From IMG/VR virus record IMGVR_UViG_3300027770_001980, positions 157,357 to 221,356 of that record: a DNA stretch of 64,000 nucleotides. One strand, written 5' to 3'. Position numbers and translations under genes: made by a program. The stretch is from a virus. Position 1 is the first letter of the stretch. Every line of letters starts with the position of its first letter. This document shows positions 1 through 64,000 of the stretch, piece after piece. A model generated the notes under the pieces. The model saw only the letters and a program-made list of their open reading frames with translations, was not told where the DNA came from and made no database searches.

Positions 1-783
1 CCCAATCCTTATAATATAACTTCTGTACAAACGATAAACAATCAAATTGCTCATGGCGGAGGTGCTGCGTCATTTATTGATCTAAGATTTGATGAAATTA
101 TTGGTATAGTAGATGCTGATAATTTAGCTGCTGCTGAAGCATTTAGACCACTTTCAACCAGAACAAAAACCGGACCGGCCGTGCAAGGTGCAGGAGATGC
201 TATTGCGTTAATCAAACTTAATCTTGATTTCTTAGCCGACGAGATTGTTGCCTATACATATTATAATCTTGCATCTCCACCATACGATGACAGTAAGTGT
301 CGTCGAGATGTTAAATTAATTTTACAAAGATTGATTTACGATATTGAAACCGGGGGTAGATATAATTCTGTCATGTCAGGATTAAGCTATTGGTCAAGAA
401 GCGGAACTCATCACATTGTTCAATTAGGAGAAAATGTAACCAGAACGGATTTATTTCCAGACGGTGCAGATGTTAATTTCTATCAGAGAAGTTATATTAG
501 TGCCAGTGGATATGTATTTGAATATGTAGGAGCCGGTACCAATTACGGAGCATTGCCGCAACGTGGTGTTGCAGATCCAGTACAAGGTAAAGAAGTTGTA
601 CAATTAGATTCAGGAAAGGTATTTTTTACATCAACCGATCAAAATGGAGATTTCCGTATTGGTCCAGGATTGGTGATTAGTCAAGCAACAGGTGTTCTAA
701 GTGGTAGAACATTTACCAAGTCGCTATTTGCAAATATGACACCATTCATATTAGCAATCGAAGGCGGCACTGGATTAGGATAA
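1..783 (+). CDS. Virion structural protein, fibre-associated (5' end outside window)
   Basis: The frame is open from base 1 with no stop, so the gene enters from the left; the first internal start-like codon is a GTG at 181, well inside the open frame. About 260 residues are visible. The C-terminal part contains FFTSTDQNGDFRIGPG and ends FANMTPFILAIEGG, which I associate from memory with large structural proteins in tail-fibre regions of T4-like aquatic phages. It heads a run of same-strand structural genes spaced 11-15 bp apart. No enzymatic motif is seen, and the exact position in the virion cannot be told from sequence. Confidence 0.7.
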   Translation, partial: PNPYNITSVQTINNQIAHGGGAASFIDLRFDEIIGIVDADNLAAAEAFRPLSTRTKTGPAVQGAGDAIALIKLNLDFLADEIVAYTYYNLASPPYDDSKCRRDVKLILQRLIYDIETGGRYNSVMSGLSYWSRSGTHHIVQLGENVTRTDLFPDGADVNFYQRSYISASGYVFEYVGAGTNYGALPQRGVADPVQGKEVVQLDSGKVFFTSTDQNGDFRIGPGLVISQATGVLSGRTFTKSLFANMTPFILAIEGGTGLG

Positions 784-795
784 AAAGGATAAATC

Positions 796-1215
796 ATGGC
801 GTTAATTCCATTAAATCAATTTAAAACAAAAACACAAAAGTTAGTACCTATCACATCATATGTTGAAAAGTCAACTGGAAACAATACTGCAACTGTATAT
901 ACAGCACCAATTGGTGTAACCTCCATTGTTCTAATGGCCCAGGTAGCAAATCTTACGACACAAACACAGCTATGTAGTTTTGTTCATCATAGACAACGAC
1001 CTATCTTGTCTGATGCCCAGGGTAACGGCGCCCAGGAACCCAACATTGATAGTTATCTTGTCAAAGATTTTGCTATACCTGCGGGTGATTCTGCATCGGT
1101 GCTAACTGGAAAATTAATTATTGAAACATTAGATAGTATACGTGCATATTCTCATAGTGATAGCACCTCTACATTACAACTTGTGTTGAGCATACTTGAA
1201 TCAGCAAATACCTAA
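796..1215 (+). CDS. Small virion structural protein, 139 aa
   Basis: Starts with ATG 12 bp after the preceding stop, with an AAAGGA Shine-Dalgarno in the gap. The protein is mostly beta-prone (alternating V/T/I stretches such as TATVYTAPIGVTSIVLMAQV) without transmembrane or enzyme motifs. Length and composition resemble the short beta-sandwich proteins that accompany fibre genes in T4-like phages. Position in the middle of the fibre operon suggests a connector, head-decoration or fibre accessory subunit. That role is inference; I do not recognise a named family. Confidence 0.6.
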   Translation: MALIPLNQFKTKTQKLVPITSYVEKSTGNNTATVYTAPIGVTSIVLMAQVANLTTQTQLCSFVHHRQRPILSDAQGNGAQEPNIDSYLVKDFAIPAGDSASVLTGKLIIETLDSIRAYSHSDSTSTLQLVLSILESANT

Positions 1216-1226
1216 GAGAATAAAAT

Positions 1227-2621
1227 ATGTCAAGTCTACTAAGCGGATCAAAATTACGATATGGCGGCAGCGGGGAATTTCTTCCTCTTGCAGGCGCCAT
1301 GCCTCAACTTCCGGAAACTACCAGCACTACTGGGTTCACACTGATCACAAATAATTTATTGCAAACCAGATATGCTTCCAGCCTTGGTAACATAGAGTTT
1401 ACTCAGGCTCAGATGTATAGTAATTTAGAGGAAGGTACTATAAGAATATTGGCTACCGGAACTACATCAGTTTCGTTAAGTACAGAAACAGGCACACTGG
1501 TAGTTACCGGCGGGGTTGGTATTGGTAAAAATATGTGGGTTGCCGATGATATCCATGTAAACAATTTAACAATTGGACAGGGTATTCCTGATGGTAATAA
1601 TATAGTTTTTGTTGGTAGTTATACTGAGTACGGTTTCGAAGGCGGTCAAAATAATATTTCTATTGGATATAATGCATTAACTGGAATATTAACAGCTCAA
1701 AAAAGTATAGCAATTGGAAATCGTGCATTAAGTAACGGCCCAGGAATCACTAACTCAATTGCGATCGGTGACGGATCATTAAACAGTTTAGGAATGGCGG
1801 CATTAACTGAAGTGGGATTTATTAATCTCGTAACTCAAAGTAGTCCGGTAAGAGTAGTCACTGATGCATCACACAATTTAAACTCCGGCGATCGCATACT
1901 AATTACTGATGTCATAGAAATGACTGAATTAAATAGTGGAACTTTTTATGTGCAATATGTAGATTCGATAACATTTGATCTTTATGAAGATTTAATATTA
2001 AATATTCCATTAGATGGAACAGGATATACAGAATTTATAACTCCTGGAGGAATTGTTAGCAAATATGTATTGAGCAATAATAATATTGCTATTGGAGTTG
2101 ATGCGGGGAAAAATTTAGTAGACGGAAAGAAGAATTTTTTCTTTGGTGATCGAACAGCCGACGGTCTTGTAAGTGGCTCTTCAAATATTTTCCTTGGGTC
2201 TGATGTTGCAAGAAACTTAACTAACGGTAACGGAAATATTTCTATCGGTGGAGACAATTTAATTGACGGAGTTGATAATCAAATTAATATCGGTAGTGTA
2301 TTTTACTACGACGGAATTAATTATTTAGATATAAATTCCAACACACACTTAGGGCTTGGCGAAGAATCTACTTCAACATCTACCGGCGCACTAACAGTAT
2401 CGGGCGGCATTAGTACAGAATACAGTATCTATAGCAGAGAAGGTAATCCCCAGGAAAATTATCTACTATACACTCCTCGGGTGTTTGTGTCTTCAACAAG
2501 TCCAATTGCACCCAGAATAGCCGATTTTTGGATATTTAATGACGGACTCGGAAGTTCATCATATCTTCAATATGTAAGAGATGGTACTGATACCTTCTGG
2601 TTACAAGTTGGTTTAATTTAA
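1227..2621 (+). CDS. Tail-fibre-like protein with YadA-head-like repeats, 464 aa
   Basis: Begins 11 bp after the upstream stop, behind an AAGAGA Shine-Dalgarno. Near residue 85 it has the TGTLVVTGGVGIGK motif shared with the next fibre genes. Residues from about 140 to 350 carry spaced NISIGYNAL, SIAIGNRAL, SIAIGDGSL, NIAIGVDAG, NIFLGSDVA and NISIGG units, the pattern of YadA/Hia trimeric beta-roll heads also used in phage fibres. A second STGALTVSGGI motif lies near 385. The C-terminus (FWLQVGLI) is typical of short fibre tips. It is probably a homotrimeric fibre or fibre adaptor; its receptor is unknown. Confidence 0.72.
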   Translation: MSSLLSGSKLRYGGSGEFLPLAGAMPQLPETTSTTGFTLITNNLLQTRYASSLGNIEFTQAQMYSNLEEGTIRILATGTTSVSLSTETGTLVVTGGVGIGKNMWVADDIHVNNLTIGQGIPDGNNIVFVGSYTEYGFEGGQNNISIGYNALTGILTAQKSIAIGNRALSNGPGITNSIAIGDGSLNSLGMAALTEVGFINLVTQSSPVRVVTDASHNLNSGDRILITDVIEMTELNSGTFYVQYVDSITFDLYEDLILNIPLDGTGYTEFITPGGIVSKYVLSNNNIAIGVDAGKNLVDGKKNFFFGDRTADGLVSGSSNIFLGSDVARNLTNGNGNISIGGDNLIDGVDNQINIGSVFYYDGINYLDINSNTHLGLGEESTSTSTGALTVSGGISTEYSIYSREGNPQENYLLYTPRVFVSSTSPIAPRIADFWIFNDGLGSSSYLQYVRDGTDTFWLQVGLI

Positions 2622-2636
2622 TTAAAAGAGAAATAT

Positions 2637-3536
2637 ATGGCAATTTTAAATTTTCCAAAATTTCCAAATGATGGAGATCTATTTACTCCACCCGGAAGTA
2701 CAAAAACATATGTTTGGCGAGCTGCGGCTAATGCATGGCTAATTTCTAACGCACAAAATACTGCTACAACGGTACAGGCATTTACAGTAGAAGTTACTTC
2801 GTCAACTAATTCAATATCAACAGAAACCGGTTCATTGATTGTTCGTGGTGGTGTTGGTATCGGCGGGGATGTACACGTCGGTGGTGTGATATATTCCGGC
2901 GGGGTGCCTGCTCTAACAACAGCAAGTTTTAATAATACAATCGGAGAAGGTAGTGATATTGATATCACCACGGTAACCGATCCTCTTTCTGGGCTTGACA
3001 CTTTATATTTTTCCGATATATCAACATTGGCCAGTGTGACAGGACGTGGTGCTACTACCCCTGAAATTGTACGCTTTACTAATTCAACTAACTCTACAGC
3101 AACTAATAATGGTGCTATTGTAGTCAGCGGTGGAGTTGGTATTGCAGGAAGGGTAAATACAGAAAGTATTAAAATTGCAGATACTGTATTTGACTCTACT
3201 AAGACAACAGTAGATACAGTTACAGAAAATGTGATTGATACTTATTTGTTAAGTCAATATAGATCGTCAAAATATTTTATACAGATTGGTGAATCGTACG
3301 AGTTATATGGTACCGTTAATCCACGATTCCAATCGGTTGAAATAAACTTAACAGCGAAGAATGATGGAACACCATATCTAACACAGTATGGTCAGGTTAC
3401 CACAGATGGAGAGTTAGGAACTTTTAGTGCAAGAGGAGATGTAAGTGGAAGTGATATTACAATATCGTTAACTTTTACGCCAATCGATACTGAACCTAAA
3501 ATAATTAAGGTACTAAGGACGGCAATGGTCTCCTAA
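2637..3536 (+). CDS. Fibre-family structural protein, 299 aa
   Basis: ATG with AAGAGA Shine-Dalgarno, 15 bp after the previous gene. The N-terminus (FPKFPNDGDLFTPPGSTKTYVW) resembles a short adaptor domain found at the start of several aquatic phage fibre proteins. It then has two copies of the fibre repeat motif, TGSLIVRGGVGIGGDVHVGG near residue 64 and NGAIVVSGGVGIAG near 160. The C-terminal half is beta-rich with no further repeats. The shared repeat with its neighbours makes a structural, fibre-associated role likely; its order in the fibre is unknown. Confidence 0.65.
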   Translation: MAILNFPKFPNDGDLFTPPGSTKTYVWRAAANAWLISNAQNTATTVQAFTVEVTSSTNSISTETGSLIVRGGVGIGGDVHVGGVIYSGGVPALTTASFNNTIGEGSDIDITTVTDPLSGLDTLYFSDISTLASVTGRGATTPEIVRFTNSTNSTATNNGAIVVSGGVGIAGRVNTESIKIADTVFDSTKTTVDTVTENVIDTYLLSQYRSSKYFIQIGESYELYGTVNPRFQSVEINLTAKNDGTPYLTQYGQVTTDGELGTFSARGDVSGSDITISLTFTPIDTEPKIIKVLRTAMVS

Positions 3537-3550
3537 TTAAAGGAATAAAA

Positions 3551-6500
3551 ATGGCGACAGCAATAGCAATTACAGAAGATTTTGTAACCAAGAGTGGTTT
3601 GATTGTACAAGGCACCGGTACGGTTACAAGTTCTACAGGGCAAACCACAGCTTTGCAGGTCAATGGTGGTGCTGCCATCGCCAAGAATTTAATTGTAGGA
3701 ACTACCGCTAATATTAATGGAACATTATCAGTTGGAACAACTGCCACTATTGGTGTTGACGCAATCGTTAATAGAAATTTAATAGTATCAGGAAACTCGA
3801 GATTAGTTACAGTTACTGCAACCGGCGTTGTATCTATTACTAACGCAACTGCGGCTACAACAGCCAGTATCGGTGCATTGATAATTACAGGTGGCATTTA
3901 TGCTGGGAAAAATGTTGTAATAGCAAGCACAACATCAAATACCGGAACAACCATTAATAATGCATTATATGTAGCCGGCGGCATTGGTATTGGTAAATCA
4001 TTGGTAGTTGATGGAGAAACATTATTTAAAGGTGATGTTACCTTTGTTGGATCATCGACTTTTCTTTACAGTGTAAATTCTCTATACACAGATAACATTA
4101 TTGAATTACATGTACCACCGGCTCCTCAAACAACTTGGTCAGTCGACGATGGTAGGGATATAGGATTACGATTCCACTATTATAATGGTGCAGATCAAAA
4201 TGCCGGATTGGTGTTAGCGCATGATACAAAATACTTAGAATGGTATGACACCGGAACAGAGGACGGCTCTGGTGATTTTGTAAGTGGTACATACGGAACC
4301 TTTAAAACAGGTGTTATACAATTAGTAAGCGGTACAGCCAGCTCAAATACCTACAGTGGAGATTTGATAGTTGCTGGTGGTGTTGGTGTTGCTGGTGATA
4401 TCTATGTTGGTAATTCTGTTAATTCTCCATTATTTGTTGGTAATCTCACTGGAGTAGTTACTACTGCTACTAATCTCGAAGGTGGGTCAGCAGGAGCATT
4501 ACCTTATCAAACCTCAGACGGTGCTACTACATTCCTTTCAATTAGTTCCGATGGATATGTTCTAACAATCGATAGTGGATTGCCTACATGGGCTCCTATA
4601 CAAACAGTTGTAGTTGATTATGCTAATACCGCTACTAATTTAAAATACGGTGATGATATGGAAATTCCATATCAGTTAAGTCCGGGAGTGACCGAATTTA
4701 ATTTCAATTTAAGATACGATCATGTCAACAGTACGTTACGAACAGTTAATGCGGTATTTACTGGAACCGACGACTCATCAAGTGTTGGTAGTGGAGCATT
4801 ACAAGTTGTAGGTGGTGTTGGAATTGGTGGTAACATCTACGTTGGTAGTAATGCTTCAATAGTTGGAAATTTAGAAATAGATGGTGGTGATATCACTACA
4901 CTAAACACCACTATCAATTTAATAAACACTACCGCAACTACTGTCAATTTTGCCGGAGAAGCTACTGCTATTATTGTTGGATCAACTGATGGTTCTACAA
5001 CTATAAGAAATTTAACAACTATCTCAAATACTGCATCCGCTGTAAGTACTGTGACCGGAGCATTGCAGGTAGTAGGTGGAGTTGGAATACAAGGTGCTAT
5101 TTATATTGGTGGCACATCTACTTTCTTAAGCGATTTACTTCCTGAAAATTCGCGTGTAAATCTTGGGTCGCTGGCATCACCTTTCAAAGATTTATATCTA
5201 AGTGGTAATAGTTTATATGTTGGAAGCATTACAGTTTCTTCTAACGGATCGGCCATGGTGGTTTCAAGTTCTGCAGGACCTGCAAATTTACAAGCACCAT
5301 TTATTGCTGCTACAACTACCACTAATGCAGAAAGCACAAATACTGGTGCATTACAGGCAGTCGGTGGTGCTGGTATAGGTCGAGATTTATGGGTAGGTGG
5401 CAATGAAACATTATTAGGTGATTTAGAAATACGTGGTGGCAATCTTACTACAGATCAAACTACATTTAATTTATTAAACACTAACGCTACCACAGTTAAT
5501 TTTGCTGGCGCAGGAACCGTTATTAATATCGGCTCCACCAGTACTGGCTACACAAACATTAATAATAGAACCACTGTAACTAATACCGCAGTGGCATCAA
5601 GTACTGTTACTGGTGCCCTTGTTGTAGCCGGCGGCGTTGGCATCGGAAAATCTTTATGGGTAGGTGGCAATGAAACTCTATTAGGTGATTTAGAAATACG
5701 TGGCGGCGATCTTACTACAGATCAAACTACATTTAACCTAATTAATGCAGTTTCAACCACGGTTAATTTTGCTGGTGCAGGAACTGCTATTACTATTGGT
5801 TCAACTAATGGAACCACTATAATACGTAATAGAACAACTGTAAGTAATAGATCAGCTGCATCAAGTACTGTTACTGGAGCTCTGGTAGTTGGCGGCGGAG
5901 TCGGTATTGGTGGCGCATTATATGTCGGAGCAGCAAGCTATATAGATAGTTCAATAATAATAACCGAAGCAACTTTAGGACTATACGGAGTAAGCTCACT
6001 AACCGCAGGAACAGATACTCAAGTTAGTACCTCAACTGGTCCGGTAGTTATATGGAATAACAGTACATTACAGACTATAACAGATAGAGATAATTCAACT
6101 ACAAATATTATATCAATTACCAATACTACAGATTCAACCGGAACATCAAACGGAGCACTAACTGTATCTGGTGGAGTTGGTATTTCTAAAACATTATATG
6201 TTAATACGGTTACTGTTGTAAGTCGTACTGCATCAATTTCCACTAACACAGGAGCATTAGTAGTTGCAGGTGGTGTTGGGATTGCTGGAAATATATACCT
6301 TGGCGGAATAATGTATGGAATTGCAAATACCGCCACCAATGTAGCCGGCGGTGCCGCTGGAAAAATTCCTTTCCAAATTAGTACCGGTACTACAGGATTT
6401 TTTGGGCCAGGGACAAATGGTCAAATATTAATTAGTAAAGGAACAACTTCATCTGGTCATTTATTTGTTGATACATCTACATTTTTAATAGGATATTCTG

Positions 6501-8770
6501 TCAATGTAGCAGGTGGAACATCTGGGTCATTACTGTATCAATCATCCGCTAACACTACGAATTTTATTGGTATAGGTGCAGATGATACATTCTTAAGAAG
6601 TGATGGTTCGACTGCTACTTTTGTAACTACAAGCTCAATGTTTGTTGGCCGCGCATCATTAACAAATAATGTAGCAGGCGGTGTTAGTGGATCACTGCTA
6701 TATCAAAGCAATCCAGACACTACAACATCGTTGCCTATAGGAACAAACGGACAAATTTTACAATCCGACGGATCAAATCCTGCTTGGGTTGACTTTCCGG
6801 GCGGTGTGGTTATACCAAATGCTGCTAATGTTGGTATCAATAACGATACAAGCAATGCAGATACAAACTATATTACATTTGTAAATACCTCAACTGGGCA
6901 AACTGGAATTAGAGTATCCAGTCCTTCTGGTATTACATATGTTCCAAGTACAGGAAATATGGGTATAGGTGTAAGCACCGCAACAACTAAATTAGAAGTC
7001 GGTGGCGGCGTAAGAATTTCCGGTGCTACTACAATAACTAATACCACGGTAGCATCGAGTACTACCACTGGTGCTTTACAGGTAGCAGGTGGAGTTGGTA
7101 TTGGTGGTACGGCATATATTGGTGGAAATATCAATGTAGTAGGTACTGGAACATTTTCTGGCGATATTGTGATAAATGGTGGTGATATCACTACAAATCA
7201 ACCCACATTTAACCTAATTAATGCAGTTTCAACCTCGGTTAATTTCGCGGGAGCAGGAACCGCTATCAGTATAGGGTCTTCGTCAGGCATCACAACAATA
7301 AAGAATAATTTAACAGTTGTTGGAAATATAACTGTTCAAGGTAAAACTACTATTGTTGATAGTACAGTTACTAATTTTGCTGATCCTGTAATAACATTAG
7401 GTGGTTTAGCAAACGATGATCCTCTTACTACCAATGATAATTTTGATAAGGGAATCGCATACAAATACTATTCCGGTAGTGCTAAATTAGGATTTTTTGG
7501 ATATACACAGGGTTCTGGATTTTTAACATTTATTCCTGATGCTACAATCGTTAATAATGTAGTAACCTCGGGTGCTAAAGGTGCTATAGATATAAATCTT
7601 GCAGGTGGAACATTACAATCAATTCCATATCAAAGTAATTTCAATGTTACCTCCTTCTTGGCAGCCGGTAATGCTGGAGAATTATTACAAACCAATGGAA
7701 CGGGTTCTGCTCCAAGTTGGGTACCGACAGCTGGATTGACAGCAGGTAATGCATCTACCTCTACACATTTATCAGGCGGTAATGCTGCACAAATACCATT
7801 CCAAACATCTATAGGAAGAACAAGTTTCATTAGTACAGGTACAGCAGGACAAATACTGGTCAGTGCCGGAACTACATCAACTGGTCCAGTGTTTACAAAT
7901 ACATCCAGCATTAGGGTAGGTTTTGCCACCGTTGCTAACAATATAGTATCGGGTAGTTCAGGACAGGTGTTATTCCAATCAACAGGAAGTACCACTGGAT
8001 TTGCAGGACCTGGATCAATTGGCAACTTATTGGTCAGCAATGGTCCTACCTCGGGCGGTCCTACTTTCCAAAGTACTTCAACAATATTAGTAGGATATGC
8101 TGTAAATGTACAAGGTGGAACGTCGGGTCAATTAGTATTTCAATCAACAGGAAGTACTACATCATTTGCTGGTCCAGGTACAGCAGGACAAATATTAATC
8201 AGTGCTGGAACCACATCAACTGGTCCTGTGTTTACCAATACCGCAACATTCTTAGTAGGCTATTCCGTAAATGCATTTAACCTAACAGGTGGTTCAACTG
8301 GATCGGTTGTATATCAAAGTGCAACCGGAACCACTGCAATGTTAGCACCGGGTGCTGCTGGAAATATATTGCAAACTAATGGCCCTGGCTTGGCACCATC
8401 CTGGCTATCTGTAAGTGGACTAACAGCAGGTAATGCTACTACTTCCACTAATTTAGCTGGCGGTACAGCAGGACAAATTCCATATCAACAATCTCCTGGA
8501 ATAACCAGTTTTATTAGTACCAGTACCGCAGGTAATATATTAGTCAGTAATGGAACAGGTGCTCCGACATATAACAATACATTAACATTAGCAGGCACCA
8601 CTGCTGCAACTAATACCACAACGGGTGCATTACAAGTTAAGGGTGGTGTTGGTATTGGTGGTAGTGTTTATGTTGGTAACAGAGTTGGATTTGTTAATGC
8701 CAGTAATGTTAGCACAGTCTATCAATATTACAATGCTACAACTAATAGTTTAGATACGGTGTTTGGATAA
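3551..8770 (+). CDS. Giant repetitive tail-fibre protein, 1739 aa
   Basis: Starts behind AAGGA, 14 bp after the preceding stop. I count thirteen variants of a motif like TGALQVVGGVGIGGNIYVG along the protein, separated by beta-helical-looking segments (for example NLINTTATTVNFAG, repeated four times). Toward the C-terminus come AGQILVSAGTTSTGPVFTN units. Ser, Thr, Gly and Asn dominate and Cys is absent or rare. This is the expected pattern of a long trimeric beta-helical fibre shaft. It lacks the S74 chaperone domain found in the last fibre gene. Its stop overlaps the next start (TAATG), so the two are probably translationally coupled. Confidence 0.75.
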   Translation: MATAIAITEDFVTKSGLIVQGTGTVTSSTGQTTALQVNGGAAIAKNLIVGTTANINGTLSVGTTATIGVDAIVNRNLIVSGNSRLVTVTATGVVSITNATAATTASIGALIITGGIYAGKNVVIASTTSNTGTTINNALYVAGGIGIGKSLVVDGETLFKGDVTFVGSSTFLYSVNSLYTDNIIELHVPPAPQTTWSVDDGRDIGLRFHYYNGADQNAGLVLAHDTKYLEWYDTGTEDGSGDFVSGTYGTFKTGVIQLVSGTASSNTYSGDLIVAGGVGVAGDIYVGNSVNSPLFVGNLTGVVTTATNLEGGSAGALPYQTSDGATTFLSISSDGYVLTIDSGLPTWAPIQTVVVDYANTATNLKYGDDMEIPYQLSPGVTEFNFNLRYDHVNSTLRTVNAVFTGTDDSSSVGSGALQVVGGVGIGGNIYVGSNASIVGNLEIDGGDITTLNTTINLINTTATTVNFAGEATAIIVGSTDGSTTIRNLTTISNTASAVSTVTGALQVVGGVGIQGAIYIGGTSTFLSDLLPENSRVNLGSLASPFKDLYLSGNSLYVGSITVSSNGSAMVVSSSAGPANLQAPFIAATTTTNAESTNTGALQAVGGAGIGRDLWVGGNETLLGDLEIRGGNLTTDQTTFNLLNTNATTVNFAGAGTVINIGSTSTGYTNINNRTTVTNTAVASSTVTGALVVAGGVGIGKSLWVGGNETLLGDLEIRGGDLTTDQTTFNLINAVSTTVNFAGAGTAITIGSTNGTTIIRNRTTVSNRSAASSTVTGALVVGGGVGIGGALYVGAASYIDSSIIITEATLGLYGVSSLTAGTDTQVSTSTGPVVIWNNSTLQTITDRDNSTTNIISITNTTDSTGTSNGALTVSGGVGISKTLYVNTVTVVSRTASISTNTGALVVAGGVGIAGNIYLGGIMYGIANTATNVAGGAAGKIPFQISTGTTGFFGPGTNGQILISKGTTSSGHLFVDTSTFLIGYSVNVAGGTSGSLLYQSSANTTNFIGIGADDTFLRSDGSTATFVTTSSMFVGRASLTNNVAGGVSGSLLYQSNPDTTTSLPIGTNGQILQSDGSNPAWVDFPGGVVIPNAANVGINNDTSNADTNYITFVNTSTGQTGIRVSSPSGITYVPSTGNMGIGVSTATTKLEVGGGVRISGATTITNTTVASSTTTGALQVAGGVGIGGTAYIGGNINVVGTGTFSGDIVINGGDITTNQPTFNLINAVSTSVNFAGAGTAISIGSSSGITTIKNNLTVVGNITVQGKTTIVDSTVTNFADPVITLGGLANDDPLTTNDNFDKGIAYKYYSGSAKLGFFGYTQGSGFLTFIPDATIVNNVVTSGAKGAIDINLAGGTLQSIPYQSNFNVTSFLAAGNAGELLQTNGTGSAPSWVPTAGLTAGNASTSTHLSGGNAAQIPFQTSIGRTSFISTGTAGQILVSAGTTSTGPVFTNTSSIRVGFATVANNIVSGSSGQVLFQSTGSTTGFAGPGSIGNLLVSNGPTSGGPTFQSTSTILVGYAVNVQGGTSGQLVFQSTGSTTSFAGPGTAGQILISAGTTSTGPVFTNTATFLVGYSVNAFNLTGGSTGSVVYQSATGTTAMLAPGAAGNILQTNGPGLAPSWLSVSGLTAGNATTSTNLAGGTAGQIPYQQSPGITSFISTSTAGNILVSNGTGAPTYNNTLTLAGTTAATNTTTGALQVKGGVGIGGSVYVGNRVGFVNASNVSTVYQYYNATTNSLDTVFG

Positions 8771-8991
8771 TGCCTATAGTAGCATCACGTTTGACCTCAA
8801 CAGGTACATTGTTTATCAGTGGAGAATTTAATGAAGTCACTACGTCGACTATACGTTTAACCACCACTACTTATTATGCCGCAGGGTTTGATGAGGTGTC
8901 AATTCGTGGTGGCAGTGTAGCAAAGCGTGAAACAACTACAGGTACATTACTGGTATCTAATGGATTTGATGAAGTTAACAAACCCGTTTAA
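8770..8991 (+). CDS. Small fibre-region protein with three FDEV repeats, 73 aa
   Basis: Start codon overlaps the stop of the giant fibre gene (TAATG), implying coupled translation. The protein contains three spaced repeats, GEFNEV, AGFDEV and NGFDEV, in a Thr/Ser-rich background, with no hydrophobic segment. Similar tiny proteins beginning MPI..RLTSTGTL accompany structural genes in T4-like aquatic phages (recalled, not searched). It may decorate or cap the fibre; the function is unknown. Confidence 0.6.
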   Translation: MPIVASRLTSTGTLFISGEFNEVTTSTIRLTTTTYYAAGFDEVSIRGGSVAKRETTTGTLLVSNGFDEVNKPV

Positions 8992-9012
8992 CATTTAGGT
9001 AAATATTATACT

Positions 9013-12000
9013 ATGGCACAATTACTATCAGGAACAAGAATATACGGAACAGGAACTGTTGATTCTCAATTGTTTATTAACGGAAATACTGCTGCTACCA
9101 GTACAAATACTGGTGCTTTACAAGTTGTTGGTGGTGTTGGAGTTGGTGGTAATCTGTTTGTAGGCGGCACATTATATGCATCCGCAGTAACTGGAAATAT
9201 TACTACCGCTACGAATTTAGCAGGCGGCAACGCCTCACAATTAGCATTCCAAACTGCCCTGGGTGTTACCAGTTTTGTCAGTTCGGGTACCGCAGGACAA
9301 ATACTGGTCAGTGCTGGTAGTACATCAACTGGCCCGGTATTCACCAATACATCAACCATTAGGGTAGGATTTGCTACCAATGCTATAAATGCTTCAACAC
9401 TATTAAGTGGAACTGCACAATCAATTGTATATCAATCAAGTACAGGAACAACCGCTTTCTTATCTGCAAGTACATCCGGTTATCTGTTATCAACACAAGG
9501 TACCGGTGCTGCACCTGCATGGATTTCTCAAGCAAGTCTAACAGCAGGTGGTGTTGATACGGTAAAAACTATAGAAAATGCAACGAATTCTATTTTTTAT
9601 CCAACTTTTGTAAATTCTAATAATGTGTCTGCAACTGGCGAGTCTTTATATACCACCAGCAGTTTTAGTATCAACCCATATACTGGCTATGTAACAATTG
9701 GTACAAGTTCTACTATTAGCGGTTCTGTCTCTGCTCCGTTAACTGTATATAAAGATGGTTCACAAGAATCAAACACTCCTGTTGGAACATATAATGTTGC
9801 TCAATTTGGTAATTCGGCCGGTTCTCGAGGCGTTGGAATAAACTATGACCCAACTAATGTAACCGGTGGATTGTATAGTTTTGGAATTAATTCTAATTTA
9901 ATTTTTTATACCCCAACTGGTTCAACATACAAAGAACGTATGCGCATTTCTACCGGCACCGTTGGAATCGGAACGGTTGGATTAGTTACAACTGCTCCAT
10001 TGCATGTTGCAGCACCACTTTCAACTGGAACTATTGTTACAGTTGGAATGTTTACACAAAACATTGATACAGCACTAACTACTGGTTCAGGAGTAAGGCT
10101 TGTTCTCGCAGCCGGTAACAGCCAGTCAAGGGCTGCAATTATCGAAGCCGCTGTTGAAAGTGGCCTTAACGCACACTACCTTGCATTCTCTACTAATGCC
10201 AGCGGTGCGAGTCCAACTGAGAAGATGCGTATCACCTCCGCCGGTGGGATTGCATTTGGTGGAGCAACTAACTATGGTGCTACTGGAAATGTATTAGTTA
10301 GCCAGGGCGATGCTGCTCCACAATGGACTGCTATAGGAGCAATTGCTGCCGGTCAAGCAACCACTGCAACCAACTTAGCAGGCGGCAGTGCTGCACAGAT
10401 AGCATTCCAAACAGCTATAGGAAAAACCAGTTTTGCAGGTCCTGGCACAGCAGGACAAATACTGGTCAGTGCTGGTAGTACATCAACTGGCCCGGTATTC
10501 ACCAATACATCAACCATTAGGGTAGGATTTGCTACCAATGCTACAACATTAGAAAATGGAACTGCCCAATCAATTGTATATCAATCAAGTACAGGAACAA
10601 CCGCTTTCTTATCTGCAAGTACATCCGGTTATCTGTTATCAACACAAGGTACCGGTGCTGCACCTACGTGGATTTCTCAAGCAAGCATAACAGCAGGTGG
10701 TGTTGATACGATAAAGACAGTGGGTCAAGCAAGCATTGCTGATTATTATCCAACTTTTGTAAATTCTAATAATGTGTCTGCAACTGGCGAGTCTTTATAT
10801 ACCACCAGCAGTTTTATTATCAACCCTGCGACAAAGGAAATATCTGTTAATGGAACAGGTAGATTTACTAGTCCAGCAAACGGAACAACAGGTGCGGTTG
10901 TATTACGAGCAAATACTACAAATACAGCAACAACTTATCTACAGTGGTCCAATAATGCGAGTACTATTCAATATGGTGCCATAGGTGTTACAAGTGCGAC
11001 TGATATAGTATTTTTAAACAGTAGTGTTGAGCGTATGCGTATCACCTCCACTGGTGCTATTGCATTCAGTGGAGCAACTAACTATGGATCAAGTGGAAAT
11101 GTATTAGTTAGCCAGGGCGATGCTGCTCCACAATGGACTGCTATAGGAGCAATTGCTGCCGGTCAAGCAACCACTGCTACTAATTTAGCAGGCGGTACAG
11201 CAGGACAACTACCTTATCAAAATGCCCCAGGTGATACCAGTTTTGCAGGTCCTGGCACAGCAGGACAAATACTGGTCAGTGCTGGTAGTACATCAACTGG
11301 CCCGGTATTCACCAATACATCAACCATTAGGGTAGGATTTGCTACCAATGCTACAACATTATCAAGTGGAACTGCACAATCAATCGTATATCAATCAAGT
11401 GTAGGAACAACTGCTTTCTTAGCAGCCGGTACTTCAGGACAAGTATTACAAACAAATGGAACTGGCTCTGCACCTACATGGGTATCAACTGGATCATTGA
11501 CTGCCGGTCAAGCAACCACTGCTACTAATTTAGCAGGTGGTACAGCAGGACAATTAGCATTCCAAAATGCCCCAGGTGATACCGGTTTTGCAGGCCCTGG
11601 CACAGCAGGACAAATACTGGTCAGTGCTGGTAGTACATCAACTGGCCCGGTATTCACCAATACATCAACCATTAGGGTAGGATTTGCAGATAATGCTTCA
11701 ACATTATTAAGTGGAACTGTACAATCAATCGTATATCAATCAAGTACAGGAACAACCGCTTTCTTATCTGCAAGTACATCCGGTTATCTGTTATCAACAC
11801 AAGGTACCGGTGCTGCACCTGCATGGATTTCTCAAGCAAGTCTAACAGCAGGTGGTGTTGATACGGTAAAGACCGTGGGTCAAGTAACCAGTTCTACTTT
11901 TTATCCAGTATTCGTTAATTCCAATAATTCATCTGCAACTGGTGAGTATTTGTATACCACCAGTAGTTTTAGTATTAATCCTTATTCCGGACATGTTGGT

Positions 12001-13191
12001 ATTAGTAAAACAAACCCATCTGCTCCATTAGAAATAGGTGATGAAAATCAATTCAGTGGTGATCCGTGGATCCGTATTAGATCAACTGCCAGTAACATTC
12101 GTTCCGCTTTCATACAACTCACAGGTAGACAGCTTGGAGTTGACGAAACCTGGAGTATGATAGCAGCAGGGTCTGGCCTTGGAAATGCTGGATTACGTTT
12201 TACACGAGGTGATTGGGTTACTGGAACAGTAGCAATGGTGATTGATTCCAGCGGCAACGTGGGAATTGGAACCGGTCCAACACAGACAATCGCATCAACA
12301 TATGGTTCCGATTTAGTTGTACATAGGGGTGCGACACGCGGAGGCGGCGGTGCTGATACCAGAATAGCAATATCAAACACCAGTACAACTGGTGCAAGCA
12401 ATCTACGGTTTTATACCAGTGCTACTTCGTATCTAACCGCAGAAATTGCGGTAGGTGGTCCAGGATATACATCATGGGCCGGGGCACTTAGTTTGAACTT
12501 TCTTGCTGTTCAAGGCGGTCCAATAGCATTTCATAAAGGTGGCAACACCCCGGGTTCTTCTGGTAGCGCAACTGAACTGATGCGTATCACCCCCAATGGT
12601 GCTATTGCATTCAGTGGAGCAACTAACTATGGATCAAGTGGAAATGTATTAGTTAGCCAGGGCGATGCTGCTCCACAATGGACTGCTATAGGAGCAATTG
12701 CTGCCGGTCAAGCAACCACTGCAACCAATTTAGCAGGTGGTACGGCCAACGCGATCCCTTATCAATCAAGTGCAGGAACAACCGCTTTCTTGGCAGCAAC
12801 TACATCCGGTTATGTGTTAGCAACACAAGGTACTGGATCTGCACCTACATGGGTTTCTCAAGCAAGTATAACATCAAGTGTTGGAGATTCATTAAAAACA
12901 GTTTCAACAGCTACCTCGGCAAAGTTTTATCCAACATTTGTAAATAGTAACAACGCAAGTCCAACTGCCGAGCAGTTATACACTACTTCTTCTATCAGTG
13001 TAAATCCCGGTACAGGTGATGTATCTGCACCACAATTCATAGCAAACAATGCTATGATACTCAATACATCAACCGTGATGAACAGTTATACTATACCCAC
13101 TGGATATAATGCTATGAGTGTTGGACCTATTAGTGTTTCAAACGGTGTTACCGTAACAATCAGTAGCGGACAACGATGGGTTATTCTTTAA
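9013..13191 (+). CDS. Large repetitive tail-fibre protein, 1392 aa
   Basis: ATG with a TAAATA box seven bases upstream and only a weak Shine-Dalgarno. The protein begins with one TGALQVVGGVGVGG motif, then consists of long near-identical modules: four AGQILVSAGSTSTGPVFTN blocks, several YPTFVNSNN / LYTTSSFSINP blocks, and three MRIT..GAIAFSGATNYG blocks. The same modules are nearly identical at DNA level, pointing to recent duplication or recombination. The C-terminus (VTVTISSGQRWVIL) matches the usual end of such fibres, so the protein looks complete. It is likely a trimeric receptor-binding fibre or an alternative fibre to the 1739-aa one. Confidence 0.75.
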   Translation: MAQLLSGTRIYGTGTVDSQLFINGNTAATSTNTGALQVVGGVGVGGNLFVGGTLYASAVTGNITTATNLAGGNASQLAFQTALGVTSFVSSGTAGQILVSAGSTSTGPVFTNTSTIRVGFATNAINASTLLSGTAQSIVYQSSTGTTAFLSASTSGYLLSTQGTGAAPAWISQASLTAGGVDTVKTIENATNSIFYPTFVNSNNVSATGESLYTTSSFSINPYTGYVTIGTSSTISGSVSAPLTVYKDGSQESNTPVGTYNVAQFGNSAGSRGVGINYDPTNVTGGLYSFGINSNLIFYTPTGSTYKERMRISTGTVGIGTVGLVTTAPLHVAAPLSTGTIVTVGMFTQNIDTALTTGSGVRLVLAAGNSQSRAAIIEAAVESGLNAHYLAFSTNASGASPTEKMRITSAGGIAFGGATNYGATGNVLVSQGDAAPQWTAIGAIAAGQATTATNLAGGSAAQIAFQTAIGKTSFAGPGTAGQILVSAGSTSTGPVFTNTSTIRVGFATNATTLENGTAQSIVYQSSTGTTAFLSASTSGYLLSTQGTGAAPTWISQASITAGGVDTIKTVGQASIADYYPTFVNSNNVSATGESLYTTSSFIINPATKEISVNGTGRFTSPANGTTGAVVLRANTTNTATTYLQWSNNASTIQYGAIGVTSATDIVFLNSSVERMRITSTGAIAFSGATNYGSSGNVLVSQGDAAPQWTAIGAIAAGQATTATNLAGGTAGQLPYQNAPGDTSFAGPGTAGQILVSAGSTSTGPVFTNTSTIRVGFATNATTLSSGTAQSIVYQSSVGTTAFLAAGTSGQVLQTNGTGSAPTWVSTGSLTAGQATTATNLAGGTAGQLAFQNAPGDTGFAGPGTAGQILVSAGSTSTGPVFTNTSTIRVGFADNASTLLSGTVQSIVYQSSTGTTAFLSASTSGYLLSTQGTGAAPAWISQASLTAGGVDTVKTVGQVTSSTFYPVFVNSNNSSATGEYLYTTSSFSINPYSGHVGISKTNPSAPLEIGDENQFSGDPWIRIRSTASNIRSAFIQLTGRQLGVDETWSMIAAGSGLGNAGLRFTRGDWVTGTVAMVIDSSGNVGIGTGPTQTIASTYGSDLVVHRGATRGGGGADTRIAISNTSTTGASNLRFYTSATSYLTAEIAVGGPGYTSWAGALSLNFLAVQGGPIAFHKGGNTPGSSGSATELMRITPNGAIAFSGATNYGSSGNVLVSQGDAAPQWTAIGAIAAGQATTATNLAGGTANAIPYQSSAGTTAFLAATTSGYVLATQGTGSAPTWVSQASITSSVGDSLKTVSTATSAKFYPTFVNSNNASPTAEQLYTTSSISVNPGTGDVSAPQFIANNAMILNTSTVMNSYTIPTGYNAMSVGPISVSNGVTVTISSGQRWVIL
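9292..12730 (+). repeat. Near-identical direct DNA repeats inside the 1392-aa fibre gene
   Basis: Three families of direct repeats are visible. Family A (about 90 bp, starting GCAGGACAAATACTGG) lies at about 9292, 10450, 11270 and 11605. Family B (roughly 120-145 bp, around ACAGGAACAACCGC) lies near 9420, 10567 and 11724, with a diverged copy near 12760. Family C (about 110 bp, around GTTAGCCAGGGCGATG) lies near 10264, 11074 and 12619. Copies differ by few bases, far fewer than synonymous drift would leave, so they probably exchange by recombination. Coordinates are approximate. Confidence 0.8.
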
Positions 13192-13202
13192 TATAGTCAA
13201 TT

Positions 13203-15158
13203 ATGCCAAGTTTTATTAATGCCTCAACAACAGGATCGGGCGGACTTATCGCATTTGGTGATAATTCTGGAATATTAGATTTCCAAACTGGTAGCAGTAC
13301 AAAGATGCGTATTGACTCCAGCGGGAATGTGAGCATTAATACAAGCACCGCAGTTTCTCAAAGTAAACTAACAGTAAACGGTTCTATCAGTTCAACTGGA
13401 TCTGACGGTAGATTTGGCAGCGGTGGTCAACGAGCAATATTTGATATTGAACAAATTGGAATATGGACTGCACGAATCGGAGCAACATCCGGAGGTGTGA
13501 CTACAGGAACTAATCTTGGATTTTATGTAGGAACCAGCGCTGGCAGTAACTCTCAGGCTATGCTCATTACTTATAATGGCGCTATTGCATTTGGTGGTAC
13601 AACTAATTATGGATCAACCGGAACAATTTTACAGAGCAACGGCAATGCTCCTCCAACCTGGGTCGATACATCGAGTATAGTAGCAGGTTCAACCCCATTG
13701 ACAAATACATATGTTGGATATGGTGCCAGTGGCGTATTATCAGGAAGTAGTAATTTAACATGGAGTGGATCACAGTTATATATTAATGGTGGATCACTAT
13801 CAACTCTTACTAATAGTCAAATAATTGCACAGCGTTTTCAAGTCTCAAGTACCAACGCTGACTATTTAGAAATTAGCAATGTTCGTGGCACAACAGGCGC
13901 AGGATGGAATCAAGCAGGTTGGAGAATTCAACAAAAAATTGATAGTACCTGGATGGCATACATTCAGTTTAACGGTACAAGAACTGGCACTAACGATAGT
14001 GGAATGAGTTTCGGTACTGGTAGTACTACTGCCTTTGCAAATACTGTCAGTGAGCGTATGCGTATTGATCAGGACGGCAACGTGGGTATCGGACCAAACG
14101 GTACTGATGCTAATGTTAGATTGTTGGTACAGAATAGTGGTAATCAGAATGTCGCTTGGTTTAAAAATTTCAGTGGAACAAGAGCAGCACCAATAGAAAA
14201 TGCCGATTGGCCATGGCCTGTTATGACATTGTCTGGATATGGCAATTTTTACCGACAAAATATGCTGTCATTTACATTGCCAAATGATGCCAAGAGTCAA
14301 ACAAACGGTATATATCACACAGACGATAGTGTTTGGAATTTTTCACTCAATGGTGTAACAGGTGTAAATAGTTGGGATAATGCGTCTGGCAGCACCACTC
14401 CTGCTACAACATCAACCACTTCTACCGGTCTACAATTATTAGGTCCTGGTAATTTACGTTTAGGCACCACCGCCTCCAACAGTATATTTTTTAGAACTTC
14501 CAACGTTGATAGGGCTACAATTCATCCTAACGGTTATATGAGTATAGGCGGCAACTTAGCATCATCAAGCCAGTTGAATATCAGTGGTAGTAATCAAAGG
14601 GGTGGCGCTTCCTACCACGATTTCTTATATGTAAACAGTACATATGCCAGCGTCACAACTGGTAGCAAATCTTTTAGATTAGGTGCCGCTGGCACGGTAG
14701 AAATAGTCAATGCTGCATATACTTTGGTGATATTCAATCTTACAGATGCCGGGGCACTAAGTGTAACTAATGAAATTACAGCATATTCTTCAGATAAGAG
14801 ATTAAAGACCGACGTTAGACCTATTGATAATGCTATCGATAAAGTAAAATCATTAAACGGTATTATCTATAAATGGAATGATTTAGCAAATAGTTTGGCA
14901 GGATATAACATCAATGAAGATTTAATTGGATTATTTGCACAAGATGTACAAGCAGTATTACCACAAGCAGTAAGACCTGCACCATTTGACCAAGAAAATG
15001 GTGCAAGCAAATCCGGTGAAGATTATCTAACTGTTCAATATGAAAAACTTGTTCCATTATTAGTAGAAGCGATCAAAGAACAACAGGCTATTATCGAACG
15101 ACAACAAAAACAAATAGATCAGATTCAAGCCATGCTGGCAGAACTGCTCAATAAATAG
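13203..15158 (+). CDS. Tail fibre with C-terminal S74-type self-cleaving chaperone, 651 aa
   Basis: ATG 11 bp after the previous fibre gene. The N-terminal ~500 residues are fibre shaft (MRIDSSGNVSI and MRIDQDGNVGIG modules). The last ~125 residues are an intramolecular chaperone of the Peptidase_S74 / endosialidase CIMCD type. The motif SSDKRLK supplies Ser530 and Lys535, the same five-residue Ser-Lys spacing as the known autoproteolytic dyad. Next come GLFAQDVQAVLP and a heptad-rich tail (KEQQAIIERQQKQIDQIQ) that would form a trimeric coiled coil. Cleavage before Ser530 after trimerisation is expected for the family. It is the only S74 copy in the cluster. Confidence 0.88.
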   Translation: MPSFINASTTGSGGLIAFGDNSGILDFQTGSSTKMRIDSSGNVSINTSTAVSQSKLTVNGSISSTGSDGRFGSGGQRAIFDIEQIGIWTARIGATSGGVTTGTNLGFYVGTSAGSNSQAMLITYNGAIAFGGTTNYGSTGTILQSNGNAPPTWVDTSSIVAGSTPLTNTYVGYGASGVLSGSSNLTWSGSQLYINGGSLSTLTNSQIIAQRFQVSSTNADYLEISNVRGTTGAGWNQAGWRIQQKIDSTWMAYIQFNGTRTGTNDSGMSFGTGSTTAFANTVSERMRIDQDGNVGIGPNGTDANVRLLVQNSGNQNVAWFKNFSGTRAAPIENADWPWPVMTLSGYGNFYRQNMLSFTLPNDAKSQTNGIYHTDDSVWNFSLNGVTGVNSWDNASGSTTPATTSTTSTGLQLLGPGNLRLGTTASNSIFFRTSNVDRATIHPNGYMSIGGNLASSSQLNISGSNQRGGASYHDFLYVNSTYASVTTGSKSFRLGAAGTVEIVNAAYTLVIFNLTDAGALSVTNEITAYSSDKRLKTDVRPIDNAIDKVKSLNGIIYKWNDLANSLAGYNINEDLIGLFAQDVQAVLPQAVRPAPFDQENGASKSGEDYLTVQYEKLVPLLVEAIKEQQAIIERQQKQIDQIQAMLAELLNK

Positions 15159-15178
15159 GAAGCCGACAAGGGAAAATT

Positions 15179-15397
15179 ATGTCAGTATTACCAGCAACAG
15201 GCGCAGCAATATCGATGGGACGAACACAACAAGCATACAATAATGTAGCAGCAGGAACCGGTGCGGCGGCCACTGGTGGCAGCACCTCCGTTAGATTGAG
15301 TGCATCGTTAGGTGCAAGTTATGGTGGTAGGGCTGCTGGAACAGCTATTAGTTTTTCTTCAACCTTCGGTGGCAAAACAACCCCTTATACTTACTAA
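15179..15397 (+). CDS. Small Gly/Ala/Ser-rich structural protein, 72 aa
   Basis: ATG preceded by a good AAGGGA Shine-Dalgarno. The protein is low in charge and rich in Gly, Ala, Ser and Thr (for example AAGTGAAATGGSTSVRLS), ending GGKTTPYTY. No membrane segment or enzyme motif is seen. Sitting directly downstream of the S74 fibre, it may be a fibre-tip or fibre-chaperone accessory. This is positional inference only. Confidence 0.5.
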   Translation: MSVLPATGAAISMGRTQQAYNNVAAGTGAAATGGSTSVRLSASLGASYGGRAAGTAISFSSTFGGKTTPYTY

Positions 15398-15399
15398 AC

Positions 15400-15858
15400 A
15401 TGAAACTTGAACAAATTGATGATGTAATATCCAAAATTAAAATTGGACCCAGTAAATGGGAATTAGATACTATTGTTTGGCATGACAGATTGTCTAATCC
15501 AGTAACTTTGGTAAATTTTTTACTTCGAATACAAATGTTATCTGAAAAAAATTCCGAATCTCAAGAACTAACTCATCTTTTAGAATTATTAGATGAAATG
15601 GAAGAAAGCGATATCAATGAGCTAATTGAGAGATCCGAAGAAGAAGCACACGATGCATTTATTGAAAATTTGGCAAAAAAAAGTGCTCTTGAAGTTTTAA
15701 CTAACGGCAGAGTGGACATTGAAACATTAAATACCTCTTGCAAACTCAGCCCTAATGACTTTATACTATGTGCTAAACGAACCCAAGATTTACTAGTTAC
15801 TATTCATGGACTGGTGATCAAAGGCGAGTCACTTAGTGAAGATGTCGCAGGCGCATGA
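15400..15858 (+). CDS. Acidic hypothetical protein, 152 aa
   Basis: ATG two bases after the upstream stop. The predicted protein is largely helical and acidic (ELLDEMEESDINELIERSEEE around residues 62-83 is mostly charged), with no Cys cluster, signal or membrane segment. The end overlaps the next start by four bases (ATGA type), so it is in an operon with the glycosyltransferase downstream. I do not recognise the family. A fibre-assembly chaperone is one possibility because of location, but there is no sequence evidence for it. Confidence 0.5.
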   Translation: MKLEQIDDVISKIKIGPSKWELDTIVWHDRLSNPVTLVNFLLRIQMLSEKNSESQELTHLLELLDEMEESDINELIERSEEEAHDAFIENLAKKSALEVLTNGRVDIETLNTSCKLSPNDFILCAKRTQDLLVTIHGLVIKGESLSEDVAGA

Positions 15859-16511
15859 AAACAAAATCAGTATTCTCATCCAGTAGTTGGTCAACAAAAA
15901 AAAGTAAATTAGCAGTTTGCATACCTTGCAGGGATACTCTGCATTCTGCACATGCTATGTGTTTAGTTGAATTAGTCAAATTCAACACCATGAACAATAT
16001 AGACACACATGTGTTTATGGATGCAAGTACTGTATTGCTAACCCAAAGAGAACGATTGGCCATGATGGCATCGGATCTTAATGCAGAATATACACTTTGG
16101 TTAGATAGTGATATGACATTCCCTTCTACTACTGCGGTGAGATTGATGTCACACAATGAAGAAGTTGTGGCAGCAAATTATGTCAAGCGACAACTGCCTG
16201 CTAAGGGTGTGGCCTATGAAAAAATATGGGATTGGCAAAATCCGTTAGGGTTTGATATACAAGATCAACTAGTTCCTGTAGAGGGAATAGGAATGGGGTG
16301 TATGTTAATGAAAACCGATATTTTCCGAGAAATTCCACAACCCTGGTTTGAATTCCAATGGACTCCTGAATCTAATGATCATCTAGGGGAAGATATGATA
16401 CTATGTCAAAAGATTGCCAAGACTGGTAGAACTGTTAAAGTTGATACTGTATTAAGTCAAGAACTAAGACACCTTGGTACCTGGGCGTTTGGACCAGATC
16501 TGTTAAAGTAA
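15855..16511 (+). CDS. Glycosyltransferase, GT-A fold (GT2-like), 218 aa
   Basis: Starts in a four-base overlap with the preceding gene. Residues 19-25 (LAVCIPC) and the region after them match the first beta strand of GT-A enzymes. The metal/nucleotide-sugar DxD is DSD at 84-86 in LWLDSDMTFP. Later VEGIGMGCMLMK and HLGEDMILCQ match the acceptor loop and the acidic catalytic-base region of GT2-like proteins. The protein is soluble, with no membrane segment. It overlaps by nine bases, tail to tail, with the Nudix gene on the other strand. Donor and acceptor are unknown; it may act with the glycosyltransferases at 43-56 kb. Confidence 0.72.
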   Translation: MKTKSVFSSSSWSTKKSKLAVCIPCRDTLHSAHAMCLVELVKFNTMNNIDTHVFMDASTVLLTQRERLAMMASDLNAEYTLWLDSDMTFPSTTAVRLMSHNEEVVAANYVKRQLPAKGVAYEKIWDWQNPLGFDIQDQLVPVEGIGMGCMLMKTDIFREIPQPWFEFQWTPESNDHLGEDMILCQKIAKTGRTVKVDTVLSQELRHLGTWAFGPDLLK

Positions 16512-16943
16512 TTCTAATAATAATTCTATCTTAGCACGAATTATCTTGCTACTAAAAGAATTCTTCACACCTCTGTGCAATGGTTTAGGCCATTGATCAT
16601 AACTAACCCATGCATATCCATCATGCTCATCATTTAGTGATGGGATAAATTCTCTATCAACAACTAATACATAGGTATTATATTGAAACTGTTGATCGTT
16701 ACTTACAAATAATTCTAAAGGTACAACTTTTTTAATAGTAGGTGTTCGACCTACTTCTTCTTGTATCTCTCTTGTAAGTGCATCAAAGGGAGTTACATCT
16801 GACGGTTCTTTTCTACCTCCGACCAATCCCCATGTGCCGGCAGTATTAATCTTGGTCCTTGATAATAGTAAGAATCTTTTGGTATCTTTTGCTAAAAATA
16901 AACCGCCACTACACACCACTTGATTTACAGTATTAATCTCCAT
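16503..16943 (-). CDS. Nudix hydrolase, 146 aa
   Basis: Residues 42-65 form a Nudix box: GGRKEPSDVTPFDALTREIQ followed by EEVG. The metal-binding REIQEEVG core is intact, while the loop between GG and RE is two residues longer than the classical pattern. The protein would hydrolyse a nucleoside diphosphate linked to another group (dNTP, nucleotide sugar or cap-like substrate); sequence does not tell which. The ATG lies inside the gp15 gene, overlapping its end by 19 bp, so it is probably coupled to gp15 translation. It could sanitise nucleotide pools or tune nucleotide-sugar levels for the phage glycosyltransferases. Confidence 0.8.
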   Translation of the reverse strand: MEINTVNQVVCSGGLFLAKDTKRFLLLSRTKINTAGTWGLVGGRKEPSDVTPFDALTREIQEEVGRTPTIKKVVPLELFVSNDQQFQYNTYVLVVDREFIPSLNDEHDGYAWVSYDQWPKPLHRGVKNSFSSKIIRAKIELLLELL

Positions 16944-18313
16944 AGTGCTGCATCATAGACGCCCTCATAACTTTTACTCCATGCTCCATTTTCCCACTTA
17001 TACTGTGTGTTAGTATATGAGTTAGTTATGTATATCACATCTGTATGATCAACAGAACTGAAAATCACTTGCCAAGAATCTCCATTCCATTCAATTATAT
17101 CATTAGCAAATGCTTGAAAATCATCCCCATTATTATTTTTCCAAGCGTTTGGTCCTGTATATCCAGGTGTTCCAAATTGAATTGTATTATTAATGTCGTT
17201 GAGTATTAGATATCTGGTTCCAGCAGCAACTGTTTCGGGATTATAAGTTTCAGGATCTATAACTGCATCTATGGTTCCTCTGCCCACAGGATTATAGTTA
17301 CTGCTTATAGTTGTATTTGTAGGCACACCCGGACTATCGGGGTCGATATTTAATTTCATAATAAAATCATCATTTGGGTCCAAGCTAATGTAAGCAATAA
17401 CTTCGTTACCACCAGAGTGCCCAAATCGTAATTGACTTAAACTTGCTCTAAATCTTCCCGGATGTAAATCTAATATTTTTAACCAAGAAACAGAATTAAG
17501 TGGAGAACTGACATCTATATTTTCCCCAAGGCCGTTGGAATTTATTAGTCTTGCGGTATTATTCAATACCAACAAATCATATTTTCCTGCTGTAACTACT
17601 ACACCAGCATCTGGTGTTATACCACCGAACATATCAGCAGCACCGACTTGGCTGTATTCATTAGCAATAGTACCTTGTGCATTAGAAGAAAATATATTAG
17701 ATATAATCTTAGTAATGATTCCTAATTTCTTAACTTTAGCAGGAGGGGTTATCCAAATAGGAGTTTCAAAAGTCATAGTCATTATATCGATGTCTTCGGT
17801 GGTACCCTGTGGAATTTGTCGACTTGTCCAATTTACATCATCTAACCTTACTGAACTTAAACTGGTCCAGTCGAGATAATTATCAGTGGTTTGTATCTCA
17901 AAACTGGGTGTGAAGAAAACTGCTATCTGTTCAAATATTTGTAATTTTTGTTCATTGCTGGTAGTCCATATATCTGCATTCATTGTTAACTTATATGGAG
18001 TTGGCATGATACGTTCTATGGTATAATTACTACCTTGATTGTTTGTATACAATCCGGATCCATCATCAAATGCACGTTCTCTAACTTGTATCTTGCCGAC
18101 AAATGTGGGATCCTGCATACGCTCTCTATCAAATTCTAATTCCTTGATGTAGCAAGCAATGAACGGAGCACTGGGCATTGTGTTCTCACTATTCTTTTTA
18201 AGTATCTGCCCAACTTGTCGAGTCATATCACCATACCGAACAGGCACCTGGACAAGATTCCCTTTGGCATCTTTGTAAGCATAGTTGCTCATCAGTTGAA
18301 TAAATTGTGCCAA
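16925..18313 (-). CDS. 15: Tail sheath stabiliser / completion protein gp15, enlarged, start codon unclear
   Basis: gp15 hexamers cap the tail and join it to the neck in T4. The conserved family N-terminus is present: translating upstream of the first possible start gives DYFYDGQVRRYLAQFIQLMS, directly in frame. However, between the in-frame TAA at 18365-18367 and the TTG at 18313 there is no ATG, GTG, TTG, CTG or ATT, so the conserved residues upstream of the TTG lack a start. The TTG (18313) or the ATG six codons later are the only conventional choices. From the TTG it is 462 residues, longer than the ~270 of T4, with an added C-terminal beta-rich domain (DIIEWNGDSWQVIF). It lies behind an inserted homing endonuclease. 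Confidence 0.75.
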   Translation of the reverse strand: MAQFIQLMSNYAYKDAKGNLVQVPVRYGDMTRQVGQILKKNSENTMPSAPFIACYIKELEFDRERMQDPTFVGKIQVRERAFDDGSGLYTNNQGSNYTIERIMPTPYKLTMNADIWTTSNEQKLQIFEQIAVFFTPSFEIQTTDNYLDWTSLSSVRLDDVNWTSRQIPQGTTEDIDIMTMTFETPIWITPPAKVKKLGIITKIISNIFSSNAQGTIANEYSQVGAADMFGGITPDAGVVVTAGKYDLLVLNNTARLINSNGLGENIDVSSPLNSVSWLKILDLHPGRFRASLSQLRFGHSGGNEVIAYISLDPNDDFIMKLNIDPDSPGVPTNTTISSNYNPVGRGTIDAVIDPETYNPETVAAGTRYLILNDINNTIQFGTPGYTGPNAWKNNNGDDFQAFANDIIEWNGDSWQVIFSSVDHTDVIYITNSYTNTQYKWENGAWSKSYEGVYDAALWRLIL

Positions 18314-18364
18314 GTATCTACGTACTTGACCGTCATAAAAATAATCCGATTTAGTACAACGGCG

Positions 18365-18931
18365 TTAAACCGAAGCCTCCTTAAGTTGTTTTCGAGCCAA
18401 TGCTCTCTCAGTTATTGCTGTTTTTCTTGCATTAGCAATTTCTGGTCCGTATATTTCTTCCCAAGTCATACCTAATTTTTTACCTTTGTTAGCAGAATTT
18501 TTGCCTTTATTTGGATGAGACTTACCCTTCATAGGGCCGCCGTCTTTTCTTTTCCAACCTCCATCTTTACCTTCTGCTTTTCGTCTAGCATGTGCTATTT
18601 TTTGAGCACTGCTCATTCGTTGTTTACTTTCTTCTGAATGCAGTTTATTTCCGCCTGCTTGTCGAATATTAAATCCATTATTAATAGAATCAAATTTTTC
18701 TACATATTTTCCTTCAAGCATGTTTAATTCTTCTAAAGAGTTAGCCGTTGTAAGAACTTCAAATGTAAATGCATCTATTCCGTATTTTCTTAAGGCATTA
18801 TGAAAATGATACTCTCTTGTGGTATATCGACTATCTGCAATATGCTCTAATCGTCGTTGATTAGGATTTTGTATAGTTTGACCTATATAGCATCTGTTAG
18901 ACTCTATATGTGTAAATTTATAAATGTGCAT
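18365..18931 (-). CDS. GIY-YIG homing endonuclease (free-standing, between genes 14 and 15)
   Basis: Residues 2-4 (HIY) and 15-17 (YIG, in CYIGQT) form the GIY-YIG core, Arg26-Arg27 supply the expected arginine, and Glu73 in LEGKYVEKFD matches the metal-binding glutamate region. The C-terminal half is basic with repeated KGK / NKGK units typical of DNA-binding NUMOD-like segments in phage homing enzymes. The ATG is one base after the gp14 stop. The stop is in the same frame as gp15, 17 codons before gp15's first usable start. An AAGGAGG sequence lies near its 3' end (18376-18382). It probably cuts intron-less alleles of gene 14/15 in related phages. Confidence 0.85.
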   Translation of the reverse strand: MHIYKFTHIESNRCYIGQTIQNPNQRRLEHIADSRYTTREYHFHNALRKYGIDAFTFEVLTTANSLEELNMLEGKYVEKFDSINNGFNIRQAGGNKLHSEESKQRMSSAQKIAHARRKAEGKDGGWKRKDGGPMKGKSHPNKGKNSANKGKKLGMTWEEIYGPEIANARKTAITERALARKQLKEASV

Positions 18932-18932
18932 G

Positions 18933-20141
18933 TTAGTTATCTGCTCTTGGTTTTAGTACTTGACTCAACGCTTGACGTTCTTGAACAACTTCTCCAGCAA
19001 TGGTTGCAGTATTGATATTATTAACAAAACTTGATTTTAGTTTTCTTCTTACCAATATCGGATTGTCAGTTTGTGTCTCTCCCAACATACTGGTTGTCAT
19101 TCTAACATTATCTTCATATTTAATCCAATGTTTTCCATCATGCCTAAACAGCCTATTAGGCAAATAATCTGTTCTTAGAAAGAAATCACCCAATTGAGGA
19201 TTTGCAGGAAAATTAATTCCAAATCCATATGCTGATCCATTTGGCGGAATTCCATCACCTGTTAGATATCCAATAAAATAATTTTTAGAAGGTGTATTTA
19301 AAACAGCCGATGCATCTAAATATGACATTGACATATCGCCGCTGGCATCTGTATTTGAAATAGACGCATCTGCAATAGATGCTAATTGCGTTCCTGTATT
19401 TTCTATAGGAATTACAAAAAATTGTTCTGTTTTATAACCGCTTGCTTCAACATCTGCTTGTGCCTGTTGAATAATTTGATTGTTAATCTCAATATTTTTC
19501 TTGTAGGTTGACAATAAATCACGTAATGTACTTCCGTCTTCGGCACCCGAATCTGCATCAAGAATCTCTTTAAATTCTTGACTATCGACCAACGGAACAC
19601 ATTTAGCTCTAATTAGGTGAGGGTACCATGTTTGACTATATCCCGATGCTGGCCTATTAACTTCTGATACTACATAAAATCTCTTTAGTGCTACAATACT
19701 ATCATCTAATGCGTATTCATCTTTCTGGTGTGGTAATTCTATAACATCACCGGACATTATTTTTCTACCCAAAGCATCGTAACTACTTCTTAAGTGGAAA
19801 CTAATCATAACATTATCATTGTTTAAGAACAATCCAAATTGACTTAAATTAAAATCTAAATCTTGCAAGGTATAAATTCCACGGATAACATACACATCCG
19901 GGTCATAGTGTCTATCTCTATTTTCCATGAATAGCAAATCCTGTATTCCTAACTCAGGAATAGCAGTTGCTGAATTGTTTGGAATAGTAGGGCTACTGGT
20001 TCCTTCTAATGGATCAACGGTCCCTAAATATTTGTGTATATAGACATCAGTTCCGCCAACTTGAAATTCTTCGTTGATCACTCGATCTATAAATTTAAAA
20101 TCATTGCCCTTTTCGGGACGGTACATAGAAAGTCTTGGCAT
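18933..20141 (-). CDS. 14: Neck protein gp14
   Basis: The N-terminus (RLSMYRPEKGNDFKFIDRVI, then GGTDVYIHKYLG) and the later block NNDNVMISFHLRSSYDALGR match my recollection of gp14 neck proteins of T4-like aquatic phages. It is 402 residues, longer than T4 gp14 (256). gp14 with gp13 closes the filled head and forms the site for tail attachment. The gene is divergent from gene 13, with back-to-back TAAATA boxes between them; the box on this strand ends seven bases before the ATG and no Shine-Dalgarno is visible. Confidence 0.8.
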   Translation of the reverse strand: MPRLSMYRPEKGNDFKFIDRVINEEFQVGGTDVYIHKYLGTVDPLEGTSSPTIPNNSATAIPELGIQDLLFMENRDRHYDPDVYVIRGIYTLQDLDFNLSQFGLFLNNDNVMISFHLRSSYDALGRKIMSGDVIELPHQKDEYALDDSIVALKRFYVVSEVNRPASGYSQTWYPHLIRAKCVPLVDSQEFKEILDADSGAEDGSTLRDLLSTYKKNIEINNQIIQQAQADVEASGYKTEQFFVIPIENTGTQLASIADASISNTDASGDMSMSYLDASAVLNTPSKNYFIGYLTGDGIPPNGSAYGFGINFPANPQLGDFFLRTDYLPNRLFRHDGKHWIKYEDNVRMTTSMLGETQTDNPILVRRKLKSSFVNNINTATIAGEVVQERQALSQVLKPRADN

Positions 20142-20148
20142 AGTATTC

Positions 20149-20164
20149 TATTTATGGCTAAATA
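20149..20164. promoter_or_regulatory. Divergent late-type promoter pair between genes 14 and 13
   Basis: Forward sequence reads TATTTA-TGGC-TAAATA: a TAAATA box on the minus strand (20154 to 20149, seven bases before the gene 14 ATG) and one on the plus strand (20159-20164, five bases before the gene 13 ATG at 20170). TAAATA is the core of the T4 late box TATAAATA. No Shine-Dalgarno precedes either gene. The spacing predicts transcription starting at or beside each ATG. Confidence 0.6.
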
Positions 20165-20169
20165 TCAGT

Positions 20170-20928
20170 ATGACCGAGAACGAAAACGAACGCCAAAAGA
20201 TAGTAGAATATGTCAAAGCCATGTTAGGCGGTGGTATGATTGACGTTGAACTTGACCCTGTACATTACAATACTGCAATTGACAGGGCATTAGCTAAATT
20301 CCGTCAAAGAAGCAGTAATGCATCTGAAGAAAGTTTTGGATTTTTAACCTTACAGTTAGATCAAAATGAATATATTCTACCACAGGAAGTCACTAATGTG
20401 CGCCAAATATTCCGACGTAGTATTGGTAGCAGATCAGGCGGCGGAAATGGTGGTACATTGTTTGAACCATTCAACTTAGCCTATAGTAACACATATCTAC
20501 TAACCTCTACTAATATGGGTGGATTGGCTACATATTTTGCATTTGCCAGTTATCAGAAGTTAGTCGGTAAGATGTTCGGCAGTGAAATCAATTTCACATT
20601 TAACAAAACTACCAAGAAACTTACAGTTATGCAACGTCCGCGGGCAGAAGAAGAAGTCATGTTATGGTTATATAACTTCCGTCCGGACTTTAACTTAATG
20701 CAGGATCAGTTTGCAGGACAATGGCTCAAAGATTATGCATTAGCGACCTGTAAACTCATGCTTGGCGAAGCACGTGAAAAGTTTGGAAGTATCGCGGCAC
20801 CATCTGGCACCACACAATTAAATGGTGCATCTCTTAAGGGTGAGGGTAAAGCTGAAATTGAAACACTTGAACTCGATTTGGTCAACTACAAAGATGGTGG
20901 AACACCATTAACATTTGTAATTGGCTAA
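20170..20928 (+). CDS. 13: Neck protein gp13
   Basis: I chose the ATG at 20170 (MTENENERQKIVEYVKAMLG) rather than the upstream in-frame start at 20074. The longer form would run backwards through the gene 14 start and its promoter, and the MLGGGMIDVELDPVHYNTAI block is the usual N-terminal region of gp13. Features such as FGFLTLQLDQNEYILP and YALATCKLMLGEAREKFG are characteristic of this family. The product is 252 residues and should form the portal-proximal neck ring with gp14. In T4 the two genes are co-directional; here they diverge. Confidence 0.85.
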   Translation: MTENENERQKIVEYVKAMLGGGMIDVELDPVHYNTAIDRALAKFRQRSSNASEESFGFLTLQLDQNEYILPQEVTNVRQIFRRSIGSRSGGGNGGTLFEPFNLAYSNTYLLTSTNMGGLATYFAFASYQKLVGKMFGSEINFTFNKTTKKLTVMQRPRAEEEVMLWLYNFRPDFNLMQDQFAGQWLKDYALATCKLMLGEAREKFGSIAAPSGTTQLNGASLKGEGKAEIETLELDLVNYKDGGTPLTFVIG

Positions 20929-20935
20929 GGAAATA

Positions 20936-20964
20936 TTGACACTGTAGCAAAAATGTAATAAATT
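20936..20964 (+). promoter_or_regulatory. Sigma-70-like promoter upstream of dNMP kinase
   Basis: A perfect TTGACA (20936-20941) is followed after 17 bp by TAAATT (20959-20964), a four-of-six match to TATAAT. The ATG of the kinase is 21 bp further on, behind AGGGG. The promoter begins just after the gene 13 stop, so the kinase could be expressed early and independently of the late genes around it. Confidence 0.5.
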
Positions 20965-20985
20965 ATAGTATCACTTAGGGGTTCT

Positions 20986-21651
20986 ATGATTATTGGTTTT
21001 GTAGGGTTAATTGGTTCGGGCAAAGATACTGCTGCGGATTATTTGGTTAATTTTCACGGCTTTAGAAGAGATAGTTTTGCCAGCACTCTTAAAGATGCTG
21101 TCGCACATGTGTTTGGATGGGATCGAACGTTACTCGAAGGACGCACAGCAGAAGCCCGAGAATGGAGAGAACAACGCGACGAATGGTGGTCTGCTCGTTT
21201 AGGCAAAAATATAACACCACGCTGGATCCTACAATATTGGGGTACTGATTTATGTCGAGTAGGATTCCACGATGACATATGGGTTGCAAGTCTTGAGAAT
21301 AAGATGCGTAAAACTGGTGATAATATTGTTATCAGTGATGTGCGTTTTCCTAATGAAATTCGGGCAATACACAATTCAGAAGGAATAGTAGTGCGTATTC
21401 AACGAGGATTAGATCCCGAATGGATGGATGCAGCGAAATCATATAACCGTGGTCCTAACAGAAACTCTAAATGGTCGTTAAGCAAAGGTAAGTTAGATAA
21501 ACTAAAAATACATGCAAGTGAATATTCCTGGGTAGGTAGTGATATTGATTATACAGTAAACAATGACACCACAATAGATTCACTGTTTGATCAGATACAT
21601 GCTATTGTTAAAGATCGGGTACCAGATCCCCTTGCCTCCAAGGCAGCTTGA
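20986..21651 (+). CDS. 1: Deoxynucleoside monophosphate kinase (T4 gp1-like), 221 aa
   Basis: Phosphorylates dNMPs to dNDPs for phage DNA synthesis. The P-loop GLIGSGKDTAADYL at 7-20, in a protein of this size and with DVRFPNEIRAI around residues 118-128, is the signature of T4 gp1-type kinases. It has its own AGGGG Shine-Dalgarno and an apparent sigma-70 promoter. Its 3' end overlaps by 44 bp, tail to tail, with the zinc-finger HNH-like gene on the minus strand. An early enzyme placed between neck and sheath genes. Confidence 0.85.
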   Translation: MIIGFVGLIGSGKDTAADYLVNFHGFRRDSFASTLKDAVAHVFGWDRTLLEGRTAEAREWREQRDEWWSARLGKNITPRWILQYWGTDLCRVGFHDDIWVASLENKMRKTGDNIVISDVRFPNEIRAIHNSEGIVVRIQRGLDPEWMDAAKSYNRGPNRNSKWSLSKGKLDKLKIHASEYSWVGSDIDYTVNNDTTIDSLFDQIHAIVKDRVPDPLASKAA

Positions 21652-21943
21652 GTTTGTGTAATATTCGTTGACAGTTAGCACACACTGTCTTAAGATTTGT
21701 ATACCTACAATTAGTTGGATTCCCGTCAATATAGAATACATTAAACTGTTCTATATATTTAGAAGTAAAGCCACATTTATCGCATGTGGCTTTCTTTTTG
21801 TATCCTGATTTCTGCCATAGCGGGGTGCCATCCTTGCGGTGGCTGGCACAATGATCACATTTAGATCTGTAGAAGGCTCTACCTTCTTTATAATAGTTAA
21901 CAGCAACGGGTCTTTGCCCGCATTCTTTACATAGATTTCTCAT
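21608..21943 (-). CDS. Zinc-finger HNH-like protein (possibly nuclease-inactive), 111 aa
   Basis: I start at the ATG at 21943 (MRNLCKECGQRPVAVNYY), preceded by AAAGGG and a minus-strand TAAATA box at 21973-21978; the frame is open up to 22024. Four CxxC pairs (CKEC, CDHC, CDKC, CANC) suggest two zinc sites. The segment VFYIDGNPTNCRYTNLKTVC lines up with the HNH consensus HHIDGN..NN...NL..LC, but the first catalytic His pair is replaced by Phe-Tyr. It may therefore be a degenerate endonuclease or a zinc-binding structural/regulatory protein. Similar genes are common near sheath genes of T4-like phages (recalled). Confidence 0.65.
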   Translation of the reverse strand: MRNLCKECGQRPVAVNYYKEGRAFYRSKCDHCASHRKDGTPLWQKSGYKKKATCDKCGFTSKYIEQFNVFYIDGNPTNCRYTNLKTVCANCQRILHKLKLPWRQGDLVPDL

Positions 21944-21972
21944 ATGCGCCCTTTTGTTGCCCTTTTCACTTG

Positions 21973-22009
21973 TATTTAACCCCTTGTTTTTTTCAAGACC
22001 GGCTAAATA
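21973..22009. promoter_or_regulatory. Divergent late-type boxes between the HNH-like gene and gene 18
   Basis: A minus-strand TAAATA (21978 to 21973) lies 29 bases before the ATG at 21943, and a plus-strand CTAAATAA (TAAATA at 22004-22009) lies 31 bases before the sheath ATG. Both genes have a Shine-Dalgarno within these leaders (AAAGGG and AGGAGA respectively), unlike the genes whose box is five bases from the ATG. Confidence 0.6.
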
Positions 22010-22040
22010 ACTCAAGTAATCCAATTAGGAGATATTACAT

Positions 22041-25010
22041 ATGGCAACTTTGAATTCACCAGGCGTAAGCGTATCAGTAATTGACGAGAGTTTTTACACA
22101 ACATCGGCTCCAGGCACCGTGCCTATGATATTTGTAGCGTCAGCACAAGATAAAACAAATCCAAGTGGATCAACAGCACTCGGAACCACCGCAGCTAATG
22201 CTGGTAAAGTTTGGTTGATGACCAGCCAACGTGATCTAACCGACACGTTTGGAACACCGAAATTTTATACAGATGCAAGCGGAAATCCTCAACACGGAAA
22301 CGAGTTGAACGAATATGGACTACAGGCAGCTTATAGTGCATTAGGTGTTAGTAGCCGTGCATATGTAGTTAGAGCAGATATTGACACCGGGATGTTAATT
22401 CCAACCAGTAATATACCAAAAGGTGAACCAGTTGGTGGTACATATTGGGTCGATACTAATGCCAGCCAATATGGTATTAAAGAATGGAATAATACTACAA
22501 AGAAATTTACAGTTAAGACTCCATTGATACTAAACGACGATTCTACATCAGACGAAATAGACATGGGAGAACCTACTTCCAATGTTGGTAAAGACGGCGA
22601 TTACTGCATAGTAGTAACTAAAGATAATGAAAACAGTCTTTATCATAGAGCAAGTGGTACTTGGAATTTAGTATATGACACCTTTGAAGGCGGCAAGTCT
22701 GTACAAATTAGTACACATTATGATTATCCTGATACAACCAGTTGGACAACAGGTAGTATATGGATTACCACAACAACAGCAACCAATGGAGCAAAATGGA
22801 CTGTTAAGAGATATAATAGTGCATCTCAGGGATGGGATACTGTTACTGCTCCTTTATACAGCAGTATTCCAGCAGCTACAAAAGCTATCGACGGAACCGG
22901 TGGACTAAACATCGCAACTGGTAGTGTATTCATCGAAACAGATTATAATCAAAGTGATAGTCAAACAGCAACATTTAAATTATGGAGACGTGCTCATAAA
23001 GGTATTACCAGCATTGTTAGTGCAGCAAGCACTGCTGTTACTGCCAGCCAGGCGTATGACTTTAAAATTAGAGAAACCACAGCGGGTTCCGATACATGGA
23101 GTTCCTGGATCGATGGTACAGTCATGGGTGATGGAGCCAAGACATTTGGATCAGCATTAGCAGACGCTATCAATTCAATGGGAACAGATAACATCTCGGC
23201 CAGTTATAATTCTACCACACACAAAATTACAGTAAGACATAATTTAGGTGGTGATTTTGAGATCCGAGATACTACCGATCCATTTTCGTCAGCAGGATTC
23301 ACTGTATATAATACTGTAACCAAGACAGGTACCGATAATCTATATACGCCTAACACAGGTGATCAAGGTGACAATGCAACTTTCTTAGCCACCAACTGGA
23401 AAGCATTAGTATACGAAGCTAAAAATGATGCTCCTTATACTACACCATCGGATGGCACATTATGGTGCAATGCAACCCACGACGAAGTTGACATCATGAT
23501 ACACGATGGTTCAACATGGGTAGGATATGCCACCGTATATCCAGATGCAGATCCACTTGGCCCTATCGTTGCGGTAATTGAGCCAATTGAACAAAGCGAT
23601 GGTAGCGATCTTGTAGATGGAGATATTTGGGTATCTACTGCAAACATGGATAGATACGGCAATGATCTTTATGTGTATGACTCAACTATCATGACTGGTA
23701 GCAAGTGGGTAGCACAGGATACAACAGATCAGTCAAGCCCAACAGGCTGGTTATTTGCAGATGCACGTTGGTCAAACAGCGGTACAGATGACTTCGAATA
23801 TTTAGAAAGCATTCCTAATCTGTTAGTTAGCGATTACTTAGATCCCGATGCTCCTGATCCTGCATTATATCCAAAAGGTATGCGTTTATGGAATACACGT
23901 CGTAGTGGTAACAATGTTAAGAAATTCGTTTCTGGATACATTGACATCACTGCTAACGATGGATTGAATACTCGCTATCAAGATGAAGATATGGCAGCTT
24001 ACAATATCGATCGTTGGGTAAGTCAAAATAATGTTGCAGAAGACGGGTCCGGTGTATTTGGCAGATTAGCACAAAGAGCACAGGTAGTCGCAGCCTTGAA
24101 AGAAACAATAGACACTAACTCATTGATTAGAGATACAGATACAGTAGTGTTTAATTTGATCGTAGCACCCGGATATTCTGAAGCTATTGCTAATATGGTT
24201 AGTTTCAACACTGATCGTGGAATCACCGCTTTCGTCATCGGTGATACACCATTTAGATTAAAGCCAACTGGTACAGACTTAGCAGCCTACGGTAAAAATA
24301 CTAATTTAGCATTGGATAACAATGACAAAGGTGCAGTCACACATGATGAATACATGGCTATGTATTACCCAAGTGGTTATACCAATGATAATTCTGGTAA
24401 CTATATTGTTGTTCCACCGAGCCACATGATGCTAAGAACATTCATTAATAACGACAATAAGAGTTATGTATGGTTTGCTCCAGCTGGAACTCGTCGTGGT
24501 GGTATTGATAATGCTACAAGCGTTGGATATATTACTGAAGAAAATGAATTCAAAACTGCGGCAATATATCAATCACTACGCGATGTTATGCAAGATCCAA
24601 CAGTTCAACTTAACCCGATCGCTACACTGGTCGGCGCTGGTTTAGTAGCATTTGGTCAACGTACTCGTGCAAGAAATGCCAGCAGTTTAGATAGAGTTAA
24701 TGTTGCTCGTTTAGTTTGCTACTTACGTCGTCAATTAGATATTCTTGCAAGACCATATTTGTTTGAACCTAACGATGCACAGACCCGTCGTGAGATCAAA
24801 GCGGCTGCAGAAAGTCTAATGCAAGAGTTAGTAGGACAACGAGCATTATATGACTACATCGTAGTATGCGATGAAAGTAATAATACTCCTTCAAGAATTG
24901 ACCGTAACGAATTGTACATGGATATTGCTATTGAACCTGTTAAGGCAATCGAGTTTATATACATTCCGTTGAGACTGAAAAATACTGGCGCAATCAAAGC
25001 TGGTTTATAA
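22041..25010 (+). CDS. 18: Tail sheath protein gp18, 989 aa
   Basis: The N-terminus (LNSPGVSVSVIDESFYTT) and the C-terminal half (the block at about residues 884-948 including ARLVCYLRRQLDILARPYLFEPND) are the conserved parts of T4-like contractile sheath proteins. The protein is 989 residues against 659 in T4. The excess lies in the middle (about residues 120-560) and includes repeated beta-rich motifs of the form GTYWVDT, GSIWITT, GTLWCN and GDIWVST followed by WNL or W..V, which look like surface-exposed insertion domains. It has a strong AGGAGA Shine-Dalgarno and a late-type box. It contracts to drive the tube into the host. Confidence 0.92.
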   Translation: MATLNSPGVSVSVIDESFYTTSAPGTVPMIFVASAQDKTNPSGSTALGTTAANAGKVWLMTSQRDLTDTFGTPKFYTDASGNPQHGNELNEYGLQAAYSALGVSSRAYVVRADIDTGMLIPTSNIPKGEPVGGTYWVDTNASQYGIKEWNNTTKKFTVKTPLILNDDSTSDEIDMGEPTSNVGKDGDYCIVVTKDNENSLYHRASGTWNLVYDTFEGGKSVQISTHYDYPDTTSWTTGSIWITTTTATNGAKWTVKRYNSASQGWDTVTAPLYSSIPAATKAIDGTGGLNIATGSVFIETDYNQSDSQTATFKLWRRAHKGITSIVSAASTAVTASQAYDFKIRETTAGSDTWSSWIDGTVMGDGAKTFGSALADAINSMGTDNISASYNSTTHKITVRHNLGGDFEIRDTTDPFSSAGFTVYNTVTKTGTDNLYTPNTGDQGDNATFLATNWKALVYEAKNDAPYTTPSDGTLWCNATHDEVDIMIHDGSTWVGYATVYPDADPLGPIVAVIEPIEQSDGSDLVDGDIWVSTANMDRYGNDLYVYDSTIMTGSKWVAQDTTDQSSPTGWLFADARWSNSGTDDFEYLESIPNLLVSDYLDPDAPDPALYPKGMRLWNTRRSGNNVKKFVSGYIDITANDGLNTRYQDEDMAAYNIDRWVSQNNVAEDGSGVFGRLAQRAQVVAALKETIDTNSLIRDTDTVVFNLIVAPGYSEAIANMVSFNTDRGITAFVIGDTPFRLKPTGTDLAAYGKNTNLALDNNDKGAVTHDEYMAMYYPSGYTNDNSGNYIVVPPSHMMLRTFINNDNKSYVWFAPAGTRRGGIDNATSVGYITEENEFKTAAIYQSLRDVMQDPTVQLNPIATLVGAGLVAFGQRTRARNASSLDRVNVARLVCYLRRQLDILARPYLFEPNDAQTRREIKAAAESLMQELVGQRALYDYIVVCDESNNTPSRIDRNELYMDIAIEPVKAIEFIYIPLRLKNTGAIKAGL

Positions 25011-25014
25011 TAGG

Positions 25015-25020
25015 TAAATA
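25015..25020 (+). promoter_or_regulatory. Late-type TAAATA box of gene 19
   Basis: GGTAAATAA begins four bases after the sheath stop codon. The tube gene ATG is 22 bases after the box and is preceded by AAGGAG, so this is a conventional leadered late gene. The tube protein needs high output, which fits a dedicated promoter. Confidence 0.5.
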
Positions 25021-25042
25021 ACATAGATTAAGGAGCATTTAT

Positions 25043-25693
25043 ATGCCGGTTTCAAGTTTAAATAGATTTACAGTACCATTATCCGGAACACAAGGTGGCG
25101 GAACACAGGGACTGTTGATGCCAAAACTAAAGTATCGCTTTCGCGTTACTTTGGATCAGTTTGGTATTCCTGGACAACCAAGTACAGAATTAACCAAACA
25201 AGTTATTACTGTAAGTCGCCCGGAACTTACTTTTGATGATGCTACATTGGAAGTATACAACAGTAGAATTAAGTATCTTGGTAAGCACAAGTGGGGCGAT
25301 CCAAAATTAAAAATTCGTGATGATGCCAGTGGTGTTGTTAGTAAGAAAGTCGGTGAACAGTTACAGAAACAATTTGACTTCTTTGAGCAATCAGGTGCAG
25401 CATCTGGTATTGATTATAAGTTCAGAATGCGTGTAGAAATTCTCGACGGCGGCAATGGTGCTTACGAGCCTGTTACACTTGAAAGTTTTGAATTCTTAGG
25501 ATGCTTTGTTAAACAAGTAACTTATCAAGGTGGTGACTACGCTTCTAATGACGCAATGGATATTGAAATGACTTTATCAGTTGATAATGTAATCCAGTTA
25601 GAAGCACCTGGTGGTGCTTCCAGCGGTATTGGATTAGATATCGGCAGAGTGGTTCGCCCACCAACCGCACAAGGTCTCGGTACAGGCGGTTAA
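25043..25693 (+). CDS. 19: Tail tube protein gp19, 216 aa
   Basis: Follows the sheath gene as in T4. The region from residue 25 (PKLKYRFRVTLDQFG) through GIDYKFRMRVEILDG and FEFLGCFVKQVTYQGGDYAS matches the conserved T4-like tube fold. The length is slightly above T4 (163 aa), with an added Gly-rich C-terminal tail (APGGASSGIGLDIGRVV). It polymerises into the inner tube through which DNA passes. Strong Shine-Dalgarno, own late-type box, and followed directly by a terminator. Confidence 0.9.
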   Translation: MPVSSLNRFTVPLSGTQGGGTQGLLMPKLKYRFRVTLDQFGIPGQPSTELTKQVITVSRPELTFDDATLEVYNSRIKYLGKHKWGDPKLKIRDDASGVVSKKVGEQLQKQFDFFEQSGAASGIDYKFRMRVEILDGGNGAYEPVTLESFEFLGCFVKQVTYQGGDYASNDAMDIEMTLSVDNVIQLEAPGGASSGIGLDIGRVVRPPTAQGLGTGG

Positions 25694-25714
25694 TCAATAA
25701 CGTCCTCCAAGCAG

Positions 25715-25739
25715 AACCTGGCTTAAACCCCAGGTTTTT
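25715..25739 (+). terminator. Rho-independent terminator after gene 19
   Basis: AACCTGG (25715-25721) pairs with CCAGGTT (25730-25736) around an eight-base loop, followed by a TTTTT run. A new TAAATA box starts eleven bases past the stem, so transcription units are cleanly separated here. Confidence 0.8.
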
Positions 25740-25746
25740 CTTTGGC

Positions 25747-25752
25747 TAAATA
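25747..25752 (+). promoter_or_regulatory. Late-type box five bases before ATG (25758)
   Basis: GGCTAAATAATAAT directly precedes the ATG. The box-to-ATG gap is exactly five bases and there is no purine-rich ribosome site between the upstream terminator and the ATG. This predicts a leaderless mRNA. Confidence 0.55.
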
Positions 25753-25757
25753 ATAAT

Positions 25758-26990
25758 ATGAGTAATAGTCAAGCAAATGGATATTTAATAAACGCCGCCG
25801 GTGCTATAGGCAAACCTATCATGTCAGATTGGCAACATGCGAGTAAATTGTATGTTGATGAACTTTATAAAAGAGCTCCAAAATTTGGATTTCTTTATTT
25901 TGTAAATTTTAATATTGTTAGAAATGATACGATAATGGATCAAGGGTGGAAAGAGGAAGGATCCTATCAAGTTGGATTACTTGCTAAGAAAATTGATCTT
26001 CCTAAATTTTCAATCGAAACTGAAACATTAAATCAATATAACAGAAAAACAGTTATACAAAAAGGAATCAAATACAATAATATAAATGTAGAATTTCACG
26101 ACGACCATGGAAATATTGCAAATAATCTCTGGGTAAATTACTACAAACATTATTATTTTGATAGCCAACAACAACCAGAAGCATATCACGATACAAAATA
26201 TCAAAATACAGATTATCAATACGGAAGATATAATAATGATTTAAAACCAAGTAATTTTTTCGGAACTATTGAAATATTTGTATTGAATCAAAAAAGATTT
26301 ACAAAATATACATTGGTCAATCCAAAAATTACAGAGTGGAAACACGACGAAGTAGCTCAAGATGCTGGTAGTAAAATTTTACAGAATAGCATGACTATAG
26401 CATATGAAAATGTTTTATATGATGAAGGCGTGGTTGATGCAGATTTCGCAGGGCAGTTTTATGATAAAACACAAAGCCCTACGACACTTGGTCCAGACAA
26501 TGAAGTTTTATATAAGAAGAGGCTTGAATCACCATTTGATAAACCCGGCAAAGATACTGTGTTTAGCAACAGACCGCGCCCTCGTGGATTTGATAACGAG
26601 TTTGGAAAAAGAGACTTTAAAAAAGAGAAAGGTGCATTTCTTCCATCTGGTAATTTTGATAAAACATATAATCCAAGAACGTATGGAGCAATACGACCTA
26701 AAGCACCAGGCCAATTTTCACTGATAGCAGGTATATTGATGAACAATTATCTCAATCAAAATGGACTTACAAGACAAACTGCTACGGCATATAATATAGC
26801 AGGTAGTGTAATGAAGGCGACATTGAGTTCGGGTGCAGGAAAATATGCCGACCCACCAAGTACAGAAACAGCACCGGGTGTATTCCAATTGCCAGGCGGG
26901 GTTGGAATCAATATTTTCAAAGGATTTAATACCACAGTAGATGGTGGCATAAGAGCCAATCCTGCTGCTATATTATTCCCAAGCAGGTAA
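25758..26990 (+). CDS. Tube-like baseplate protein (gp54/gp48-like candidate), 410 aa
   Basis: Residues 40-125 have the general tail-tube fold pattern: GFLYFVNFNIV, then KIDLPKFSIETETLNQYNRK, then INVEFHDDHGN and NLWVNYYKHYY, as in gp19-related tube and tube-initiator proteins (T4 gp54, gp48). The C-terminal 150 residues are unrelated, Pro/Gly/Lys-rich and probably extended. Its place two bases-spaced genes after the tube gene supports a tube-initiator or tube-cap role, but the assignment is by fold pattern only. Preceded by a TAAATA box at five bases and no Shine-Dalgarno. Confidence 0.6.
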   Translation: MSNSQANGYLINAAGAIGKPIMSDWQHASKLYVDELYKRAPKFGFLYFVNFNIVRNDTIMDQGWKEEGSYQVGLLAKKIDLPKFSIETETLNQYNRKTVIQKGIKYNNINVEFHDDHGNIANNLWVNYYKHYYFDSQQQPEAYHDTKYQNTDYQYGRYNNDLKPSNFFGTIEIFVLNQKRFTKYTLVNPKITEWKHDEVAQDAGSKILQNSMTIAYENVLYDEGVVDADFAGQFYDKTQSPTTLGPDNEVLYKKRLESPFDKPGKDTVFSNRPRPRGFDNEFGKRDFKKEKGAFLPSGNFDKTYNPRTYGAIRPKAPGQFSLIAGILMNNYLNQNGLTRQTATAYNIAGSVMKATLSSGAGKYADPPSTETAPGVFQLPGGVGINIFKGFNTTVDGGIRANPAAILFPSR

Positions 26991-26995
26991 TAAAC

Positions 26996-27364
26996 ATGAA
27001 ACAAACCTATTCAAATGTTCCATCGGAACCAAGTAGTAATGATACTGTAAACGAATTTGATAATTTTTTATCAAGTAACACCGAATTGAGTCCAGCAGTA
27101 TATTCATCAATGATAGGATTTTTTGTCAACAGAGGGTTTAGCGAAGTATCATCCGAGACCATAACAACTACTCTAATGACACAGGCTCAACAGGATAATT
27201 TCAATCCTATGGCTATTTTAGATACTTTAAGAGGATTGCAATCTGTTGAATTATCAAGCATAGTTTCTGAGATATTAAATTATAATAGATATAAAAGCAG
27301 TAGTTTAGGATATTCACAAAAATTCAGTCCTAATCAAGAAGTATCAAGAAATATAATCGCATGA
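26996..27364 (+). CDS. Hypothetical protein, 122 aa
   Basis: ATG five bases after the upstream stop, behind AGGTA. The protein is helical, neutral, Ser-rich, with no membrane segment, Cys pair or enzyme motif (for example SPAVYSSMIGFFVNRGFSEV). Its end overlaps the head-completion nuclease start by four bases. Location between a tube-like gene and gp4 suggests a minor virion component. I do not recognise the family. Confidence 0.5.
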   Translation: MKQTYSNVPSEPSSNDTVNEFDNFLSSNTELSPAVYSSMIGFFVNRGFSEVSSETITTTLMTQAQQDNFNPMAILDTLRGLQSVELSSIVSEILNYNRYKSSSLGYSQKFSPNQEVSRNIIA

Positions 27365-27798
27365 GTCTAAAGTTTAGCCAAATGGTATATCAGGTAAAGA
27401 ATCCTGAAAAATACGTTGGCACCAAACTTCCATATTGTAGAAGCAGCTGGGAAACAACATTCTGTATGTTTTGCGATGGTAATCCCAGTGTACAACAATG
27501 GTCCAGCGAACCCGTTAAGATTCCCTATAGAGATCCATTAACAGGAAAAGCAACAGTCTATGTGCCTGATTTTCTGATCACATATGTTGATAAAAATATG
27601 AAAAAACATGCTGAGCTTATAGAAATTAAACCACGCAATCAAGCGGTATTAGAACATGTTGGAAAGAATGCATATAATCAAGCACAATATGTTAAGAATA
27701 TGGCCAAGTGGGCTGCTGCTAATAAATGGGCACAACAACAAGGATTAAAGTTTAGGGTGATTAACGAAACTGATATTTTTTCCAATACTAAAAAATAA
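27361..27798 (+). CDS. 4: Head completion protein gp4 (TnsA/PD-(D/E)XK-type nuclease)
   Basis: The family trims or repairs DNA ends or finishes the filled head so tails can join. Signature blocks are CRSSWETTFCMFCDGNP with the first glutamate, VPDFLITY carrying the catalytic Asp, and AELIEIKP with the E-x-K pair, in the order of a PD-(D/E)XK site. The product is 145 residues, matching T4 gp4 (150). It overlaps the preceding gene by four bases. Good agreement over the whole length makes the call firm. Confidence 0.88.
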   Translation: MSLKFSQMVYQVKNPEKYVGTKLPYCRSSWETTFCMFCDGNPSVQQWSSEPVKIPYRDPLTGKATVYVPDFLITYVDKNMKKHAELIEIKPRNQAVLEHVGKNAYNQAQYVKNMAKWAAANKWAQQQGLKFRVINETDIFSNTKK

Positions 27799-27811
27799 AA
27801 TAAGTAATATT

Positions 27812-28288
27812 ATGACTAAACGACTTGAAGACCTACTAAACGTAGAACCCTCTGAACCTCTAATTACTCCTACAAGTGTAGATGCAACTCCGGTTACAAC
27901 TATTGACATAGAGGATAAATTAGAAGAATTTGATAAAATCTCAGCCGCATTACCCCGTGTAAAAGGATTGGGCGATATCAGTGATGCAGAATTTGATTCA
28001 TTGGCCGCAAAAGCAGAACAAGCATATGACGATCTAATGGACTTAGGAATGAATGTAGAAGCACGTTATGGTAGCAAGATGTTTGAAGTTGCTGCTACTA
28101 TGATGACTGCTGCTATCACCGCTAAGAGCGCAAAGATTGATAAGAAATTAAAGATGATCGATCTACAGATTAAAAAGTTAGCAATTGATAGAAAAAACGG
28201 AAAAGAAGGAGAAACAGTAGAAGGAGAAGGATATATCCTTACTGATAGAAATAGTATCCTTGCAAAGTTAAAAGATTTGAAATCTTAA
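27812..28288 (+). CDS. 16: Terminase small subunit gp16
   Basis: The pattern of a helical core, EFDSLAAKAEQAYDDLMDLG, then ARYGSKMFEVAATMMTAAIT, then a coiled coil (KIDKKLKMIDLQIKKL), and a C-terminal tail TDRNSILAKLKD fits gp16 small terminases of T4-like phages. The length of 158 is close to T4's 164. gp16 forms rings that recognise DNA and regulate the gp17 motor. Two genes separate it from gp17 here. No Shine-Dalgarno is obvious before the ATG. Confidence 0.78.
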   Translation: MTKRLEDLLNVEPSEPLITPTSVDATPVTTIDIEDKLEEFDKISAALPRVKGLGDISDAEFDSLAAKAEQAYDDLMDLGMNVEARYGSKMFEVAATMMTAAITAKSAKIDKKLKMIDLQIKKLAIDRKNGKEGETVEGEGYILTDRNSILAKLKDLKS

Positions 28289-28294
28289 TAAATA
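28289..28294 (+). promoter_or_regulatory. Late-type box five bases before ATG (28300)
   Basis: AATAAATAATACT runs straight into the ATG; the last A of the upstream stop codon precedes the box. Gap is five bases and no ribosome site is visible. Same geometry as at 25747, 29577 and 31178. Confidence 0.5.
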
Positions 28295-28299
28295 ATACT

Positions 28300-28890
28300 A
28301 TGAAAACATTTACTCAATACCTATCCGAGTCAACTAAAAAGTATGACTTCCGCATTAAATTTGCTGGGGAGTTCACTACCGAGCAAGAAGCCTCAATGAA
28401 ATCATTATTGAGCAAATATGCAGTTAGTGGCTTTAAAAAGACTGGCACTACTCCTATCCAAGCATTACCATTAGACTTTCCTCAAGTTAAAAACTGTGAA
28501 GTTAACATCTATGAAGTAGTGTTAGATTACCCTACTACACAGCAAGAACTTACTGAATACTTAACTTCAGAGTTGAAAGTCAGTAAAAGAAATTTAGTTG
28601 TTCGTAGTCCATTTGAACATACTGAAGAATATCAGCATACTGAAGAACCACGTAAAGGTGCATTGTTAGATGACCCAAACTATTCAGAAGCAGGTAGTCC
28701 TAAATTTGAGGATTACTATGGAGACAAGTATAACTCGGGTTTTGTTAAAGAGCTAAATGATATTCTTAAACTCCAACGCAAAGCACGTGGAGAAGAGATA
28801 CCCACAGAAAGTGCCGCTAAATTTAATACCGACACTGAAGAAAAACAAGCAAGCCTTTTAAAGTTTCAGGCCCAAGACCTAAGGAAATAA
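28300..28890 (+). CDS. Conserved phage protein of unknown function, 196 aa
   Basis: Begins MKTFTQYLSESTKKYDFR, an N-terminus I associate with prohead or virion proteins of T4-like aquatic phages. Residues 15-100 look like a compact alpha/beta domain (IKFAGEFTTEQEASMKSLLS, later CEVNIYEVVLDYPTT), followed by an acidic, extended C-terminal half. No enzyme motif. It lies between the terminase subunits, so a packaging or head-assembly role is plausible. Promoter box at five bases, no Shine-Dalgarno. Confidence 0.55.
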   Translation: MKTFTQYLSESTKKYDFRIKFAGEFTTEQEASMKSLLSKYAVSGFKKTGTTPIQALPLDFPQVKNCEVNIYEVVLDYPTTQQELTEYLTSELKVSKRNLVVRSPFEHTEEYQHTEEPRKGALLDDPNYSEAGSPKFEDYYGDKYNSGFVKELNDILKLQRKARGEEIPTESAAKFNTDTEEKQASLLKFQAQDLRK

Positions 28891-28892
28891 TT

Positions 28893-29525
28893 ATGCAAAT
28901 GATCGATGTAATGAAGCGTTTGGCAGAGTTGGACAGCAAGAATCCTACTATTGTTAAAGAAAATCAAGAAATAGAAGAATGCGGTATGATGCCTATGCCT
29001 GGTATGGGTATGGAACGTCCATCAACACCGGCCAGCATAAACATGACAGCAGGCAGCGGCGAAGAACTAAGCGACATGCTTGCTACTATTATGCAATTGG
29101 CAGGAGTTAAGCAACACGGCGTTGAAGAACCAATGAGTGCGGAACCCATGGGTGCTGAACCAATAGTAGCATTAACCGCTGAACCAGAAATGGGCGGAAA
29201 TGATGATACTATGGATATGCGTTCTATCATCGATAAATTAAATCCAATGGATGGCGAACAGGATGGCGTTAGTGCAGCACATGGTGACATTGACAACGAC
29301 GGCGACCACGATATGGCCGACCATGAAGAAGAAACCGACGAAGGTCAATACGACAACAGTCCTGCTGATCCACGTAAGCCACCTCCATTTAAGGCAAATC
29401 AATTTGCACACCAAGAAAATCAACCCGGACAAGGTGACAGAATGGATGGCAACATGCCCAAGGCCACAATGGAACAACAATTAATGGCTGACTATAAGCG
29501 TTTCATTTCTGAAACAAATGAATAA
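28893..29525 (+). CDS. Acidic, Met-rich hypothetical protein with DxDxDG segment, 210 aa
   Basis: ATG with AAGGA Shine-Dalgarno three bases after the previous stop. N-terminus MIDVMKRLAELDSKNP, then a long acidic, Met/Pro-rich region. Residues 131-143 read GDIDNDGDHDMAD, resembling a DxDxDG calcium-binding loop. No globular enzyme fold is apparent. Proteins of this style in T4-like aquatic phages are thought to be internal head or scaffold-like; that is recall and inference. It is followed directly by a strong terminator. Confidence 0.55.
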   Translation: MQMIDVMKRLAELDSKNPTIVKENQEIEECGMMPMPGMGMERPSTPASINMTAGSGEELSDMLATIMQLAGVKQHGVEEPMSAEPMGAEPIVALTAEPEMGGNDDTMDMRSIIDKLNPMDGEQDGVSAAHGDIDNDGDHDMADHEEETDEGQYDNSPADPRKPPPFKANQFAHQENQPGQGDRMDGNMPKATMEQQLMADYKRFISETNE

Positions 29526-29545
29526 TAAACATTAGAACGTAGTTC

Positions 29546-29573
29546 AAATAGCCTCTTCGGAGGCTATTTTTTT
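29546..29573 (+). terminator. Rho-independent terminator before gene 17
   Basis: Stem AAATAGCCTC / GAGGCTATTT closed by a TTCG tetraloop (29556-29559), followed by seven T residues in a row ending at 29573. A textbook terminator, with the gene 17 promoter box four bases later. Confidence 0.92.
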
Positions 29574-29576
29574 CAT

Positions 29577-29582
29577 TAAATA
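29577..29582 (+). promoter_or_regulatory. Late-type box five bases before gene 17 ATG
   Basis: ATTAAATAAGATT directly precedes the ATG at 29588, immediately after the terminator. There are only 14 bases between the T-run and the ATG, so any transcript of gene 17 from here must be nearly or fully leaderless. Confidence 0.6.
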
Positions 29583-29587
29583 AGATT

Positions 29588-31168
29588 ATGGGATCAAAAA
29601 ACTTAGACGGACAATTAGTAAAGAAGGCACACATCACTCAGAAATTCACTGAGAAAGATATAGAAGATCTGGCGGCCTGTATGGACCCTATCAACGGTCC
29701 ACACTATTTCCTGGAACACTTCTTCTACATACAACATCCTATCAAGGGTAAACTATTGTATGAACCTTACGAATATCAAAAAAGACTAATTGACAGTTAT
29801 CACAATAATAGATTCAACGTAAATCTACTTCCTCGTCAAACTGGTAAAACAACTACAGCGGCAGGATATCTATTGTGGTTTGCTATGTTTGTTCCAGACA
29901 GTACCATACTTGTAGCAGCACATAAGCATACAGGTGCTCAAGAGATTATGACCCGTATTAGATATGCCTACGAGTTGTGCCCTGATCATATTCGCTGCGG
30001 CTCTAATAGTTATAATAAACAAAGTCTGGAATTTGATAACGGTAGCCGTATCATGGCACAAACCACTACAGAAACAACAGGTCGTGGTTTGTCATTATCA
30101 TTACTATACGCAGACGAGTTTGCATTCGTACCACCAAACATTGCCAGCGAATTCTGGACTTCAATATCACCTACATTAAGCACAGGTGGTAAGGCCATTA
30201 TCACCAGCACTCCTAACAGTGATGAAGATCAGTTTGCACAGATATGGAAAGAAGCAAATTACAGATTTGACGAATACGGTAACGAACAACCGTTGGGTCG
30301 TAATGGGTTCTTTCCATTCAGAGCATTCTGGCATGAACATCCAGATCGTAATGAAGAGTGGGCAGAAACAGAACGTAGTCGTATCGGGGAAGAACGCTTC
30401 CGACGTGAGCATGATTGCGAATTCTTGGTATTTGATGAAACACTAATCAGCAGTCTTAAGTTAGCTACATTGGAAGGAAGTCGCCCTATAATGAACATGG
30501 GCGAAGCACGTTGGTACAAGAAGATCAATCCTATGAGCACATATATCGTATCAATGGATCCAAGTCTTGGTACAGGCGGAGATCCTGCTGCTATACAAAT
30601 TGTAGAGATACCAAGTTTCGAACAGGTAGGAGAATGGACCCACAATCTTACTACTATTCAAGGACAAGCACGTATACTACGTGACATATGTAACTATCTT
30701 AATGACGAATGTGCCAAACGAGGTGCAGCAGCCAGCATCTATTACAGCGTAGAAAACAATAATATTGGTGAAGCAGCATTAGTAGCTATTAATGAACTTG
30801 GTGAAGAAAGTATTCCAGGTATGTTTTTGAGTGAACCAATTAAGAAAGGCCATGTGCGTAGATTCCGAAAAGGATTCAACACTACACATACTGCTAAAAT
30901 CAATGCCTGTGCCAAGATGAAATACTTAATTGAAACAGATAGATTAAAGGTACACTCCAGTCCTTTTATCAGCGAATTAAAAACATTTGTAGCAAAAGGC
31001 TTGAGTTTTGAAGCCAAAGTTGGAACACACGATGACCTCGTTAGCAGTATGTTATTGGCAATCCGCATGATTTTAGTGCTGCAAGATTGGGATCCTGCGA
31101 TTTATGATAGGATGAGAGAAGAGAAAGACGACGAATTTATCATGCCAATGCCCATATACATAAGTTAA
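29588..31168 (+). CDS. 17: Terminase large subunit gp17
   Basis: Packaging motor ATPase and headful nuclease. Walker A is PRQTGKTT at 82-89 and Walker B LLYADEF at about 172-178. The C-terminal RNase H-like nuclease has SMDPSLGTGGD (first Asp), YYSVENNN (Glu) and THDDLVSSMLLA (last Asp). At 526 residues it is somewhat shorter than T4 gp17 (610). Preceded by a terminator and a TAAATA box, with no Shine-Dalgarno. Confidence 0.95.
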   Translation: MGSKNLDGQLVKKAHITQKFTEKDIEDLAACMDPINGPHYFLEHFFYIQHPIKGKLLYEPYEYQKRLIDSYHNNRFNVNLLPRQTGKTTTAAGYLLWFAMFVPDSTILVAAHKHTGAQEIMTRIRYAYELCPDHIRCGSNSYNKQSLEFDNGSRIMAQTTTETTGRGLSLSLLYADEFAFVPPNIASEFWTSISPTLSTGGKAIITSTPNSDEDQFAQIWKEANYRFDEYGNEQPLGRNGFFPFRAFWHEHPDRNEEWAETERSRIGEERFRREHDCEFLVFDETLISSLKLATLEGSRPIMNMGEARWYKKINPMSTYIVSMDPSLGTGGDPAAIQIVEIPSFEQVGEWTHNLTTIQGQARILRDICNYLNDECAKRGAAASIYYSVENNNIGEAALVAINELGEESIPGMFLSEPIKKGHVRRFRKGFNTTHTAKINACAKMKYLIETDRLKVHSSPFISELKTFVAKGLSFEAKVGTHDDLVSSMLLAIRMILVLQDWDPAIYDRMREEKDDEFIMPMPIYIS

Positions 31169-31173
31169 AGATT

Positions 31174-31183
31174 TAAATAAATA
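31174..31183 (+). promoter_or_regulatory. Tandem overlapping late-type boxes before ATG (31189)
   Basis: TTTAAATAAATAATAGC contains TAAATA at 31174-31179 and again at 31178-31183. The second is exactly five bases before the ATG. No Shine-Dalgarno is present. Confidence 0.55.
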
Positions 31184-31188
31184 ATAGC

Positions 31189-33804
31189 ATGAAACCTATA
31201 CAAATTATCTCCCAGGACCTATTTGACAAAGTACGTAGTCGTTTTACCAATTTAGAAATGGGTGACGAAACGGGTGCTGTCACAATCGATCCTGCTGAAG
31301 CACGTTTCTTTGATTTTGACTTCGTTAATGAAGGGGTCAATCTCGGACGTGTAAGCATCAGTTTAAACGATCTCGGCAGTTTAAAAATCTACTACAGCCA
31401 AGGCATTACCGAGAACCAAGATGATGTTGCTACACAAATGTGGTACAATTTCCTTAAAGAAATGAGATTGTTTTCCATGCGTAGATTGTTAAGATTTGAT
31501 ACAAGAGATATCGCAAAGACCAATTTAGATAAGAACGATTTTCAACATTTGGCCGCAACACAAGGCCCTAAGGAAGAACCAGATATGAATAATACTATGA
31601 ACGAATCACGTTGGAACCATAAAAGTTCCAGAAAAACCAGCCGTGCAGTACAAGGCAAAACAGAAGTTATTGTACGTCACGCACATCCAGTAGAAGAAAC
31701 ATATCCAGGCGCACGTAGCCAAGCCAAAAATATTAAAGCAATCTTTATTCAGAATCACGATGGCGAACGTTTCAAGTATCCATTTATACACACCGCAGGT
31801 GCGTTCGCAATGGCACAACACGTAGACCACGGCGGCGTTCCACATGATCCAGCAGGCAAAGCAATTATTAAAATGAGTGAGAATATTGCAAAGTTAGGCG
31901 AATTCCAACGACAAATACAACGTAGTTCCTTGCACGACGATGCACATGGAATTGCGGAACGAGCCATAGGCCACATGAATGAACTCAAGGCAAGAGTAGC
32001 AGCACTCGGAAAACGTCATCACTACGAAGCATGGAGAGAAGATTTTGAAATGTCAGGCATGGGTGATGACACCGACGAAATGGTTCTTGACGCAGTAACA
32101 TTAGAAGATTATAAAAGTAAATTTACACAAACAAACTTCCAAGAAGAATTAGTTGGATTTTTTCCGCTACTACACAGAATCATGAGCGAGACCAACGCAG
32201 TCGATCTTGAAGAATATGTATCAGAGCAAAGCGTAACAGAAGATCCGGATAGATTAGGAATTGGCCAACAAATGGCTCGTGACGGAATAAAATATAGTCC
32301 AGATAAAGAAAACGAACTTATTGATTTAATGGCTCAATACATGAAGAAAAATGGGATGAGTTCAAAAGAAATTCGATATCATCTAAATTACGATGAGGAT
32401 TATATCCCCGATCAACTAAGTGACTTACCAAAAGAAGGTAGTAGTGAAGGACCGCCATTTGACTCAGACACAAAATCCAACTTCAGCAAACCCAATAATC
32501 CAAATCGTACAGGCATGGATTCTGCTCGAGCACTAGCACAACGTGGAATGTCACCAGCAGAAAGTATTAACACTTTTGAAGAGTGGGCCAATGCAACCGA
32601 ACAAGGCAAATTAACAGACGAACAGATCCGGGAACTTAAGGCAGCAATTGAGGCATTACCACAAGGACCACAAGGCCCTGAATTAGACTTTGATACCGCA
32701 CATAATTTTTTCAGCGAGTTCGGGCTCGACGACAAAGAATTGCAAAAATCATTACAAGACGAACAAAGTAGAAATCCTGAAATACAGGCAACTCCATTAC
32801 AAATATTCCAATCATGGGCTAACGAAAATTATCCAGAATTATTAACATCATTAGGCATGACAGGAGAAGAACCTGCTCCTGAGGCTCCACCAGAAGAGGC
32901 ACCTCCACCGGAAGCCGGAGCAGCACCAGCAGCACCTGCACCAACAGCACCACCTGCACCCGAACAACCAGTTGCAGAAGGTAAGGGTAACAAGGTAGTT
33001 CAGGAAGTGGCAAAGATTGTTAAGAGTTTTTACAATCAATCTAACGAAAGCGTTGGGCCATTCCGTGCTCCAGAGAACATCGCATTGGATTGCAAAAAGA
33101 CAGTTACTGAAAAGTTTGGTGAGAAAGCTGGCGAACAAGCATACGAAATGGCAGAAGTATTTATTAACAAACTAACACAAGAATGGCATCAGAAACATGG
33201 ACACGTAAAACAGAATCCTGTAGATCACGGCGATGGACTAAGTGTTGATAGTTTGAAAGAAATTTTAGGCAGAATCAAAAGCAAAGTAGAAGGCATCAGT
33301 CAACCAGCAGAAGAAACACCTACAGATGAAACTGCTATAGGAAATGCTTTGTATACACAACGAAAACCACAAGAAAAACCAGCACCACAGAATAATAAAC
33401 CAGAAGAAAAATCAGATGACGATAGTATTCTTGGTAAAATTAAGAATATGTTCTCAGCAACCTACGAAGACAACAAAGAAAAAGACAATTGGCATCCGTC
33501 AAAGCACATCACCGATCCACAAAAGAAAAAAGAACTTGCACCACATGATAAAGATGTAGAGCGTGGCAGTTATGCCGATCGTGCTGCTTATTTAGATGCT
33601 GCTGGTGTCAAACGTACACAAGAAGAAGGCTCCAAAGATGATTTTAGAACACATGGTATGGACAGCCAACCAAGTAAGGAAAAACCAAACGGAAATCCAG
33701 CCCCAACAGATTGGAAAAAAGATCCTATCGCGGCTACAACAGATAGAGCATACGATGCCGGTAAAGCAGCACTACAGAGATTAGCAGGCATTAGAAAAAA
33801 ATAA
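31189..33804 (+). CDS. Large conserved phage protein of unknown function, 871 aa
   Basis: An N-terminal domain of about 115 residues (FDFDFVNEGVNLGRVSISLN) is followed by a middle domain of about 150 residues (KNIKAIFIQNHDGERFKYPF, then GAFAMAQHVDHGGVPHDPAG). A helical section, a Pro/Glu/Ala linker near 563-600 (EEPAPEAPPEEAPPPEAG) and a charged C-terminus complete it. The middle domain is one I recall from hypothetical proteins of other T4-like aquatic phages. No catalytic motif is seen. Its place after gp17 in a late unit suggests a virion or packaging-linked role. A terminator-like element follows. Confidence 0.65.
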   Translation: MKPIQIISQDLFDKVRSRFTNLEMGDETGAVTIDPAEARFFDFDFVNEGVNLGRVSISLNDLGSLKIYYSQGITENQDDVATQMWYNFLKEMRLFSMRRLLRFDTRDIAKTNLDKNDFQHLAATQGPKEEPDMNNTMNESRWNHKSSRKTSRAVQGKTEVIVRHAHPVEETYPGARSQAKNIKAIFIQNHDGERFKYPFIHTAGAFAMAQHVDHGGVPHDPAGKAIIKMSENIAKLGEFQRQIQRSSLHDDAHGIAERAIGHMNELKARVAALGKRHHYEAWREDFEMSGMGDDTDEMVLDAVTLEDYKSKFTQTNFQEELVGFFPLLHRIMSETNAVDLEEYVSEQSVTEDPDRLGIGQQMARDGIKYSPDKENELIDLMAQYMKKNGMSSKEIRYHLNYDEDYIPDQLSDLPKEGSSEGPPFDSDTKSNFSKPNNPNRTGMDSARALAQRGMSPAESINTFEEWANATEQGKLTDEQIRELKAAIEALPQGPQGPELDFDTAHNFFSEFGLDDKELQKSLQDEQSRNPEIQATPLQIFQSWANENYPELLTSLGMTGEEPAPEAPPEEAPPPEAGAAPAAPAPTAPPAPEQPVAEGKGNKVVQEVAKIVKSFYNQSNESVGPFRAPENIALDCKKTVTEKFGEKAGEQAYEMAEVFINKLTQEWHQKHGHVKQNPVDHGDGLSVDSLKEILGRIKSKVEGISQPAEETPTDETAIGNALYTQRKPQEKPAPQNNKPEEKSDDDSILGKIKNMFSATYEDNKEKDNWHPSKHITDPQKKKELAPHDKDVERGSYADRAAYLDAAGVKRTQEEGSKDDFRTHGMDSQPSKEKPNGNPAPTDWKKDPIAATTDRAYDAGKAALQRLAGIRKK

Positions 33805-33824
33805 TCAGTACATCATTGTAAAAA

Positions 33825-33868
33825 TAAATAGAACTGTGTATAGTTAATTCTGTACACAGTTTTTTTTT
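33825..33868 (+). terminator. TAAATA box plus terminator hairpin, left copy flanking FkbM gene
   Basis: TAAATA (33825-33830) is followed by AACTGTGTA (33832-33840) pairing with TACACAGTT (33853-33861) and an unbroken T-run to 33868. The same arrangement, nearly identical in sequence through ACTGTGTATAGTTAA, recurs at 34573-34615. The hairpin would end the upstream late unit. Whether the box is active is unknown. Confidence 0.75.
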
Positions 33869-33884
33869 ATGAAATGAGATTTAT

Positions 33885-34532
33885 ATGGATACGAATCAAT
33901 ACATGGTCGATAATGCACTACCTGGGGTATTTTTTGACATCGGAGCCTGTTCCGGACAATATACTGTACCGATGGCTGCAAAGGCTACTCAGGTATATGC
34001 GTTTGAACCAGCAGCTCATAATTACCACAGAGTAGTAGATGCTACTAAAAACTTAACTAACGTAATTGCTGAAAAAATTGCAATTTCAAATTCTAAAGGC
34101 ACAATAAAACTATTTGCGTGTGAAGGGACTATACCCGATCACGATTGGGGAGGATTTAGTATCAATCCCGAACTGGTATCCATTCCACATTTACATCGAA
34201 GTTTTGAAAATTACGAAGAGGTCTCTACAATTTCGGTAGATGAATATTGCAAAATTAATAATATCACTAACATTACCGGAATGAAAATTGATGTTGAGGC
34301 AGCTGAGGAATTTGTAATCGAAGGTGCGCTAAACACACTAAAAAATAATAATATTCTATTATCGTTAGAAACACATCTCGGTATTAACCGAGAGAGAATT
34401 TATGAGTTACTGACACAAGTTGGATATTCTGTATATCTTGATGGAACTCAAAAGGTTAATGTTATCGATTATGATGCTCGATATGTTTGTAGAAAATACT
34501 TTTTTGGTAATATATCTGTTGAGCAAAATTAA
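33885..34532 (+). CDS. FkbM-family SAM-dependent methyltransferase, 215 aa
   Basis: Motif I is VFFDIGACSGQYT (16-28), followed by VYAFEPAAHNYHRV, the acidic ribose-binding region, and TGMKIDVEAAEEFVIEGAL, the FkbM-specific block. Family members methylate hydroxyls on sugars and other small molecules. The gene is a single-gene cassette between duplicated TAAATA/hairpin elements, separate from the late and recombination operons. It is AT-richer than its neighbours by eye. It may methylate a sugar built by the phage glycosyltransferases (inference). Weak ribosome site. Confidence 0.82.
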   Translation: MDTNQYMVDNALPGVFFDIGACSGQYTVPMAAKATQVYAFEPAAHNYHRVVDATKNLTNVIAEKIAISNSKGTIKLFACEGTIPDHDWGGFSINPELVSIPHLHRSFENYEEVSTISVDEYCKINNITNITGMKIDVEAAEEFVIEGALNTLKNNNILLSLETHLGINRERIYELLTQVGYSVYLDGTQKVNVIDYDARYVCRKYFFGNISVEQN

Positions 34533-34550
34533 AATAATTGGCAAAATTAA

Positions 34551-34615
34551 GCAACCATAGAGGTTGCGATGATAAATAAAACTGTGTATAGTTAACGCTA
34601 TGCACAGTTTTTCTT
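34551..34615 (+). terminator. Hairpin plus TAAATA box and terminator, right copy flanking FkbM gene
   Basis: A first hairpin GCAACC / GGTTGC (34551-34567, five-base loop) is followed by GATAAATA (TAAATA at 34573-34578). Then AACTGTGTATAG (34579-34590) pairs with CTATGCACAGTT (34597-34608, with one G-T pair), followed by TTTTTCTTTT. This is a diverged copy of 33825-33868 and ends the FkbM unit before gene 32. Confidence 0.75.
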
Positions 34616-34670
34616 TTAGTCAGTTGGCTTTAAGAAAGCGGCATAATACATTTTATAAAGGCAAAACATT

Positions 34671-35663
34671 ATGGCAACATTAGCAGAAATTCGCGCAAAA
34701 CTTCAAGCAAGTTCTCAACAAAACACCGGTAGCGCAAGCGGTGGAGACAACGGCATTTATCCACATTGGAATATGCCAGAAGGTTCAACTACAACAGTTC
34801 GTTTCCTTCCTGACCAAGACCCAAACAACACTTTTTTCTGGATCGAACGTGCAATGATCAAATTGCCTTTCGCTGGAGTCAAAGGCGAAACAAATAGCAA
34901 ACCCGTTACTGTGCAAGTTCCTTGTATGGAAATGTGGGGCGAGACATGTCCAGTATTGACCGAAGTGCGTCCATGGTTCAAAGATAAGTCTTTGGAAGAT
35001 ATGGGTCGTAAGTATTGGAAAAAGAAAAGTTATTTGTTCCAAGGCTTTGTGCTTGATAGCAAATTACAGGAAGATGGAAAGACTCCTGAAAATCCAATCC
35101 GTAGATTTATCATCGGATCACAAATCTTTAACATCGTTAAGAATGCATTGATGGATGCAGAGATTGAAGAAATGCCAACTGACTACGTTCGTGGTTTGGA
35201 TTTCAAGATCGCTAAAACCAGCAAAGGCGGTTATGCTGATTATTCTACCAGCACTTGGGCTCGTCGTGAACGTGCTCTAAATGATGCAGAACAAGCAGCA
35301 ATCAAGCAATTTGGTTTGTTTGATTTGAAATCTTACTTGCCAAAGAAACCCGGCGAAGTTGAACTCAAAGTTATCGCAGAGATGTTCGCAGCCAGCGTTG
35401 ACGGCGAAGCATATGATGGCGATCGTTGGGGTCAATACTTCAAGCCAGCAGGATTTGGTGGTAGTGGTTCGGCAACTGGTTCTACAGCAGCACCGAAAGC
35501 AGCACCAGCGGCAGCACCAATCGAGGAAGATGACGTCCCTTTTGAACGTGCGGCAGCAACACCCGCTAAAGTGGTTGCACAAGATGAACCAAAAGCAGAC
35601 AGCGGCGGTTCACGTGCGGCAGACATTCTTGCAATGATCCGTAGTCGTAACGCATCAAACTAA
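34671..35663 (+). CDS. 32: Single-stranded DNA-binding protein gp32
   Basis: Coats ssDNA and organises replication and recombination proteins. The N-terminus ATLAEIRAKLQA, then PHWNMPEGSTTTVRFLPDQD and KYWKKKSYLFQGFV, are conserved gp32 blocks. The zinc-site area has Cys85 and Cys93 (PCMEMWGETCP). The C-terminal ~70 residues are Pro/Ala/Asp/Glu-rich and flexible, in the place of the acidic protein-interaction tail. 330 residues against 301 in T4. It opens the recombination operon gp32-uvsX-uvsY-uvsW. Confidence 0.92.
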   Translation: MATLAEIRAKLQASSQQNTGSASGGDNGIYPHWNMPEGSTTTVRFLPDQDPNNTFFWIERAMIKLPFAGVKGETNSKPVTVQVPCMEMWGETCPVLTEVRPWFKDKSLEDMGRKYWKKKSYLFQGFVLDSKLQEDGKTPENPIRRFIIGSQIFNIVKNALMDAEIEEMPTDYVRGLDFKIAKTSKGGYADYSTSTWARRERALNDAEQAAIKQFGLFDLKSYLPKKPGEVELKVIAEMFAASVDGEAYDGDRWGQYFKPAGFGGSGSATGSTAAPKAAPAAAPIEEDDVPFERAAATPAKVVAQDEPKADSGGSRAADILAMIRSRNASN

Positions 35664-35673
35664 GGAGTAACAG

Positions 35674-36729
35674 ATGGGAAAAGCATTTGATATTTCTAAG
35701 TTTAGAAAGTCAATTACTAAGGCCATTGACGGTCTTGGTATTGGCTTTAACGATCCTACTGATTGGATCTCAACTGGTAATTTTGCTCTTAACTATCTTA
35801 TCTCAGGGGACTTCTTTAGGGGAGTTCCTCTTGGTAAAGTTACAGTATTTGCCGGTGAAAGTGGTGCAGGAAAGAGTTATATCTGCTCTGGCAACATCAT
35901 TCGTCACGCTCAGGAACAAGGCATCTTTGTTATCTTAGTTGATAGCGAAAACGCTCTTGATGAAAAGTGGTTGATTGATTTGGGTGTTGATACCAGTGAA
36001 GAAAAACTTCTTAAACTCAATATGGCTATGATTGATGATGTGGCTAAAACCATATCTGAATTCATGAAAGAATATAAAGTCATGCCCGAAGAGACTCGTC
36101 CTAAGATTCTTTTTGTCATCGATAGTTTGGGTATGTTGTTGACTCCAACTGATGTAAATCAGTTCGAAGCAGGCGAGATGAAGGGTGATATGGGTCGTAA
36201 ACCTAAAGCACTTACCAGTCTTGTTCGCAACTGTGTTAATATGTTTGGCTCGTGGAATGTAGGTATGGTTTGTACCAATCATACATACGCAAGTCAGGAC
36301 ATGTTTGATCCAGATGATAAAATTTCGGGTGGACAAGGTTTTATCTACGCAAGCTCTATCGTGGTTGCCATGCGTAAATTGAAATTGAAAACCGATGAAG
36401 ATGGTAATAAGACTACCACTGTAAACGGTATTCGTAGTGCTTGTAAGATCATGAAAACACGCTACTCTAAACCCTTTGAATCAGTACAAGTTGAGATTCC
36501 ATACTCAACAGGTATGAGTCCATTTAGTGGTTTAGTTGATTTGTTTGAAGCCAAAGGTAAGTTGAAGAAAGAAGGCAACAGTCTTGTTTATACAACCAAA
36601 GATGGCGAGATCATCAAGCAATTCCGTAAAGCATGGAACAGTAATGAGAAAGATGGATTGACAGTAATCATGGCTGAATGGGAGGAAACCAATACCCTAG
36701 CAGTCGTGGAAGAAACCGAGGAAGCATAA
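35674..36729 (+). CDS. uvsX: UvsX RecA-like recombinase
   Basis: ATP-dependent strand-exchange protein. Walker A is GESGAGKSY (61-69), Walker B ILFVIDSLGML (about 144-154), and the ISGGQGFIYASS segment corresponds to the DNA-binding loop region. The ATG has a strong AAGGAG site ten bases after gene 32. At 351 residues it is slightly shorter than T4 UvsX (391). Works with gp32 and UvsY encoded around it. Confidence 0.95.
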   Translation: MGKAFDISKFRKSITKAIDGLGIGFNDPTDWISTGNFALNYLISGDFFRGVPLGKVTVFAGESGAGKSYICSGNIIRHAQEQGIFVILVDSENALDEKWLIDLGVDTSEEKLLKLNMAMIDDVAKTISEFMKEYKVMPEETRPKILFVIDSLGMLLTPTDVNQFEAGEMKGDMGRKPKALTSLVRNCVNMFGSWNVGMVCTNHTYASQDMFDPDDKISGGQGFIYASSIVVAMRKLKLKTDEDGNKTTTVNGIRSACKIMKTRYSKPFESVQVEIPYSTGMSPFSGLVDLFEAKGKLKKEGNSLVYTTKDGEIIKQFRKAWNSNEKDGLTVIMAEWEETNTLAVVEETEEA

Positions 36730-36730
36730 A

Positions 36731-36979
36731 ATGGAAGAAAATCAAATCATTGGTGTATGGGACACTTTCAAGGATTATATCCCTGAGAAGAATCGTGAAA
36801 CCGCAGCAAATCATTTTGTAGACTTTTTAGTTGGACAAGATGTTGAACTTTCGGTTCTCGAATCTGTTATGGGGTATGATACTCACATGGATGCTGCTAT
36901 TGAACTTGTTGTTGAAGAATTCAAAGACGAAGATCAATTAGACGACGAAGACCAGTATTACGACGAAGACGAGGAATAA
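36731..36979 (+). CDS. Small acidic conserved protein, 82 aa
   Basis: ATG one base after the uvsX stop, so it is probably coupled to it. The C-terminal 20 residues are nearly all Asp/Glu/Tyr (DEDQLDDEDQYYDEDEE), a possible ssDNA mimic or gp32/UvsX contact surface. No known motif. Its location between uvsX and the UvsY-like gene suggests a recombination accessory. That is inference from context. Confidence 0.55.
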   Translation: MEENQIIGVWDTFKDYIPEKNRETAANHFVDFLVGQDVELSVLESVMGYDTHMDAAIELVVEEFKDEDQLDDEDQYYDEDEE

Positions 36980-36981
36980 TC

Positions 36982-37437
36982 GTGAATTGGTACAGCAAAG
37001 TAAGCAAGGATATTGCTCACTTGCCAGGCTGTATTGATTACTATTACCTTGAGTTAGATCAAGCAAGAGCAGAGGTTAAAATCCACGGAAATGTGGAAAA
37101 ATCCTCTGCTGCTTTGCCCGGTCTTGTTGCTCAACGATTTAATCAACTTCAAGAAATTGAAGGTATCTTAGAATATCTAAACATCGAACTACGCCGCTTG
37201 CGTAGTAAAACATTTAAGAAATATTTGGAAAATTATCAACGTGCTCTAACCAGCCGAGATGTTGACAAATACGTAGATGGTGAGGCGGATGTGGTTGATA
37301 TGGAAAAGATTATCAATGAATTTGCATTGCTACGCAATCAATGGTTGGGCATTATCAAGGGATTAGATATCAAGCAATGGCAACTAAGTAATATTATCAA
37401 ACTCCGAACAGCGGGCATGGAAGACGTTGTTATTTGA
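36982..37437 (+). CDS. uvsY: UvsY-like recombination mediator, 151 aa
   Basis: Starts with GTG two bases after the previous stop. The C-terminal two thirds follow the UvsY pattern: a helical region, DVDKYVDGEADVVDMEKIIN, then a helix with WLGIIKGLDIKQWQLSNIIK and a terminal RTAGME. Size (T4 137 aa) and position after uvsX support the call. UvsY loads UvsX onto gp32-covered DNA. Sequence similarity to T4 UvsY itself is low, so this is a family-level inference. Confidence 0.6.
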   Translation: MNWYSKVSKDIAHLPGCIDYYYLELDQARAEVKIHGNVEKSSAALPGLVAQRFNQLQEIEGILEYLNIELRRLRSKTFKKYLENYQRALTSRDVDKYVDGEADVVDMEKIINEFALLRNQWLGIIKGLDIKQWQLSNIIKLRTAGMEDVVI

Positions 37438-37440
37438 CAC

Positions 37441-37478
37441 AAAAAGGACTTGCGTCCTTTCGTGTTTTGTAGTATAAT
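37441..37478 (+). promoter_or_regulatory. Terminator hairpin overlapping a sigma-70-type promoter
   Basis: AAAGGAC-TTGC-GTCCTTT (about 37443-37460) forms a hairpin followed by CGTGTTTTG, a plausible terminator for the uvsY unit. The loop and right arm contain TTGCGT (37450-37455), and after exactly 17 bp a perfect TATAAT (37473-37478) follows, ten bases before the next ATG. The -10 is ideal and the -35 is a half match, so a promoter for the HARP-like gene is likely. Confidence 0.6.
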
Positions 37479-37487
37479 AAACACACT

Positions 37488-38669
37488 ATGTATATTGAAG
37501 ATCTTTTACCCATCCTGTTGCATACTATTAATTTGAACTCCTATGATCAGAAATTGATCGATAGTTTCTACAGTCAAATTAATTATAACGGAAATGCTTT
37601 CACAGAAAAGCAGGCTAATATACTGATCAAAATTTCAAGAAAGTATGTTCCACAGATTTTAGCAAAACATGGGAAAGATATAACCACTCTGTTGGATCAT
37701 CCGACTTACAAATATCCAATCCGTACAGTGAATCAATCCAAAAATATTTCTATCGTTACTGTTGAAAGTGGACATAGATTCATTAAGGTGCAGTTTCCAT
37801 ACGATGAGAAATTAGTTGAGGAATTAAAGCAACATCGCAAGGATTTTGTCTATGCCATGTGGAGTGCAGAAGAACGAGCATGGCTAATTTCATTGCAAGG
37901 TCAGGCAATTGAATATTTCAGAAATTGGATCGAGGATCGTAATTTCACCGCGGATGAAGAATTCCAACATCTTGTTGACCAATTGCCAGCCATAATTGAT
38001 AATGTTGAAAATTTCGTACCTATGGTGGTAATTTCTCAAGAAAAACACCAATTTGTCAATGTGCATCCAAGTGTTCCACAACCTACCAGCACTGACATTG
38101 TCAAAACTATGTTTGAAGCACGCCTTGCTGGTATCGAACATTGGGAAAATGATATGAATGAAAAATTCAATCAACTCAATGTGAGTGAACTGGTCATAAA
38201 ATTCATAAAAACTGCCCCAGAGACTGGATTTGGCATAAATTTGGAAGAAAATTCCATAATGGATTTAGTGCCTATGGTGCAAAATATGTCACCATGTCTC
38301 ATTACTGTACCAGGTGGCAATGAATTGAGTAAATTACAATTGGCTCTACCCATGCTAAAAGCAGCAGGTCTTGAAAATAGTGAAATTAGCGTATTATTCC
38401 GTTTACCCAACGACACAAACCAAGATTTTAATAATTTTGTCAAAGAAGAAAAATTGAATTCTCCTATCACAGAAAATACACGGGCAGTTTTTCTCAGTGG
38501 CAAGGTACCCAAGCCACTGTTTGAATCTGATTTGAAATTTAACTGTGTGATAAATTTTAATTTCTACAATGTTCACTATACTCTTGCAAATTTAGTCAAA
38601 AACATGCATAATGTCATTAACGTGATAGCAGATAAAAAACAAAAGGAAATCCGTTTTGGCGACATGTAA
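37488..38669 (+). CDS. HARP-like domain protein, probable UvsW partner, 393 aa
   Basis: Residues 93-147 (RFIKVQFPYDEKLVEELKQH, then WSAEERAWLISLQGQAIEYF) follow the HARP pattern: a strand with FPYD, a helix, then a W...W.i strand, as in SMARCAL1/HARP annealing-helicase proteins. The remaining ~240 residues have no helicase motifs. The gene overlaps uvsW by 14 bp and has its own promoter ahead, so the two are one unit. An ancillary DNA-fork-binding role with UvsW is inference. A domain search would settle the HARP call. Confidence 0.5.
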   Translation: MYIEDLLPILLHTINLNSYDQKLIDSFYSQINYNGNAFTEKQANILIKISRKYVPQILAKHGKDITTLLDHPTYKYPIRTVNQSKNISIVTVESGHRFIKVQFPYDEKLVEELKQHRKDFVYAMWSAEERAWLISLQGQAIEYFRNWIEDRNFTADEEFQHLVDQLPAIIDNVENFVPMVVISQEKHQFVNVHPSVPQPTSTDIVKTMFEARLAGIEHWENDMNEKFNQLNVSELVIKFIKTAPETGFGINLEENSIMDLVPMVQNMSPCLITVPGGNELSKLQLALPMLKAAGLENSEISVLFRLPNDTNQDFNNFVKEEKLNSPITENTRAVFLSGKVPKPLFESDLKFNCVINFNFYNVHYTLANLVKNMHNVINVIADKKQKEIRFGDM

Positions 38670-40110
38670 AGTTATTATCAAAGATGAAGTGAATGTTAAG
38701 ATTGAAAATTTAGATCTCGATGTTCGCAAGGCTTTGGTCAAGAAATTTAAGTATGAAGACCCCACTGCTCGCTTCAGACCCAGCTTCAAATTAGGTCGTT
38801 GGGACGGCAGTATCAGTTTTTTTGGTCTTGGGGGATCCACTTACTTGAGTATGCTTGGACCAGTGTTGGAATATCTGGAAGCTAAGAACTACTACATCGA
38901 AGTTGAAGATCAACGTGAGTCTACAAGCCTGGAATTTTCCGAGATTTTTGAGGATTTTTGGGGTGAAAAAACGTGGCCCGTGGGACATCGATTTGCAGGC
39001 GATCCTATACGCTTACGTGATGACCAGGTTGATGTTATTAATAAGTTTTTAGAAAATCCTCAATGCTTACAAGAAATTGCCACTGGTTTTGGTAAGACGA
39101 TTACCACCGCAACTTTGGCGAAAATTTGTGAAAAATACGGTCGAACTATAACCATCGTTCCAAACAAAAGTCTCGTTGAACAGACCGAAGAAGACTTTGT
39201 AAATGTTGGTTTAGATGTTGGTGTATACTACGGTGACAGAAAAGATCTCAATAAAACACACACAATCTGCACTTGGCAAAGTTTGAATATTTGGGATAAA
39301 AAAAGCAAAAATGATGACGATATTTTACAAATTTCTGAGTTTTTGGCAGATGTAAGAACAGTCATGGTCGACGAGGTACATATGGCAAAAGCCGATGTAT
39401 TGAAGAAATTATTGACACAAAACCTATGTCATGTTCCGATTCGTTGGGGACTTACAGGAACCATTCCAAAAGCAGAACATGAGTATCAAGCACTTAGAGC
39501 AAGCCTGGGAGAAGTGGTAAATGTCGTAAAAGCACATGAACTACAAGAAGCAGGTATATTGAGCGATTGCCATGTTAATATCGTTCAAACCGGTGAGTGG
39601 AAAGAATTTAGTGGTTATGCAGAAGAATTAAAATATCTTGTTACTGATGAGAAAAGAATGACATATGTCAGTAACATGATTCGCAATATTGCAACATCAG
39701 GAAATACCTTGGTCTTGGTTAATAGGATTGACTCAGGTAAATTTATTATCGAACAAATACCAGAAGCGGTGTTTGTTTCAGGGGCAGTCAAAACTAAAGA
39801 CAGAAAAGAAGAGTATGACGAAATTAAAACAAGTGACAATAAGATTATTGTGGCGACTTACGGTGTGGCCGCTGTGGGTATTAATATCCCTCGTATTTTT
39901 AATCTGGTTCTTTTGGAACCCGGAAAGAGCTTTGTCCGAGTTATACAGTCGATTGGGCGAGGTATTCGAAAAGCAGACGATAAAGACTTCGTCCAAATCT
40001 GGGACATAACCGCAGCCAGCAAATACGCCAAACGTCACCTGACAGAAAGAAAGAGGTTTTATAAAGAAGCCAAATACCCGTTTAACATTGAGAAAGTAAC
40101 ATATATATAA
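38656..40110 (+). CDS. uvsW: UvsW-type SF2 DNA/RNA-DNA helicase
   Basis: TTG start overlapping the upstream gene by 14 bp; no ATG fits the conserved N-terminus (KVIIKDEVNVKIENL, then FRPSFKLGRWDGSISFFG), which matches UvsW domain 1. Walker A is ATGFGKTIT (142-150), motif II DEVH (239-242), motif III GLTGTIPK, and the C-terminal motif VIQSIGRGIRKAD is motif VI. UvsW unwinds R-loops and regresses stalled forks, switching origin to recombination-dependent replication. 484 residues, near T4 (503). Confidence 0.92.
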   Translation: MATCKVIIKDEVNVKIENLDLDVRKALVKKFKYEDPTARFRPSFKLGRWDGSISFFGLGGSTYLSMLGPVLEYLEAKNYYIEVEDQRESTSLEFSEIFEDFWGEKTWPVGHRFAGDPIRLRDDQVDVINKFLENPQCLQEIATGFGKTITTATLAKICEKYGRTITIVPNKSLVEQTEEDFVNVGLDVGVYYGDRKDLNKTHTICTWQSLNIWDKKSKNDDDILQISEFLADVRTVMVDEVHMAKADVLKKLLTQNLCHVPIRWGLTGTIPKAEHEYQALRASLGEVVNVVKAHELQEAGILSDCHVNIVQTGEWKEFSGYAEELKYLVTDEKRMTYVSNMIRNIATSGNTLVLVNRIDSGKFIIEQIPEAVFVSGAVKTKDRKEEYDEIKTSDNKIIVATYGVAAVGINIPRIFNLVLLEPGKSFVRVIQSIGRGIRKADDKDFVQIWDITAASKYAKRHLTERKRFYKEAKYPFNIEKVTYI

Positions 40111-40613
40111 TGCAGATCCTAACCTTGAATAATGAGATTTTTTATCTCAACGAACTACCCGAAGAAGTAGATGACGATCTGAGATTTGCAGTTTTAGATA
40201 ACAGTGACAGTTCAAATCCTGACTACTTTTTCATACCACTAATCTTCCTTGAAAGTTTTACTGGCCCGGCAGCAGTATTGAAAATAGGCAAGCATGAACT
40301 AACTATGCCGTTGGATTGGTGTGCTATTGTAGGCGATCCAGAAGGCCCCGATATGGAAGTATTGCCACTAACGAGCCTAAACGACCGTGGATTCAAAACC
40401 TTCTGTTTCAATCCATTAAGCAGTTTCCGTCCTGAATTCCACGAGATTGATATTATCGATGTTTACCAAGATGTCAAGTGGTATTTTCCCAAGATGAAAC
40501 CAGGACAACTATTATGCACACCATTAGAAGCAGGCCCTAAACCCACCTGTGCATATTTTGTCAAAGAAGTTAGTCGTCAAAGTGAATTAGTGGATTATAC
40601 AAGGTGCTGGTAA
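40110..40613 (+). CDS. Conserved T4-like phage protein of unknown function, 167 aa
   Basis: ATG overlaps the uvsW stop (TAATG). Highly characteristic blocks are FFIPLIFLESFTGPAAVLKI, MPLDWCAIVGDPEGPDMEVL, PLTSLNDRGFKTFCFNPLSS and DVYQDVKWYFPKMKPGQLL, which I recall from many aquatic T4-like genomes beside uvsW or replication genes. No catalytic signature is evident. Strong conservation in these phages suggests an essential but uncharacterised role. The name and function are unknown. Confidence 0.7.
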   Translation: MQILTLNNEIFYLNELPEEVDDDLRFAVLDNSDSSNPDYFFIPLIFLESFTGPAAVLKIGKHELTMPLDWCAIVGDPEGPDMEVLPLTSLNDRGFKTFCFNPLSSFRPEFHEIDIIDVYQDVKWYFPKMKPGQLLCTPLEAGPKPTCAYFVKEVSRQSELVDYTRCW

Positions 40614-40874
40614 ATGTCGAAAATCTTTGAAAGTCCAGATAAAGGCGAAACTGTTTATGTTAGAAAAATAGGTTCAACTGATCGAGTTCTAAATTCAGAA
40701 AGTGAGAAGAGAAAAAGTCTTCACGATGATATAAAAGAAAGTCAATTCTGGGCCCGTGTTCACCGTGAAGCGAAGACCAATCCCACTTTACAAGAAGCAT
40801 TAGATCGTGTTAAAGTAACATACTATCTAACAGCAGACTACGAGAAATATTATGGCAACCGCCGCAAAACTTGA
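40614..40874 (+). CDS. Small hypothetical protein, 86 aa
   Basis: ATG abuts the previous stop. The sequence is charged and partly helical (SQFWARVHREAKTNPTLQEA), with no Cys or membrane segment. Its 3' end overlaps the gp62 gene by 23 bp, so it is translated in the replication operon. A start of the form SPDKGETVYVRKIGS is also seen in other T4-like phages as far as I recall. No function can be assigned. Confidence 0.6.
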   Translation: MSKIFESPDKGETVYVRKIGSTDRVLNSESEKRKSLHDDIKESQFWARVHREAKTNPTLQEALDRVKVTYYLTADYEKYYGNRRKT

Positions 40875-41322
40875 CATTAAACGCGAACTACGTGGTGTAG
40901 ATCAAAAAGACTACAACTTCTACGACAATCTCACCGACGAAGAAAAGAAAGCATTCAGTCCTTACATATTAATGCGATATACTGCAAGTGTACAGATGCC
41001 TGATAGAGATATACAAGAATGGTATCTGGAAATGACCAACGAAATGGTCAATAAGAATCATTGGGATTTGAGTAAAGAACATAAGGCATTATTGTGGAAA
41101 TTATTCGCTGCTACAGGTACAGGTGTTAATTGTTATCATCCGTATTTGGCGGCAGGTAAAAAAGAAAAAGCCAACAAGATTGAAAAACTATTGGCAGAAC
41201 TCAATCCGGCAATGAAGATGGCAGATATCAAACTAATGGCATCTATGATGGATAAGAAAGATCGAGAAGAACTGTTTGACAAGATGGGATTTGATAAGAA
41301 ACAAAGGAAAGAATATGAGTGA
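40852..41322 (+). CDS. 62: Clamp loader small subunit gp62
   Basis: T4 gp62 joins four gp44 subunits to load the sliding clamp gp45. The blocks YDNLTDEEKKAFSPYILMRY, IQEWYLEMTNEMVNKNHWDL and HKALLWKLFAATGTG are typical of gp62 in this phage group. 156 residues, near the T4 size (187). gp44 and gp45 are not in the window. Overlaps both neighbours (23 bp upstream, 8 bp downstream). Confidence 0.85.
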   Translation: MATAAKLDIKRELRGVDQKDYNFYDNLTDEEKKAFSPYILMRYTASVQMPDRDIQEWYLEMTNEMVNKNHWDLSKEHKALLWKLFAATGTGVNCYHPYLAAGKKEKANKIEKLLAELNPAMKMADIKLMASMMDKKDREELFDKMGFDKKQRKEYE

Positions 41323-42067
41323 TGACTTAAAAGATATTAGAGTAAAATATAAAGAGCTATCACGTTCTGTGTTACTAAGAGGCGATCAATATTGGTATGA
41401 ACCGTCGGTTATAATTGGATGGAAAGAGCACGAAGTAACTAATAGTTATCTCGTGAATTTAGTGTTAGATGCAGCAAAAATTGCTTCTACTGAAAATATT
41501 AAAATACCTAAACCGTTTTTGTCAGATAATAAATTCTATAATAAATTTCCCGGGGAACATTATAGACTACTGAATGCAATAGTCAAGACCGGACAAGCTA
41601 AAAAAATAGTAGAAGTTGGAACATCAACGGGCATGGGATCGGTAGCACTATCACAAAGTATGAATAGTGGTGAGTTACATACCTTTGATTTATTTGCTTG
41701 GAATTCTAATTTTTTTCAATCTCACCTCGACGAAGTAATAATGAAGGATCGAAATATAACTCAACATCTTGCAGATTTAAGCGATGTTGAACAATTCTTA
41801 AAATATTTTGATCTTTTAGATTCCGCTGATATTATATTTGTCGATGGTCCAAAAGACGGAATATTTGAATATAAATTATTCTCTCTGTTACAAGAACTTA
41901 AACCTAAAGAAAATAAATTGTTAATATTTGACGATATTAATTTTATTGATATGGTAGATTTATGGAAAAATATCAAATCTCCAAAATTGGATATCACTAC
42001 ATTTGGTCATTGGAGTGGAACCGGAATTGTAGATATCAGTAATAAATTACTTTCAGAATATAAATGA
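41315..42067 (+). CDS. Class I SAM-dependent methyltransferase, 250 aa
   Basis: I start at ATG 41315 (MSDDLKDIRVKYKELS), which overlaps the gp62 stop by eight bases; the frame is open upstream to a TTG at 41276 but that lies deep inside gp62. Motif I is KKIVEVGTSTGMGSVAL (97-113), then HTFDLF, IIFVDGPKDG and LLIFDDINF, the pattern of Methyltransf_24-like O-methyltransferases/hydroxylase-like proteins. Codon use looks AT-richer than the flanking replication genes, so it may be an acquired moron. Substrate unknown; sugar modification is a guess from the rest of the genome. Confidence 0.72.
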   Translation: MSDDLKDIRVKYKELSRSVLLRGDQYWYEPSVIIGWKEHEVTNSYLVNLVLDAAKIASTENIKIPKPFLSDNKFYNKFPGEHYRLLNAIVKTGQAKKIVEVGTSTGMGSVALSQSMNSGELHTFDLFAWNSNFFQSHLDEVIMKDRNITQHLADLSDVEQFLKYFDLLDSADIIFVDGPKDGIFEYKLFSLLQELKPKENKLLIFDDINFIDMVDLWKNIKSPKLDITTFGHWSGTGIVDISNKLLSEYK

Positions 42068-42759
42068 TAGCATTGGTAGAACAACCGCATAATTGCGTAC
42101 ATTGCAAGAAGAGTTTCATGCAGGAGAAAACTCTTGTGGCTCATATGTGCGAACGCAAACGTCGTGCTCTACAACGGGATGAGAAACGTGTCCAAGCAGG
42201 TTTCATGGCATTCAATCGTTTTTGGATGTTGACACAAGGTGCTAAAAAAACCAAGACATACGACGACTTTGCCGATAGCAGTTATTATAATGCTTTTGTT
42301 AAGTTTGGAAGTTTCGTTAATAATGTCAATCCATTGTATCCAGACAAGTTCATCGACTATGTGATCAAAAGTGGAGTTAAGTTGGATCACTGGTGCAGAG
42401 ATGAGATGTATGAGAAATATCTTTTTGATATTCTAAAGGTAGAACCAGTTGAAAGTGCTGTGCAGAGAAGCCTGCAAACTATGATGGAATGGGCAGATGC
42501 ACATAATGCAGATTTTGCACATTACTTTTCCTATGTTAGTCTTAACAAAGCGGTACACGATATCCTTAATGGGAAAGTCAGTTTTTGGATTATCATGAAT
42601 AGTGATGCCGGTAAAACAATGATCGGCAATATGAGTGACGAACAGTTGTCGATGATATCTCCGGTGTTTGACGTGCCATTTTGGATGAAGAAGTTTAAAC
42701 AAAGCCCAGCAGATGTTGCCTTGGTAAAAGAAATATGTATAGAGGCAGGAATTAAATGA
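42064..42759 (+). CDS. Zinc-finger protein conserved in T4-like phages, 231 aa
   Basis: Overlaps the previous stop by four bases. Residues 11-29 form a CxxC...HxC finger (Cys11, Cys14, His27, Cys29, in CVHCKKSFMQEKTLVAHMC). The rest is helical with YVIKSGVKLDHWCRDEMYEK and FWMKKFKQSPADVALVKEI, blocks I recall from T4-like aquatic phage replication regions. Function unknown; nucleic-acid binding is suggested by the finger and the location next to gp62. It is followed by another four-base overlap. Confidence 0.68.
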   Translation: MIALVEQPHNCVHCKKSFMQEKTLVAHMCERKRRALQRDEKRVQAGFMAFNRFWMLTQGAKKTKTYDDFADSSYYNAFVKFGSFVNNVNPLYPDKFIDYVIKSGVKLDHWCRDEMYEKYLFDILKVEPVESAVQRSLQTMMEWADAHNADFAHYFSYVSLNKAVHDILNGKVSFWIIMNSDAGKTMIGNMSDEQLSMISPVFDVPFWMKKFKQSPADVALVKEICIEAGIK

Positions 42760-43142
42760 ATGACAATATTAAAAAATTTATAGAGTATCATCGTATTAAT
42801 ATTATCGATGATAATAAACGTGCCCATAAACACACACGTATGAATATGCGATACTTTCAAAATCCTGTTGACTATAACGAATTAACAGCAACGGATGTAA
42901 TTCAATACGAGACTGTGAAATTATATACTGTAGAAATTGCAGAAAATTCATTAGAACGTATAGCAGACTTTGAAGCCGAAGTTTTTAACAATATGGAAAA
43001 AAGTGGTCACTACAGAATGTTTGAAACATTAATGGAGCAAAAAGAACATGAAAAATATCTTAAGAACAAATATCCGGCAGTTAAAAAGGCTTACGAACAT
43101 TATAGTCTTATGTTAAAATTAGCAGAAAGTGGGGAACTATGA
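42756..43142 (+). CDS. Hypothetical protein, 128 aa
   Basis: Four-base overlaps at both ends place it in a tightly coupled set. The protein is helical and charged (ERIADFEAEVFNNMEKSGHY; EHEKYLKNKYPAVKKAYEHY) with no metal or membrane motifs. It lies in the replication operon between the zinc-finger protein and a 61-aa protein. No family is recognised. Confidence 0.55.
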   Translation: MNDNIKKFIEYHRINIIDDNKRAHKHTRMNMRYFQNPVDYNELTATDVIQYETVKLYTVEIAENSLERIADFEAEVFNNMEKSGHYRMFETLMEQKEHEKYLKNKYPAVKKAYEHYSLMLKLAESGEL

Positions 43143-43324
43143 AAATACCAAAAATAGGCAGTAAATGGAACGGTCACGGCAGTTCTGAAGTATTTCGTGT
43201 ATTACATACTATTGAAATAGATGGACATATCTGGGTGCATTATCGCAACGACAACGACGGCGATCGAAAATACAGTTGCTATGTTGAAAGTTTCTTAGAA
43301 CGATTTAGAGAGATGGAGAACTAA
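43139..43324 (+). CDS. Small conserved protein, 61 aa
   Basis: Overlaps its upstream neighbour by four bases. The sequence IGSKWNGHGSSEVFRVLHTI, then WVHYRNDNDGDRKYSCYVES and FLERF, is a compact beta-type domain known to me from short hypothetical proteins in many phages (W.HYR...YSC...F..RF). Such domains are often nucleic-acid or peptide binding, but no function is established. A small but convincing gene by conservation and overlap. Confidence 0.6.
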   Translation: MKIPKIGSKWNGHGSSEVFRVLHTIEIDGHIWVHYRNDNDGDRKYSCYVESFLERFREMEN

Positions 43325-43326
43325 AA

Positions 43327-44229
43327 ATGATAACAATTGAGATGGGTGGTAGAATAGGAAATCATTTATGGCAATACGCTGTAGGTAGAACAATAGCTGA
43401 ATATAAAAGTTTTGATTTTTATGTACCTAAACATTTTCAATTAGGGGAAGATTTATTTGCTAATACATCAACGGGTATTGATCGGTGTGAGACGCATAAT
43501 GAATTCCAAGCATGTAATCGACCTGGATTTATTGCCACATGCGGATATTGGCAAAGATACGATCCTATGGTGTGGGAAATATCAGATCATACAAAATTAT
43601 CCACCAAGACCGGATGGGAAACTGAAAAATATATTATAAACAATAAAAGTAATATACAAAAATGGTTTACAATGAAAAATCCAAATGTTGACTTGTATAA
43701 TCAACTTCAGTTAAATGACGATGTATGTGTGATTAATTTTAGAGGAGAAGATTTTAAAAATTTGCCAGATGTTTATGTACATCCAAGTTTTTATTACAAC
43801 TCTATAAATCATATGAAATCAATAAATCCTAAAATGAAATTTATTGTGATAACAAATGATGTAGAAGAAGGAAAAAGAATATTTCCTGCCTACCCAGTAT
43901 ATCACTTTGGAATTAAAGATGATTTTGATGTAGTGAATAACGCCAAGTATTTGATCATTGCTAATTCGTCATTTAGTTGGTGGGCTGCTTGGCTAAACAA
44001 TAAAAGTAGATTCACTATAGCACCAAAGTATTGGCATAGATTTAATGCAAATAATGGCTGGTGGGCTCCTATTGATATTCCTACACATGGGTGGTTTTAT
44101 GCAGATAAGTTGGGAAAATTATCCTCATCTAATCAATGCTTTTTAGAAATAGTAGATCAGGATCCATCGAAATATCCTCATCAAGATAATAGATTAGTTT
44201 CATGGAACGGTGACTATAATAGTTTATGA
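43327..44229 (+). CDS. GT11-family glycosyltransferase (alpha-1,2-fucosyltransferase-like), 300 aa
   Basis: Motifs in order: GGRIGNHLWQYA (7-18, equivalent to G.LGNQ.FQYA), CVINFRGEDF (134-143, in the position of the HxRRGD nucleotide-sugar motif), and ANSSFSWWAAWLN (212-224), the hallmark of GT11. The RRGD block is altered to FRGED. The family transfers fucose to galactose 2-OH, but donor specificity could have changed. It has a GAGA-type Shine-Dalgarno and overlaps the dCMP deaminase gene by four bases, so it sits inside a replication/nucleotide operon as an acquired gene. Confidence 0.82.
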   Translation: MITIEMGGRIGNHLWQYAVGRTIAEYKSFDFYVPKHFQLGEDLFANTSTGIDRCETHNEFQACNRPGFIATCGYWQRYDPMVWEISDHTKLSTKTGWETEKYIINNKSNIQKWFTMKNPNVDLYNQLQLNDDVCVINFRGEDFKNLPDVYVHPSFYYNSINHMKSINPKMKFIVITNDVEEGKRIFPAYPVYHFGIKDDFDVVNNAKYLIIANSSFSWWAAWLNNKSRFTIAPKYWHRFNANNGWWAPIDIPTHGWFYADKLGKLSSSNQCFLEIVDQDPSKYPHQDNRLVSWNGDYNSL

Positions 44230-44690
44230 TGAAACAGAAATTTATTGACTTATATATGGACTGGGCTGAACGCACAGCCCAACTCAGTCACGCAGAAAGA
44301 CTTAAGGTAGGTGCGGTCATCGTAAAGGATGACAGCGTGATCAGCTACGGCTACAACGGCATGCCCGCAGGTTGGGATAATACCTGCGAGGTTGAGATCG
44401 GCCAGGTGCTAGACGATAATGATAATATTGTTGAAACAAGATTAAAAACTAAACCAGAGGTATTACATGCGGAAATGAATAGTTTAATGAAACTTGCTAA
44501 AAGTACAAATTCAGGAAATCAAGCATCTATGTTCATAACACATTCTCCTTGTTTGGAATGTGCCAAGGGAATTTATCAAGCAGGTATAAAAGAAGTATTT
44601 TACGGCCAGGATTATCGTTCCGAAGACGGAATAGTTTTTTTAAAAAAGTGCGGGATTAAAATAGAAAAAATAATTAAAGATGATAAATAA
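44226..44690 (+). CDS. Deoxycytidylate (dCMP) deaminase, 154 aa
   Basis: Converts dCMP to dUMP for dTTP synthesis. The zinc site is HAE at 81-83 (in VLHAEMN) with PCLEC (Cys109, Cys112). The N-terminal block LKVGAVIVKDDSVISYGYNG is the family substrate region. 154 residues matches short dCMP deaminases rather than T4 Cd (193). Start in a four-base overlap with the GT11 gene. Confidence 0.9.
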   Translation: MMKQKFIDLYMDWAERTAQLSHAERLKVGAVIVKDDSVISYGYNGMPAGWDNTCEVEIGQVLDDNDNIVETRLKTKPEVLHAEMNSLMKLAKSTNSGNQASMFITHSPCLECAKGIYQAGIKEVFYGQDYRSEDGIVFLKKCGIKIEKIIKDDK

Positions 44691-44715
44691 AAGTACTACA
44701 TGCCGAAGCACTTTT
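44684..44715 (+). promoter_or_regulatory. TAAATA box and hairpin abutting the HNH endonuclease start
   Basis: TAAATA (44684-44689) overlaps the deaminase stop. AAAAGT then CT pairs with AG then ACTTTT, with one mismatch, across roughly 44690-44715, and the ATG follows the right arm at once. Free-standing phage homing endonucleases often combine a late promoter with an RNA hairpin that hides the ribosome site in early transcripts, so this is probably the same device. Confidence 0.45.
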
Positions 44716-45357
44716 ATGAAACATAAACATCACATTATACCGAGACATATGGGAGGTTCCGACGATTTAAATAATATAATAGAACTTTCTGTAGAGGAGC
44801 ATTCACAAGCACATCTTAAACTTTACGAACAATATGGAAAGAAAGAAGATCTGTGTGCTTACTATATGTTATCAGGAAAATCCCAAGATCCAGAATTTAA
44901 AAAAATGGTATGCTCTTTAGGTGGAAAAGCAACTGCAAAAATTAGAAAAGCATCAGGAGAAAAATGGGGATTTGGTTTGCTAAATCCTGATGAATTATTT
45001 GAAATGCAATCTAAAAACGGAAAAATACAAGGTAAAAGAAATGCAGAATCTGGACATATTCAACGAATACAAAAATTATCAGATACAATTGCTGCTGGGA
45101 AGAAAGGCGGAAAAACAACAATGGCAAGAGGAAAAGGTTCGTTTGCTGATCCTGAAGAAAGATTAAAATCTGCAAGTAAAGGCGGAAAAACACAGGGAAA
45201 ACGAAATGCCGAGTCTGGACACTTAAAAAGAATAGCGCAGATTCCGAGTAAGAAAAACAGAGGTATGTTTTGGATTACAAACGGAATTGAAAATATGATG
45301 ATAAATCTAATCGATATTATTCCAGAAGGTTATAAAAAAGGTAGAGTGATAAAATAA
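44716..45357 (+). CDS. HNH homing endonuclease, 213 aa
   Basis: I start at ATG 44716 (MKHKHHIIPRHMGGSDDLNN) because the HNH core begins there; the frame is open from 44680. The core is HHIIPRHMGGSDDLNNIIEL followed by SVEEHSQAH, the phage HNH homing type. The C-terminal half has two near-copies of QGKRNAESGH (an internal duplication) and KGGKT repeats, NUMOD-like DNA-recognition units. It lies between dCMP deaminase and the DnaE-like gene, whose start overlaps its stop (TAATG). Probably a mobile element inserted in the operon. Confidence 0.85.
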   Translation: MKHKHHIIPRHMGGSDDLNNIIELSVEEHSQAHLKLYEQYGKKEDLCAYYMLSGKSQDPEFKKMVCSLGGKATAKIRKASGEKWGFGLLNPDELFEMQSKNGKIQGKRNAESGHIQRIQKLSDTIAAGKKGGKTTMARGKGSFADPEERLKSASKGGKTQGKRNAESGHLKRIAQIPSKKNRGMFWITNGIENMMINLIDIIPEGYKKGRVIK

Positions 45358-45932
45358 TGGATATCGATATCGACTTTCCAGATAGAAAACGAGTACTTGA
45401 TATAATCCGGCACATTCCAGCACGTCTCGAAGATGGAAAGAAACATAACACAGGTGTCTATTGTCACAGTATTCCCTACAATCCATTAACTGATACTGCC
45501 AGTATCGATTATAAATCTGCAGAGGAACGTGGATACTTTAAGATCGATTTCTTAAATGTTGGTGCGTATAACGGTGTCAAGGATGAAGGTCATCTTGTAG
45601 AATTACTTAATACTGAACCACTGTGGGATTTGCTGTGTGAGAAGGACGTATGTGATCAATTGTTCCATATCAATGGATATCATAACTTATTGGCAGAGTT
45701 GAAACCTAAGAGTATTGTAGAATTAGCCACGGTCCTGGCTATGATCAGACCCGGTAAAAAACATTTGATCCCAGTATGCAAGGAAAAAGGATTCCAGGCC
45801 ATCTATGATGAAATATGGACTAAGACTGAGGATTCCTATTTCTTCAAGAAGGCCCACGCTATATCTTATGCGTCGGTTATTGTAGTTCAACTTAACCTCC
45901 TATGTGAGCGAATTAGTTACGGGTACTCTTAA
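45357..45932 (+). CDS. Miniature DnaE-like (C-family polymerase alpha) protein, 191 aa
   Basis: The N-terminus MDIDIDFPDRKRVLDII matches the PDIDIDF palm motif of bacterial DNA polymerase III alpha, giving Asp4 and Asp6. KHNTGVY resembles the HaaGVV motif, and GYFKIDFLNVGAY (Asp64) matches KFDFLGL, the third catalytic aspartate. Then LLAELKPKSIVELATVLAMI, RPGKKH and FFKKAHAISYASVIVVQLNL follow the DnaE finger-region order. No PHP, OB or beta-binding domain is present, so it is about a sixth of DnaE. Similar proteins exist in other T4-like aquatic phages (recalled). Catalytic ability is untested; it may be a repair enzyme or a repurposed fold. Confidence 0.7.
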   Translation: MDIDIDFPDRKRVLDIIRHIPARLEDGKKHNTGVYCHSIPYNPLTDTASIDYKSAEERGYFKIDFLNVGAYNGVKDEGHLVELLNTEPLWDLLCEKDVCDQLFHINGYHNLLAELKPKSIVELATVLAMIRPGKKHLIPVCKEKGFQAIYDEIWTKTEDSYFFKKAHAISYASVIVVQLNLLCERISYGYS

Positions 45933-46290
45933 CAGACCGTACTAATTGTATTGATTTTCTTTTTATACGCTTTTCAGCAATTTCGCTGAGATTCACTGTG
46001 GGCCCAAATAATATCTCAACATCTTTACTGCTGAATGTTTTGATATAAGGTTTAAAATCCTGCATCTCTTTTTTTAGAAATATGTTAATTGGTATTTTCC
46101 TATTGCTTTCCCACCACCAAACTTCACCTAATTCTAAAAACATTTTCTTTTCATTTTCTTCAATGATCATTGATAGATCGTATATGCTGGATACATAATC
46201 ATCACAGTTGATAATTATACCGACATATTCCTTGTCATTGGACTTTAGACAGGAAATAAAGGGGAATTTGTCCTGGAATTGATTACTCAT
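45913..46290 (-). CDS. Conserved T4-like phage protein of unknown function, 125 aa
   Basis: On the opposite strand from its neighbours, its 3' end overlaps the DnaE-like gene by 20 bp. Blocks DKFPFISCLKSNDKEYVGII, GEVWWWESNRKIPINIFL and FGPTVNLSEIAEKRIKRKSI, QLVRSVK recur in T4-like genomes as a small regulatory-looking protein (recalled). It is basic at the C-terminus, so RNA or DNA binding is possible. I know of no demonstrated function. Confidence 0.65.
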   Translation of the reverse strand: MSNQFQDKFPFISCLKSNDKEYVGIIINCDDYVSSIYDLSMIIEENEKKMFLELGEVWWWESNRKIPINIFLKKEMQDFKPYIKTFSSKDVEILFGPTVNLSEIAEKRIKRKSIQLVRSVKSTRN

Positions 46291-46301
46291 TGAAGTTTAA
46301 A

Positions 46302-46307
46302 TAAATA
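46302..46307 (+). promoter_or_regulatory. Late-type box four bases before ATG (46312)
   Basis: TTTAAATAAATACATT precedes the ATG with TAAATA at 46302-46307 and a gap of four bases; an overlapping copy starts at 46298. No Shine-Dalgarno is present. It marks the structural gene that follows as late, although it sits among replication genes. Confidence 0.5.
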
Positions 46308-46311
46308 CATT

Positions 46312-47145
46312 ATGCAAATTTTACCAATCTATTTATACTTAAATAAACTCGATGTGACACTAGATTTGGACGCTGCAATCAGAGGAGTAAATCAGGTTAT
46401 GTATCAACGAGACCTAACAATACAAAAAGGAATTAAGAATCAAGTAAGGATTCAATTCAAAAACAGCGATCAAAAACGTATATCTATCTCCGACACACAA
46501 ACATTCGTGTTTACTATGTTTGATGCTATAAATCAACGTATGCTCTTAGAAAAACAACTTGAGGTATTGGCAGAAACCACCAGTACTAAGGGCATGGCTC
46601 TATTGACTCTTACTGAAAGTGATACTCTCGATCTTGATAAATCCAGCTATACTTACAGTGTAAAGGTATTAGATTCTGATGGAACTTATACTCCTGCATA
46701 CGCCAATGTTTACTACGGAATGAACGGTACTTTACATATCTCCAATGATGTATTTCCGGTGTTGAAAGATAGCACAACTGTTACCAGTTTTAATGCGACA
46801 TTTAATGATCTTACAAGAAAATATGAACATAAGAGTGGAAACATATATGCTAATCCAGAATTCAACGGTAATTCCGCATTGAATACCGTAGCAATTTATA
46901 TGACTGCATATAAAGGTACTGTTTACATACAGGGAACATTAGATAATACTCCAACCGGCGATAGTAGCTATTACACCATTTCTACCCATTCTTATGATAG
47001 TTACACAGGAGTTGATTATAAAAACTTTAATGGTGTATATACCTATATACGTATTGTGCATGTTCCAGCTACAAGACCCGCTGATTCGGATAATAATGAC
47101 CCAACTTACTTCGGATCACTTGACAAAGTCCTATATAGAAGTTAA
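46312..47145 (+). CDS. Putative virion/baseplate structural protein, 277 aa
   Basis: The N-terminal ~130 residues (QVMYQRDLTIQKGIKNQVRI then QFKNSDQKRISISD, TFVFTMFDAINQRMLL) form a beta domain I recall from hypothetical virion proteins of T4-like aquatic phages; its layout resembles fibre-attachment (BppU-like) domains. The C-terminal half is beta-rich with many Tyr/Asn/Thr. No enzyme motif. A late box four bases from the ATG agrees with a structural role. Exact placement is unknown. Confidence 0.6.
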   Translation: MQILPIYLYLNKLDVTLDLDAAIRGVNQVMYQRDLTIQKGIKNQVRIQFKNSDQKRISISDTQTFVFTMFDAINQRMLLEKQLEVLAETTSTKGMALLTLTESDTLDLDKSSYTYSVKVLDSDGTYTPAYANVYYGMNGTLHISNDVFPVLKDSTTVTSFNATFNDLTRKYEHKSGNIYANPEFNGNSALNTVAIYMTAYKGTVYIQGTLDNTPTGDSSYYTISTHSYDSYTGVDYKNFNGVYTYIRIVHVPATRPADSDNNDPTYFGSLDKVLYRS

Positions 47146-47153
47146 AATAGTGC

Positions 47154-48155
47154 ATGAACGAAGTTCAGGCATCTTTACACACACTGTTACCTCCAAATAG
47201 AAAACTAACCACAGGCGGTTGGGTTAGTTTCAACGCGGTCTGCTGTCATAACAGAGGTGATCGCCCAGATACTAAAAAGCGTGGTGGTGTCCTCTTTACA
47301 GATGACGGTTTTACCTATCATTGCTTCAACTGTGGATTCAAAGCCGGCTGGAGCCCTGGTAAACTATTGAGCTCTAATACCAAATCATTGTTCAAATGGT
47401 GCGGTATGGGTGACAGTGATATAAGCAGATTGGGATTGATAACTCTTAAATTCAAAGAGGATCAACCGCAAACTAAACGTGCATTAAACTTTGTTTTGCA
47501 AGAAAGAGAATTGCCAGAAGGTGCGATGCTACTCAAAGAGTGGGCACTGGCAGTTTGGAAACCCGGCGAAGATGCAGACATGGTGCGAGTCTTTGAATAT
47601 CTTGTCAGTAGAGGAATGGAACTCGATTGGTATGATTGGATGTGGACACCCGCTCCTGGATACAAGGATCGATTACTCATACCTTTCTATCACGATGGTA
47701 AGGTAGTTGGATATACTGGTCGTAAAATAACAGAAGGTAAACCGAAATACCTTACAGATAGCCAGAACGGTTATGTGTTTAACCTCGATAGGCAGACCTA
47801 TGACAGATCTTGTGTTATAGTTGTTGAAGGACAATTTGATGCTATAGCAGTAGATGGTGCGGCTATAATGACCAATGAACCAAACGAAACCCAATGTGCG
47901 AGATTGAATGCCATGGGTAAACAGATAATAGTGGTTCCGGATAGAGATCGCCCTGGTGCAAAATTAGTCAAGGCAGCATTGGATAACGGCTGGGCTGTGA
48001 GTTTACCACCGTGGGAAGATGATGTCAAGGACGTTGCTGATGCTGTTAAACGATACGGCAGGCTTTATACACTAACCACGATATTACATTACCAAGAAAC
48101 AAATAAGATAAAAATACAGTTGATACAGAAAAAATTAGAGGCTATGAATGAATAA
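47154..48155 (+). CDS. 61: DNA primase gp61
   Basis: Makes RNA primers for lagging-strand synthesis with gp41. A zinc-binding N-terminal domain uses Cys30-His... and CFNCGFKAGWSP (Cys57, Cys60 region). The TOPRIM-like core shows VVEGQFDAIAVDG with the catalytic Glu, and VVPDRDRPGAKLV with the DxD. GRKITEGKPKYL is the RNA polymerase basic region. 333 residues, equal to T4 gp61 (342). Its stop overlaps the gp41 start by eight bases, matching coupled expression of the primosome. Confidence 0.93.
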   Translation: MNEVQASLHTLLPPNRKLTTGGWVSFNAVCCHNRGDRPDTKKRGGVLFTDDGFTYHCFNCGFKAGWSPGKLLSSNTKSLFKWCGMGDSDISRLGLITLKFKEDQPQTKRALNFVLQERELPEGAMLLKEWALAVWKPGEDADMVRVFEYLVSRGMELDWYDWMWTPAPGYKDRLLIPFYHDGKVVGYTGRKITEGKPKYLTDSQNGYVFNLDRQTYDRSCVIVVEGQFDAIAVDGAAIMTNEPNETQCARLNAMGKQIIVVPDRDRPGAKLVKAALDNGWAVSLPPWEDDVKDVADAVKRYGRLYTLTTILHYQETNKIKIQLIQKKLEAMNE

Positions 48156-49632
48156 AAAAGAGAAGAAACCAAACTATAATGCAGATATGCAGAAACTATA
48201 TCTGGAGATGTTTCTTTCAGATGCGGAGACATTTGTAAGATGTCAGAACATATTTGATCCACTTAACTTTGATCAAAGATATCAAGATACTGCGGAATTT
48301 ATTACCAAATATGTTGATGACTATAAGGTCATGCCCGAAGCCAGTATTGTAAATGCTAACTGCAAAATGGATCTACAACCAGTTCAGTTGGCCAGAGAAA
48401 ACTATGATTGGCTTATGGATGAGTTTGAGAACTTCAGCAGGCACAAAGGACTTGAACGTGCGATCGTGGCCAGTGCTGACTTACTTGAAGTAGGTGATTA
48501 TGGTCCGGTAGAGAAACTGATCAAAGATGCGATCCAAATTAGTTTAAACAAGGACATGGGCACTGATTACTTTGAAGATCCCAGAGCACGTCTAAGCAAA
48601 CTCAAAGATGGTAATGGACAAGTTAGTACAGGATGGCCCAGCATTGATAAGAAACTATACGGTGGATTCAATCGTGGTGAACTGAATATCTTCTGTGCAG
48701 GATCCGGCGGAGGTAAGAGTTTATTCTTAGCAAACTTGGGTGTGAACTGGGCACTTGCAGGTATGAATGTATTGTATCTTACATTCGAGTTGAGCGAGGG
48801 CCTTGTGGCTATGCGTTTGGACAGTATGATGACAGGTATCACAACACGCGAGATCTTTAAGAATCTTGATGAGGTTGAACTCAAGGTCAAAGTATTGGGT
48901 AAGAAGTCCGGAAATCTACAAGTCAAATATATGCCAAGTGGTAAGAACTGTAATGACATTCGTGCTTACTTGAAAGAGTATCAAGTTAAGAAAGGCTGTA
49001 AACCCGATGTTATCCTAATCGATTATTTGGACTTGATGATGCCATTAAGCGTGAAGATTAGTCCAAGTGACTTGTTTGTCAAAGACAAATATGTCAGTGA
49101 AGAAATACGTAATTTAGCAATGGAAACACAATGTGTTACTGTAACTGCAAGTCAGTTAAATCGTAGTGCAGTTGAAGAGATTGAATTTGATCACAGTCAT
49201 ATCTCGGGCGGTCTGAGTAAGATTATGACAGCAGATAATGTGATCGGTATCTTTACAAGTCGTGCTATGAAAGAACGCGGACGTTATCAAATACAGTTCA
49301 TGAAAACTCGTAGCAGTAGCGGAGTTGGACAAAAGGTTGAATTAGAATTTAATATTGATACATTACGAATCACAGACGCAGGGGATGACGATACTGCCAG
49401 TTTTAATCAGGGTGGGGGTCAATCATCTAACAGCAGCGGTGGTAGTTCTATGATGTCTGGATTTAAACGTACCAGCACAGTGAGCACCAGCACAGACGAA
49501 CCTGTTAATACTAAATGGGAAAGAGCAACACCCGTTGAGGGATTTGATTTGAGTAAACCTCAAGTCAAGGGTGTTAAGGCAGTCAGCGATATTAGATCAA
49601 TGCTGGCTAAAATGAACGAAGAAAAAGATTAA
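48148..49632 (+). CDS. 41: Replicative helicase gp41 (DnaB-like)
   Basis: Hexameric 5'-3' helicase driving the phage fork. Walker A is AGSGGGKS (184-191) in LNIFCAGSGGGKSLFLANLG, Walker B PDVILIDYLDLM, and the DNA-binding/arginine-finger region AMKERGRYQIQFMKTRSSSG near 370-389. The C-terminus is a Ser/Gly-rich linker plus an amphipathic tail. 494 residues (T4 475). Its stop overlaps the AlgH-like gene by four bases tail to tail. Confidence 0.95.
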   Translation: MNKKEKKPNYNADMQKLYLEMFLSDAETFVRCQNIFDPLNFDQRYQDTAEFITKYVDDYKVMPEASIVNANCKMDLQPVQLARENYDWLMDEFENFSRHKGLERAIVASADLLEVGDYGPVEKLIKDAIQISLNKDMGTDYFEDPRARLSKLKDGNGQVSTGWPSIDKKLYGGFNRGELNIFCAGSGGGKSLFLANLGVNWALAGMNVLYLTFELSEGLVAMRLDSMMTGITTREIFKNLDEVELKVKVLGKKSGNLQVKYMPSGKNCNDIRAYLKEYQVKKGCKPDVILIDYLDLMMPLSVKISPSDLFVKDKYVSEEIRNLAMETQCVTVTASQLNRSAVEEIEFDHSHISGGLSKIMTADNVIGIFTSRAMKERGRYQIQFMKTRSSSGVGQKVELEFNIDTLRITDAGDDDTASFNQGGGQSSNSSGGSSMMSGFKRTSTVSTSTDEPVNTKWERATPVEGFDLSKPQVKGVKAVSDIRSMLAKMNEEKD

Positions 49633-50189
49633 AACCAACTGGCTACTTGTTCTCTGCTGGATTCAGCAATAACTCTGTGCCATTGATCTATGTCTGTGTA
49701 ACCGAATAAAGTTTCAGGTTCTGCACGGGTAAATGACCAACTGTGATTAATGGTCCAGGGATCTTCGCCTAACACTTCACCATCTAAATGTCTTGGTAGC
49801 CAACGCACAAAACCTGCGATGGCTCTGAAATATGACGGCCCTTCATTGTTACTGATAGCACTTAATACAGACAAGTCACTACTGATTCCAATTTGATCAG
49901 TTACTTTATTTGTAGTTGGGCTGAACCAATCTAACGTATGTATAACGTGTATTCTATTTGTAGACTCTGGACCACCATTGTATAGTGGTTGATCGTTAGG
50001 CATTGTCAATCCTACATTTCTCATAACACTATCAAACGTGACATTACTGACATATGGTTTGTTAATTTGCAGACCAATGGCACCGGCACTGTCATGATCT
50101 ATTACCAATACTGTACTTCTACGTAGAACGGAATCCGTTCTTTTAGGATGTGCCGCTAACAGATGTCCTGTATAATTTTGCTCTATCAT
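49629..50189 (-). CDS. YqgE/AlgH (DUF179, UPF0301)-like protein, 186 aa
   Basis: The fold's blocks are present in order: GHLLAAHPKRTDSVLRRSTV, LVIDHDSAGAIGLQINKP, LYNGGPESTNRIHVIHTLDW, SSDLSVLSAI and FVRWLPRHLDGEVLGEDPW. These match the bacterial AlgH family, whose members in Pseudomonas influence alginate and virulence genes but whose molecular role is unsettled. A phage copy is unusual in my experience. The ATG is five bases after a minus-strand TAAATA box and has no Shine-Dalgarno. It is divergent from a nucleotidyltransferase-like gene and convergent with helicase 41. Confidence 0.75.
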   Translation of the reverse strand: MIEQNYTGHLLAAHPKRTDSVLRRSTVLVIDHDSAGAIGLQINKPYVSNVTFDSVMRNVGLTMPNDQPLYNGGPESTNRIHVIHTLDWFSPTTNKVTDQIGISSDLSVLSAISNNEGPSYFRAIAGFVRWLPRHLDGEVLGEDPWTINHSWSFTRAEPETLFGYTDIDQWHRVIAESSREQVASWF

Positions 50190-50194
50190 ACATC

Positions 50195-50211
50195 TATTTA
50201 ACCGATAAATA
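50195..50211. promoter_or_regulatory. Divergent late-type promoter pair, AlgH-like and NTase-like genes
   Basis: Reads TATTTA-ACCGA-TAAATA. The minus-strand box (50200 to 50195) ends five bases before the AlgH-like ATG at 50189; the plus-strand box (50206-50211) ends seven bases before the ATG at 50219. This is the same layout as at 20149-20164. Neither gene has a Shine-Dalgarno. Confidence 0.55.
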
Positions 50212-50218
50212 CTTTTAT

Positions 50219-50905
50219 ATGGCTATACTTGACTATAATTTGGGGTTTGAACCTCATGACCAACTTAATCCTAAAATCTGGCAGGGCGATCGTCTGCTGC
50301 CCGATGTTGAATCAGCATTGATTAAAATTGCACGAGATTTTAAGAAGTTTATAGATGTTCCATTTGATGTAGTAGATGTACGTATTACCGGCGGTCAGGT
50401 ATCATATTTCTATACTGATAAAAGCGATTTGGATTTACACTTGATTGCAGATTATAGCAGTGTGGACTGTGATAGAGAAGCAGCAGAACTATTTGATGCC
50501 AAGCGATTGCTTTATAAGAACAAATTTGATATCACCGTTAAAGGTATACCTGTAGAACTGTATGTGGAAGATTTAGATCACCCTGCGGTTAGTGCTGCTT
50601 ATAGCATACAACAAAGACGGTGGCTTTCTCGGCCAAAACAGAATGTAGGGCCATTTGATGTGGATAACATTGAACATATGACTCAAGTATGGGACACTTT
50701 AATTCGACACAGTTTAGCGTCAAAAGATGCCAATACTGCCAAAAAAATAATGAATTTATTGCGGAAATTTCGTCAATTGGGCCTCAAAACCACCGGAGAA
50801 TATTCCACAGCTAATCTGGTATATAAAACACTACGTAACAGTGATATTATTCGACAATTACAAAATTTCATTGATCAAGCACATGATCAAAATTTAAGTA
50901 TCTAA
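50219..50905 (+). CDS. Nucleotidyltransferase-fold protein, 228 aa
   Basis: I start at ATG 50219 (MAILDYNLGFEPHDQLNPKI) because a TAAATA box lies just upstream; the frame continues back to 50150 but those codons overlap the AlgH-like gene. The segment VRITGGQVSYFYTDKSDLDL-H (about 61-81) has a Gly-rich strand followed by DxDxH, the metal-binding core of NTase-fold enzymes, with a third acidic residue in VELYVEDLDHPAVS. Homologues are common in T4-like aquatic phages, substrate unknown. Possible roles include nucleotide or RNA tailing; this is inference. Confidence 0.62.
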   Translation: MAILDYNLGFEPHDQLNPKIWQGDRLLPDVESALIKIARDFKKFIDVPFDVVDVRITGGQVSYFYTDKSDLDLHLIADYSSVDCDREAAELFDAKRLLYKNKFDITVKGIPVELYVEDLDHPAVSAAYSIQQRRWLSRPKQNVGPFDVDNIEHMTQVWDTLIRHSLASKDANTAKKIMNLLRKFRQLGLKTTGEYSTANLVYKTLRNSDIIRQLQNFIDQAHDQNLSI

Positions 50906-51598
50906 TTATTTTCTGTAGAATTCCGGTGGGTGCGGATTCATATAATGGTCAAGATTACCTGTATTATACATATTGTAGAACCTCGCACCATTTCTACCTA
51001 ACCACATTTCCGGACCGTTCACGGGCGTTACATCGGTCCAGGGATTCTCATAATGTAGAGACGAGGGCAGGGGTATCTTATTGCATTTCCTAATGAAACT
51101 GGATTTTAACCAATATACATTACCACTGAAATGATTGTTGTCACGTAGTAAACTACCAACAGCATCATATCCTTCATCTAACTTGGTGATACAATCTCGC
51201 CAATTTTCAATGGTCCAATAATCCATGATCCATCTCCAATGTTTGCAAGGAATGGCCCTATCTGAAAATCCTTCAACATAAGAAACACCTTTTTGATGTG
51301 TATATAGAGCATAGAAATCTTCAGTTGTATTATCAGCGGTTTCTTTCATTAAACGATTGGTTGTGATCTCTGCATCTCGGGGATCTGATGTTTTAAAAAT
51401 CCAATTTATATTTGAATAATGTCGATATTGTTCTTTAAGATCATCAAAACTGTTTTTATTGTAATGGCAATTGATGTTTAATTCTGCAACATCTAACAAA
51501 CCACTAACTTTCATTTTTGTAATTTGTTCTTCAAAAATTAGTTTTGTATGATTCAAATTTAAATCAATCACATGATAAAAAATTTTAAGATGTGCCAT
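50906..51598 (-). CDS. Putative glycosyltransferase, 230 aa
   Basis: The sequence ALYTHQKGVSYVEG, KHWRWIMDYWTIENWRDCIT, LDEGYDAVGSLL and HFSGNVYWLKSSFIRK is a family pattern I associate with uncharacterised glycosyltransferase-like proteins (THxKG, HFSGNFWW). No DxD is evident in the N-terminal third. Its start is one base from the stop of the next gene upstream in the minus cluster, so three transferases are co-transcribed. Its 3' end abuts the NTase-like gene from the other strand. Confidence 0.6.
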   Translation of the reverse strand: MAHLKIFYHVIDLNLNHTKLIFEEQITKMKVSGLLDVAELNINCHYNKNSFDDLKEQYRHYSNINWIFKTSDPRDAEITTNRLMKETADNTTEDFYALYTHQKGVSYVEGFSDRAIPCKHWRWIMDYWTIENWRDCITKLDEGYDAVGSLLRDNNHFSGNVYWLKSSFIRKCNKIPLPSSLHYENPWTDVTPVNGPEMWLGRNGARFYNMYNTGNLDHYMNPHPPEFYRK

Positions 51599-51599
51599 A

Positions 51600-52304
51600 T
51601 TATGTAGTCCTGGTTAACACCTCTTGCCAATCCACCATCTTTCCAATCACCCATGTGTCACAGTGAGTTGCATATCCAGGAACGGGCGTGATCAAACCCC
51701 TCGATTCCGATAATGCAGAAAATAATTGTGTATCATGAGTCCAACGATCTTCACCACCGCACCACTGTTGAAATAATGATCGATCTTCTATTAGATATCC
51801 TACACGACTGGCAAATGTCATGGTAGTAGAACCAGTTGTACGCCAATGGCAATCTTCGGAAATAATTAGTTTACACAATCGATCAGCATTACTATCCCAA
51901 TACTTGTCCGGATGATCATATAGGCTTACATACGGACAATTTTGAAGTCCTTGCTCTAATATTATATCAGCACCTTCGTGATGTATGTAATCATCTTCAA
52001 CAAAATATACAATCATATCTTTGGGTAATTGTATTGCTTGGTCAAGTGAATATAGAAATGAACCAGCATTGGATCCAAATGTGGTTCTACGTAAATCCAA
52101 TAGGGGATATAGACTATTGAGTTTATCCCATACTTGGTCATCAACTCCGTCGGCTACAACCGTGATATCATGCTCGTTGAATACCGTGGTAAAGTTTTTT
52201 AAACATTTCCATTTGTCAAACCATTCTGGACGATCTGGCGGAGTACGTGGATTTCCGGCATAGTCCGGCATGATCCTAAAACTAAACCTGTAGTATATCT
52301 TCAT
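51600..52304 (-). CDS. Glycosyltransferase-like protein, GT-A type, 234 aa
   Basis: MIVYFVEDDYIHHEGA (97-112) contains the EDD acidic motif of a GT-A metal site after a hydrophobic strand; the region after it (CPYVSLYDHPD, TGSTTMTFASRVGYLI, then GGEDRWTHDTQLFSAL) has the acceptor-loop and general-base character of these enzymes. The start overlaps the GT17 gene by 23 bp, and the 3' end is one base from the next. Donor and acceptor unknown. Confidence 0.65.
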   Translation of the reverse strand: MKIYYRFSFRIMPDYAGNPRTPPDRPEWFDKWKCLKNFTTVFNEHDITVVADGVDDQVWDKLNSLYPLLDLRRTTFGSNAGSFLYSLDQAIQLPKDMIVYFVEDDYIHHEGADIILEQGLQNCPYVSLYDHPDKYWDSNADRLCKLIISEDCHWRTTGSTTMTFASRVGYLIEDRSLFQQWCGGEDRWTHDTQLFSALSESRGLITPVPGYATHCDTWVIGKMVDWQEVLTRTT

Positions 52305-53169
52305 TTCTTTTATTATGAAAGAATGGTGGTTTTCCGAGATTTACTTCTAAAATACCCCATGGCCAATATTCTTGAACAGTTTTCTTACCGCCTGGCGCAA
52401 TGAAGTCTCTGTACTTACTGATGTTGTTTAAAATAGTTTTGGGAAAATACTCATCGAGAATTACTGGCTCCCAAACTTCATTGGGACGGAAATAATCCCG
52501 ACCTCGAGAGATCATATCAGAAACATTTATCTTATCTACAATTGAGGGAATATTGAGCTCTTGATGGCTAAAACTGTTGATTTTATTTTTAATAAATTCT
52601 TCATTACCTAAGTAACTGAAATGCCACCCTGCATGATGCAATTCAATTTTATTTCGACCAGGAACTTCATCCATTTTGAATCTCATGCTGTTGGGTGCGG
52701 CTTGAAATCCTCTATAGGCTTTACCTCTCCATGGATAATTGTCTGTAACATCCAGATAGTTGTATTTGAAATAGAACATGGGCATCGCTAATCCATAAAA
52801 GGAATAATTGGTATCTCTGATATATTGAAATGCCTCGGCTCTGGTGATTTCATCCATATCACTGATGAGAATCACATCATCATCTGTTAAGTCTTTCCAT
52901 CCTCTTGCTTGTTGATTACGTTGCCATTCTTCATTGACCCAGGCATTGGAATCTGTGGGAGAATTTTCAACTTTGATGTAATCAATTTTATCCATCCATT
53001 GACTATATCTGTCAAGATTCTTTTCCAGATTGAATCCTTTGTATATTCCACTATAGGTCCTGTCACATTCAACTATGACAAACTTGTCTACGTGGTCGTA
53101 GTGCTCTCTTAATCGTAATTCTAAAAGATCATACTCATTTAAGAACATGACCGTATCGTATATTTTCAT
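52282..53169 (-). CDS. Glycosyltransferase family 17-like protein, 295 aa
   Basis: The opening IYDTVMFLNEYDLLELRLRE and VIVECDRTYSG, the acidic motif DDDVILISDMDEITR (DMDE at 104-107), and GWHFSYLG with the following FSHQE match GT17, the family of bisecting GlcNAc transferases (MGAT3-like) that has many bacterial and phage members. It leads the minus-strand transferase operon. It has a TAAATA box 31 bases upstream, with AAAGG as ribosome site, so it is probably expressed late. Confidence 0.8.
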   Translation of the reverse strand: MKIYDTVMFLNEYDLLELRLREHYDHVDKFVIVECDRTYSGIYKGFNLEKNLDRYSQWMDKIDYIKVENSPTDSNAWVNEEWQRNQQARGWKDLTDDDVILISDMDEITRAEAFQYIRDTNYSFYGLAMPMFYFKYNYLDVTDNYPWRGKAYRGFQAAPNSMRFKMDEVPGRNKIELHHAGWHFSYLGNEEFIKNKINSFSHQELNIPSIVDKINVSDMISRGRDYFRPNEVWEPVILDEYFPKTILNNISKYRDFIAPGGKKTVQEYWPWGILEVNLGKPPFFHNKRNEDILQV

Positions 53170-53200
53170 TGGTTACCTTTATATTATGCATCGATGACGA

Positions 53201-53248
53201 TATTTATTAATGACTTGTATTGCTGAAAAAATTATAGTATACTATAAT
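53201..53248. promoter_or_regulatory. Divergent regulatory region of the two glycosyltransferase operons
   Basis: On the minus strand a TAAATA box (53206 to 53201) serves the GT17 operon with a 31-base leader. On the plus strand TTGCTG (53220-53225), 17 bp, TATAAT (53243-53248) forms a sigma-70-type promoter 35 bases before the GT9-like ATG. The -10 is part of an 18-bp perfect palindrome (53231-53248, ATTATAGTATACTATAAT) that offers TATAAT on both strands. Confidence 0.6.
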
Positions 53249-53282
53249 TAAAATAAGTAAACAATACAAAAGGAAGTTAATA

Positions 53283-54179
53283 ATGCAGGCACTTTTCACA
53301 GGGGGTTTGGGCGATTTTATTGGAGCCGAATCTTTTATGACCGATCAGGAAAAAGATTCAGTTACTACTATACTTTGGGCAACCAGAAACAGAATTGAAA
53401 TACAAGAGGCTGTGGATCTACAATTGGTATTTCCTAACTTGAAAGATCAAAAGATTATGTTCGACGATTGGGCTACTGAACGTCCTACACGCGATTGGCA
53501 ACCCGGCGATCGTTTTATGAACATAGGCATGAAACACGAACTTAATCTTAAATGCAATTTGGGACTAAGTTCAGAGGAACTTGCGGCAATTAGTGATCAT
53601 AGTTTGGATGCTACACTACAACGTATATTCTCCGGACTTAAATGGCAAAGCAGTAGAACAGCTACACGGGGAAATTGGCCATCTGTAGAATACTTGAATC
53701 TACCCGCTAACTATGTGGTTATACATCCATGGAGCGATGCAGAGATTAACGGTAGAGAATTCAATGACGCCGATTGGGATCAGATTTTCCAATTCTTGGA
53801 TAGAGAGGGTATGTTGGGTGTAGTGGTTAATAAAAGCAATAAACTTCCGCCCTCACACCCGAAATTAATCGATCTTACTAATCAAACTTCTTTAAAAGAA
53901 ACATTTAATGTTATGAGGGGCGCAGCCGCTGCTATACTTTGTGCCAGTAGCTTGGCATGTTTGGCTACTAAAATGTTTTCTAAAGGAGCTATCGTCCTTA
54001 AGGGAGGCTATCCACATATGTTTACAGACTGGGCTACTTATTTTTATCACGGCCCTTTTACTAATCCTAACGATATAATCTATAAAGACCTTGCTATAAT
54101 AAATCCAATTCCAAAAAATACTAACACATACTACAACACTCCTGCTGGGTTGGATCAGGGCTATTTAACTTTATTATAA
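53283..54179 (+). CDS. GT9-like glycosyltransferase (heptosyltransferase-related), 298 aa
   Basis: MQALFTGGLGDFIGAESFM has the GxGD entry loop of GT-B heptosyltransferases. The second domain has VVIHPWSDAEINGREFN (about 142-158) and LIDLTNQTSLKETFNVMRGA, then ILCASSLACLATKMFSKG, the nucleotide-sugar pocket of GT9-like proteins. The family adds heptose or similar sugars to LPS core. Strong AAGGAAG Shine-Dalgarno and a good sigma-70 promoter. It heads a plus-strand operon of three transferases. Confidence 0.68.
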   Translation: MQALFTGGLGDFIGAESFMTDQEKDSVTTILWATRNRIEIQEAVDLQLVFPNLKDQKIMFDDWATERPTRDWQPGDRFMNIGMKHELNLKCNLGLSSEELAAISDHSLDATLQRIFSGLKWQSSRTATRGNWPSVEYLNLPANYVVIHPWSDAEINGREFNDADWDQIFQFLDREGMLGVVVNKSNKLPPSHPKLIDLTNQTSLKETFNVMRGAAAAILCASSLACLATKMFSKGAIVLKGGYPHMFTDWATYFYHGPFTNPNDIIYKDLAIINPIPKNTNTYYNTPAGLDQGYLTLL

Positions 54180-54191
54180 GAGAAACAATTT

Positions 54192-54986
54192 ATGACACAA
54201 TTAATATTGGGCGCAGCCTGCGGATATACAACTAAGGAATTGGAACCTTTTGTAAAATCACTACGTAGATACTATCAGGGCGATGCTGTATTAGTGGTAT
54301 TTCCATTGTCTGATAGTGATAGAACCTTTTTTGAACAATATAATATCATTACTTACGAATTGGATCAACCTATTCCTAATCCCAAAGATATACAAACTTA
54401 TAGGTATTACTTCTATAACGAATGTATGGAAAACTTTCCAACCGCAGATCATGTATTGATTATCGATGTTAGAGATGTTATGTTCCAAGACGATCCATTT
54501 AAATATCCATTGACCCATCAATTGGAATTTTATCAGGAACCTTGCCTATATAAAAATTGCCCTGCTAATGCACCTTGGATGCATGGCATGTATTCTCAAT
54601 CGGGATACGACTTGGTTAAAGATGAATATATCCTATGTGGTGGTAGTACTATCGGAACATTCCAAGGCATGTCATTATATATTAATGCTATGATTAAAGA
54701 AATTGAAAGAATACAAGCAACTGGTAGACATATACATTCCGGTGAAGATCAACCTATACATAATTTCTTGGTTTATAATCAAACTTTCCCCGATTGGATT
54801 ACACATCCTAATGCAGAACATGCTATTGCTACTCTTCATCATCAACATCAATTTACCTTTAATCGTGCGGGACAATTGCTAAACAGTCGCAATGAACCAA
54901 TTCCTATTGTACATCAATGGGATCGTACTAATGCAGTTAAAGCGGTTGCCGAACGCACCGCCCTGGAAGGCCCTTTGAAATATTGA
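54192..54986 (+). CDS. Glycosyltransferase, GT-A type with DxxD motif, 264 aa
   Basis: ADHVLIIDVRDVMFQDDPFK (86-105) gives the metal-binding acidic motif Asp92/Asp95 followed by a downstream DDPF common to GT-A galactosyl/xylosyl-type families. Later ILCGGSTIGTFQGMSLYINA and HSGEDQPIHNFLVYN fit the acceptor-binding loop and active-site acidic pair. It has an AAGAGA ribosome site, 12 bp after the GT9-like gene. Specificity unknown. Confidence 0.7.
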   Translation: MTQLILGAACGYTTKELEPFVKSLRRYYQGDAVLVVFPLSDSDRTFFEQYNIITYELDQPIPNPKDIQTYRYYFYNECMENFPTADHVLIIDVRDVMFQDDPFKYPLTHQLEFYQEPCLYKNCPANAPWMHGMYSQSGYDLVKDEYILCGGSTIGTFQGMSLYINAMIKEIERIQATGRHIHSGEDQPIHNFLVYNQTFPDWITHPNAEHAIATLHHQHQFTFNRAGQLLNSRNEPIPIVHQWDRTNAVKAVAERTALEGPLKY

Positions 54987-54990
54987 ACTT

Positions 54991-55848
54991 ATGAAATCTA
55001 ATGAACTAACTATTGCCATTGTCGATACTGCTTTTTATCCTTTGGCAACCCGCAGTATAGAAACAACTCTGGAGATAACCAACGCGAAACGAGTTTTGGT
55101 CTTGAGCGACCGAGACTTCTTTCCCGGCTCTGATTTTGTTAAAATTGATACCATTAATGATAAAAGAGACTACAGTCGGTTGATGCTTAAAGAATTGGGT
55201 CGACATATTACTACCGATCACTTTATGGTTATCCAATACGATGGATTGCCTATCGATACAAGTCAATGGCAAGACGACTTTATGAAATACGACTATATCG
55301 GTGCTACTTGGCCTTGGGGACCCTATGATCAACGTGTGGGCAATGGTGGCTTTAGTATACGTAGTCGTCGTCTACATGAACTGTGCTTACAGGACGAAAT
55401 GGTGTTTGATCCCCCTGGGTATGGTGATAATAACTATATGGAGGATACTCATATATGTCAACTCTATCGTGTTTGGCTTGAGACACAAGGCATTAGATAT
55501 GCTCCTGCTGATTTGGCCAATCAATTTTCAGCCGAATGTCCCGGCGGTCGGTTTGATACATACGGTTTCCATGGCACCCTGTGTTTACCACACTACTTGT
55601 CAGACGACCATATGAAATTCTATATTGATAATCTACCTAACGACTTCTTCTTAGACGAATCTCAAACTCGTATCGTGTTTGGACTGTTTTTAGCTGAACG
55701 CTGGGAGAATATGGAAATGATGATGGACCGCGGTATGACTTTGGATCCCGACTTCTTATCTCGTGTATTCGATTTGTTTAAGAAGGAATCTGGACTTTGG
55801 CCTGGTATGACACTACACGACCTTGAACAGGTTTTGATCAACTATTAG
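54991..55848 (+). CDS. DUF5672-type putative glycosyltransferase, 285 aa
   Basis: The DUF5672 pattern is clear: VLVLSDRDFF, HFMVIQYDGLPIDTSQWQDD, DYIGATWPW, then VGNGGFSIRSR (116-126), MEDTHICQLY, and FHGTLCLP. The family is annotated as probable glycosyltransferase of GT-A type by fold. Four bases separate it from the preceding transferase. The following intergenic carries a new promoter box, so this ends the operon. Substrates are unknown. Confidence 0.75.
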   Translation: MKSNELTIAIVDTAFYPLATRSIETTLEITNAKRVLVLSDRDFFPGSDFVKIDTINDKRDYSRLMLKELGRHITTDHFMVIQYDGLPIDTSQWQDDFMKYDYIGATWPWGPYDQRVGNGGFSIRSRRLHELCLQDEMVFDPPGYGDNNYMEDTHICQLYRVWLETQGIRYAPADLANQFSAECPGGRFDTYGFHGTLCLPHYLSDDHMKFYIDNLPNDFFLDESQTRIVFGLFLAERWENMEMMMDRGMTLDPDFLSRVFDLFKKESGLWPGMTLHDLEQVLINY

Positions 55849-55878
55849 ATGAGTAGTTAATAACTAAACCCACATACT

Positions 55879-55884
55879 TAAATA
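55879..55884 (+). promoter_or_regulatory. Late-type TAAATA box of the 76-aa membrane protein gene
   Basis: CTTAAATAAAATT is 43 bases before the ATG at 55928. The leader has a very strong AAAAAGGAG Shine-Dalgarno. Together with the terminator just after the gene, this is a monocistronic transcription unit. Confidence 0.5.
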
Positions 55885-55927
55885 AAATTGGTAGAATTAT
55901 ATCTACTTTTAAAAAGGAGTCTATTTT

Positions 55928-56158
55928 ATGGACAATGTAATGACAAAGGCTAATGGCCTTTTATCTGGTATAATCGATATTGGCATCAAACTGATTGCCG
56001 CTGGTGTGATCCTGCAAATCCTATTTGGTGCTGCTGTTCCATTCTTGGCTATCGATGTAACCGCAAGCGTGATTAAATTTGTGGCGGCTTTGGGCAGTCA
56101 AGGTTTGGTCGGTCTGACTGCATTGGCAGTTATCTATTGGTCCTTCACTAAGAAGTAA
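55928..56158 (+). CDS. Small two-helix membrane protein (holin or minor virion protein candidate), 76 aa
   Basis: Two hydrophobic segments, about residues 13-40 (SGIIDIGIKLIAAGVILQIL and following) and about 47-72 (FVAALGSQGLVGLTALAVIY), separated by a short loop, ending in Lys-Lys. That topology and size fit a class II holin, and also small virion-membrane or superinfection proteins. It has its own late-type box, a near-perfect ribosome site and a strong terminator, implying high monocistronic expression. No endolysin is nearby in the window, so the holin idea is open. Confidence 0.6.
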   Translation: MDNVMTKANGLLSGIIDIGIKLIAAGVILQILFGAAVPFLAIDVTASVIKFVAALGSQGLVGLTALAVIYWSFTKK

Positions 56159-56176
56159 ACTCCAATAGTACAAACT

Positions 56177-56205
56177 AAAAAGCCCCAACTTACGGGGCTT
56201 TTTTT
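56177..56205 (+). terminator. Strong rho-independent terminator
   Basis: AAAAGCCCC (56178-56186), loop AACTTAC, then GGGGCTTTTTTT (56194-56205). Ends the 76-aa membrane-protein transcript. Confidence 0.95.
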
Positions 56206-56256
56206 ATACACACTTTGAGATCCTTACACAACACTTACCTCGCGAAGCGACAGCGC

Positions 56257-56291
56257 AAAAAACTTTTCAGTAAGTAGTTATATACCTACTT
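56257..56291 (-). terminator. Weak terminator-like hairpin after the HAD gene (minus strand)
   Basis: AAGTAG (56272-56277) and CTACTT (56286-56291) form a short hairpin immediately after the minus-strand stop; a run read as T on the minus strand lies at 56257-56262. The stem is short and the T-run distant, so activity is doubtful. The 56206-56256 stretch also holds TCGC-GAA-GCGA. Confidence 0.35.
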
Positions 56292-56848
56292 TATAATATC
56301 TCAACTAACAATCTACGTGTATCCAAAGCATGTTGCTCACGCTGTTCTAACTTTAACTTATATATGGTTCGCAATAACTCTCGCGCACTATCTACAGTTA
56401 AATCTACCTTGATAGCCTCCCCTCCAGCAGCTGACCACTGCTGACAATTGTCAGACCTGTCATCTACCAGTATATCACCAGCACTACAGTGACGCCACTT
56501 GTCTTCACTATAGGGCCCAAAATGTACTGGAATGTCGGGAAAATATCTTCCTGCCCACTCTATCTTATCATGAAATACCCAGGGCACATCATTGTTGTGC
56601 GGTATGGCCGTTAAGAACAATAACTCCCACCCTAAATCATCTCTGAACCAGCGAGCTACACTTACTAACTCTTCTGCTCCTGGCATTAAGGGCAAATCTC
56701 GAAATATACGACCATTGCTACGTAATCGATCCCAATCCGCTGGCTTATAACGCTGTTTTGGATCTGTTGAATCCGATCCTAATATCATACGTGCATTGGT
56801 ACGCCAATCTGCTACGACTCCATCCATATCTAAGTAAAGTTTATTCAT
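56291..56848 (-). CDS. HAD-superfamily 5' nucleotidase-like protein, 185 aa
   Basis: Motif I is LYLDMDGVVADW (Asp7 nucleophile, Asp9) near the N-terminus; LLFLTAIPHNNDVPW is motif II with Thr, and GDILVDDRSDNCQQW carries the final acidic pair. This combination is typical of small cytosolic 5'(3')-deoxyribonucleotidases or phage HAD hydrolases. It may dephosphorylate nucleotides or a sugar phosphate. It overlaps the 146-aa gene by eight bases upstream on the minus strand. Confidence 0.8.
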   Translation of the reverse strand: MNKLYLDMDGVVADWRTNARMILGSDSTDPKQRYKPADWDRLRSNGRIFRDLPLMPGAEELVSVARWFRDDLGWELLFLTAIPHNNDVPWVFHDKIEWAGRYFPDIPVHFGPYSEDKWRHCSAGDILVDDRSDNCQQWSAAGGEAIKVDLTVDSARELLRTIYKLKLEQREQHALDTRRLLVEIL

Positions 56849-57281
56849 AACTGTAGTTTACACTGTCCTCGTTTACATTTAACACTTGAGCACCATTGCG
56901 CAAATGAAATACCCTGGCCATCTCGGTGGGTGGACTTAGTGTAACATACTTCTTGATATGAGGTCTACTACTTTCAATATGACGTCTTGCCATTACGATT
57001 AACCGCCTGCCTGCTCCGGGTTGATAACTCCATATGGTGTAGAACACTGCTACTACTGGCTCATACGATGCGAACTCTAATAACTCTTCTCGACTACGTG
57101 GTACTGAATCTCTGTACAGGACACATACTACAGCAGTGGGCTTTCCATATTCATCTTGACTTACTATGATCTCACTCGATTCACTGACTCGAAACTCTAA
57201 TGGGATTTCTGGACGAACTGGATCATCTGCGATTAACGCACATAATGAGTCTTCTGGCTTATTGATAATGTGGAGAGACAT
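56841..57281 (-). CDS. Conserved phage protein, GNAT-acetyltransferase-like, 146 aa
   Basis: The central strand-loop PVVAVFYTIWSYQPGAGRRL followed by a helix (about 75-95) resembles the acetyl-CoA loop (RxxGxG/A) of GNAT enzymes. Then KYVTLSPPTEMARVFHLRNG and ..NVNEDSVNYSYE form a block I recall from several T4-like phages. Substrate unknown, and some homologues may have lost activity. It is preceded by AGGTG at the ribosome position. The start is divergent from the 69-aa gene. Confidence 0.62.
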   Translation of the reverse strand: MSLHIINKPEDSLCALIADDPVRPEIPLEFRVSESSEIIVSQDEYGKPTAVVCVLYRDSVPRSREELLEFASYEPVVAVFYTIWSYQPGAGRRLIVMARRHIESSRPHIKKYVTLSPPTEMARVFHLRNGAQVLNVNEDSVNYSYE

Positions 57282-57330
57282 GCGACACCTGTTTAATATA
57301 CGTACTTATCTATCAATTGGAAAAACCTTA

Positions 57331-57406
57331 TATATACGACTAAAAAATTGCTGCGTAAAATTTTTACAACCAAAAACTGTTGACCTTACCAGCTTTTTAC
57401 TATACA
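57331..57406. promoter_or_regulatory. Divergent promoter-like region, 57282-57414
   Basis: The 133-bp gap between divergent genes holds a minus-strand TTTACG (57359 to 57354), 17 bp, TATATA (57336 to 57331), serving 57281. On the plus strand TTGACC (57380-57385), 15 bp, TATACA (57401-57406) precedes the ATG at 57415. Both are imperfect. A TTGCTGCGTA decamer at 57348-57357 partly recurs inside the inverted repeat at 57919. Confidence 0.4.
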
Positions 57407-57414
57407 CTTGTTAT

Positions 57415-57624
57415 ATGTACTTAAATTTAACCAACGCAAACCCAGCGCATAGAGGCATGAAACTAAGTGTTAGAAAAGATTTAGTGGTGACCATGCACTC
57501 TAACTTGATTACCAGAGAGGATGATATTTCCGAAATGGTGACATTCATATTCTGCCCTCCTCATGGCAATTGGGAAGTGCAAGAATCATTTGAAGATGTA
57601 CTGGAACAACTGAATCGTGTCTAA
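57415..57624 (+). CDS. Small conserved protein, 69 aa
   Basis: The open frame extends back to 57166, but the part before 57415 runs antisense through the GNAT-like gene, so I start at ATG 57415. MYLNLTNANPAHRGMKLSVR, ITREDDISEMVTFIFCPPHG and NWEVQESFEDVLEQL match a small protein I recall in T4-like phages (NLTNA.P.H.G ... FIFCPPHGTW). No function is known. Its end overlaps the GTG start of the next gene by eight bases. Confidence 0.65.
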   Translation: MYLNLTNANPAHRGMKLSVRKDLVVTMHSNLITREDDISEMVTFIFCPPHGNWEVQESFEDVLEQLNRV

Positions 57625-57886
57625 TTACCTTACCTGCTGGACCTGCGGCAATCAATATCCACAGATTGGATACTGTACTACTTGTGCTTCAATTAGACTC
57701 CAACGCGAACAACTGGCCGCACTACGTGGGGAACAACCTGTCCATCGACGGCCGACACCGGGACAGGCAATTTTTGAACTGATCCTGATATTTGGCTTTT
57801 TTGCTGCAATTTCTTGGTTGTTTAGCACATGGTGGCCTATTGGACTGTTTGCTTTGGGCGCCTTATTGGCCCAACTTGCGAGTTAG
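57617..57886 (+). CDS. Zinc-ribbon plus membrane-helix protein, 89 aa
   Basis: GTG start overlapping the preceding stop. Cys7, Cys10, Cys20 and Cys23 (CWTCG...YCTTC) form a zinc ribbon. After a charged linker the last 40 residues contain one long or two short hydrophobic segments (AIFELILIFGFFAAISWLF; PIGLFALGALLAQL). Zinc-ribbon/membrane proteins of this kind often act as sensors or anchors; no specific role can be given. Its 3' end lies at the start of the large inverted repeat. Confidence 0.55.
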   Translation: MSNYLTCWTCGNQYPQIGYCTTCASIRLQREQLAALRGEQPVHRRPTPGQAIFELILIFGFFAAISWLFSTWWPIGLFALGALLAQLAS

Positions 57887-57975
57887 ATTAGAACGGCCTT
57901 TAGAGTAATACTAAATTTTTGCTGCGTAGTTAAAAGCAGATCTATTATTAATCTCCCCAGGCCGTTCTAATCTAA
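57883..57975. repeat. 17-bp perfect inverted repeat enclosing a 59-bp loop
   Basis: TTAGATTAGAACGGCCT (57883-57899) is the exact reverse complement of AGGCCGTTCTAATCTAA (57959-57975). The loop is AT-rich and holds TTTTTGCTGCGTA. It lies between convergent genes at the junction of the late and GC-rich early regions. It has no T-run on either side, so it is not a standard terminator; a structured RNA, replication or processing signal, or recombination relic are alternatives. Confidence 0.7.
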
Positions 57976-57993
57976 GTCGACTTTTTACATGCT

Positions 57994-58022
57994 CATACAT
58001 GCTTGCTATGCTTGCATGTATG
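57994..58022. repeat. 9-bp inverted repeat in the convergent junction
   Basis: CATACATGC (57994-58002) and GCATGTATG (58014-58022) pair around an 11-base loop; the flanks TGC/TGTGTG prolong the palindromic look. Nineteen bases from the larger inverted repeat. Nothing coding is seen in 57887-58060. Confidence 0.5.
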
Positions 58023-58060
58023 TGTGTGACCAGCCGTACCCCACCCCGACCGGCCACACC

Positions 58061-58330
58061 TCACCTGTCATCAGTCTCAACCTCATCCAGGATCTCTATA
58101 GCCAATGCGGTATCACCGTAGACATCGTATCCTTCTGATATCAACTCCTCCACAGCCTCTGACATCAACTGTTCTACCAAGCGTACACGAGCGGCTTGCC
58201 GTGTATCCTTCTTGCGTACCCGGCCGCTGCCTACCCGGTAGACCAGTGCGTAGTGATCACTACAGTAACTCTTGCCTTCTAGTGCAGGGTGTGTACAGCC
58301 AGCACCGTTGCCAATGTATGTACAAGTCAT
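58061..58330 (-). CDS. Small conserved Cys/His zinc-type protein, 89 aa
   Basis: MTCTYIGNGAGCTHPALEGK-SYCSDHY provides Cys3, Cys12, His14, Cys23 and His26, a CCHCH pattern for one zinc. The C-terminal half is helical and acidic. I recall this N-terminal signature, followed by RRKDTR, as a recurrent early gene of T4-like aquatic phages of unknown function. It is the last gene of the AAA-ATPase early unit, overlapping the gene before it by four bases. Confidence 0.6.
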   Translation of the reverse strand: MTCTYIGNGAGCTHPALEGKSYCSDHYALVYRVGSGRVRKKDTRQAARVRLVEQLMSEAVEELISEGYDVYGDTALAIEILDEVETDDR

Positions 58331-58584
58331 TCGTCGTTCTCCGCTTGTACTGCCTTGACAGTCCGGATTAGGTCTGTACGCTGGGCTTCAGTCATGTCCG
58401 CAATGATCTCCATACCGTGGACCACACCCGTTTCAAAGCCGTCTTTATAGTGTATGTGATTGCTGGCCAACAGCAGGGCCAGCACACACCAGAACTCCCA
58501 CGTGTCGATAGGGTGTCCAATGACTAATAGGACGAGTCCCAGGCTTAGGCTAACGGCAATGCGTTGTAGTGTATCGTGCATCAT
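58327..58584 (-). CDS. Small membrane protein, 85 aa
   Basis: Residues 8-24 (IAVSLSLGLVLLVIGHP) and about 29-41 (EFWCVLALLLASN) are hydrophobic, suggesting one or two membrane helices with a helical cytosolic tail (ADMTEAQRTDLIRTVKAVQA). It overlaps the ATPase gene by four bases at its start and the zinc-type gene by four at its end. No family recognised. Confidence 0.5.
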   Translation of the reverse strand: MMHDTLQRIAVSLSLGLVLLVIGHPIDTWEFWCVLALLLASNHIHYKDGFETGVVHGMEIIADMTEAQRTDLIRTVKAVQAENDE

Positions 58585-59468
58585 GCTCTCCGCATACAGG
58601 TACCTGCAGCCATCTTAGTCCAGTTAGCGGGAAACTTCTTACGCAGATCAGCCAGCTTCAACACCATACGCAAGCTGAGCTCACGCAGGTTCTTCTGGTT
58701 CTTAACCACGTAGTCAATCAGTTCATCCTCTACACAGGCTTCGAATGCATAGCGTTCCAGCATAGGAGTCTTGCCGGGTTGTGGGTGCTTGATCACCTGC
58801 CGGATACGTAGGATCTTCTCGCGATCGGTATCCATCTGCAGATCGATGTAGTGGCAGCGGCTCTCCAGGGCATCCAAGTGTCCACGCAGTTTCTTACTAC
58901 GGACATGTTCGAACTTGATGTTGGTGATGAAGATAGCGGCACCCTTGAACTCAAAGCGATCTGGAATGCCTTCACTACGCAGGATGCGGCTGTCTGTGTT
59001 CCAGCTGATGAAGCGACGCTCTGAGCTGTCCAGGGCACCTTTCAGGGTGTTCAGTGATTGTTCTTCCATCAAGATGTCGTCACAGTCGTCGAACACCACA
59101 ACGTTGCCTTCGCCTGAGAACTCGTAGAGTTTAGCGTAAAGACCGATTGAGCTCATAGCACCCTTGACCACTTCGAACTTGGGTTTGCGTTCGGCCAGGA
59201 CATTGAACAGATTAGCCTTTTGCAGTACTGCCTCAACGCCAAAGGATTTGCCCACACCAGGAGGGCCCGATACGATCATAGCACGGACATCGCCGGTGCG
59301 GACTGCTTCGGTCATCATGTCCAGGATATCAAAGCGATCTCGCAGGCGGCTATAGATCTCGTCGTCTGTCTCCTTGGCCACTGACTCGTGTGTGCGTTTG
59401 ATGGCCGCCTCGTCGAATTCCAGGATGTTAGTGCCCGCGCTGGGTTTACGTGATGCCTTTGTTGCCAT
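58581..59468 (-). CDS. AAA+ ATPase (early gene), 295 aa
   Basis: Walker A GPPGVGKS (68-75), Walker B VVVFDDCD (123-130), sensor-1 area AAIFITNIKFEHV and an arginine-rich C-terminal helix. The architecture resembles the MoxR/RuvB-like AAA+ proteins found in the early regions of T4-like and other phages; no sliding-clamp-loader zinc or extra domains are seen. Possible roles are DNA-processing motor or chaperone for early complexes. It has the strongest early promoter (P1) 27 bases upstream, with a GAGGAAC-type ribosome site. Confidence 0.82.
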   Translation of the reverse strand: MATKASRKPSAGTNILEFDEAAIKRTHESVAKETDDEIYSRLRDRFDILDMMTEAVRTGDVRAMIVSGPPGVGKSFGVEAVLQKANLFNVLAERKPKFEVVKGAMSSIGLYAKLYEFSGEGNVVVFDDCDDILMEEQSLNTLKGALDSSERRFISWNTDSRILRSEGIPDRFEFKGAAIFITNIKFEHVRSKKLRGHLDALESRCHYIDLQMDTDREKILRIRQVIKHPQPGKTPMLERYAFEACVEDELIDYVVKNQKNLRELSLRMVLKLADLRKKFPANWTKMAAGTCMRRA

Positions 59469-59494
59469 AGTGTTCCTCGGTTGTTTAAGTGTGT

Positions 59495-59523
59495 ATTATA
59501 ACAGGGGATTGCTCCCCTGTCAA
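59495..59523 (-). promoter_or_regulatory. Early promoter P1
   Basis: Perfect TTGACA (59523 to 59518), 17-bp spacer, perfect TATAAT (59500 to 59495), then ACACAC. The spacer region contains a perfect inverted repeat ACAGGGGA-GCAA-TCCCCTGT spanning the end of the -35 to the start of the -10, like an operator. Confidence 0.92.
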
Positions 59524-59527
59524 GTAT

Positions 59528-59857
59528 TTAATCTGCCCGGCTACCAGCGTAGGCTTGGGTGATGCCCATCTTGCGGAGCACTTCGGCATAGGCCTGGGCA
59601 CCTGCTTCCTTAACGCTCATGCTCTGTGTACCGTGTCCGGATGGGTTCCACAGTTGGAGACCGCCACCGTATGCAGGTTTGAAGCCCACCCGCTTCAATG
59701 CACGGCCCAGTTTGGTGCTGCCTTTTTCGTAGACCGTAACCCAAGCAAAGCCACAATACCAGTCTTCGCCATGCTGGGCGATGTAGTTGTTGGCGGCTTC
59801 TGCGGCGGCTTGGGCGGCAGTGTTATGGATGGATTCGATGTTGTCGATTGCGATCAT
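59528..59857 (-). CDS. Conserved early phage protein, 109 aa
   Basis: Single-gene unit behind promoter P2 with GGAGCACA as ribosome site. Blocks DWYCGFAWVTVYEKGSTKLG, RALKRVGFKPAYGGGLQLWN and PSGHGTQSMSVKEAGAQAYA recur in early genes of T4-like and other phages as far as I recall. Alpha/beta, soluble, no catalytic motif. Function unknown. Confidence 0.62.
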   Translation of the reverse strand: MIAIDNIESIHNTAAQAAAEAANNYIAQHGEDWYCGFAWVTVYEKGSTKLGRALKRVGFKPAYGGGLQLWNPSGHGTQSMSVKEAGAQAYAEVLRKMGITQAYAGSRAD

Positions 59858-59887
59858 AGTGTGCTCCAGTGCGTTGTTGATGTGTGT

Positions 59888-59916
59888 ATTATACTGCGGA
59901 TCTGCCGGATCGTCAA
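59888..59916 (-). promoter_or_regulatory. Early promoter P2
   Basis: TTGACG (59916 to 59911), 17-bp spacer ATCCGGCAGATCCGCAG, TATAAT (59893 to 59888), then ACACAC. The -35 starts one base after the upstream stop codon. The spacer has a tandem GATCCG. Confidence 0.88.
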
Positions 59917-59917
59917 C

Positions 59918-60100
59918 CTATTTCTTCCCAACTTCAGTTGCGACTTGAGGCTTGATCATCTGTACGCAGGTGCCCTTAAATCCCTGCCGTTGTAGATCTT
60001 TGAGGGCCACTTGGCAGGTGGCATCCTCTTGGAACTGCCCCACATAGACCATACTGGGGGAGGTGACGCCCAATCCTACGAGTACAATAGCCCAAAACAT
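59918..60100 (-). CDS. Small protein with N-terminal hydrophobic segment, 60 aa
   Basis: Residues 1-16 (MFWAIVLVGLGVTSPS) could be a membrane anchor or signal peptide; the remainder is polar with two Cys (ATCQVALKDLQRQGFKGTC). Two bases after the upstream gene in the P3 operon. A secreted or periplasmic two-cysteine peptide is possible. No family recognised. Confidence 0.5.
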   Translation of the reverse strand: MFWAIVLVGLGVTSPSMVYVGQFQEDATCQVALKDLQRQGFKGTCVQMIKPQVATEVGKK

Positions 60101-60102
60101 AG

Positions 60103-60306
60103 TTAGTCCTTCTTAGTGACGGTGGTTTTGAACAGGATGCCAAACAGGAACTGTAGTCCCCAAGCCTGTAGCCAACCGATTTCCTTGACTCCATCTACTG
60201 CGGGCACAAGGCATTGATTCCACAGTTCCATCACAGGCCAAGCCAGTAGGAAGGAGAACAGGACCAGGACTACCAGTAGGCCAATGAATGCGGTGATGTA
60301 TTGCAT
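60103..60306 (-). CDS. Small membrane protein, 67 aa
   Basis: A long hydrophobic stretch at residues 3-26 (YITAFIGLLVVLVLFSFLLA) and a second at about 47-60 (WGLQFLFGILFKT) suggest two membrane helices with a basic C-terminus. In the P3 operon, spaced nine bases from its upstream neighbour. Function unknown. Confidence 0.5.
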   Translation of the reverse strand: MQYITAFIGLLVVLVLFSFLLAWPVMELWNQCLVPAVDGVKEIGWLQAWGLQFLFGILFKTTVTKKD

Positions 60307-60315
60307 GATGATTCC

Positions 60316-60534
60316 TTAGAGTGTGAATTGTTTCAGGACGCTTTGGGCTTCGTCCACTTCAGTGACTTCGTCCACAAAGGCCAGGATCATCATCTGGATC
60401 AGTGAGCGGCACTCCGTGCGTTCGGCCTTGGGCAAGGTAGCGATGAATGCTTCCACAGCATCGTATTCCTCCAAAGTCCACATGATGTCGCAAAGGGCCT
60501 TTTGCTTAGGGTTCAGTCCAGCGATAGTGATCAT
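60316..60534 (-). CDS. Small conserved early protein, 72 aa
   Basis: ITIAGLNPKQKALCDIMWTL followed by EEYDAVEAFIATLPKAER and CRSLIQMMILAFVDE is a helical protein recalled from many T4-like phages (L...Q..LCD.MW....L). Overlaps the gene before by four bases in the P3 operon. Unknown function. Confidence 0.6.
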   Translation of the reverse strand: MITIAGLNPKQKALCDIMWTLEEYDAVEAFIATLPKAERTECRSLIQMMILAFVDEVTEVDEAQSVLKQFTL

Positions 60535-60719
60535 TTTGTAGCCTCGTTAGCATAAGAAGCGCCCAGCGCCATGAGTGCAATGCCTACCAGTGCAAAGGTG
60601 CCCAAGTAGACTCCGTCGTAGGTAGCAAGGTCCAAGCACTGCTCGAAACCGCCCATTGTACCTAACAGCAAGATCAATCCTGTGTACAGACAGAATAGGG
60701 CTTTTTGGTGTAGTGTCAT
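60531..60719 (-). CDS. Small membrane protein, 62 aa
   Basis: First gene of the P3 operon. Two hydrophobic segments, 7-21 (LFCLYTGLILLLGTM) and 36-54 (GVYLGTFALVGIALMALGA), suggest a helical hairpin. GGAACACG precedes the ATG. Similar tiny early membrane proteins are common in T4-like phages. Function unknown. Confidence 0.5.
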   Translation of the reverse strand: MTLHQKALFCLYTGLILLLGTMGGFEQCLDLATYDGVYLGTFALVGIALMALGASYANEATK

Positions 60720-60746
60720 ATCGTGTTCCTTTGTTGCTATGTGTGT

Positions 60747-60775
60747 ATTATAGCAGGGTTCTTACACCCTGTCAA
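60747..60775 (-). promoter_or_regulatory. Early promoter P3
   Basis: Perfect TTGACA (60775 to 60770), 17 bp, perfect TATAAT (60752 to 60747), then ACACAC. CAGGGT-GTAAGA-ACCCTG forms an inverted repeat within the promoter, similar in placement to that of P1. Drives four small genes. Confidence 0.92.
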
Positions 60776-60777
60776 CC

Positions 60778-61023
60778 TCATAGATTCTCTCCTGTTTCAG
60801 TGTCGATCCGTCCAGTCACAAAGGCAAAGGATGTAGCAGGTGCTGGGTGATTGTAGAAGTGCTCACGGTTGTGAACTGCCGCATATCCATATGCCTCATC
60901 TTCGGCCGCTCCTGGATATGCCTCACCTTCAACCGCAAACTCTCGCTCGCTTAGGACCTTGTAGAAGTCGGGGCGGGCAGTCTCAGGATTGACCCGGTAT
61001 ACTTGAACATTCCAAACAATCAT
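60778..61023 (-). CDS. Early hypothetical protein, 81 aa
   Basis: Single-gene unit of promoter P4 with GGAGCACG ribosome site. The protein has an N-terminal strand (MIVWNVQVYRVN) and an acidic, aromatic middle (AEDEAYGYAAVHNREHFYNH), ending TGENL. The stop is two bases before the -35 of P3. No family recognised. Confidence 0.5.
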   Translation of the reverse strand: MIVWNVQVYRVNPETARPDFYKVLSEREFAVEGEAYPGAAEDEAYGYAAVHNREHFYNHPAPATSFAFVTGRIDTETGENL

Positions 61024-61053
61024 TTCGTGCTCCTTATTAGTGTCTATGTGTGT

Positions 61054-61082
61054 ATTATAACAGGGTTTTTAGTCTCTGTCAA
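61054..61082 (-). promoter_or_regulatory. Early promoter P4
   Basis: TTGACA (61082 to 61077), 17 bp, TATAAT (61059 to 61054), then ACACACATAG. The -35 is inside the last codons of the upstream gene (Val-Asp-Arg-Asp-stop). Confidence 0.9.
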
Positions 61083-61461
61083 CCAACTCACGACCCAGGC
61101 TCACGCCTTCAGAATAGTAGCCGTTGCTCTCACCAAACCAACGCACATCCACATAGCCCCGGCGGGTAGCGAACTTGTAGAAGGTCCAAGTCACGCTATC
61201 GTGTTCTTCCTCGTTGAAGTCCACAGGTGTTTCGCCCGACACCTCTTCGGCGATCAACAAAGGCTCACCCACCAAGTCCTGCAGGTCACCGCAGATGTCC
61301 TCGATGCTCACATGCTCGCAACAATCCTGCGAGTGGAAGAACACGAAGCGTTCGGTTGCATTCTCGAACACCATCTCATCGCCATTTTGAGTTACCGAAG
61401 TGAACACCTGGCCCACCATGCTTTCGATCTTTGCTTCTGCGTTGTAATCCATGTATCCCAT
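61069..61461 (-). CDS. DUF7448-like early protein, 130 aa
   Basis: VGQVFTSVTQNGDEMVFEN, then HSQDCCEHVSIEDICGDLQD, then TWTFYKFATRRGYVDVRWFG and ESNGYYSEGVSL are the blocks of a domain common in phages of many hosts (DUF7448 as I recall). No catalytic pattern is clear; conservation of QDCCE suggests a functional site. Single gene behind P5. Its final codons contain the -35 of P4. Confidence 0.7.
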   Translation of the reverse strand: MGYMDYNAEAKIESMVGQVFTSVTQNGDEMVFENATERFVFFHSQDCCEHVSIEDICGDLQDLVGEPLLIAEEVSGETPVDFNEEEHDSVTWTFYKFATRRGYVDVRWFGESNGYYSEGVSLGRELVDRD

Positions 61462-61496
61462 TTCGTGCTCCTTAGTGTGTTGCTGTCTATGTGTGT

Positions 61497-61525
61497 ATTA
61501 TAGCACCGTTTGGATGATCAGTCAA
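61497..61525 (-). promoter_or_regulatory. Early promoter P5
   Basis: TTGACT (61525 to 61520), 17 bp, TATAAT (61502 to 61497), then ACACACATAG. The -35 covers the final Val-Asp-stop codons of the upstream gene. Confidence 0.9.
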
Positions 61526-61703
61526 CCGGTTTAAAGGTTCTTCCTTTAAGATCCAGCGTGATAGGCTTGCGGAACTTTACTACACGATCTGACCCTACAG
61601 GGATGTAGGCCAGGGCATTGGCACTGCGAGCACCGGGACGGGTCTTGAAGATGTAGATGTGGTTGGGTGCGTCCCAACGGGTGGTCTCTTCCAGGATGAT
61701 CAT
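61518..61703 (-). CDS. Small early protein, 61 aa
   Basis: Second gene of the P6 unit, overlapping the first by four bases. A compact beta-rich sequence (HIYIFKTRPGARSANALAYI) with a basic C-terminus ending KPVD, where the codons for Val-Asp and stop also encode the -35 of P5. Not recognised. Confidence 0.5.
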   Translation of the reverse strand: MIILEETTRWDAPNHIYIFKTRPGARSANALAYIPVGSDRVVKFRKPITLDLKGRTFKPVD

Positions 61704-61912
61704 ATGGCTCGGAACTTGTTCATGAAGGCCGCGTTGATCATGTCCATCTCGTCCTGCATGACATAGAAGTCAGTGGTTGGGTCATAGTAGGCACCTGCCT
61801 TGGGATCATAGTACAGTACACGACCGGAGAAGTTGAACGGACCTTCCAGACCCTTGCGAGGGCCATACCGGTCACGCATTTGATCTACGGTGTCCATTAC
61901 GCGATATCCCAT
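61700..61912 (-). CDS. Small early protein, 70 aa
   Basis: First gene after P6, with GGAGCAGC as ribosome site. Aromatic-rich (RVLYYDPKAGAYYDPTTDFY) with a helical C-terminus (EMDMINAAFMNKFRAI). Similar sequences in other phages are remembered only vaguely. Function unknown. Confidence 0.5.
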   Translation of the reverse strand: MGYRVMDTVDQMRDRYGPRKGLEGPFNFSGRVLYYDPKAGAYYDPTTDFYVMQDEMDMINAAFMNKFRAI

Positions 61913-61938
61913 GTGCTGCTCCTTGTTGCGATGTGTGT

Positions 61939-61967
61939 ATTATAGCACCGTTCTTAAACCTTGTCAA
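61939..61967 (-). promoter_or_regulatory. Early promoter P6
   Basis: TTGACA (61967 to 61962), 17 bp, TATAAT (61944 to 61939), then ACACACATCG. The -35 lies inside the Val-Asp-Lys-Val-stop codons of the 59-aa gene. Confidence 0.9.
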
Positions 61968-62133
61968 CCTCTTGCGAGGCACGCCACGCATCCATATAGG
62001 CCTTACGCTCGGCACGCACCTTGAGGATGCTCAGTTCGAAGCGGCGGTTATAGTAGGCCCATGCACCGTTATCCACCCAACCCTGGCGGCTGCATCGCAC
62101 CTTGTTTACCTTGTGTTTACGCATTTTCATCAT
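61954..62133 (-). CDS. Very small basic early protein, 59 aa
   Basis: Two tandem ATGs follow promoter P7 and an AAAGAGC site. Translation gives MMKMRKHKVNKVRCSRQGWV, then a helix with NRRFELSILKVRAERKAYMD and ends SQEVDKV. It is strongly basic with Trp and Arg, so nucleic-acid or host-protein binding is possible. It is the only gene between P7 and P6, and the -35 of P6 overlaps its 3' end. Its reality rests on this consistent cassette architecture. Confidence 0.6.
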   Translation of the reverse strand: MMKMRKHKVNKVRCSRQGWVDNGAWAYYNRRFELSILKVRAERKAYMDAWRASQEVDKV

Positions 62134-62157
62134 ATGCTCTTTAGTGTCTATGCGTGT

Positions 62158-62186
62158 ATTATAGCACCGTTTGGATCACTTGTCAA
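62158..62186 (-). promoter_or_regulatory. Early promoter P7
   Basis: TTGACA (62186 to 62181), 17 bp, TATAAT (62163 to 62158), then ACACGC. The -35 covers the Val-Asp-Lys-stop codons of the upstream 76-aa gene. Confidence 0.9.
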
Positions 62187-62406
62187 CCGGCGTTTTCATC
62201 TTCTCCAACAATTCTTGATGCTCCAACTGGCCCAAGGTCATGCTATACACAATGTAGATGAAGAATCCAACGAATCCAGCCATTAGGATCCATGCTCCTT
62301 GTTGGGCTGTGAGTAGGCTTATGATAAAGGTGAGTGTCAGTGACAGTGCGATGGACCCAGAGATGAGTCCCACGGTGTAGAGTATTGCTCGGGTTTTTAA
62401 GTTCAT
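62176..62406 (-). CDS. Small membrane protein, 76 aa (early)
   Basis: Two hydrophobic segments, about 8-33 (LYTVGLISGSIALSLTLTFI) and 39-58 (WILMAGFVGFFIYIVYSMTL), with a helical charged C-terminus (EHQELLEKMKTPVDK). Overlaps the upstream gene by four bases. Second gene of the P8 unit. Function unknown. Confidence 0.5.
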   Translation of the reverse strand: MNLKTRAILYTVGLISGSIALSLTLTFIISLLTAQQGAWILMAGFVGFFIYIVYSMTLGQLEHQELLEKMKTPVDK

Positions 62407-62780
62407 ACGGTTTCCTTTTTAAAATAACGATAGGGCAAGCCAACCAAGTAGCACAGGAACTCGTCATCACCGTTGCTACCTTCAGCCTCGTGGATCCAAC
62501 GCATGGCCATCTCACGATCTTTAGCACCGCAGGCCAGGATGCTCTGCACTCGCATCTCAAAGGCGTGTGCGGCCTCGTGCTCTTCGAGCTTGCGCTCTTG
62601 CTCGTTCTTGCCAATCAAGTCCTGCAGGTAGTCAAACTCGGCGTTAAAGGTGGCCTCGTCCCAAGCGGAGGTATCGATACCGCGTGGACGAACGCCGTGG
62701 GCATCCTTGTACATGTCCCAGAACTGGCAGGCCATCTGCTCGAGGACTGTCATCTCTTCCCAGCTTTTGAATTCTTCCAT
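62403..62780 (-). CDS. Conserved early phage protein, 125 aa
   Basis: I start at ATG 62780 (MEEFKSWEEMTVLEQMACQF), right after promoter P8 and a GGAGCACA site; the frame is open back to 62939 but would run through the promoter and overlap the next gene. The block WDMYKDAHGVRPRGIDTSAW is typical of a domain in many phage early proteins (YKDxxGxRPR). The rest is acidic and helical. Function unknown. Confidence 0.68.
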   Translation of the reverse strand: MEEFKSWEEMTVLEQMACQFWDMYKDAHGVRPRGIDTSAWDEATFNAEFDYLQDLIGKNEQERKLEEHEAAHAFEMRVQSILACGAKDREMAMRWIHEAEGSNGDDEFLCYLVGLPYRYFKKETV

Positions 62781-62813
62781 TGTGTGCTCCGTTGTGTTGC
62801 TGTCTATGTGTGT

Positions 62814-62842
62814 ATTATAGCACCGAAATAAAGACCTGTCAA
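62814..62842 (-). promoter_or_regulatory. Early promoter P8
   Basis: TTGACA (62842 to 62837), 17 bp, TATAAT (62819 to 62814), then ACACACATAG. The TGA stop of the upstream 61-aa gene lies inside the -35 hexamer. Confidence 0.92.
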
Positions 62843-63024
62843 CCGAAATTTTCGGCAACAATGTCTTCCATATCTTCGCCGTGGAAGTCAACATAGATGC
62901 CCTCCACATGCCATTCCAAGAACTTTTGGATTTGAGCATCTGTGGGGGTTACATTGCCGTAGACCTCGGCAGATCGTCGGATAGTGTCTATGACTTTTTT
63001 AGGGATGTCGATGGTAACTTTCAT
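62839..63024 (-). CDS. Small early protein, 61 aa
   Basis: Second gene of the P9 unit, with its Shine-Dalgarno (AAGGAG) overlapping the previous stop. N-terminus MKVTIDIPKKVIDTIRRSAE resembles a short strand plus helix as in ribbon-helix-helix regulators, then PTDAQIQKFLEWHVEGIYVD. I recall related short proteins (TDAQIQ.F...) in other T4-like phages. Regulatory DNA binding is a guess. Confidence 0.55.
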   Translation of the reverse strand: MKVTIDIPKKVIDTIRRSAEVYGNVTPTDAQIQKFLEWHVEGIYVDFHGEDMEDIVAENFG

Positions 63025-63034
63025 TTGGAACTCC

Positions 63035-63148
63035 TTAGATAGATGCCAATGTCCACATAGCCACCATTACATAGGTGGCGCAGAGTTGAGCGATGCCAAA
63101 GTGGAATGCGGCCCAAACTACGGTGCCCCAACCAATCAAATTAATCAT
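63035..63148 (-). CDS. Very small hydrophobic early peptide, 37 aa
   Basis: First gene after promoter P9, with CTGGAGCAAGAG as ribosome site. The product (MINLIGWGTVVWAAFHFGIA then QLCATYVMVAMWTLASI) is almost entirely hydrophobic and would be a single or double membrane helix. The stop overlaps the next gene's AAGGAG, so coupling is likely. Small size limits certainty, but the promoter and ribosome site support it. Confidence 0.5.
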   Translation of the reverse strand: MINLIGWGTVVWAAFHFGIAQLCATYVMVAMWTLASI

Positions 63149-63175
63149 CTCTTGCTCCAGTGTGTGTAAGCGTGT

Positions 63176-63204
63176 ATTATAACGCAAAAAGGGGCTGTTG
63201 TCAA
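63176..63204 (-). promoter_or_regulatory. Early promoter P9 with the -35 in a terminator loop
   Basis: TTGACA (63204 to 63199), 17 bp, TATAAT (63181 to 63176), then ACACGC. On the minus strand AAAGGGG-TTGACAACAG-CCCCTTT followed by TT is a terminator-like hairpin whose loop contains the -35 hexamer. Confidence 0.85.
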
Positions 63205-63218
63205 CCCCTTTGTTGTTA

Positions 63219-63629
63219 TTACAGTTCCATGCTCGCGTAGCCGTCGTCTTGCATACCTTGCTCTGTAAAGTCTACATCTGTTCCCAGCAACTCGCTCACA
63301 GCATCGCTAAAGCCGTTGTCTGTGTACAGCCGCCAGCTGCCTTCTACTTCAGCACCGTCTTCGCCGTCCACTTCGTAAGTCACTCCAATGTGTGCGTAAA
63401 CGCTCTGTGTGTAAACGTCCCCGTCGTCTTCGTCAAACGTTTCGCTAATGTGTACGCCCGTAATAGTAACCGCTTTCAGTTCGCAGTCCCATATGCTGTC
63501 ACCTGCCAGTTGCACTTCTACGTTGCACTTGTATTCCGTGTGCAGTGTGTCGTCGTCTTCAACACCAGTGTGTACCAGTGTCAGTTTGTCGCTAACTTTA
63601 GCAAATTGTGTTTTCAGTGCTGTTTGCAT
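63219..63629 (-). CDS. Acidic early protein, 136 aa
   Basis: Single-gene unit after P10 with GGAGCAAG. Very acidic (DEDDGDVYTQSVYAHIGVTY; EVDGEDGAEVEGSWRL) and predicted mostly beta. A DNA-mimic or protein-inhibitor role is possible for such an acidic early protein, but there is no motif evidence. I recall relatives in other phages only as hypothetical. Confidence 0.55.
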   Translation of the reverse strand: MQTALKTQFAKVSDKLTLVHTGVEDDDTLHTEYKCNVEVQLAGDSIWDCELKAVTITGVHISETFDEDDGDVYTQSVYAHIGVTYEVDGEDGAEVEGSWRLYTDNGFSDAVSELLGTDVDFTEQGMQDDGYASMEL

Positions 63630-63658
63630 GTCTTGCTCCGTTTAGTGTTTAAGTGTGT

Positions 63659-63687
63659 ATTATAGCAGTTTAGTCTACTGTTGTCAA
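63659..63687 (-). promoter_or_regulatory. Early promoter P10
   Basis: TTGACA (63687 to 63682), 17 bp, TATAAT (63664 to 63659), then ACACAC. The -35 coincides with the Leu-Thr codons near the end of the 55-aa gene. The spacer holds CAGT-N7-ACTG. Confidence 0.9.
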
Positions 63688-63837
63688 GTCTTTTTGTGCA
63701 ATGTTAAAAATCGCATTATAAGTTGCAATAAGTTCTTCGTCTGTCATTTTGTAGCAAGCACTGTTGGTATCGCATTCCAACTTAATTTGGTACATCATTG
63801 CCCAACGTGTCATCCCGTTTGCAAGTGTCTTTTTCAT
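63670..63837 (-). CDS. Very small early protein, 55 aa
   Basis: Begins MKKTLANGMTRWAMMYQIKL after promoter P11 and an AAAGGAAC site; continues ECDTNSACYKMTDEELIATY and ends DLTTVD. The two Cys and helical pattern do not match a named family. It is the only gene between P11 and P10, and its 3' end contains the -35 of P10. This cassette logic supports it strongly despite its size. Confidence 0.6.
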   Translation of the reverse strand: MKKTLANGMTRWAMMYQIKLECDTNSACYKMTDEELIATYNAIFNIAQKDLTTVD

Positions 63838-63862
63838 CGTGTTCCTTTTTGTTTATGTGTGT

Positions 63863-63891
63863 ATTATAACGCAGAAAAGCACACTTGTTAA
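63863..63891 (-). promoter_or_regulatory. Early promoter P11
   Basis: TTAACA (63891 to 63886), 17 bp, TATAAT (63868 to 63863), then ACACACATAA. The -35 lies in the loop region of a perfect hairpin AGCACACTT-AAC-AAGTGTGCT followed by TTT (63878-63898). Confidence 0.85.
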
Positions 63892-63906
63892 GTGTGCTGT
63901 ATAAAG

Positions 63907-63925
63907 ACCCTACAGTGTGTAGGGT
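63907..63925 (-). terminator. Hairpin after the last (partial) gene
   Basis: ACCCTACA pairs with TGTAGGGT around a three-base loop, beginning at the stop codon of the partial gene. With the second hairpin at 63878-63898 it likely terminates that transcript just before P11 starts the next. Confidence 0.55.
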
Positions 63926-64000
63926 TATTCGTTAGTGGAACTCGCACCTCCATCAAGGTCGATCTCAATGTTCTCCTCGTCCTCGGCTTCCCACTCAGCA
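63925..64000 (-). CDS. C-terminal end of an acidic early protein (5' end outside window)
   Basis: Minus-strand frame with 24 visible codons and TAA at 63927-63925. The tail reads AEWEAEDEENIEIDLDGGAS then STNE. Very acidic; no more can be said without the remaining sequence. Confidence 0.5.
   Translation of the reverse strand, partial: AEWEAEDEENIEIDLDGGASSTNE

Follow-up and report, generated by a model that had tools for sequence, protein, structure and literature searches.

Why does TAAATA, the core of the T4-type late promoter, end only four to seven bases before the ATG of several virion genes in this phage, and could the late mRNAs of these genes be leaderless? An earlier note proposed that they are where the gap is five bases, and that they then form a translation class distinct from late genes with a distant box and a Shine-Dalgarno (SD) sequence. 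The window (i.e., the whole 64,000-base stretch of DNA analysed) covers bases 157357-221356 of a 221,356-base IMG/VR virus record, the ends of which are not closed and the remainder of which was also read. The phage is a member of the T4 superfamily, encoding tail sheath, tail tube, terminase, a gp13-like neck protein, UvsX, a DnaB-like helicase and primase, with 41 tRNA genes in the record. Judging by the terminase, its closest cultured phages are PA5oct-like Pseudomonas phages (~55% identity); a DNA-level search of a phage collection gave no close relatives, and a host search in genome contigs gave a single weak match, leaving the host unresolved. A gp55-type late sigma is encoded at about 132.3 kb of the record (T4 gp55 match 2.4e-8; PHROG 'sigma factor for late transcription' 2.9e-82). 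A search with T4 gp45 as query did not find a sliding clamp, the query being maybe too distant and the record being incomplete.

Genes were called with a simple, home-made, hexamer-based caller that favours ATG. Clade statistics are based on five genomes (this record and four further ones of the same clade), and orthologue starts were read in terminase-bearing relatives (80 loci, 70-92% identity); these relatives share ancestry, so that counts of genomes or orthologues are not independent samples. Start codons were assigned from homology and codon pattern, without support from protein N-termini. All the TAAATA boxes quoted in the earlier note were found at the distances from the ATG that it gave, and its contrast with genes where a distant box is accompanied by an SD was confirmed as well (sheath, 31 bases; tube, 22; a 76-aa gene, 43; with AAGG/AGGAG). 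The boxes are as follows.

9000..9005, plus strand: late box seven bases before ATG 9013 (1392-aa protein); conservation not shown.
20149..20154, minus strand: late box of a divergent, gene 14-like structural gene, seven bases before its start at 20141 and 4 bp away from the opposite-strand box; gap 7 in 35/35 distinct relatives.
20159..20164, plus strand: late box TAAATA five bases before ATG 20170 (gp13-like neck gene, head-tail adaptor Ad2).
22004..22009, plus strand: late box of the tail sheath gene (22041), given for contrast, at 31 bases and with AGGAG.
25015..25020, plus strand: late box of the tail tube gene (25043), likewise for contrast, at 22 bases and with AAGGAG.
25747..25752, plus strand: late box five bases before ATG 25758 (tail tube-like protein); gap 5 in 53/53 relatives.
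28289..28294, plus strand: late box of a gene for a virion structural protein, five bases before ATG 28300, at a distance that switches among relatives.
29577..29582, plus strand: late box of the gene for the terminase large subunit (gp17), five bases before ATG 29588; gap 5 in 72/76 relatives.
31178..31183, plus strand: late box five bases before ATG 31189 (virion structural protein), overlapped by a second box at 31174-31179.
46302..46307, plus strand: late box four bases before ATG 46312 (virion structural protein).
50195..50200, minus strand: late box five bases before ATG 50189 (AlgH-like, DUF179); gap 5 in 5/5 distinct relatives.
50206..50211, plus strand: late box on the divergent side, seven bases before ATG 50219 and separated by 5 bp from the box on the minus strand.

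The distances of these boxes are largely kept among relatives. The gap at 20170 is five in 13/13 orthologues and in 35/35 distinct intergenic regions, that at 31189 is 4-7 in 77/77 relatives, and that at 46312, where an overlapping box (46298-46303) lies at eight bases, is five in G001, G002 and G003 and in the PA5oct homologue (24% identity). The distant box of the sheath gene stays at 27-39 bases with an SD in 37 relatives, and that of the tube gene, where present, at 19-23 (42/50), with AGGAG; the minus-strand gene at 52282-53169 also has its box 31 bases upstream, with AAAGG. For gene 9013 only distant matches were found, none with a box, so that this case rests on sequence alone. Near-start boxes also precede the genes of the phage-encoded AlgH-like protein (window 49629-50189, minus strand; Pfam DUF179 1.6e-23) and of a ferritin-like protein (L006:15458-15898; Ferritin 4.7e-17), the latter with its box seven bases before the ATG.

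The TAAATA core of the TATAAATA-like T4-type late box is thus enriched and conserved before late genes, even if the hexamer is rarer than expected in the window as a whole (52 vs 84 in shuffles). The short spacing is not confined to the genes that the earlier note had listed, as 21 called starts of the 221-kb record have TAAATA at 4-7 bases, against a flat-rate expectation of 3.2 (Poisson p 5e-11), and against 1.5 (maximum 6) in a column shuffle that keeps the base composition of each position. A lack of genome-wide enrichment, named in the earlier note as an outcome that would refute it, was thus not what was observed, and its prediction stood. The four further genomes of the clade have 16, 18, 13 and 12 such sites (p 5e-7 to 1e-8), the range over all five being 5e-7 to 5e-11. 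When the five genomes are pooled, the distribution of spacings is two-humped, with 80 sites at 4-7 (45 of them at exactly 5), three at 10-14 and a broad second mode at 15-35, usually with an SD; the near-empty zone in between corresponds to leaders too long for a leaderless mRNA and too short for an SD. TAAATA is a clear outlier among the A4T2 hexamers and the few other AT-rich ones tested, and neighbouring AT-rich hexamers have no comparable peak, except for two that overlap TAAATA by five bases. The start codon is ATG in 79/80 short-gap genes versus 963/1040 other genes, the caller favouring ATG in both. No conserved upstream hexamer that could pass for a -35-like element was obvious in the alignments, which were inspected by eye only.

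SD-like sequences precede only 1/21 short-gap genes of this genome, versus 24/31 long-gap ones. The earlier statement that near-box genes have no visible SD is therefore true, but it carries little weight as independent evidence, since a box occupying positions -11 to -6 takes up the place of an SD and nearly forces its absence; as a stand-alone argument the missing SD was rejected. More telling is gene 28300, where a box at 5-8 bases goes with an SD-like sequence in 0/39 relatives and a box at 17-20 bases in 16/17 (with an SD-like pattern slightly broader, GGAA included, than that of the genome-wide test). At this gene, promoter distance and translation signal change together among orthologues.

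The spacer between box and ATG also bears on the start site. At gap five it exists in 12 variants at 20170, 24 at 25758 and 33 at the terminase gene, and since its five bases vary whilst the gap is constant, what is held is its length and not its sequence, with the exception of the last base. This -1 base is a pyrimidine in 138/138 gap-5 orthologues of these three genes and, clade-wide, in 72/80 short-gap genes versus 536/1030 others (p 3e-12), the bias being weaker in the 4-base cases (12/17). Bacterial transcription usually prefers to start with a purine preceded by a pyrimidine. Of the leadered late genes of T4, 21/25 have a purine six bases past the box. According to a review of T4, the 8-bp late box begins at -13, roughly one helical turn upstream of the transcription start (PMC2988020). 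Its last base is then at -6, so that +1 comes six bases further on, which with a gap of five is the A of ATG. By analogy with T4, the purine at that position would mark +1, exactly where the A of ATG falls in the gap-5 genes. For the seven-base group the reading has to be refined, as the predicted transcripts would have leaders of 2-3 nt and be near-leaderless rather than leaderless. In this group ACT often stands directly before ATG (here at window 20142-20148, minus strand, as well as in relatives), ACTATG being found in 22/22 of the gp14-like starts listed and in many 28300 orthologues too, which suggests a constrained leader of three nucleotides.

At two of the genes the space upstream of the box is taken by a predicted intrinsic terminator.

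25715..25743, plus strand: intrinsic terminator, an AACCTGG/CCAGGTT hairpin with a T run, ending 3 bases before the 25758 box.
29546..29573, plus strand: intrinsic terminator, AAATAGCCTC/GAGGCTATTT with a T run, just before the terminase box.

A terminator-like structure is present in 45/46 distinct relatives at 25758, with 32 different complementary stems, and in 55/57 at the terminase gene, with 17. As far as can be read from the DNA, terminator, promoter and AUG would thus be packed end to end at both genes. Elsewhere the space is taken by another gene: at two unrelated loci a pair of divergent genes has 28-29 bp between its two starts, and both boxes lie within this stretch. In the gp14-like/gp13-like pair, all 35 distinct intergenic regions have gaps of 7 and 5, and 30 of them measure 27-29 bp; in the AlgH-like/50219 pair, all five have gaps of 5 and 7 and a length of 29 bp. 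Such pairs leave no room for a leader. Their boxes being 3-5 bp apart, we infer that two polymerases could hardly bind simultaneously, and the back-to-back pairs (window 20142-20169 and 50190-50218) could act as mutually exclusive promoters.

The reading proposed here is that gp55-type late promoters fire 0-3 nt from the AUG of these genes, giving leaderless late mRNAs beside SD-led ones, to which we assign a probability of roughly 0.87. It is an inference, as no transcript 5′ end has been mapped in any member, and it draws on what was observed in the DNA, i.e., the identity of the box, the gp55 homologue, the spacing statistics, the conserved gaps, the terminators, the divergent pairs, the -1 pyrimidine and the SD switch of gene 28300. 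The short-gap boxes could still be late promoters without being what the ribosome depends upon, if translation came mainly from longer transcripts started upstream, by coupling or SD-free initiation. Genes 28300, 31189 and 46312 start only 11-21 bp past the preceding ORF, so that read-through transcripts could include them. This cannot be extended to 25758 and the terminase gene, where nearly all relatives have a terminator directly upstream of the box, nor to 20170, 20141 (minus), 50189 (minus) and 50219, which have no upstream cistron because a divergent neighbour starts 28-29 bp away; it also leaves the fixed gap length and the -1 pyrimidine unexplained, and we consider it improbable.

Less credible still is that TAAATA next to the AUG is no promoter at all but an AU-rich element for SD-free ribosome entry. 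AU-rich sequence before a start codon can help SD-free initiation, and the box does sit where an SD would. Yet SD-led late genes have exactly this hexamer too, 15-35 bases upstream, no similar enrichment is seen for other AT-rich hexamers, and five tRNA genes, for which translation plays no part, have the same box at 4-7 bases. That the starts are misannotated, the gene calls being computational, or that the spacing is an artefact of composition, has been largely refuted and hardly deserves further credit. Alignments of the orthologues begin at residue 1, and where codons 2-13 differ, it is mostly in the third position; in the five genes tested, none of the first 37 codons offers an alternative downstream start preceded by an SD. 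As for composition, the column shuffle yields 1.5 sites where 21 are seen, and T4 has none with the same caller.

If late transcription does start at the AUG, the mechanism might run as follows. TAAATA would be the -10-type box of gp55-dependent, T4-type late promoters, an assignment based on box identity, the encoded sigma and conservation, from which the activity of the boxes as promoters is itself inferred. Host RNA polymerase carrying the phage sigma would start on the A of AUG at gaps of 4-6, and 2-3 nt before AUG at a gap of 7, the exact position being deduced from the spacing and the pyrimidine bias. Leaderless mRNAs are typically translated by 70S ribosomes that recognise the AUG at the 5′ end. 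The resulting leaderless or near-leaderless mRNA, having no SD, would presumably be translated via recognition of its 5′-terminal AUG, a ribosome step put forward from known leaderless mRNAs such as that of lambda cI (PMC4965119). In other late genes this box would lie 15-35 bases upstream, and translation would rely on an ordinary SD. It is tempting to speculate that there are two late translation channels, SD-led for the bulk tail parts (sheath, tube) and leaderless for the packaging motor, the neck and other virion genes, that the leaderless set is selectively translated when the ribosome state or initiation factors shift late, and that the arrangement originated independently in the cultured Pelagibacter phage HTVC008M; we regard this extension as doubtful. 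Translation factors encoded by the phages themselves were rejected as the cause of the short-gap class, to which their distribution shows no link: ribosomal protein S21 was not found in this record or in G001 but is present in G002, HTVC008M and PA5oct, and a search for IF3 found none in any of these five.

In the textbook view, late genes of T4-type phages are SD-led. T4 differs from the present phage in the position of its box, mostly 21-29 bases upstream of a start with an SD and with no site at 4-7 under the same caller, but shares with it the TAAATA core, the gp55-type sigma, the virion genes downstream and the AT-rich start region (PMC2988020). Directly before TAAATA there is often A or G here and then A or some other base, which brings the box in part closer to the Aeh1 variant (PMC2988020). 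Nor is the short-gap class a property of all T4-like phages, an idea rejected since only 0-2 sites were found in the tested parts of T4 and eight others (PA5oct, Atu_ph07, Phosso, Syn9, P-SSM2, Melnitz, S-SKS1 and DLP6). PA5oct, the nearest cultured relative, has only two short-gap genes in 140 kb, one of them a distant homologue of window gene 46312. The PA5oct record is annotated on the basis of RNA-seq and has a box five bases ahead of the ATG at 144985. HTVC008M, also of the T4 superfamily, has 11 genes with TAAATA at 4-7, nine of them at exactly 5 (p 2e-5), but belongs to another branch (Kyanoviridae) and its boxes run TAAATAG. Its relatives Melnitz and Mosig lack the class, with 0 and 1 short-gap sites, respectively, in the 50 kb sampled of each, which suggests that it arose separately in HTVC008M. 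One study could not predict late promoters in pelagimyophages (PMC7029224), and no published leaderless late mRNAs of T4-like phages were found in the literature searched.

Outside the T4 superfamily, a parallel is that of bacterial TA-led leaderless genes, which lack an SD but have a -10-like box some 10-12 bp upstream of the start codon, and which likewise coexist with SD-led genes and switch class between orthologues (PMC3160421). Their boxes are of the host sigma-70 type, whereas here it is a phage late-sigma box, in a virus-encoded system, before genes mostly of the late/structural class. In lambda cI the 5′ end of a phage mRNA is also the AUG of the coding sequence (PMC4965119), but this is a single repressor gene with a host-type promoter and not a late virion class.

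The box is also found near genes of other sorts. Four of the 41 tRNA genes have TAAATA 4-7 bases before their 5′ end (L003:10859-10872, 12984-12994, 13686-13699 and 16604-16617), and there is one more in G001 near 2513; late transcripts would begin there at the mature end or 1-2 nt before it. In or near the tRNA region lie three genes (L003:11272-11991, plus strand; L003:17160-17891, minus; L004:2469-3287, minus) whose products begin with similar MKIAILLSG/MRIAILLPGEPRF sequences, two of the three matching phrog_13607, each with a box 4-6 bases before the ATG, as if promoter and gene travel together. Small minus-strand genes in a region of higher G+C (window 58581-63837) are preceded instead by a repeated block, 'tataatacacac...aaGGAGca', probably representing early promoters.

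If the leaderless reading is true, a single short element of some 14 bp combines promoter and start codon, a terminator, a promoter and an AUG can follow one another without a break, and such starts escape gene finders based on the SD as well as promoter filters. Orthologues found in both classes would offer a clean natural system for asking when leaderless translation is favoured, and HTVC008M, being cultured, a case that can be tested. It would also mean that an abundant environmental lineage of phages has, unlike T4, a conserved class of leaderless virion genes.

Follow-up and report, generated by a model that had tools for sequence, protein, structure and literature searches.

In the Bacillus phage SPO1, several strong promoters of the host type drive a host-takeover module. 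RB49 is the type phage for another kind of early promoter unit, the promoter-early stem-loop (PeSL) cassette, in whose definition effective terminator activity of the stem-loop is included, and the PeSL cassettes of RB49/phi1 are reportedly the subject of Arbiol et al. 2010 (doi 10.1093/gbe/evq006). PeSL cassettes mediate shuffling in T4-type phages, as stated in PMC4503421, which cites Arbiol et al. 2010 and Comeau et al. 2014, and the SPO1 module is described in PMC6873191 as a cluster of 26 genes. SPO1 resembles the locus described here in its clustered small early genes, a likeness limited to the cluster and its promoters, but belongs to another phage group with another host. In this study, we have analyzed an array of host-sigma-70 promoters in an uncultivated, T4-superfamily-like phage, and we consider it quite probable that the promoters serve as regulatory and also as recombination joints between small-gene cassettes, in a PeSL-like manner.

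The window, namely the whole stretch of 64,000 nucleotides that was analyzed, corresponds to positions 157357–221356 and hence to the final 64 kb of a 221,356-bp phage contig. The promoter row occupies the last 4.4 kb of the window on the minus strand (Table 1), and eleven promoters are a minimum because the contig end cuts the row. The original prediction had claimed eleven minus-strand promoters with an invariant 17-bp spacer, and all eleven sites were indeed found, each with that spacer and with TATAAT exactly as the -10 box; the -35 box is exactly TTGACA in eight, with TTGACG (59916–59911), TTGACT (61525–61520) and TTAACA (63891–63886) in the others. As was also claimed, each promoter is followed by ACACAC or ACACGC, the former at nine sites and the latter at two (62163 and 63181, promoters being named by the position at which TATAAT begins). 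The window contains 10 matches to TTGACN-17-TATAAT, versus 0.05 expected from shuffles. Furthermore, the extended -10 block TATAATACACNCNT is present in 11 copies in the whole 221-kb contig, all of them in the array and on the array strand, and a reversed-pattern control for this block gave 0 matches across the same contig. All eleven promoter motifs are real, far beyond chance, and the array is thereby equipped with the strong sigma-70-like promoters that characterize PeSL. Each promoter had been predicted to drive one to four tiny genes, and ten of them do head one to four small ORFs, the exception being the last (59500), which heads a 295-aa AAA ATPase. The -35 box had been placed inside the upstream gene or at its stop in at least seven cases, and this agrees with six overlaps (61059, 61502, 61944, 62163, 62819 and 63664) and two further boxes no more than 2 nt from the upstream stop (59893 and 60752).

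Table 1. Coordinates in the window of the promoters, hairpins and open reading frames of the array.
Feature	Position	Strand	Remarks
Promoter 1	63863..63891	-	TTAACA-17-TATAAT then ACACACAT; heads ORF 63837-63670
Type II hairpin AGCACACTT-AAC-AAGTGTGCT	63878..63898	-	surrounds -35 of promoter 1; TTT after
Separate hairpin CCCTAC-ACACT-GTAGGG	63908..63924	-	followed by TCTTT; just past stop of gene entering from contig end; read from sequence
55-aa ORF	63670..63837	-	next -35 within last codons
Promoter 2	63659..63687	-	TTGACA-17-TATAAT
19-bp exchange block (candidate) TATAATACACACTTAAACA	63646..63664	-	relative L027: additional cassette between two copies
136-aa ORF	63219..63629	-	
Promoter 3	63176..63204	-	TTGACA-17-TATAAT, ACACGC
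Type II hairpin AAAGGGGTTG-ACAA-CAGCCCCTTT	63188..63211	-	surrounds -35 of promoter 3; T-run within spacer
61-aa ORF	62839..63024	-	TGA stop inside next -35
Promoter 4	62814..62842	-	TTGACA-17-TATAAT; heads ORFs 62780-62403, 62406-62176
Promoter 5	62158..62186	-	TTGACA-17-TATAAT, ACACGC; -35 within upstream ORF; heads ORF 62133-61954
Promoter 6	61939..61967	-	TTGACA-17-TATAAT; -35 within upstream ORF; heads ORFs 61912-61700, 61703-61518
Promoter 7	61497..61525	-	TTGACT-17-TATAAT; -35 overlaps upstream stop; heads ORF 61461-61069 (DUF7448)
Promoter 8	61054..61082	-	TTGACA-17-TATAAT; -35 within upstream ORF; heads ORF 61023-60778
Promoter 9	60747..60775	-	TTGACA-17-TATAAT; heads four ORFs, 60719-59918
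Type I spacer hairpin CAGGGT-GTAAGA-ACCCTG	60754..60771	-	promoter 9
Promoter 10	59888..59916	-	TTGACG-17-TATAAT; heads ORF 59857-59528
Promoter 11	59495..59523	-	TTGACA-17-TATAAT
Type I spacer hairpin ACAGGGGA-GCAA-TCCCCTGT	59501..59520	-	promoter 11; covariation in orthologous promoters
295-aa AAA ATPase	58581..59468	-	phrog_1250; T4-type nrdC.10 relative; anchor for finding relatives

The ORFs of the array, for which mechanical gene calls were used, are mostly 50–136 aa in length, and a search of Pfam/PHROGs left most of them without a known family; a match of an OCRE domain to the ORF at 61703–61912 was barely above the cut-off and is not relied on. Neither a DNA match to the array region among phages in the public collection nor an Rfam match to that region was obtained. 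Elsewhere in the window, several repetitive ORFs of great length (the longest of 1739 aa) lie at positions 1227–15158; GGVGIGG-like and GPGTAGQ-like motifs recur in them, and their products are probably tail-fibre-like proteins. Positions 51000–55850 hold a cluster of ORFs of 230–298 aa on both strands with a glycosyltransferase- or polysaccharide-type look, as judged by sequence appearance. On the plus strand, the first 97 kb of the contig have eleven exact TTGACA-17-TATAAT sites with other leaders; these are scattered over contig positions 5001–96135 (loci L009–L013), the leader being, for example, TAACACATACGCAGCA, and some are preceded by CAAAAACAGG.

Relatives were searched for by using the ATPase downstream of the last promoter, which gave 594 related viral-contig stretches, and 80 of them were kept. 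When promoters with at most one mismatch were collected from these 80 relatives, the spacer was 17 bp in 818 of the 904 on the array strand and in 31 of the 58 on the other strand, and the longest row comprised 35 promoters. A second set, comprising 80 loci that were identified by the motif alone, had the 17-bp spacer in 645 of 694 promoters, which is a weaker check because each locus was chosen by one 17-bp site. The consensus of 557 non-redundant promoters is GG-TTGACA-N14-TGn-TATAAT-ACACAC(A/T)TA, i.e., with an extended -10 and an unstructured leader rich in A/C. In one of the relatives, a 322-kb viral contig (L079), 21 of the 30 array promoters have a 16-bp and not a 17-bp spacer, as if the spacing were set lineage by lineage. 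Also, TTGACA and TATAAT each contain a stop codon (TGA and TAA, respectively) in one frame, and 62 of 411 genes upstream of the array promoters of relatives stop at TGA within the -35 box. The genes around these promoters are small and variable, as in the hyperplastic regions where PeSL are located; indeed, the 1060 called genes fall into 408 families, only 66 of which have at least three members.

The gene content of relatives had been expected to change at the promoter blocks, and it does so far above chance in both indels and ends of homology. Among pairs of relatives, which are not independent of one another (24 upstream and 27 downstream families), there are 61 clean insertions or deletions, and in 39% of these the two ends are each no more than 60 bp away from a promoter, versus 4.4% upon random placement and 13% in the largest of 200 trials. 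Ends of homology, whose exact position in an alignment is blurred by the conserved promoter consensus itself, are at most 40 bp away from a promoter in 23–24% of cases versus 7.6% for random points in the same alignments. In genomes holding both genes, furthermore, neighbours stay adjacent in 43% of cases across a promoter and in 56% without one, which shows that the difference is modest and that gene turnover also occurs within operons. A relative, L027, provides a single event: its match to the window runs through the upstream gene, the -35, the spacer and TATAATACACACTTAAACA of promoter 63664, after which L027 has an additional gene with its own promoter at the end, and the match to the window resumes at the second copy of this 19-bp sequence. 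This comparative evidence indicates that genes are probably gained and lost by recombination at the array promoters, the gain and loss between copies being again a feature of PeSL.

Such patterns might alternatively arise if strong promoters are alike through selection for the same host polymerase and turnover between transcription units is caused otherwise, so that promoters are not sites of recombination at all. We regard this as unlikely: the two ends of the indels are in mutual register at promoters, and the break of L027 falls inside an exact 19-bp repeat, while selection alone is compatible with the majority of homology ends (about 76%) lying away from promoters and with adjacency being just moderately lower across them, and illegitimate recombination at gene ends would produce similar gene-level patterns.

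A finer distinction was obtained from pairs of promoters from different loci, which were classed by the homology of the upstream or the downstream gene. Where only the upstream gene is homologous, the spacer halves are 66–69% identical, versus a background of 29–36%, and identity is down to background past about +20. Where only the downstream gene is homologous, spacer identity is 35–46% and hence near background. In the leader (+14 to +22), identity is 59% with downstream-only homology versus 51% with upstream-only homology and a background of 41%. The linkage of the spacer to the upstream gene is not just a matter of coding sequence, because identity is still 0.64 where 4 nt or more separate the end of that gene from the -35. 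The hexamers, on the other hand, are conserved in every homology class, as selection for the host polymerase would have it, but a non-consensus spacer should not track the upstream gene, nor the leader the downstream gene, under pure functional conservation. The promoter therefore appears, from these alignments, to be split: the -35 and the spacer go with the upstream cassette and the leader with the downstream one. With the spacer tied to the upstream gene and the leader tending to go with the downstream one, the exchange zone would extend from the -10 to about +20. The predicted joint between a gene 3′ end and the next promoter is thus borne out in that a change of the downstream gene leaves the -35 and the spacer with the upstream gene.

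Some of the joints are also able to fold. A hairpin is found at 144 of the 557 promoters of relatives (about 26%) versus about 40 in shuffled controls, and perfect stems of at least 7 bp overlapping the -35 or the spacer occur at 62 of 557 versus 3.6 in column-shuffled controls and, in the second, motif-found set, at 22 of 381 versus 3.0. In the window, four of the eleven promoters have a hairpin and the other seven have none. Two forms can be distinguished: type I lies within the spacer (ACAGGGGA-GCAA-TCCCCTGT) and type II around the -35 (AGCACACTT-AAC-AAGTGTGCT). At the promoter before the ATPase, double changes at two pairs preserve the type I stem in 12 orthologs, a compensatory count that is biased towards the stem by the selection of these orthologs for stem presence. 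A test of pairwise complementarity that took in all 557 promoters gave weak signals because there are two hairpin registers and only a quarter of the sites have a hairpin; support for the hairpins was taken instead from the tests on stem length, orthologs and loops. Of 25 stems with a four-base loop, 17 have GNRA or UNCG as the loop when read on the sense strand and 0 when read on the antisense strand (6 of 12 and 0 of 12, respectively, in the second set). The occurrence of tetraloops only in the direction of transcription points to a hairpin in the RNA of the upstream unit.

The palindromes would have another meaning if they were operators, at which a phage or host regulator binds between the -35 and the -10 for the timing of early genes. 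While many promoters do have a palindrome placed precisely between the two hexamers (-20 to -1) and ACAGGG is common to many stems, the stem sequences are not fixed but vary with compensation, the type II hairpin shifts the palindrome to around the -35, and the four-base loops form RNA tetraloops solely when read on the sense strand, a property for which a DNA operator has no need. Operators are, accordingly, a highly improbable explanation. As for the hairpin in the upstream RNA, a U-run follows some type II hairpins and none of type I, so that termination by type I hairpins is doubtful, and a pattern scan for terminators detected none on the array strand. The hairpin is nonetheless likely to terminate or to protect the 3′ end of the upstream transcript.

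In the mechanism that we propose for the promoter joints, the host RNA polymerase would start at each promoter once the DNA enters, presumably early in infection, and transcribe the one to four genes that follow it. The block from the -10 to the ACACAC leader (about 15–20 bp), repeated at every joint, would provide short homology, and recombination between two copies of the block would delete, insert or swap the intervening cassette, as the comparisons of relatives suggest. Given that the -35 and the spacer would close the upstream cassette, with the -10 and the leader opening the downstream one, exchange would always rebuild a promoter with a 17-bp spacer; such a split joint could explain the invariant spacing, the linkage of the -35 and the spacer itself being demonstrated statistically. 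In about a quarter of the joints, the spacer or the surroundings of the -35 would fold as a hairpin in the upstream transcript and most likely end or protect it. A more far-reaching reading, against which we would still lean slightly, is that promoters arise only by the joining of cassettes that open with a -10 and a leader and close with a -35 and a spacer; recombination at the short -10/leader block would then restore the 17-bp spacing for any partners, and the near-universal spacing would be the compatibility code of a gene-shuffling system across hundreds of uncultured phages.

An exchange site in the promoter core shows how a phage could swap early genes with their expression intact, here in a large group of uncultured phages and over hundreds of promoters. 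It also offers a sequence signature to look for in culturable PeSL phages, namely linkage of the -35 and the spacer to the upstream gene, and of the leader to the downstream one. Moreover, the joints mark cassette boundaries and would aid in finding small early genes of unknown function.

The terminase and the ATPase of the array phage have T4-type relatives, and the closest isolates are the PA5oct group of Pseudomonas jumbo phages (Arenbergviridae), with 54.6% identity in the terminase and 45.8% in the ATPase; unlike in the array phage, however, the stretch around the ATPase homologue of PA5oct is without a promoter row. A comparison within Krischvirus (RB49, JSE, SSG23 and JK32) gave seven indels, none of them at promoters, and these are apparently for the most part homing endonucleases. 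RB49 has some near-identical promoters, which agree with those of the array in spacing, spacer palindromes and leader, for example TTGACA GGGGATCGGTGATCCCC TATACT ACACACATC. The PeSL of T4-type phages combine a strong sigma-70-type promoter with a stem-loop, are located among small variable genes and act as points of gene exchange; the array shares the promoter, the gene setting and probably the exchange, and has a stem-loop at a part of its promoters. The array differs from PeSL in that its promoters are about four times denser (2.5 versus 0.6 per kb), that its hairpins, which are often absent, lie in the spacer or surround the -35, that the upstream gene often includes the -35 in its coding sequence, and that the joint would be split at the -10. 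While the idea of shuffling cassettes itself is already known, the array is hence considered to be a denser and differently arranged variant of PeSL.
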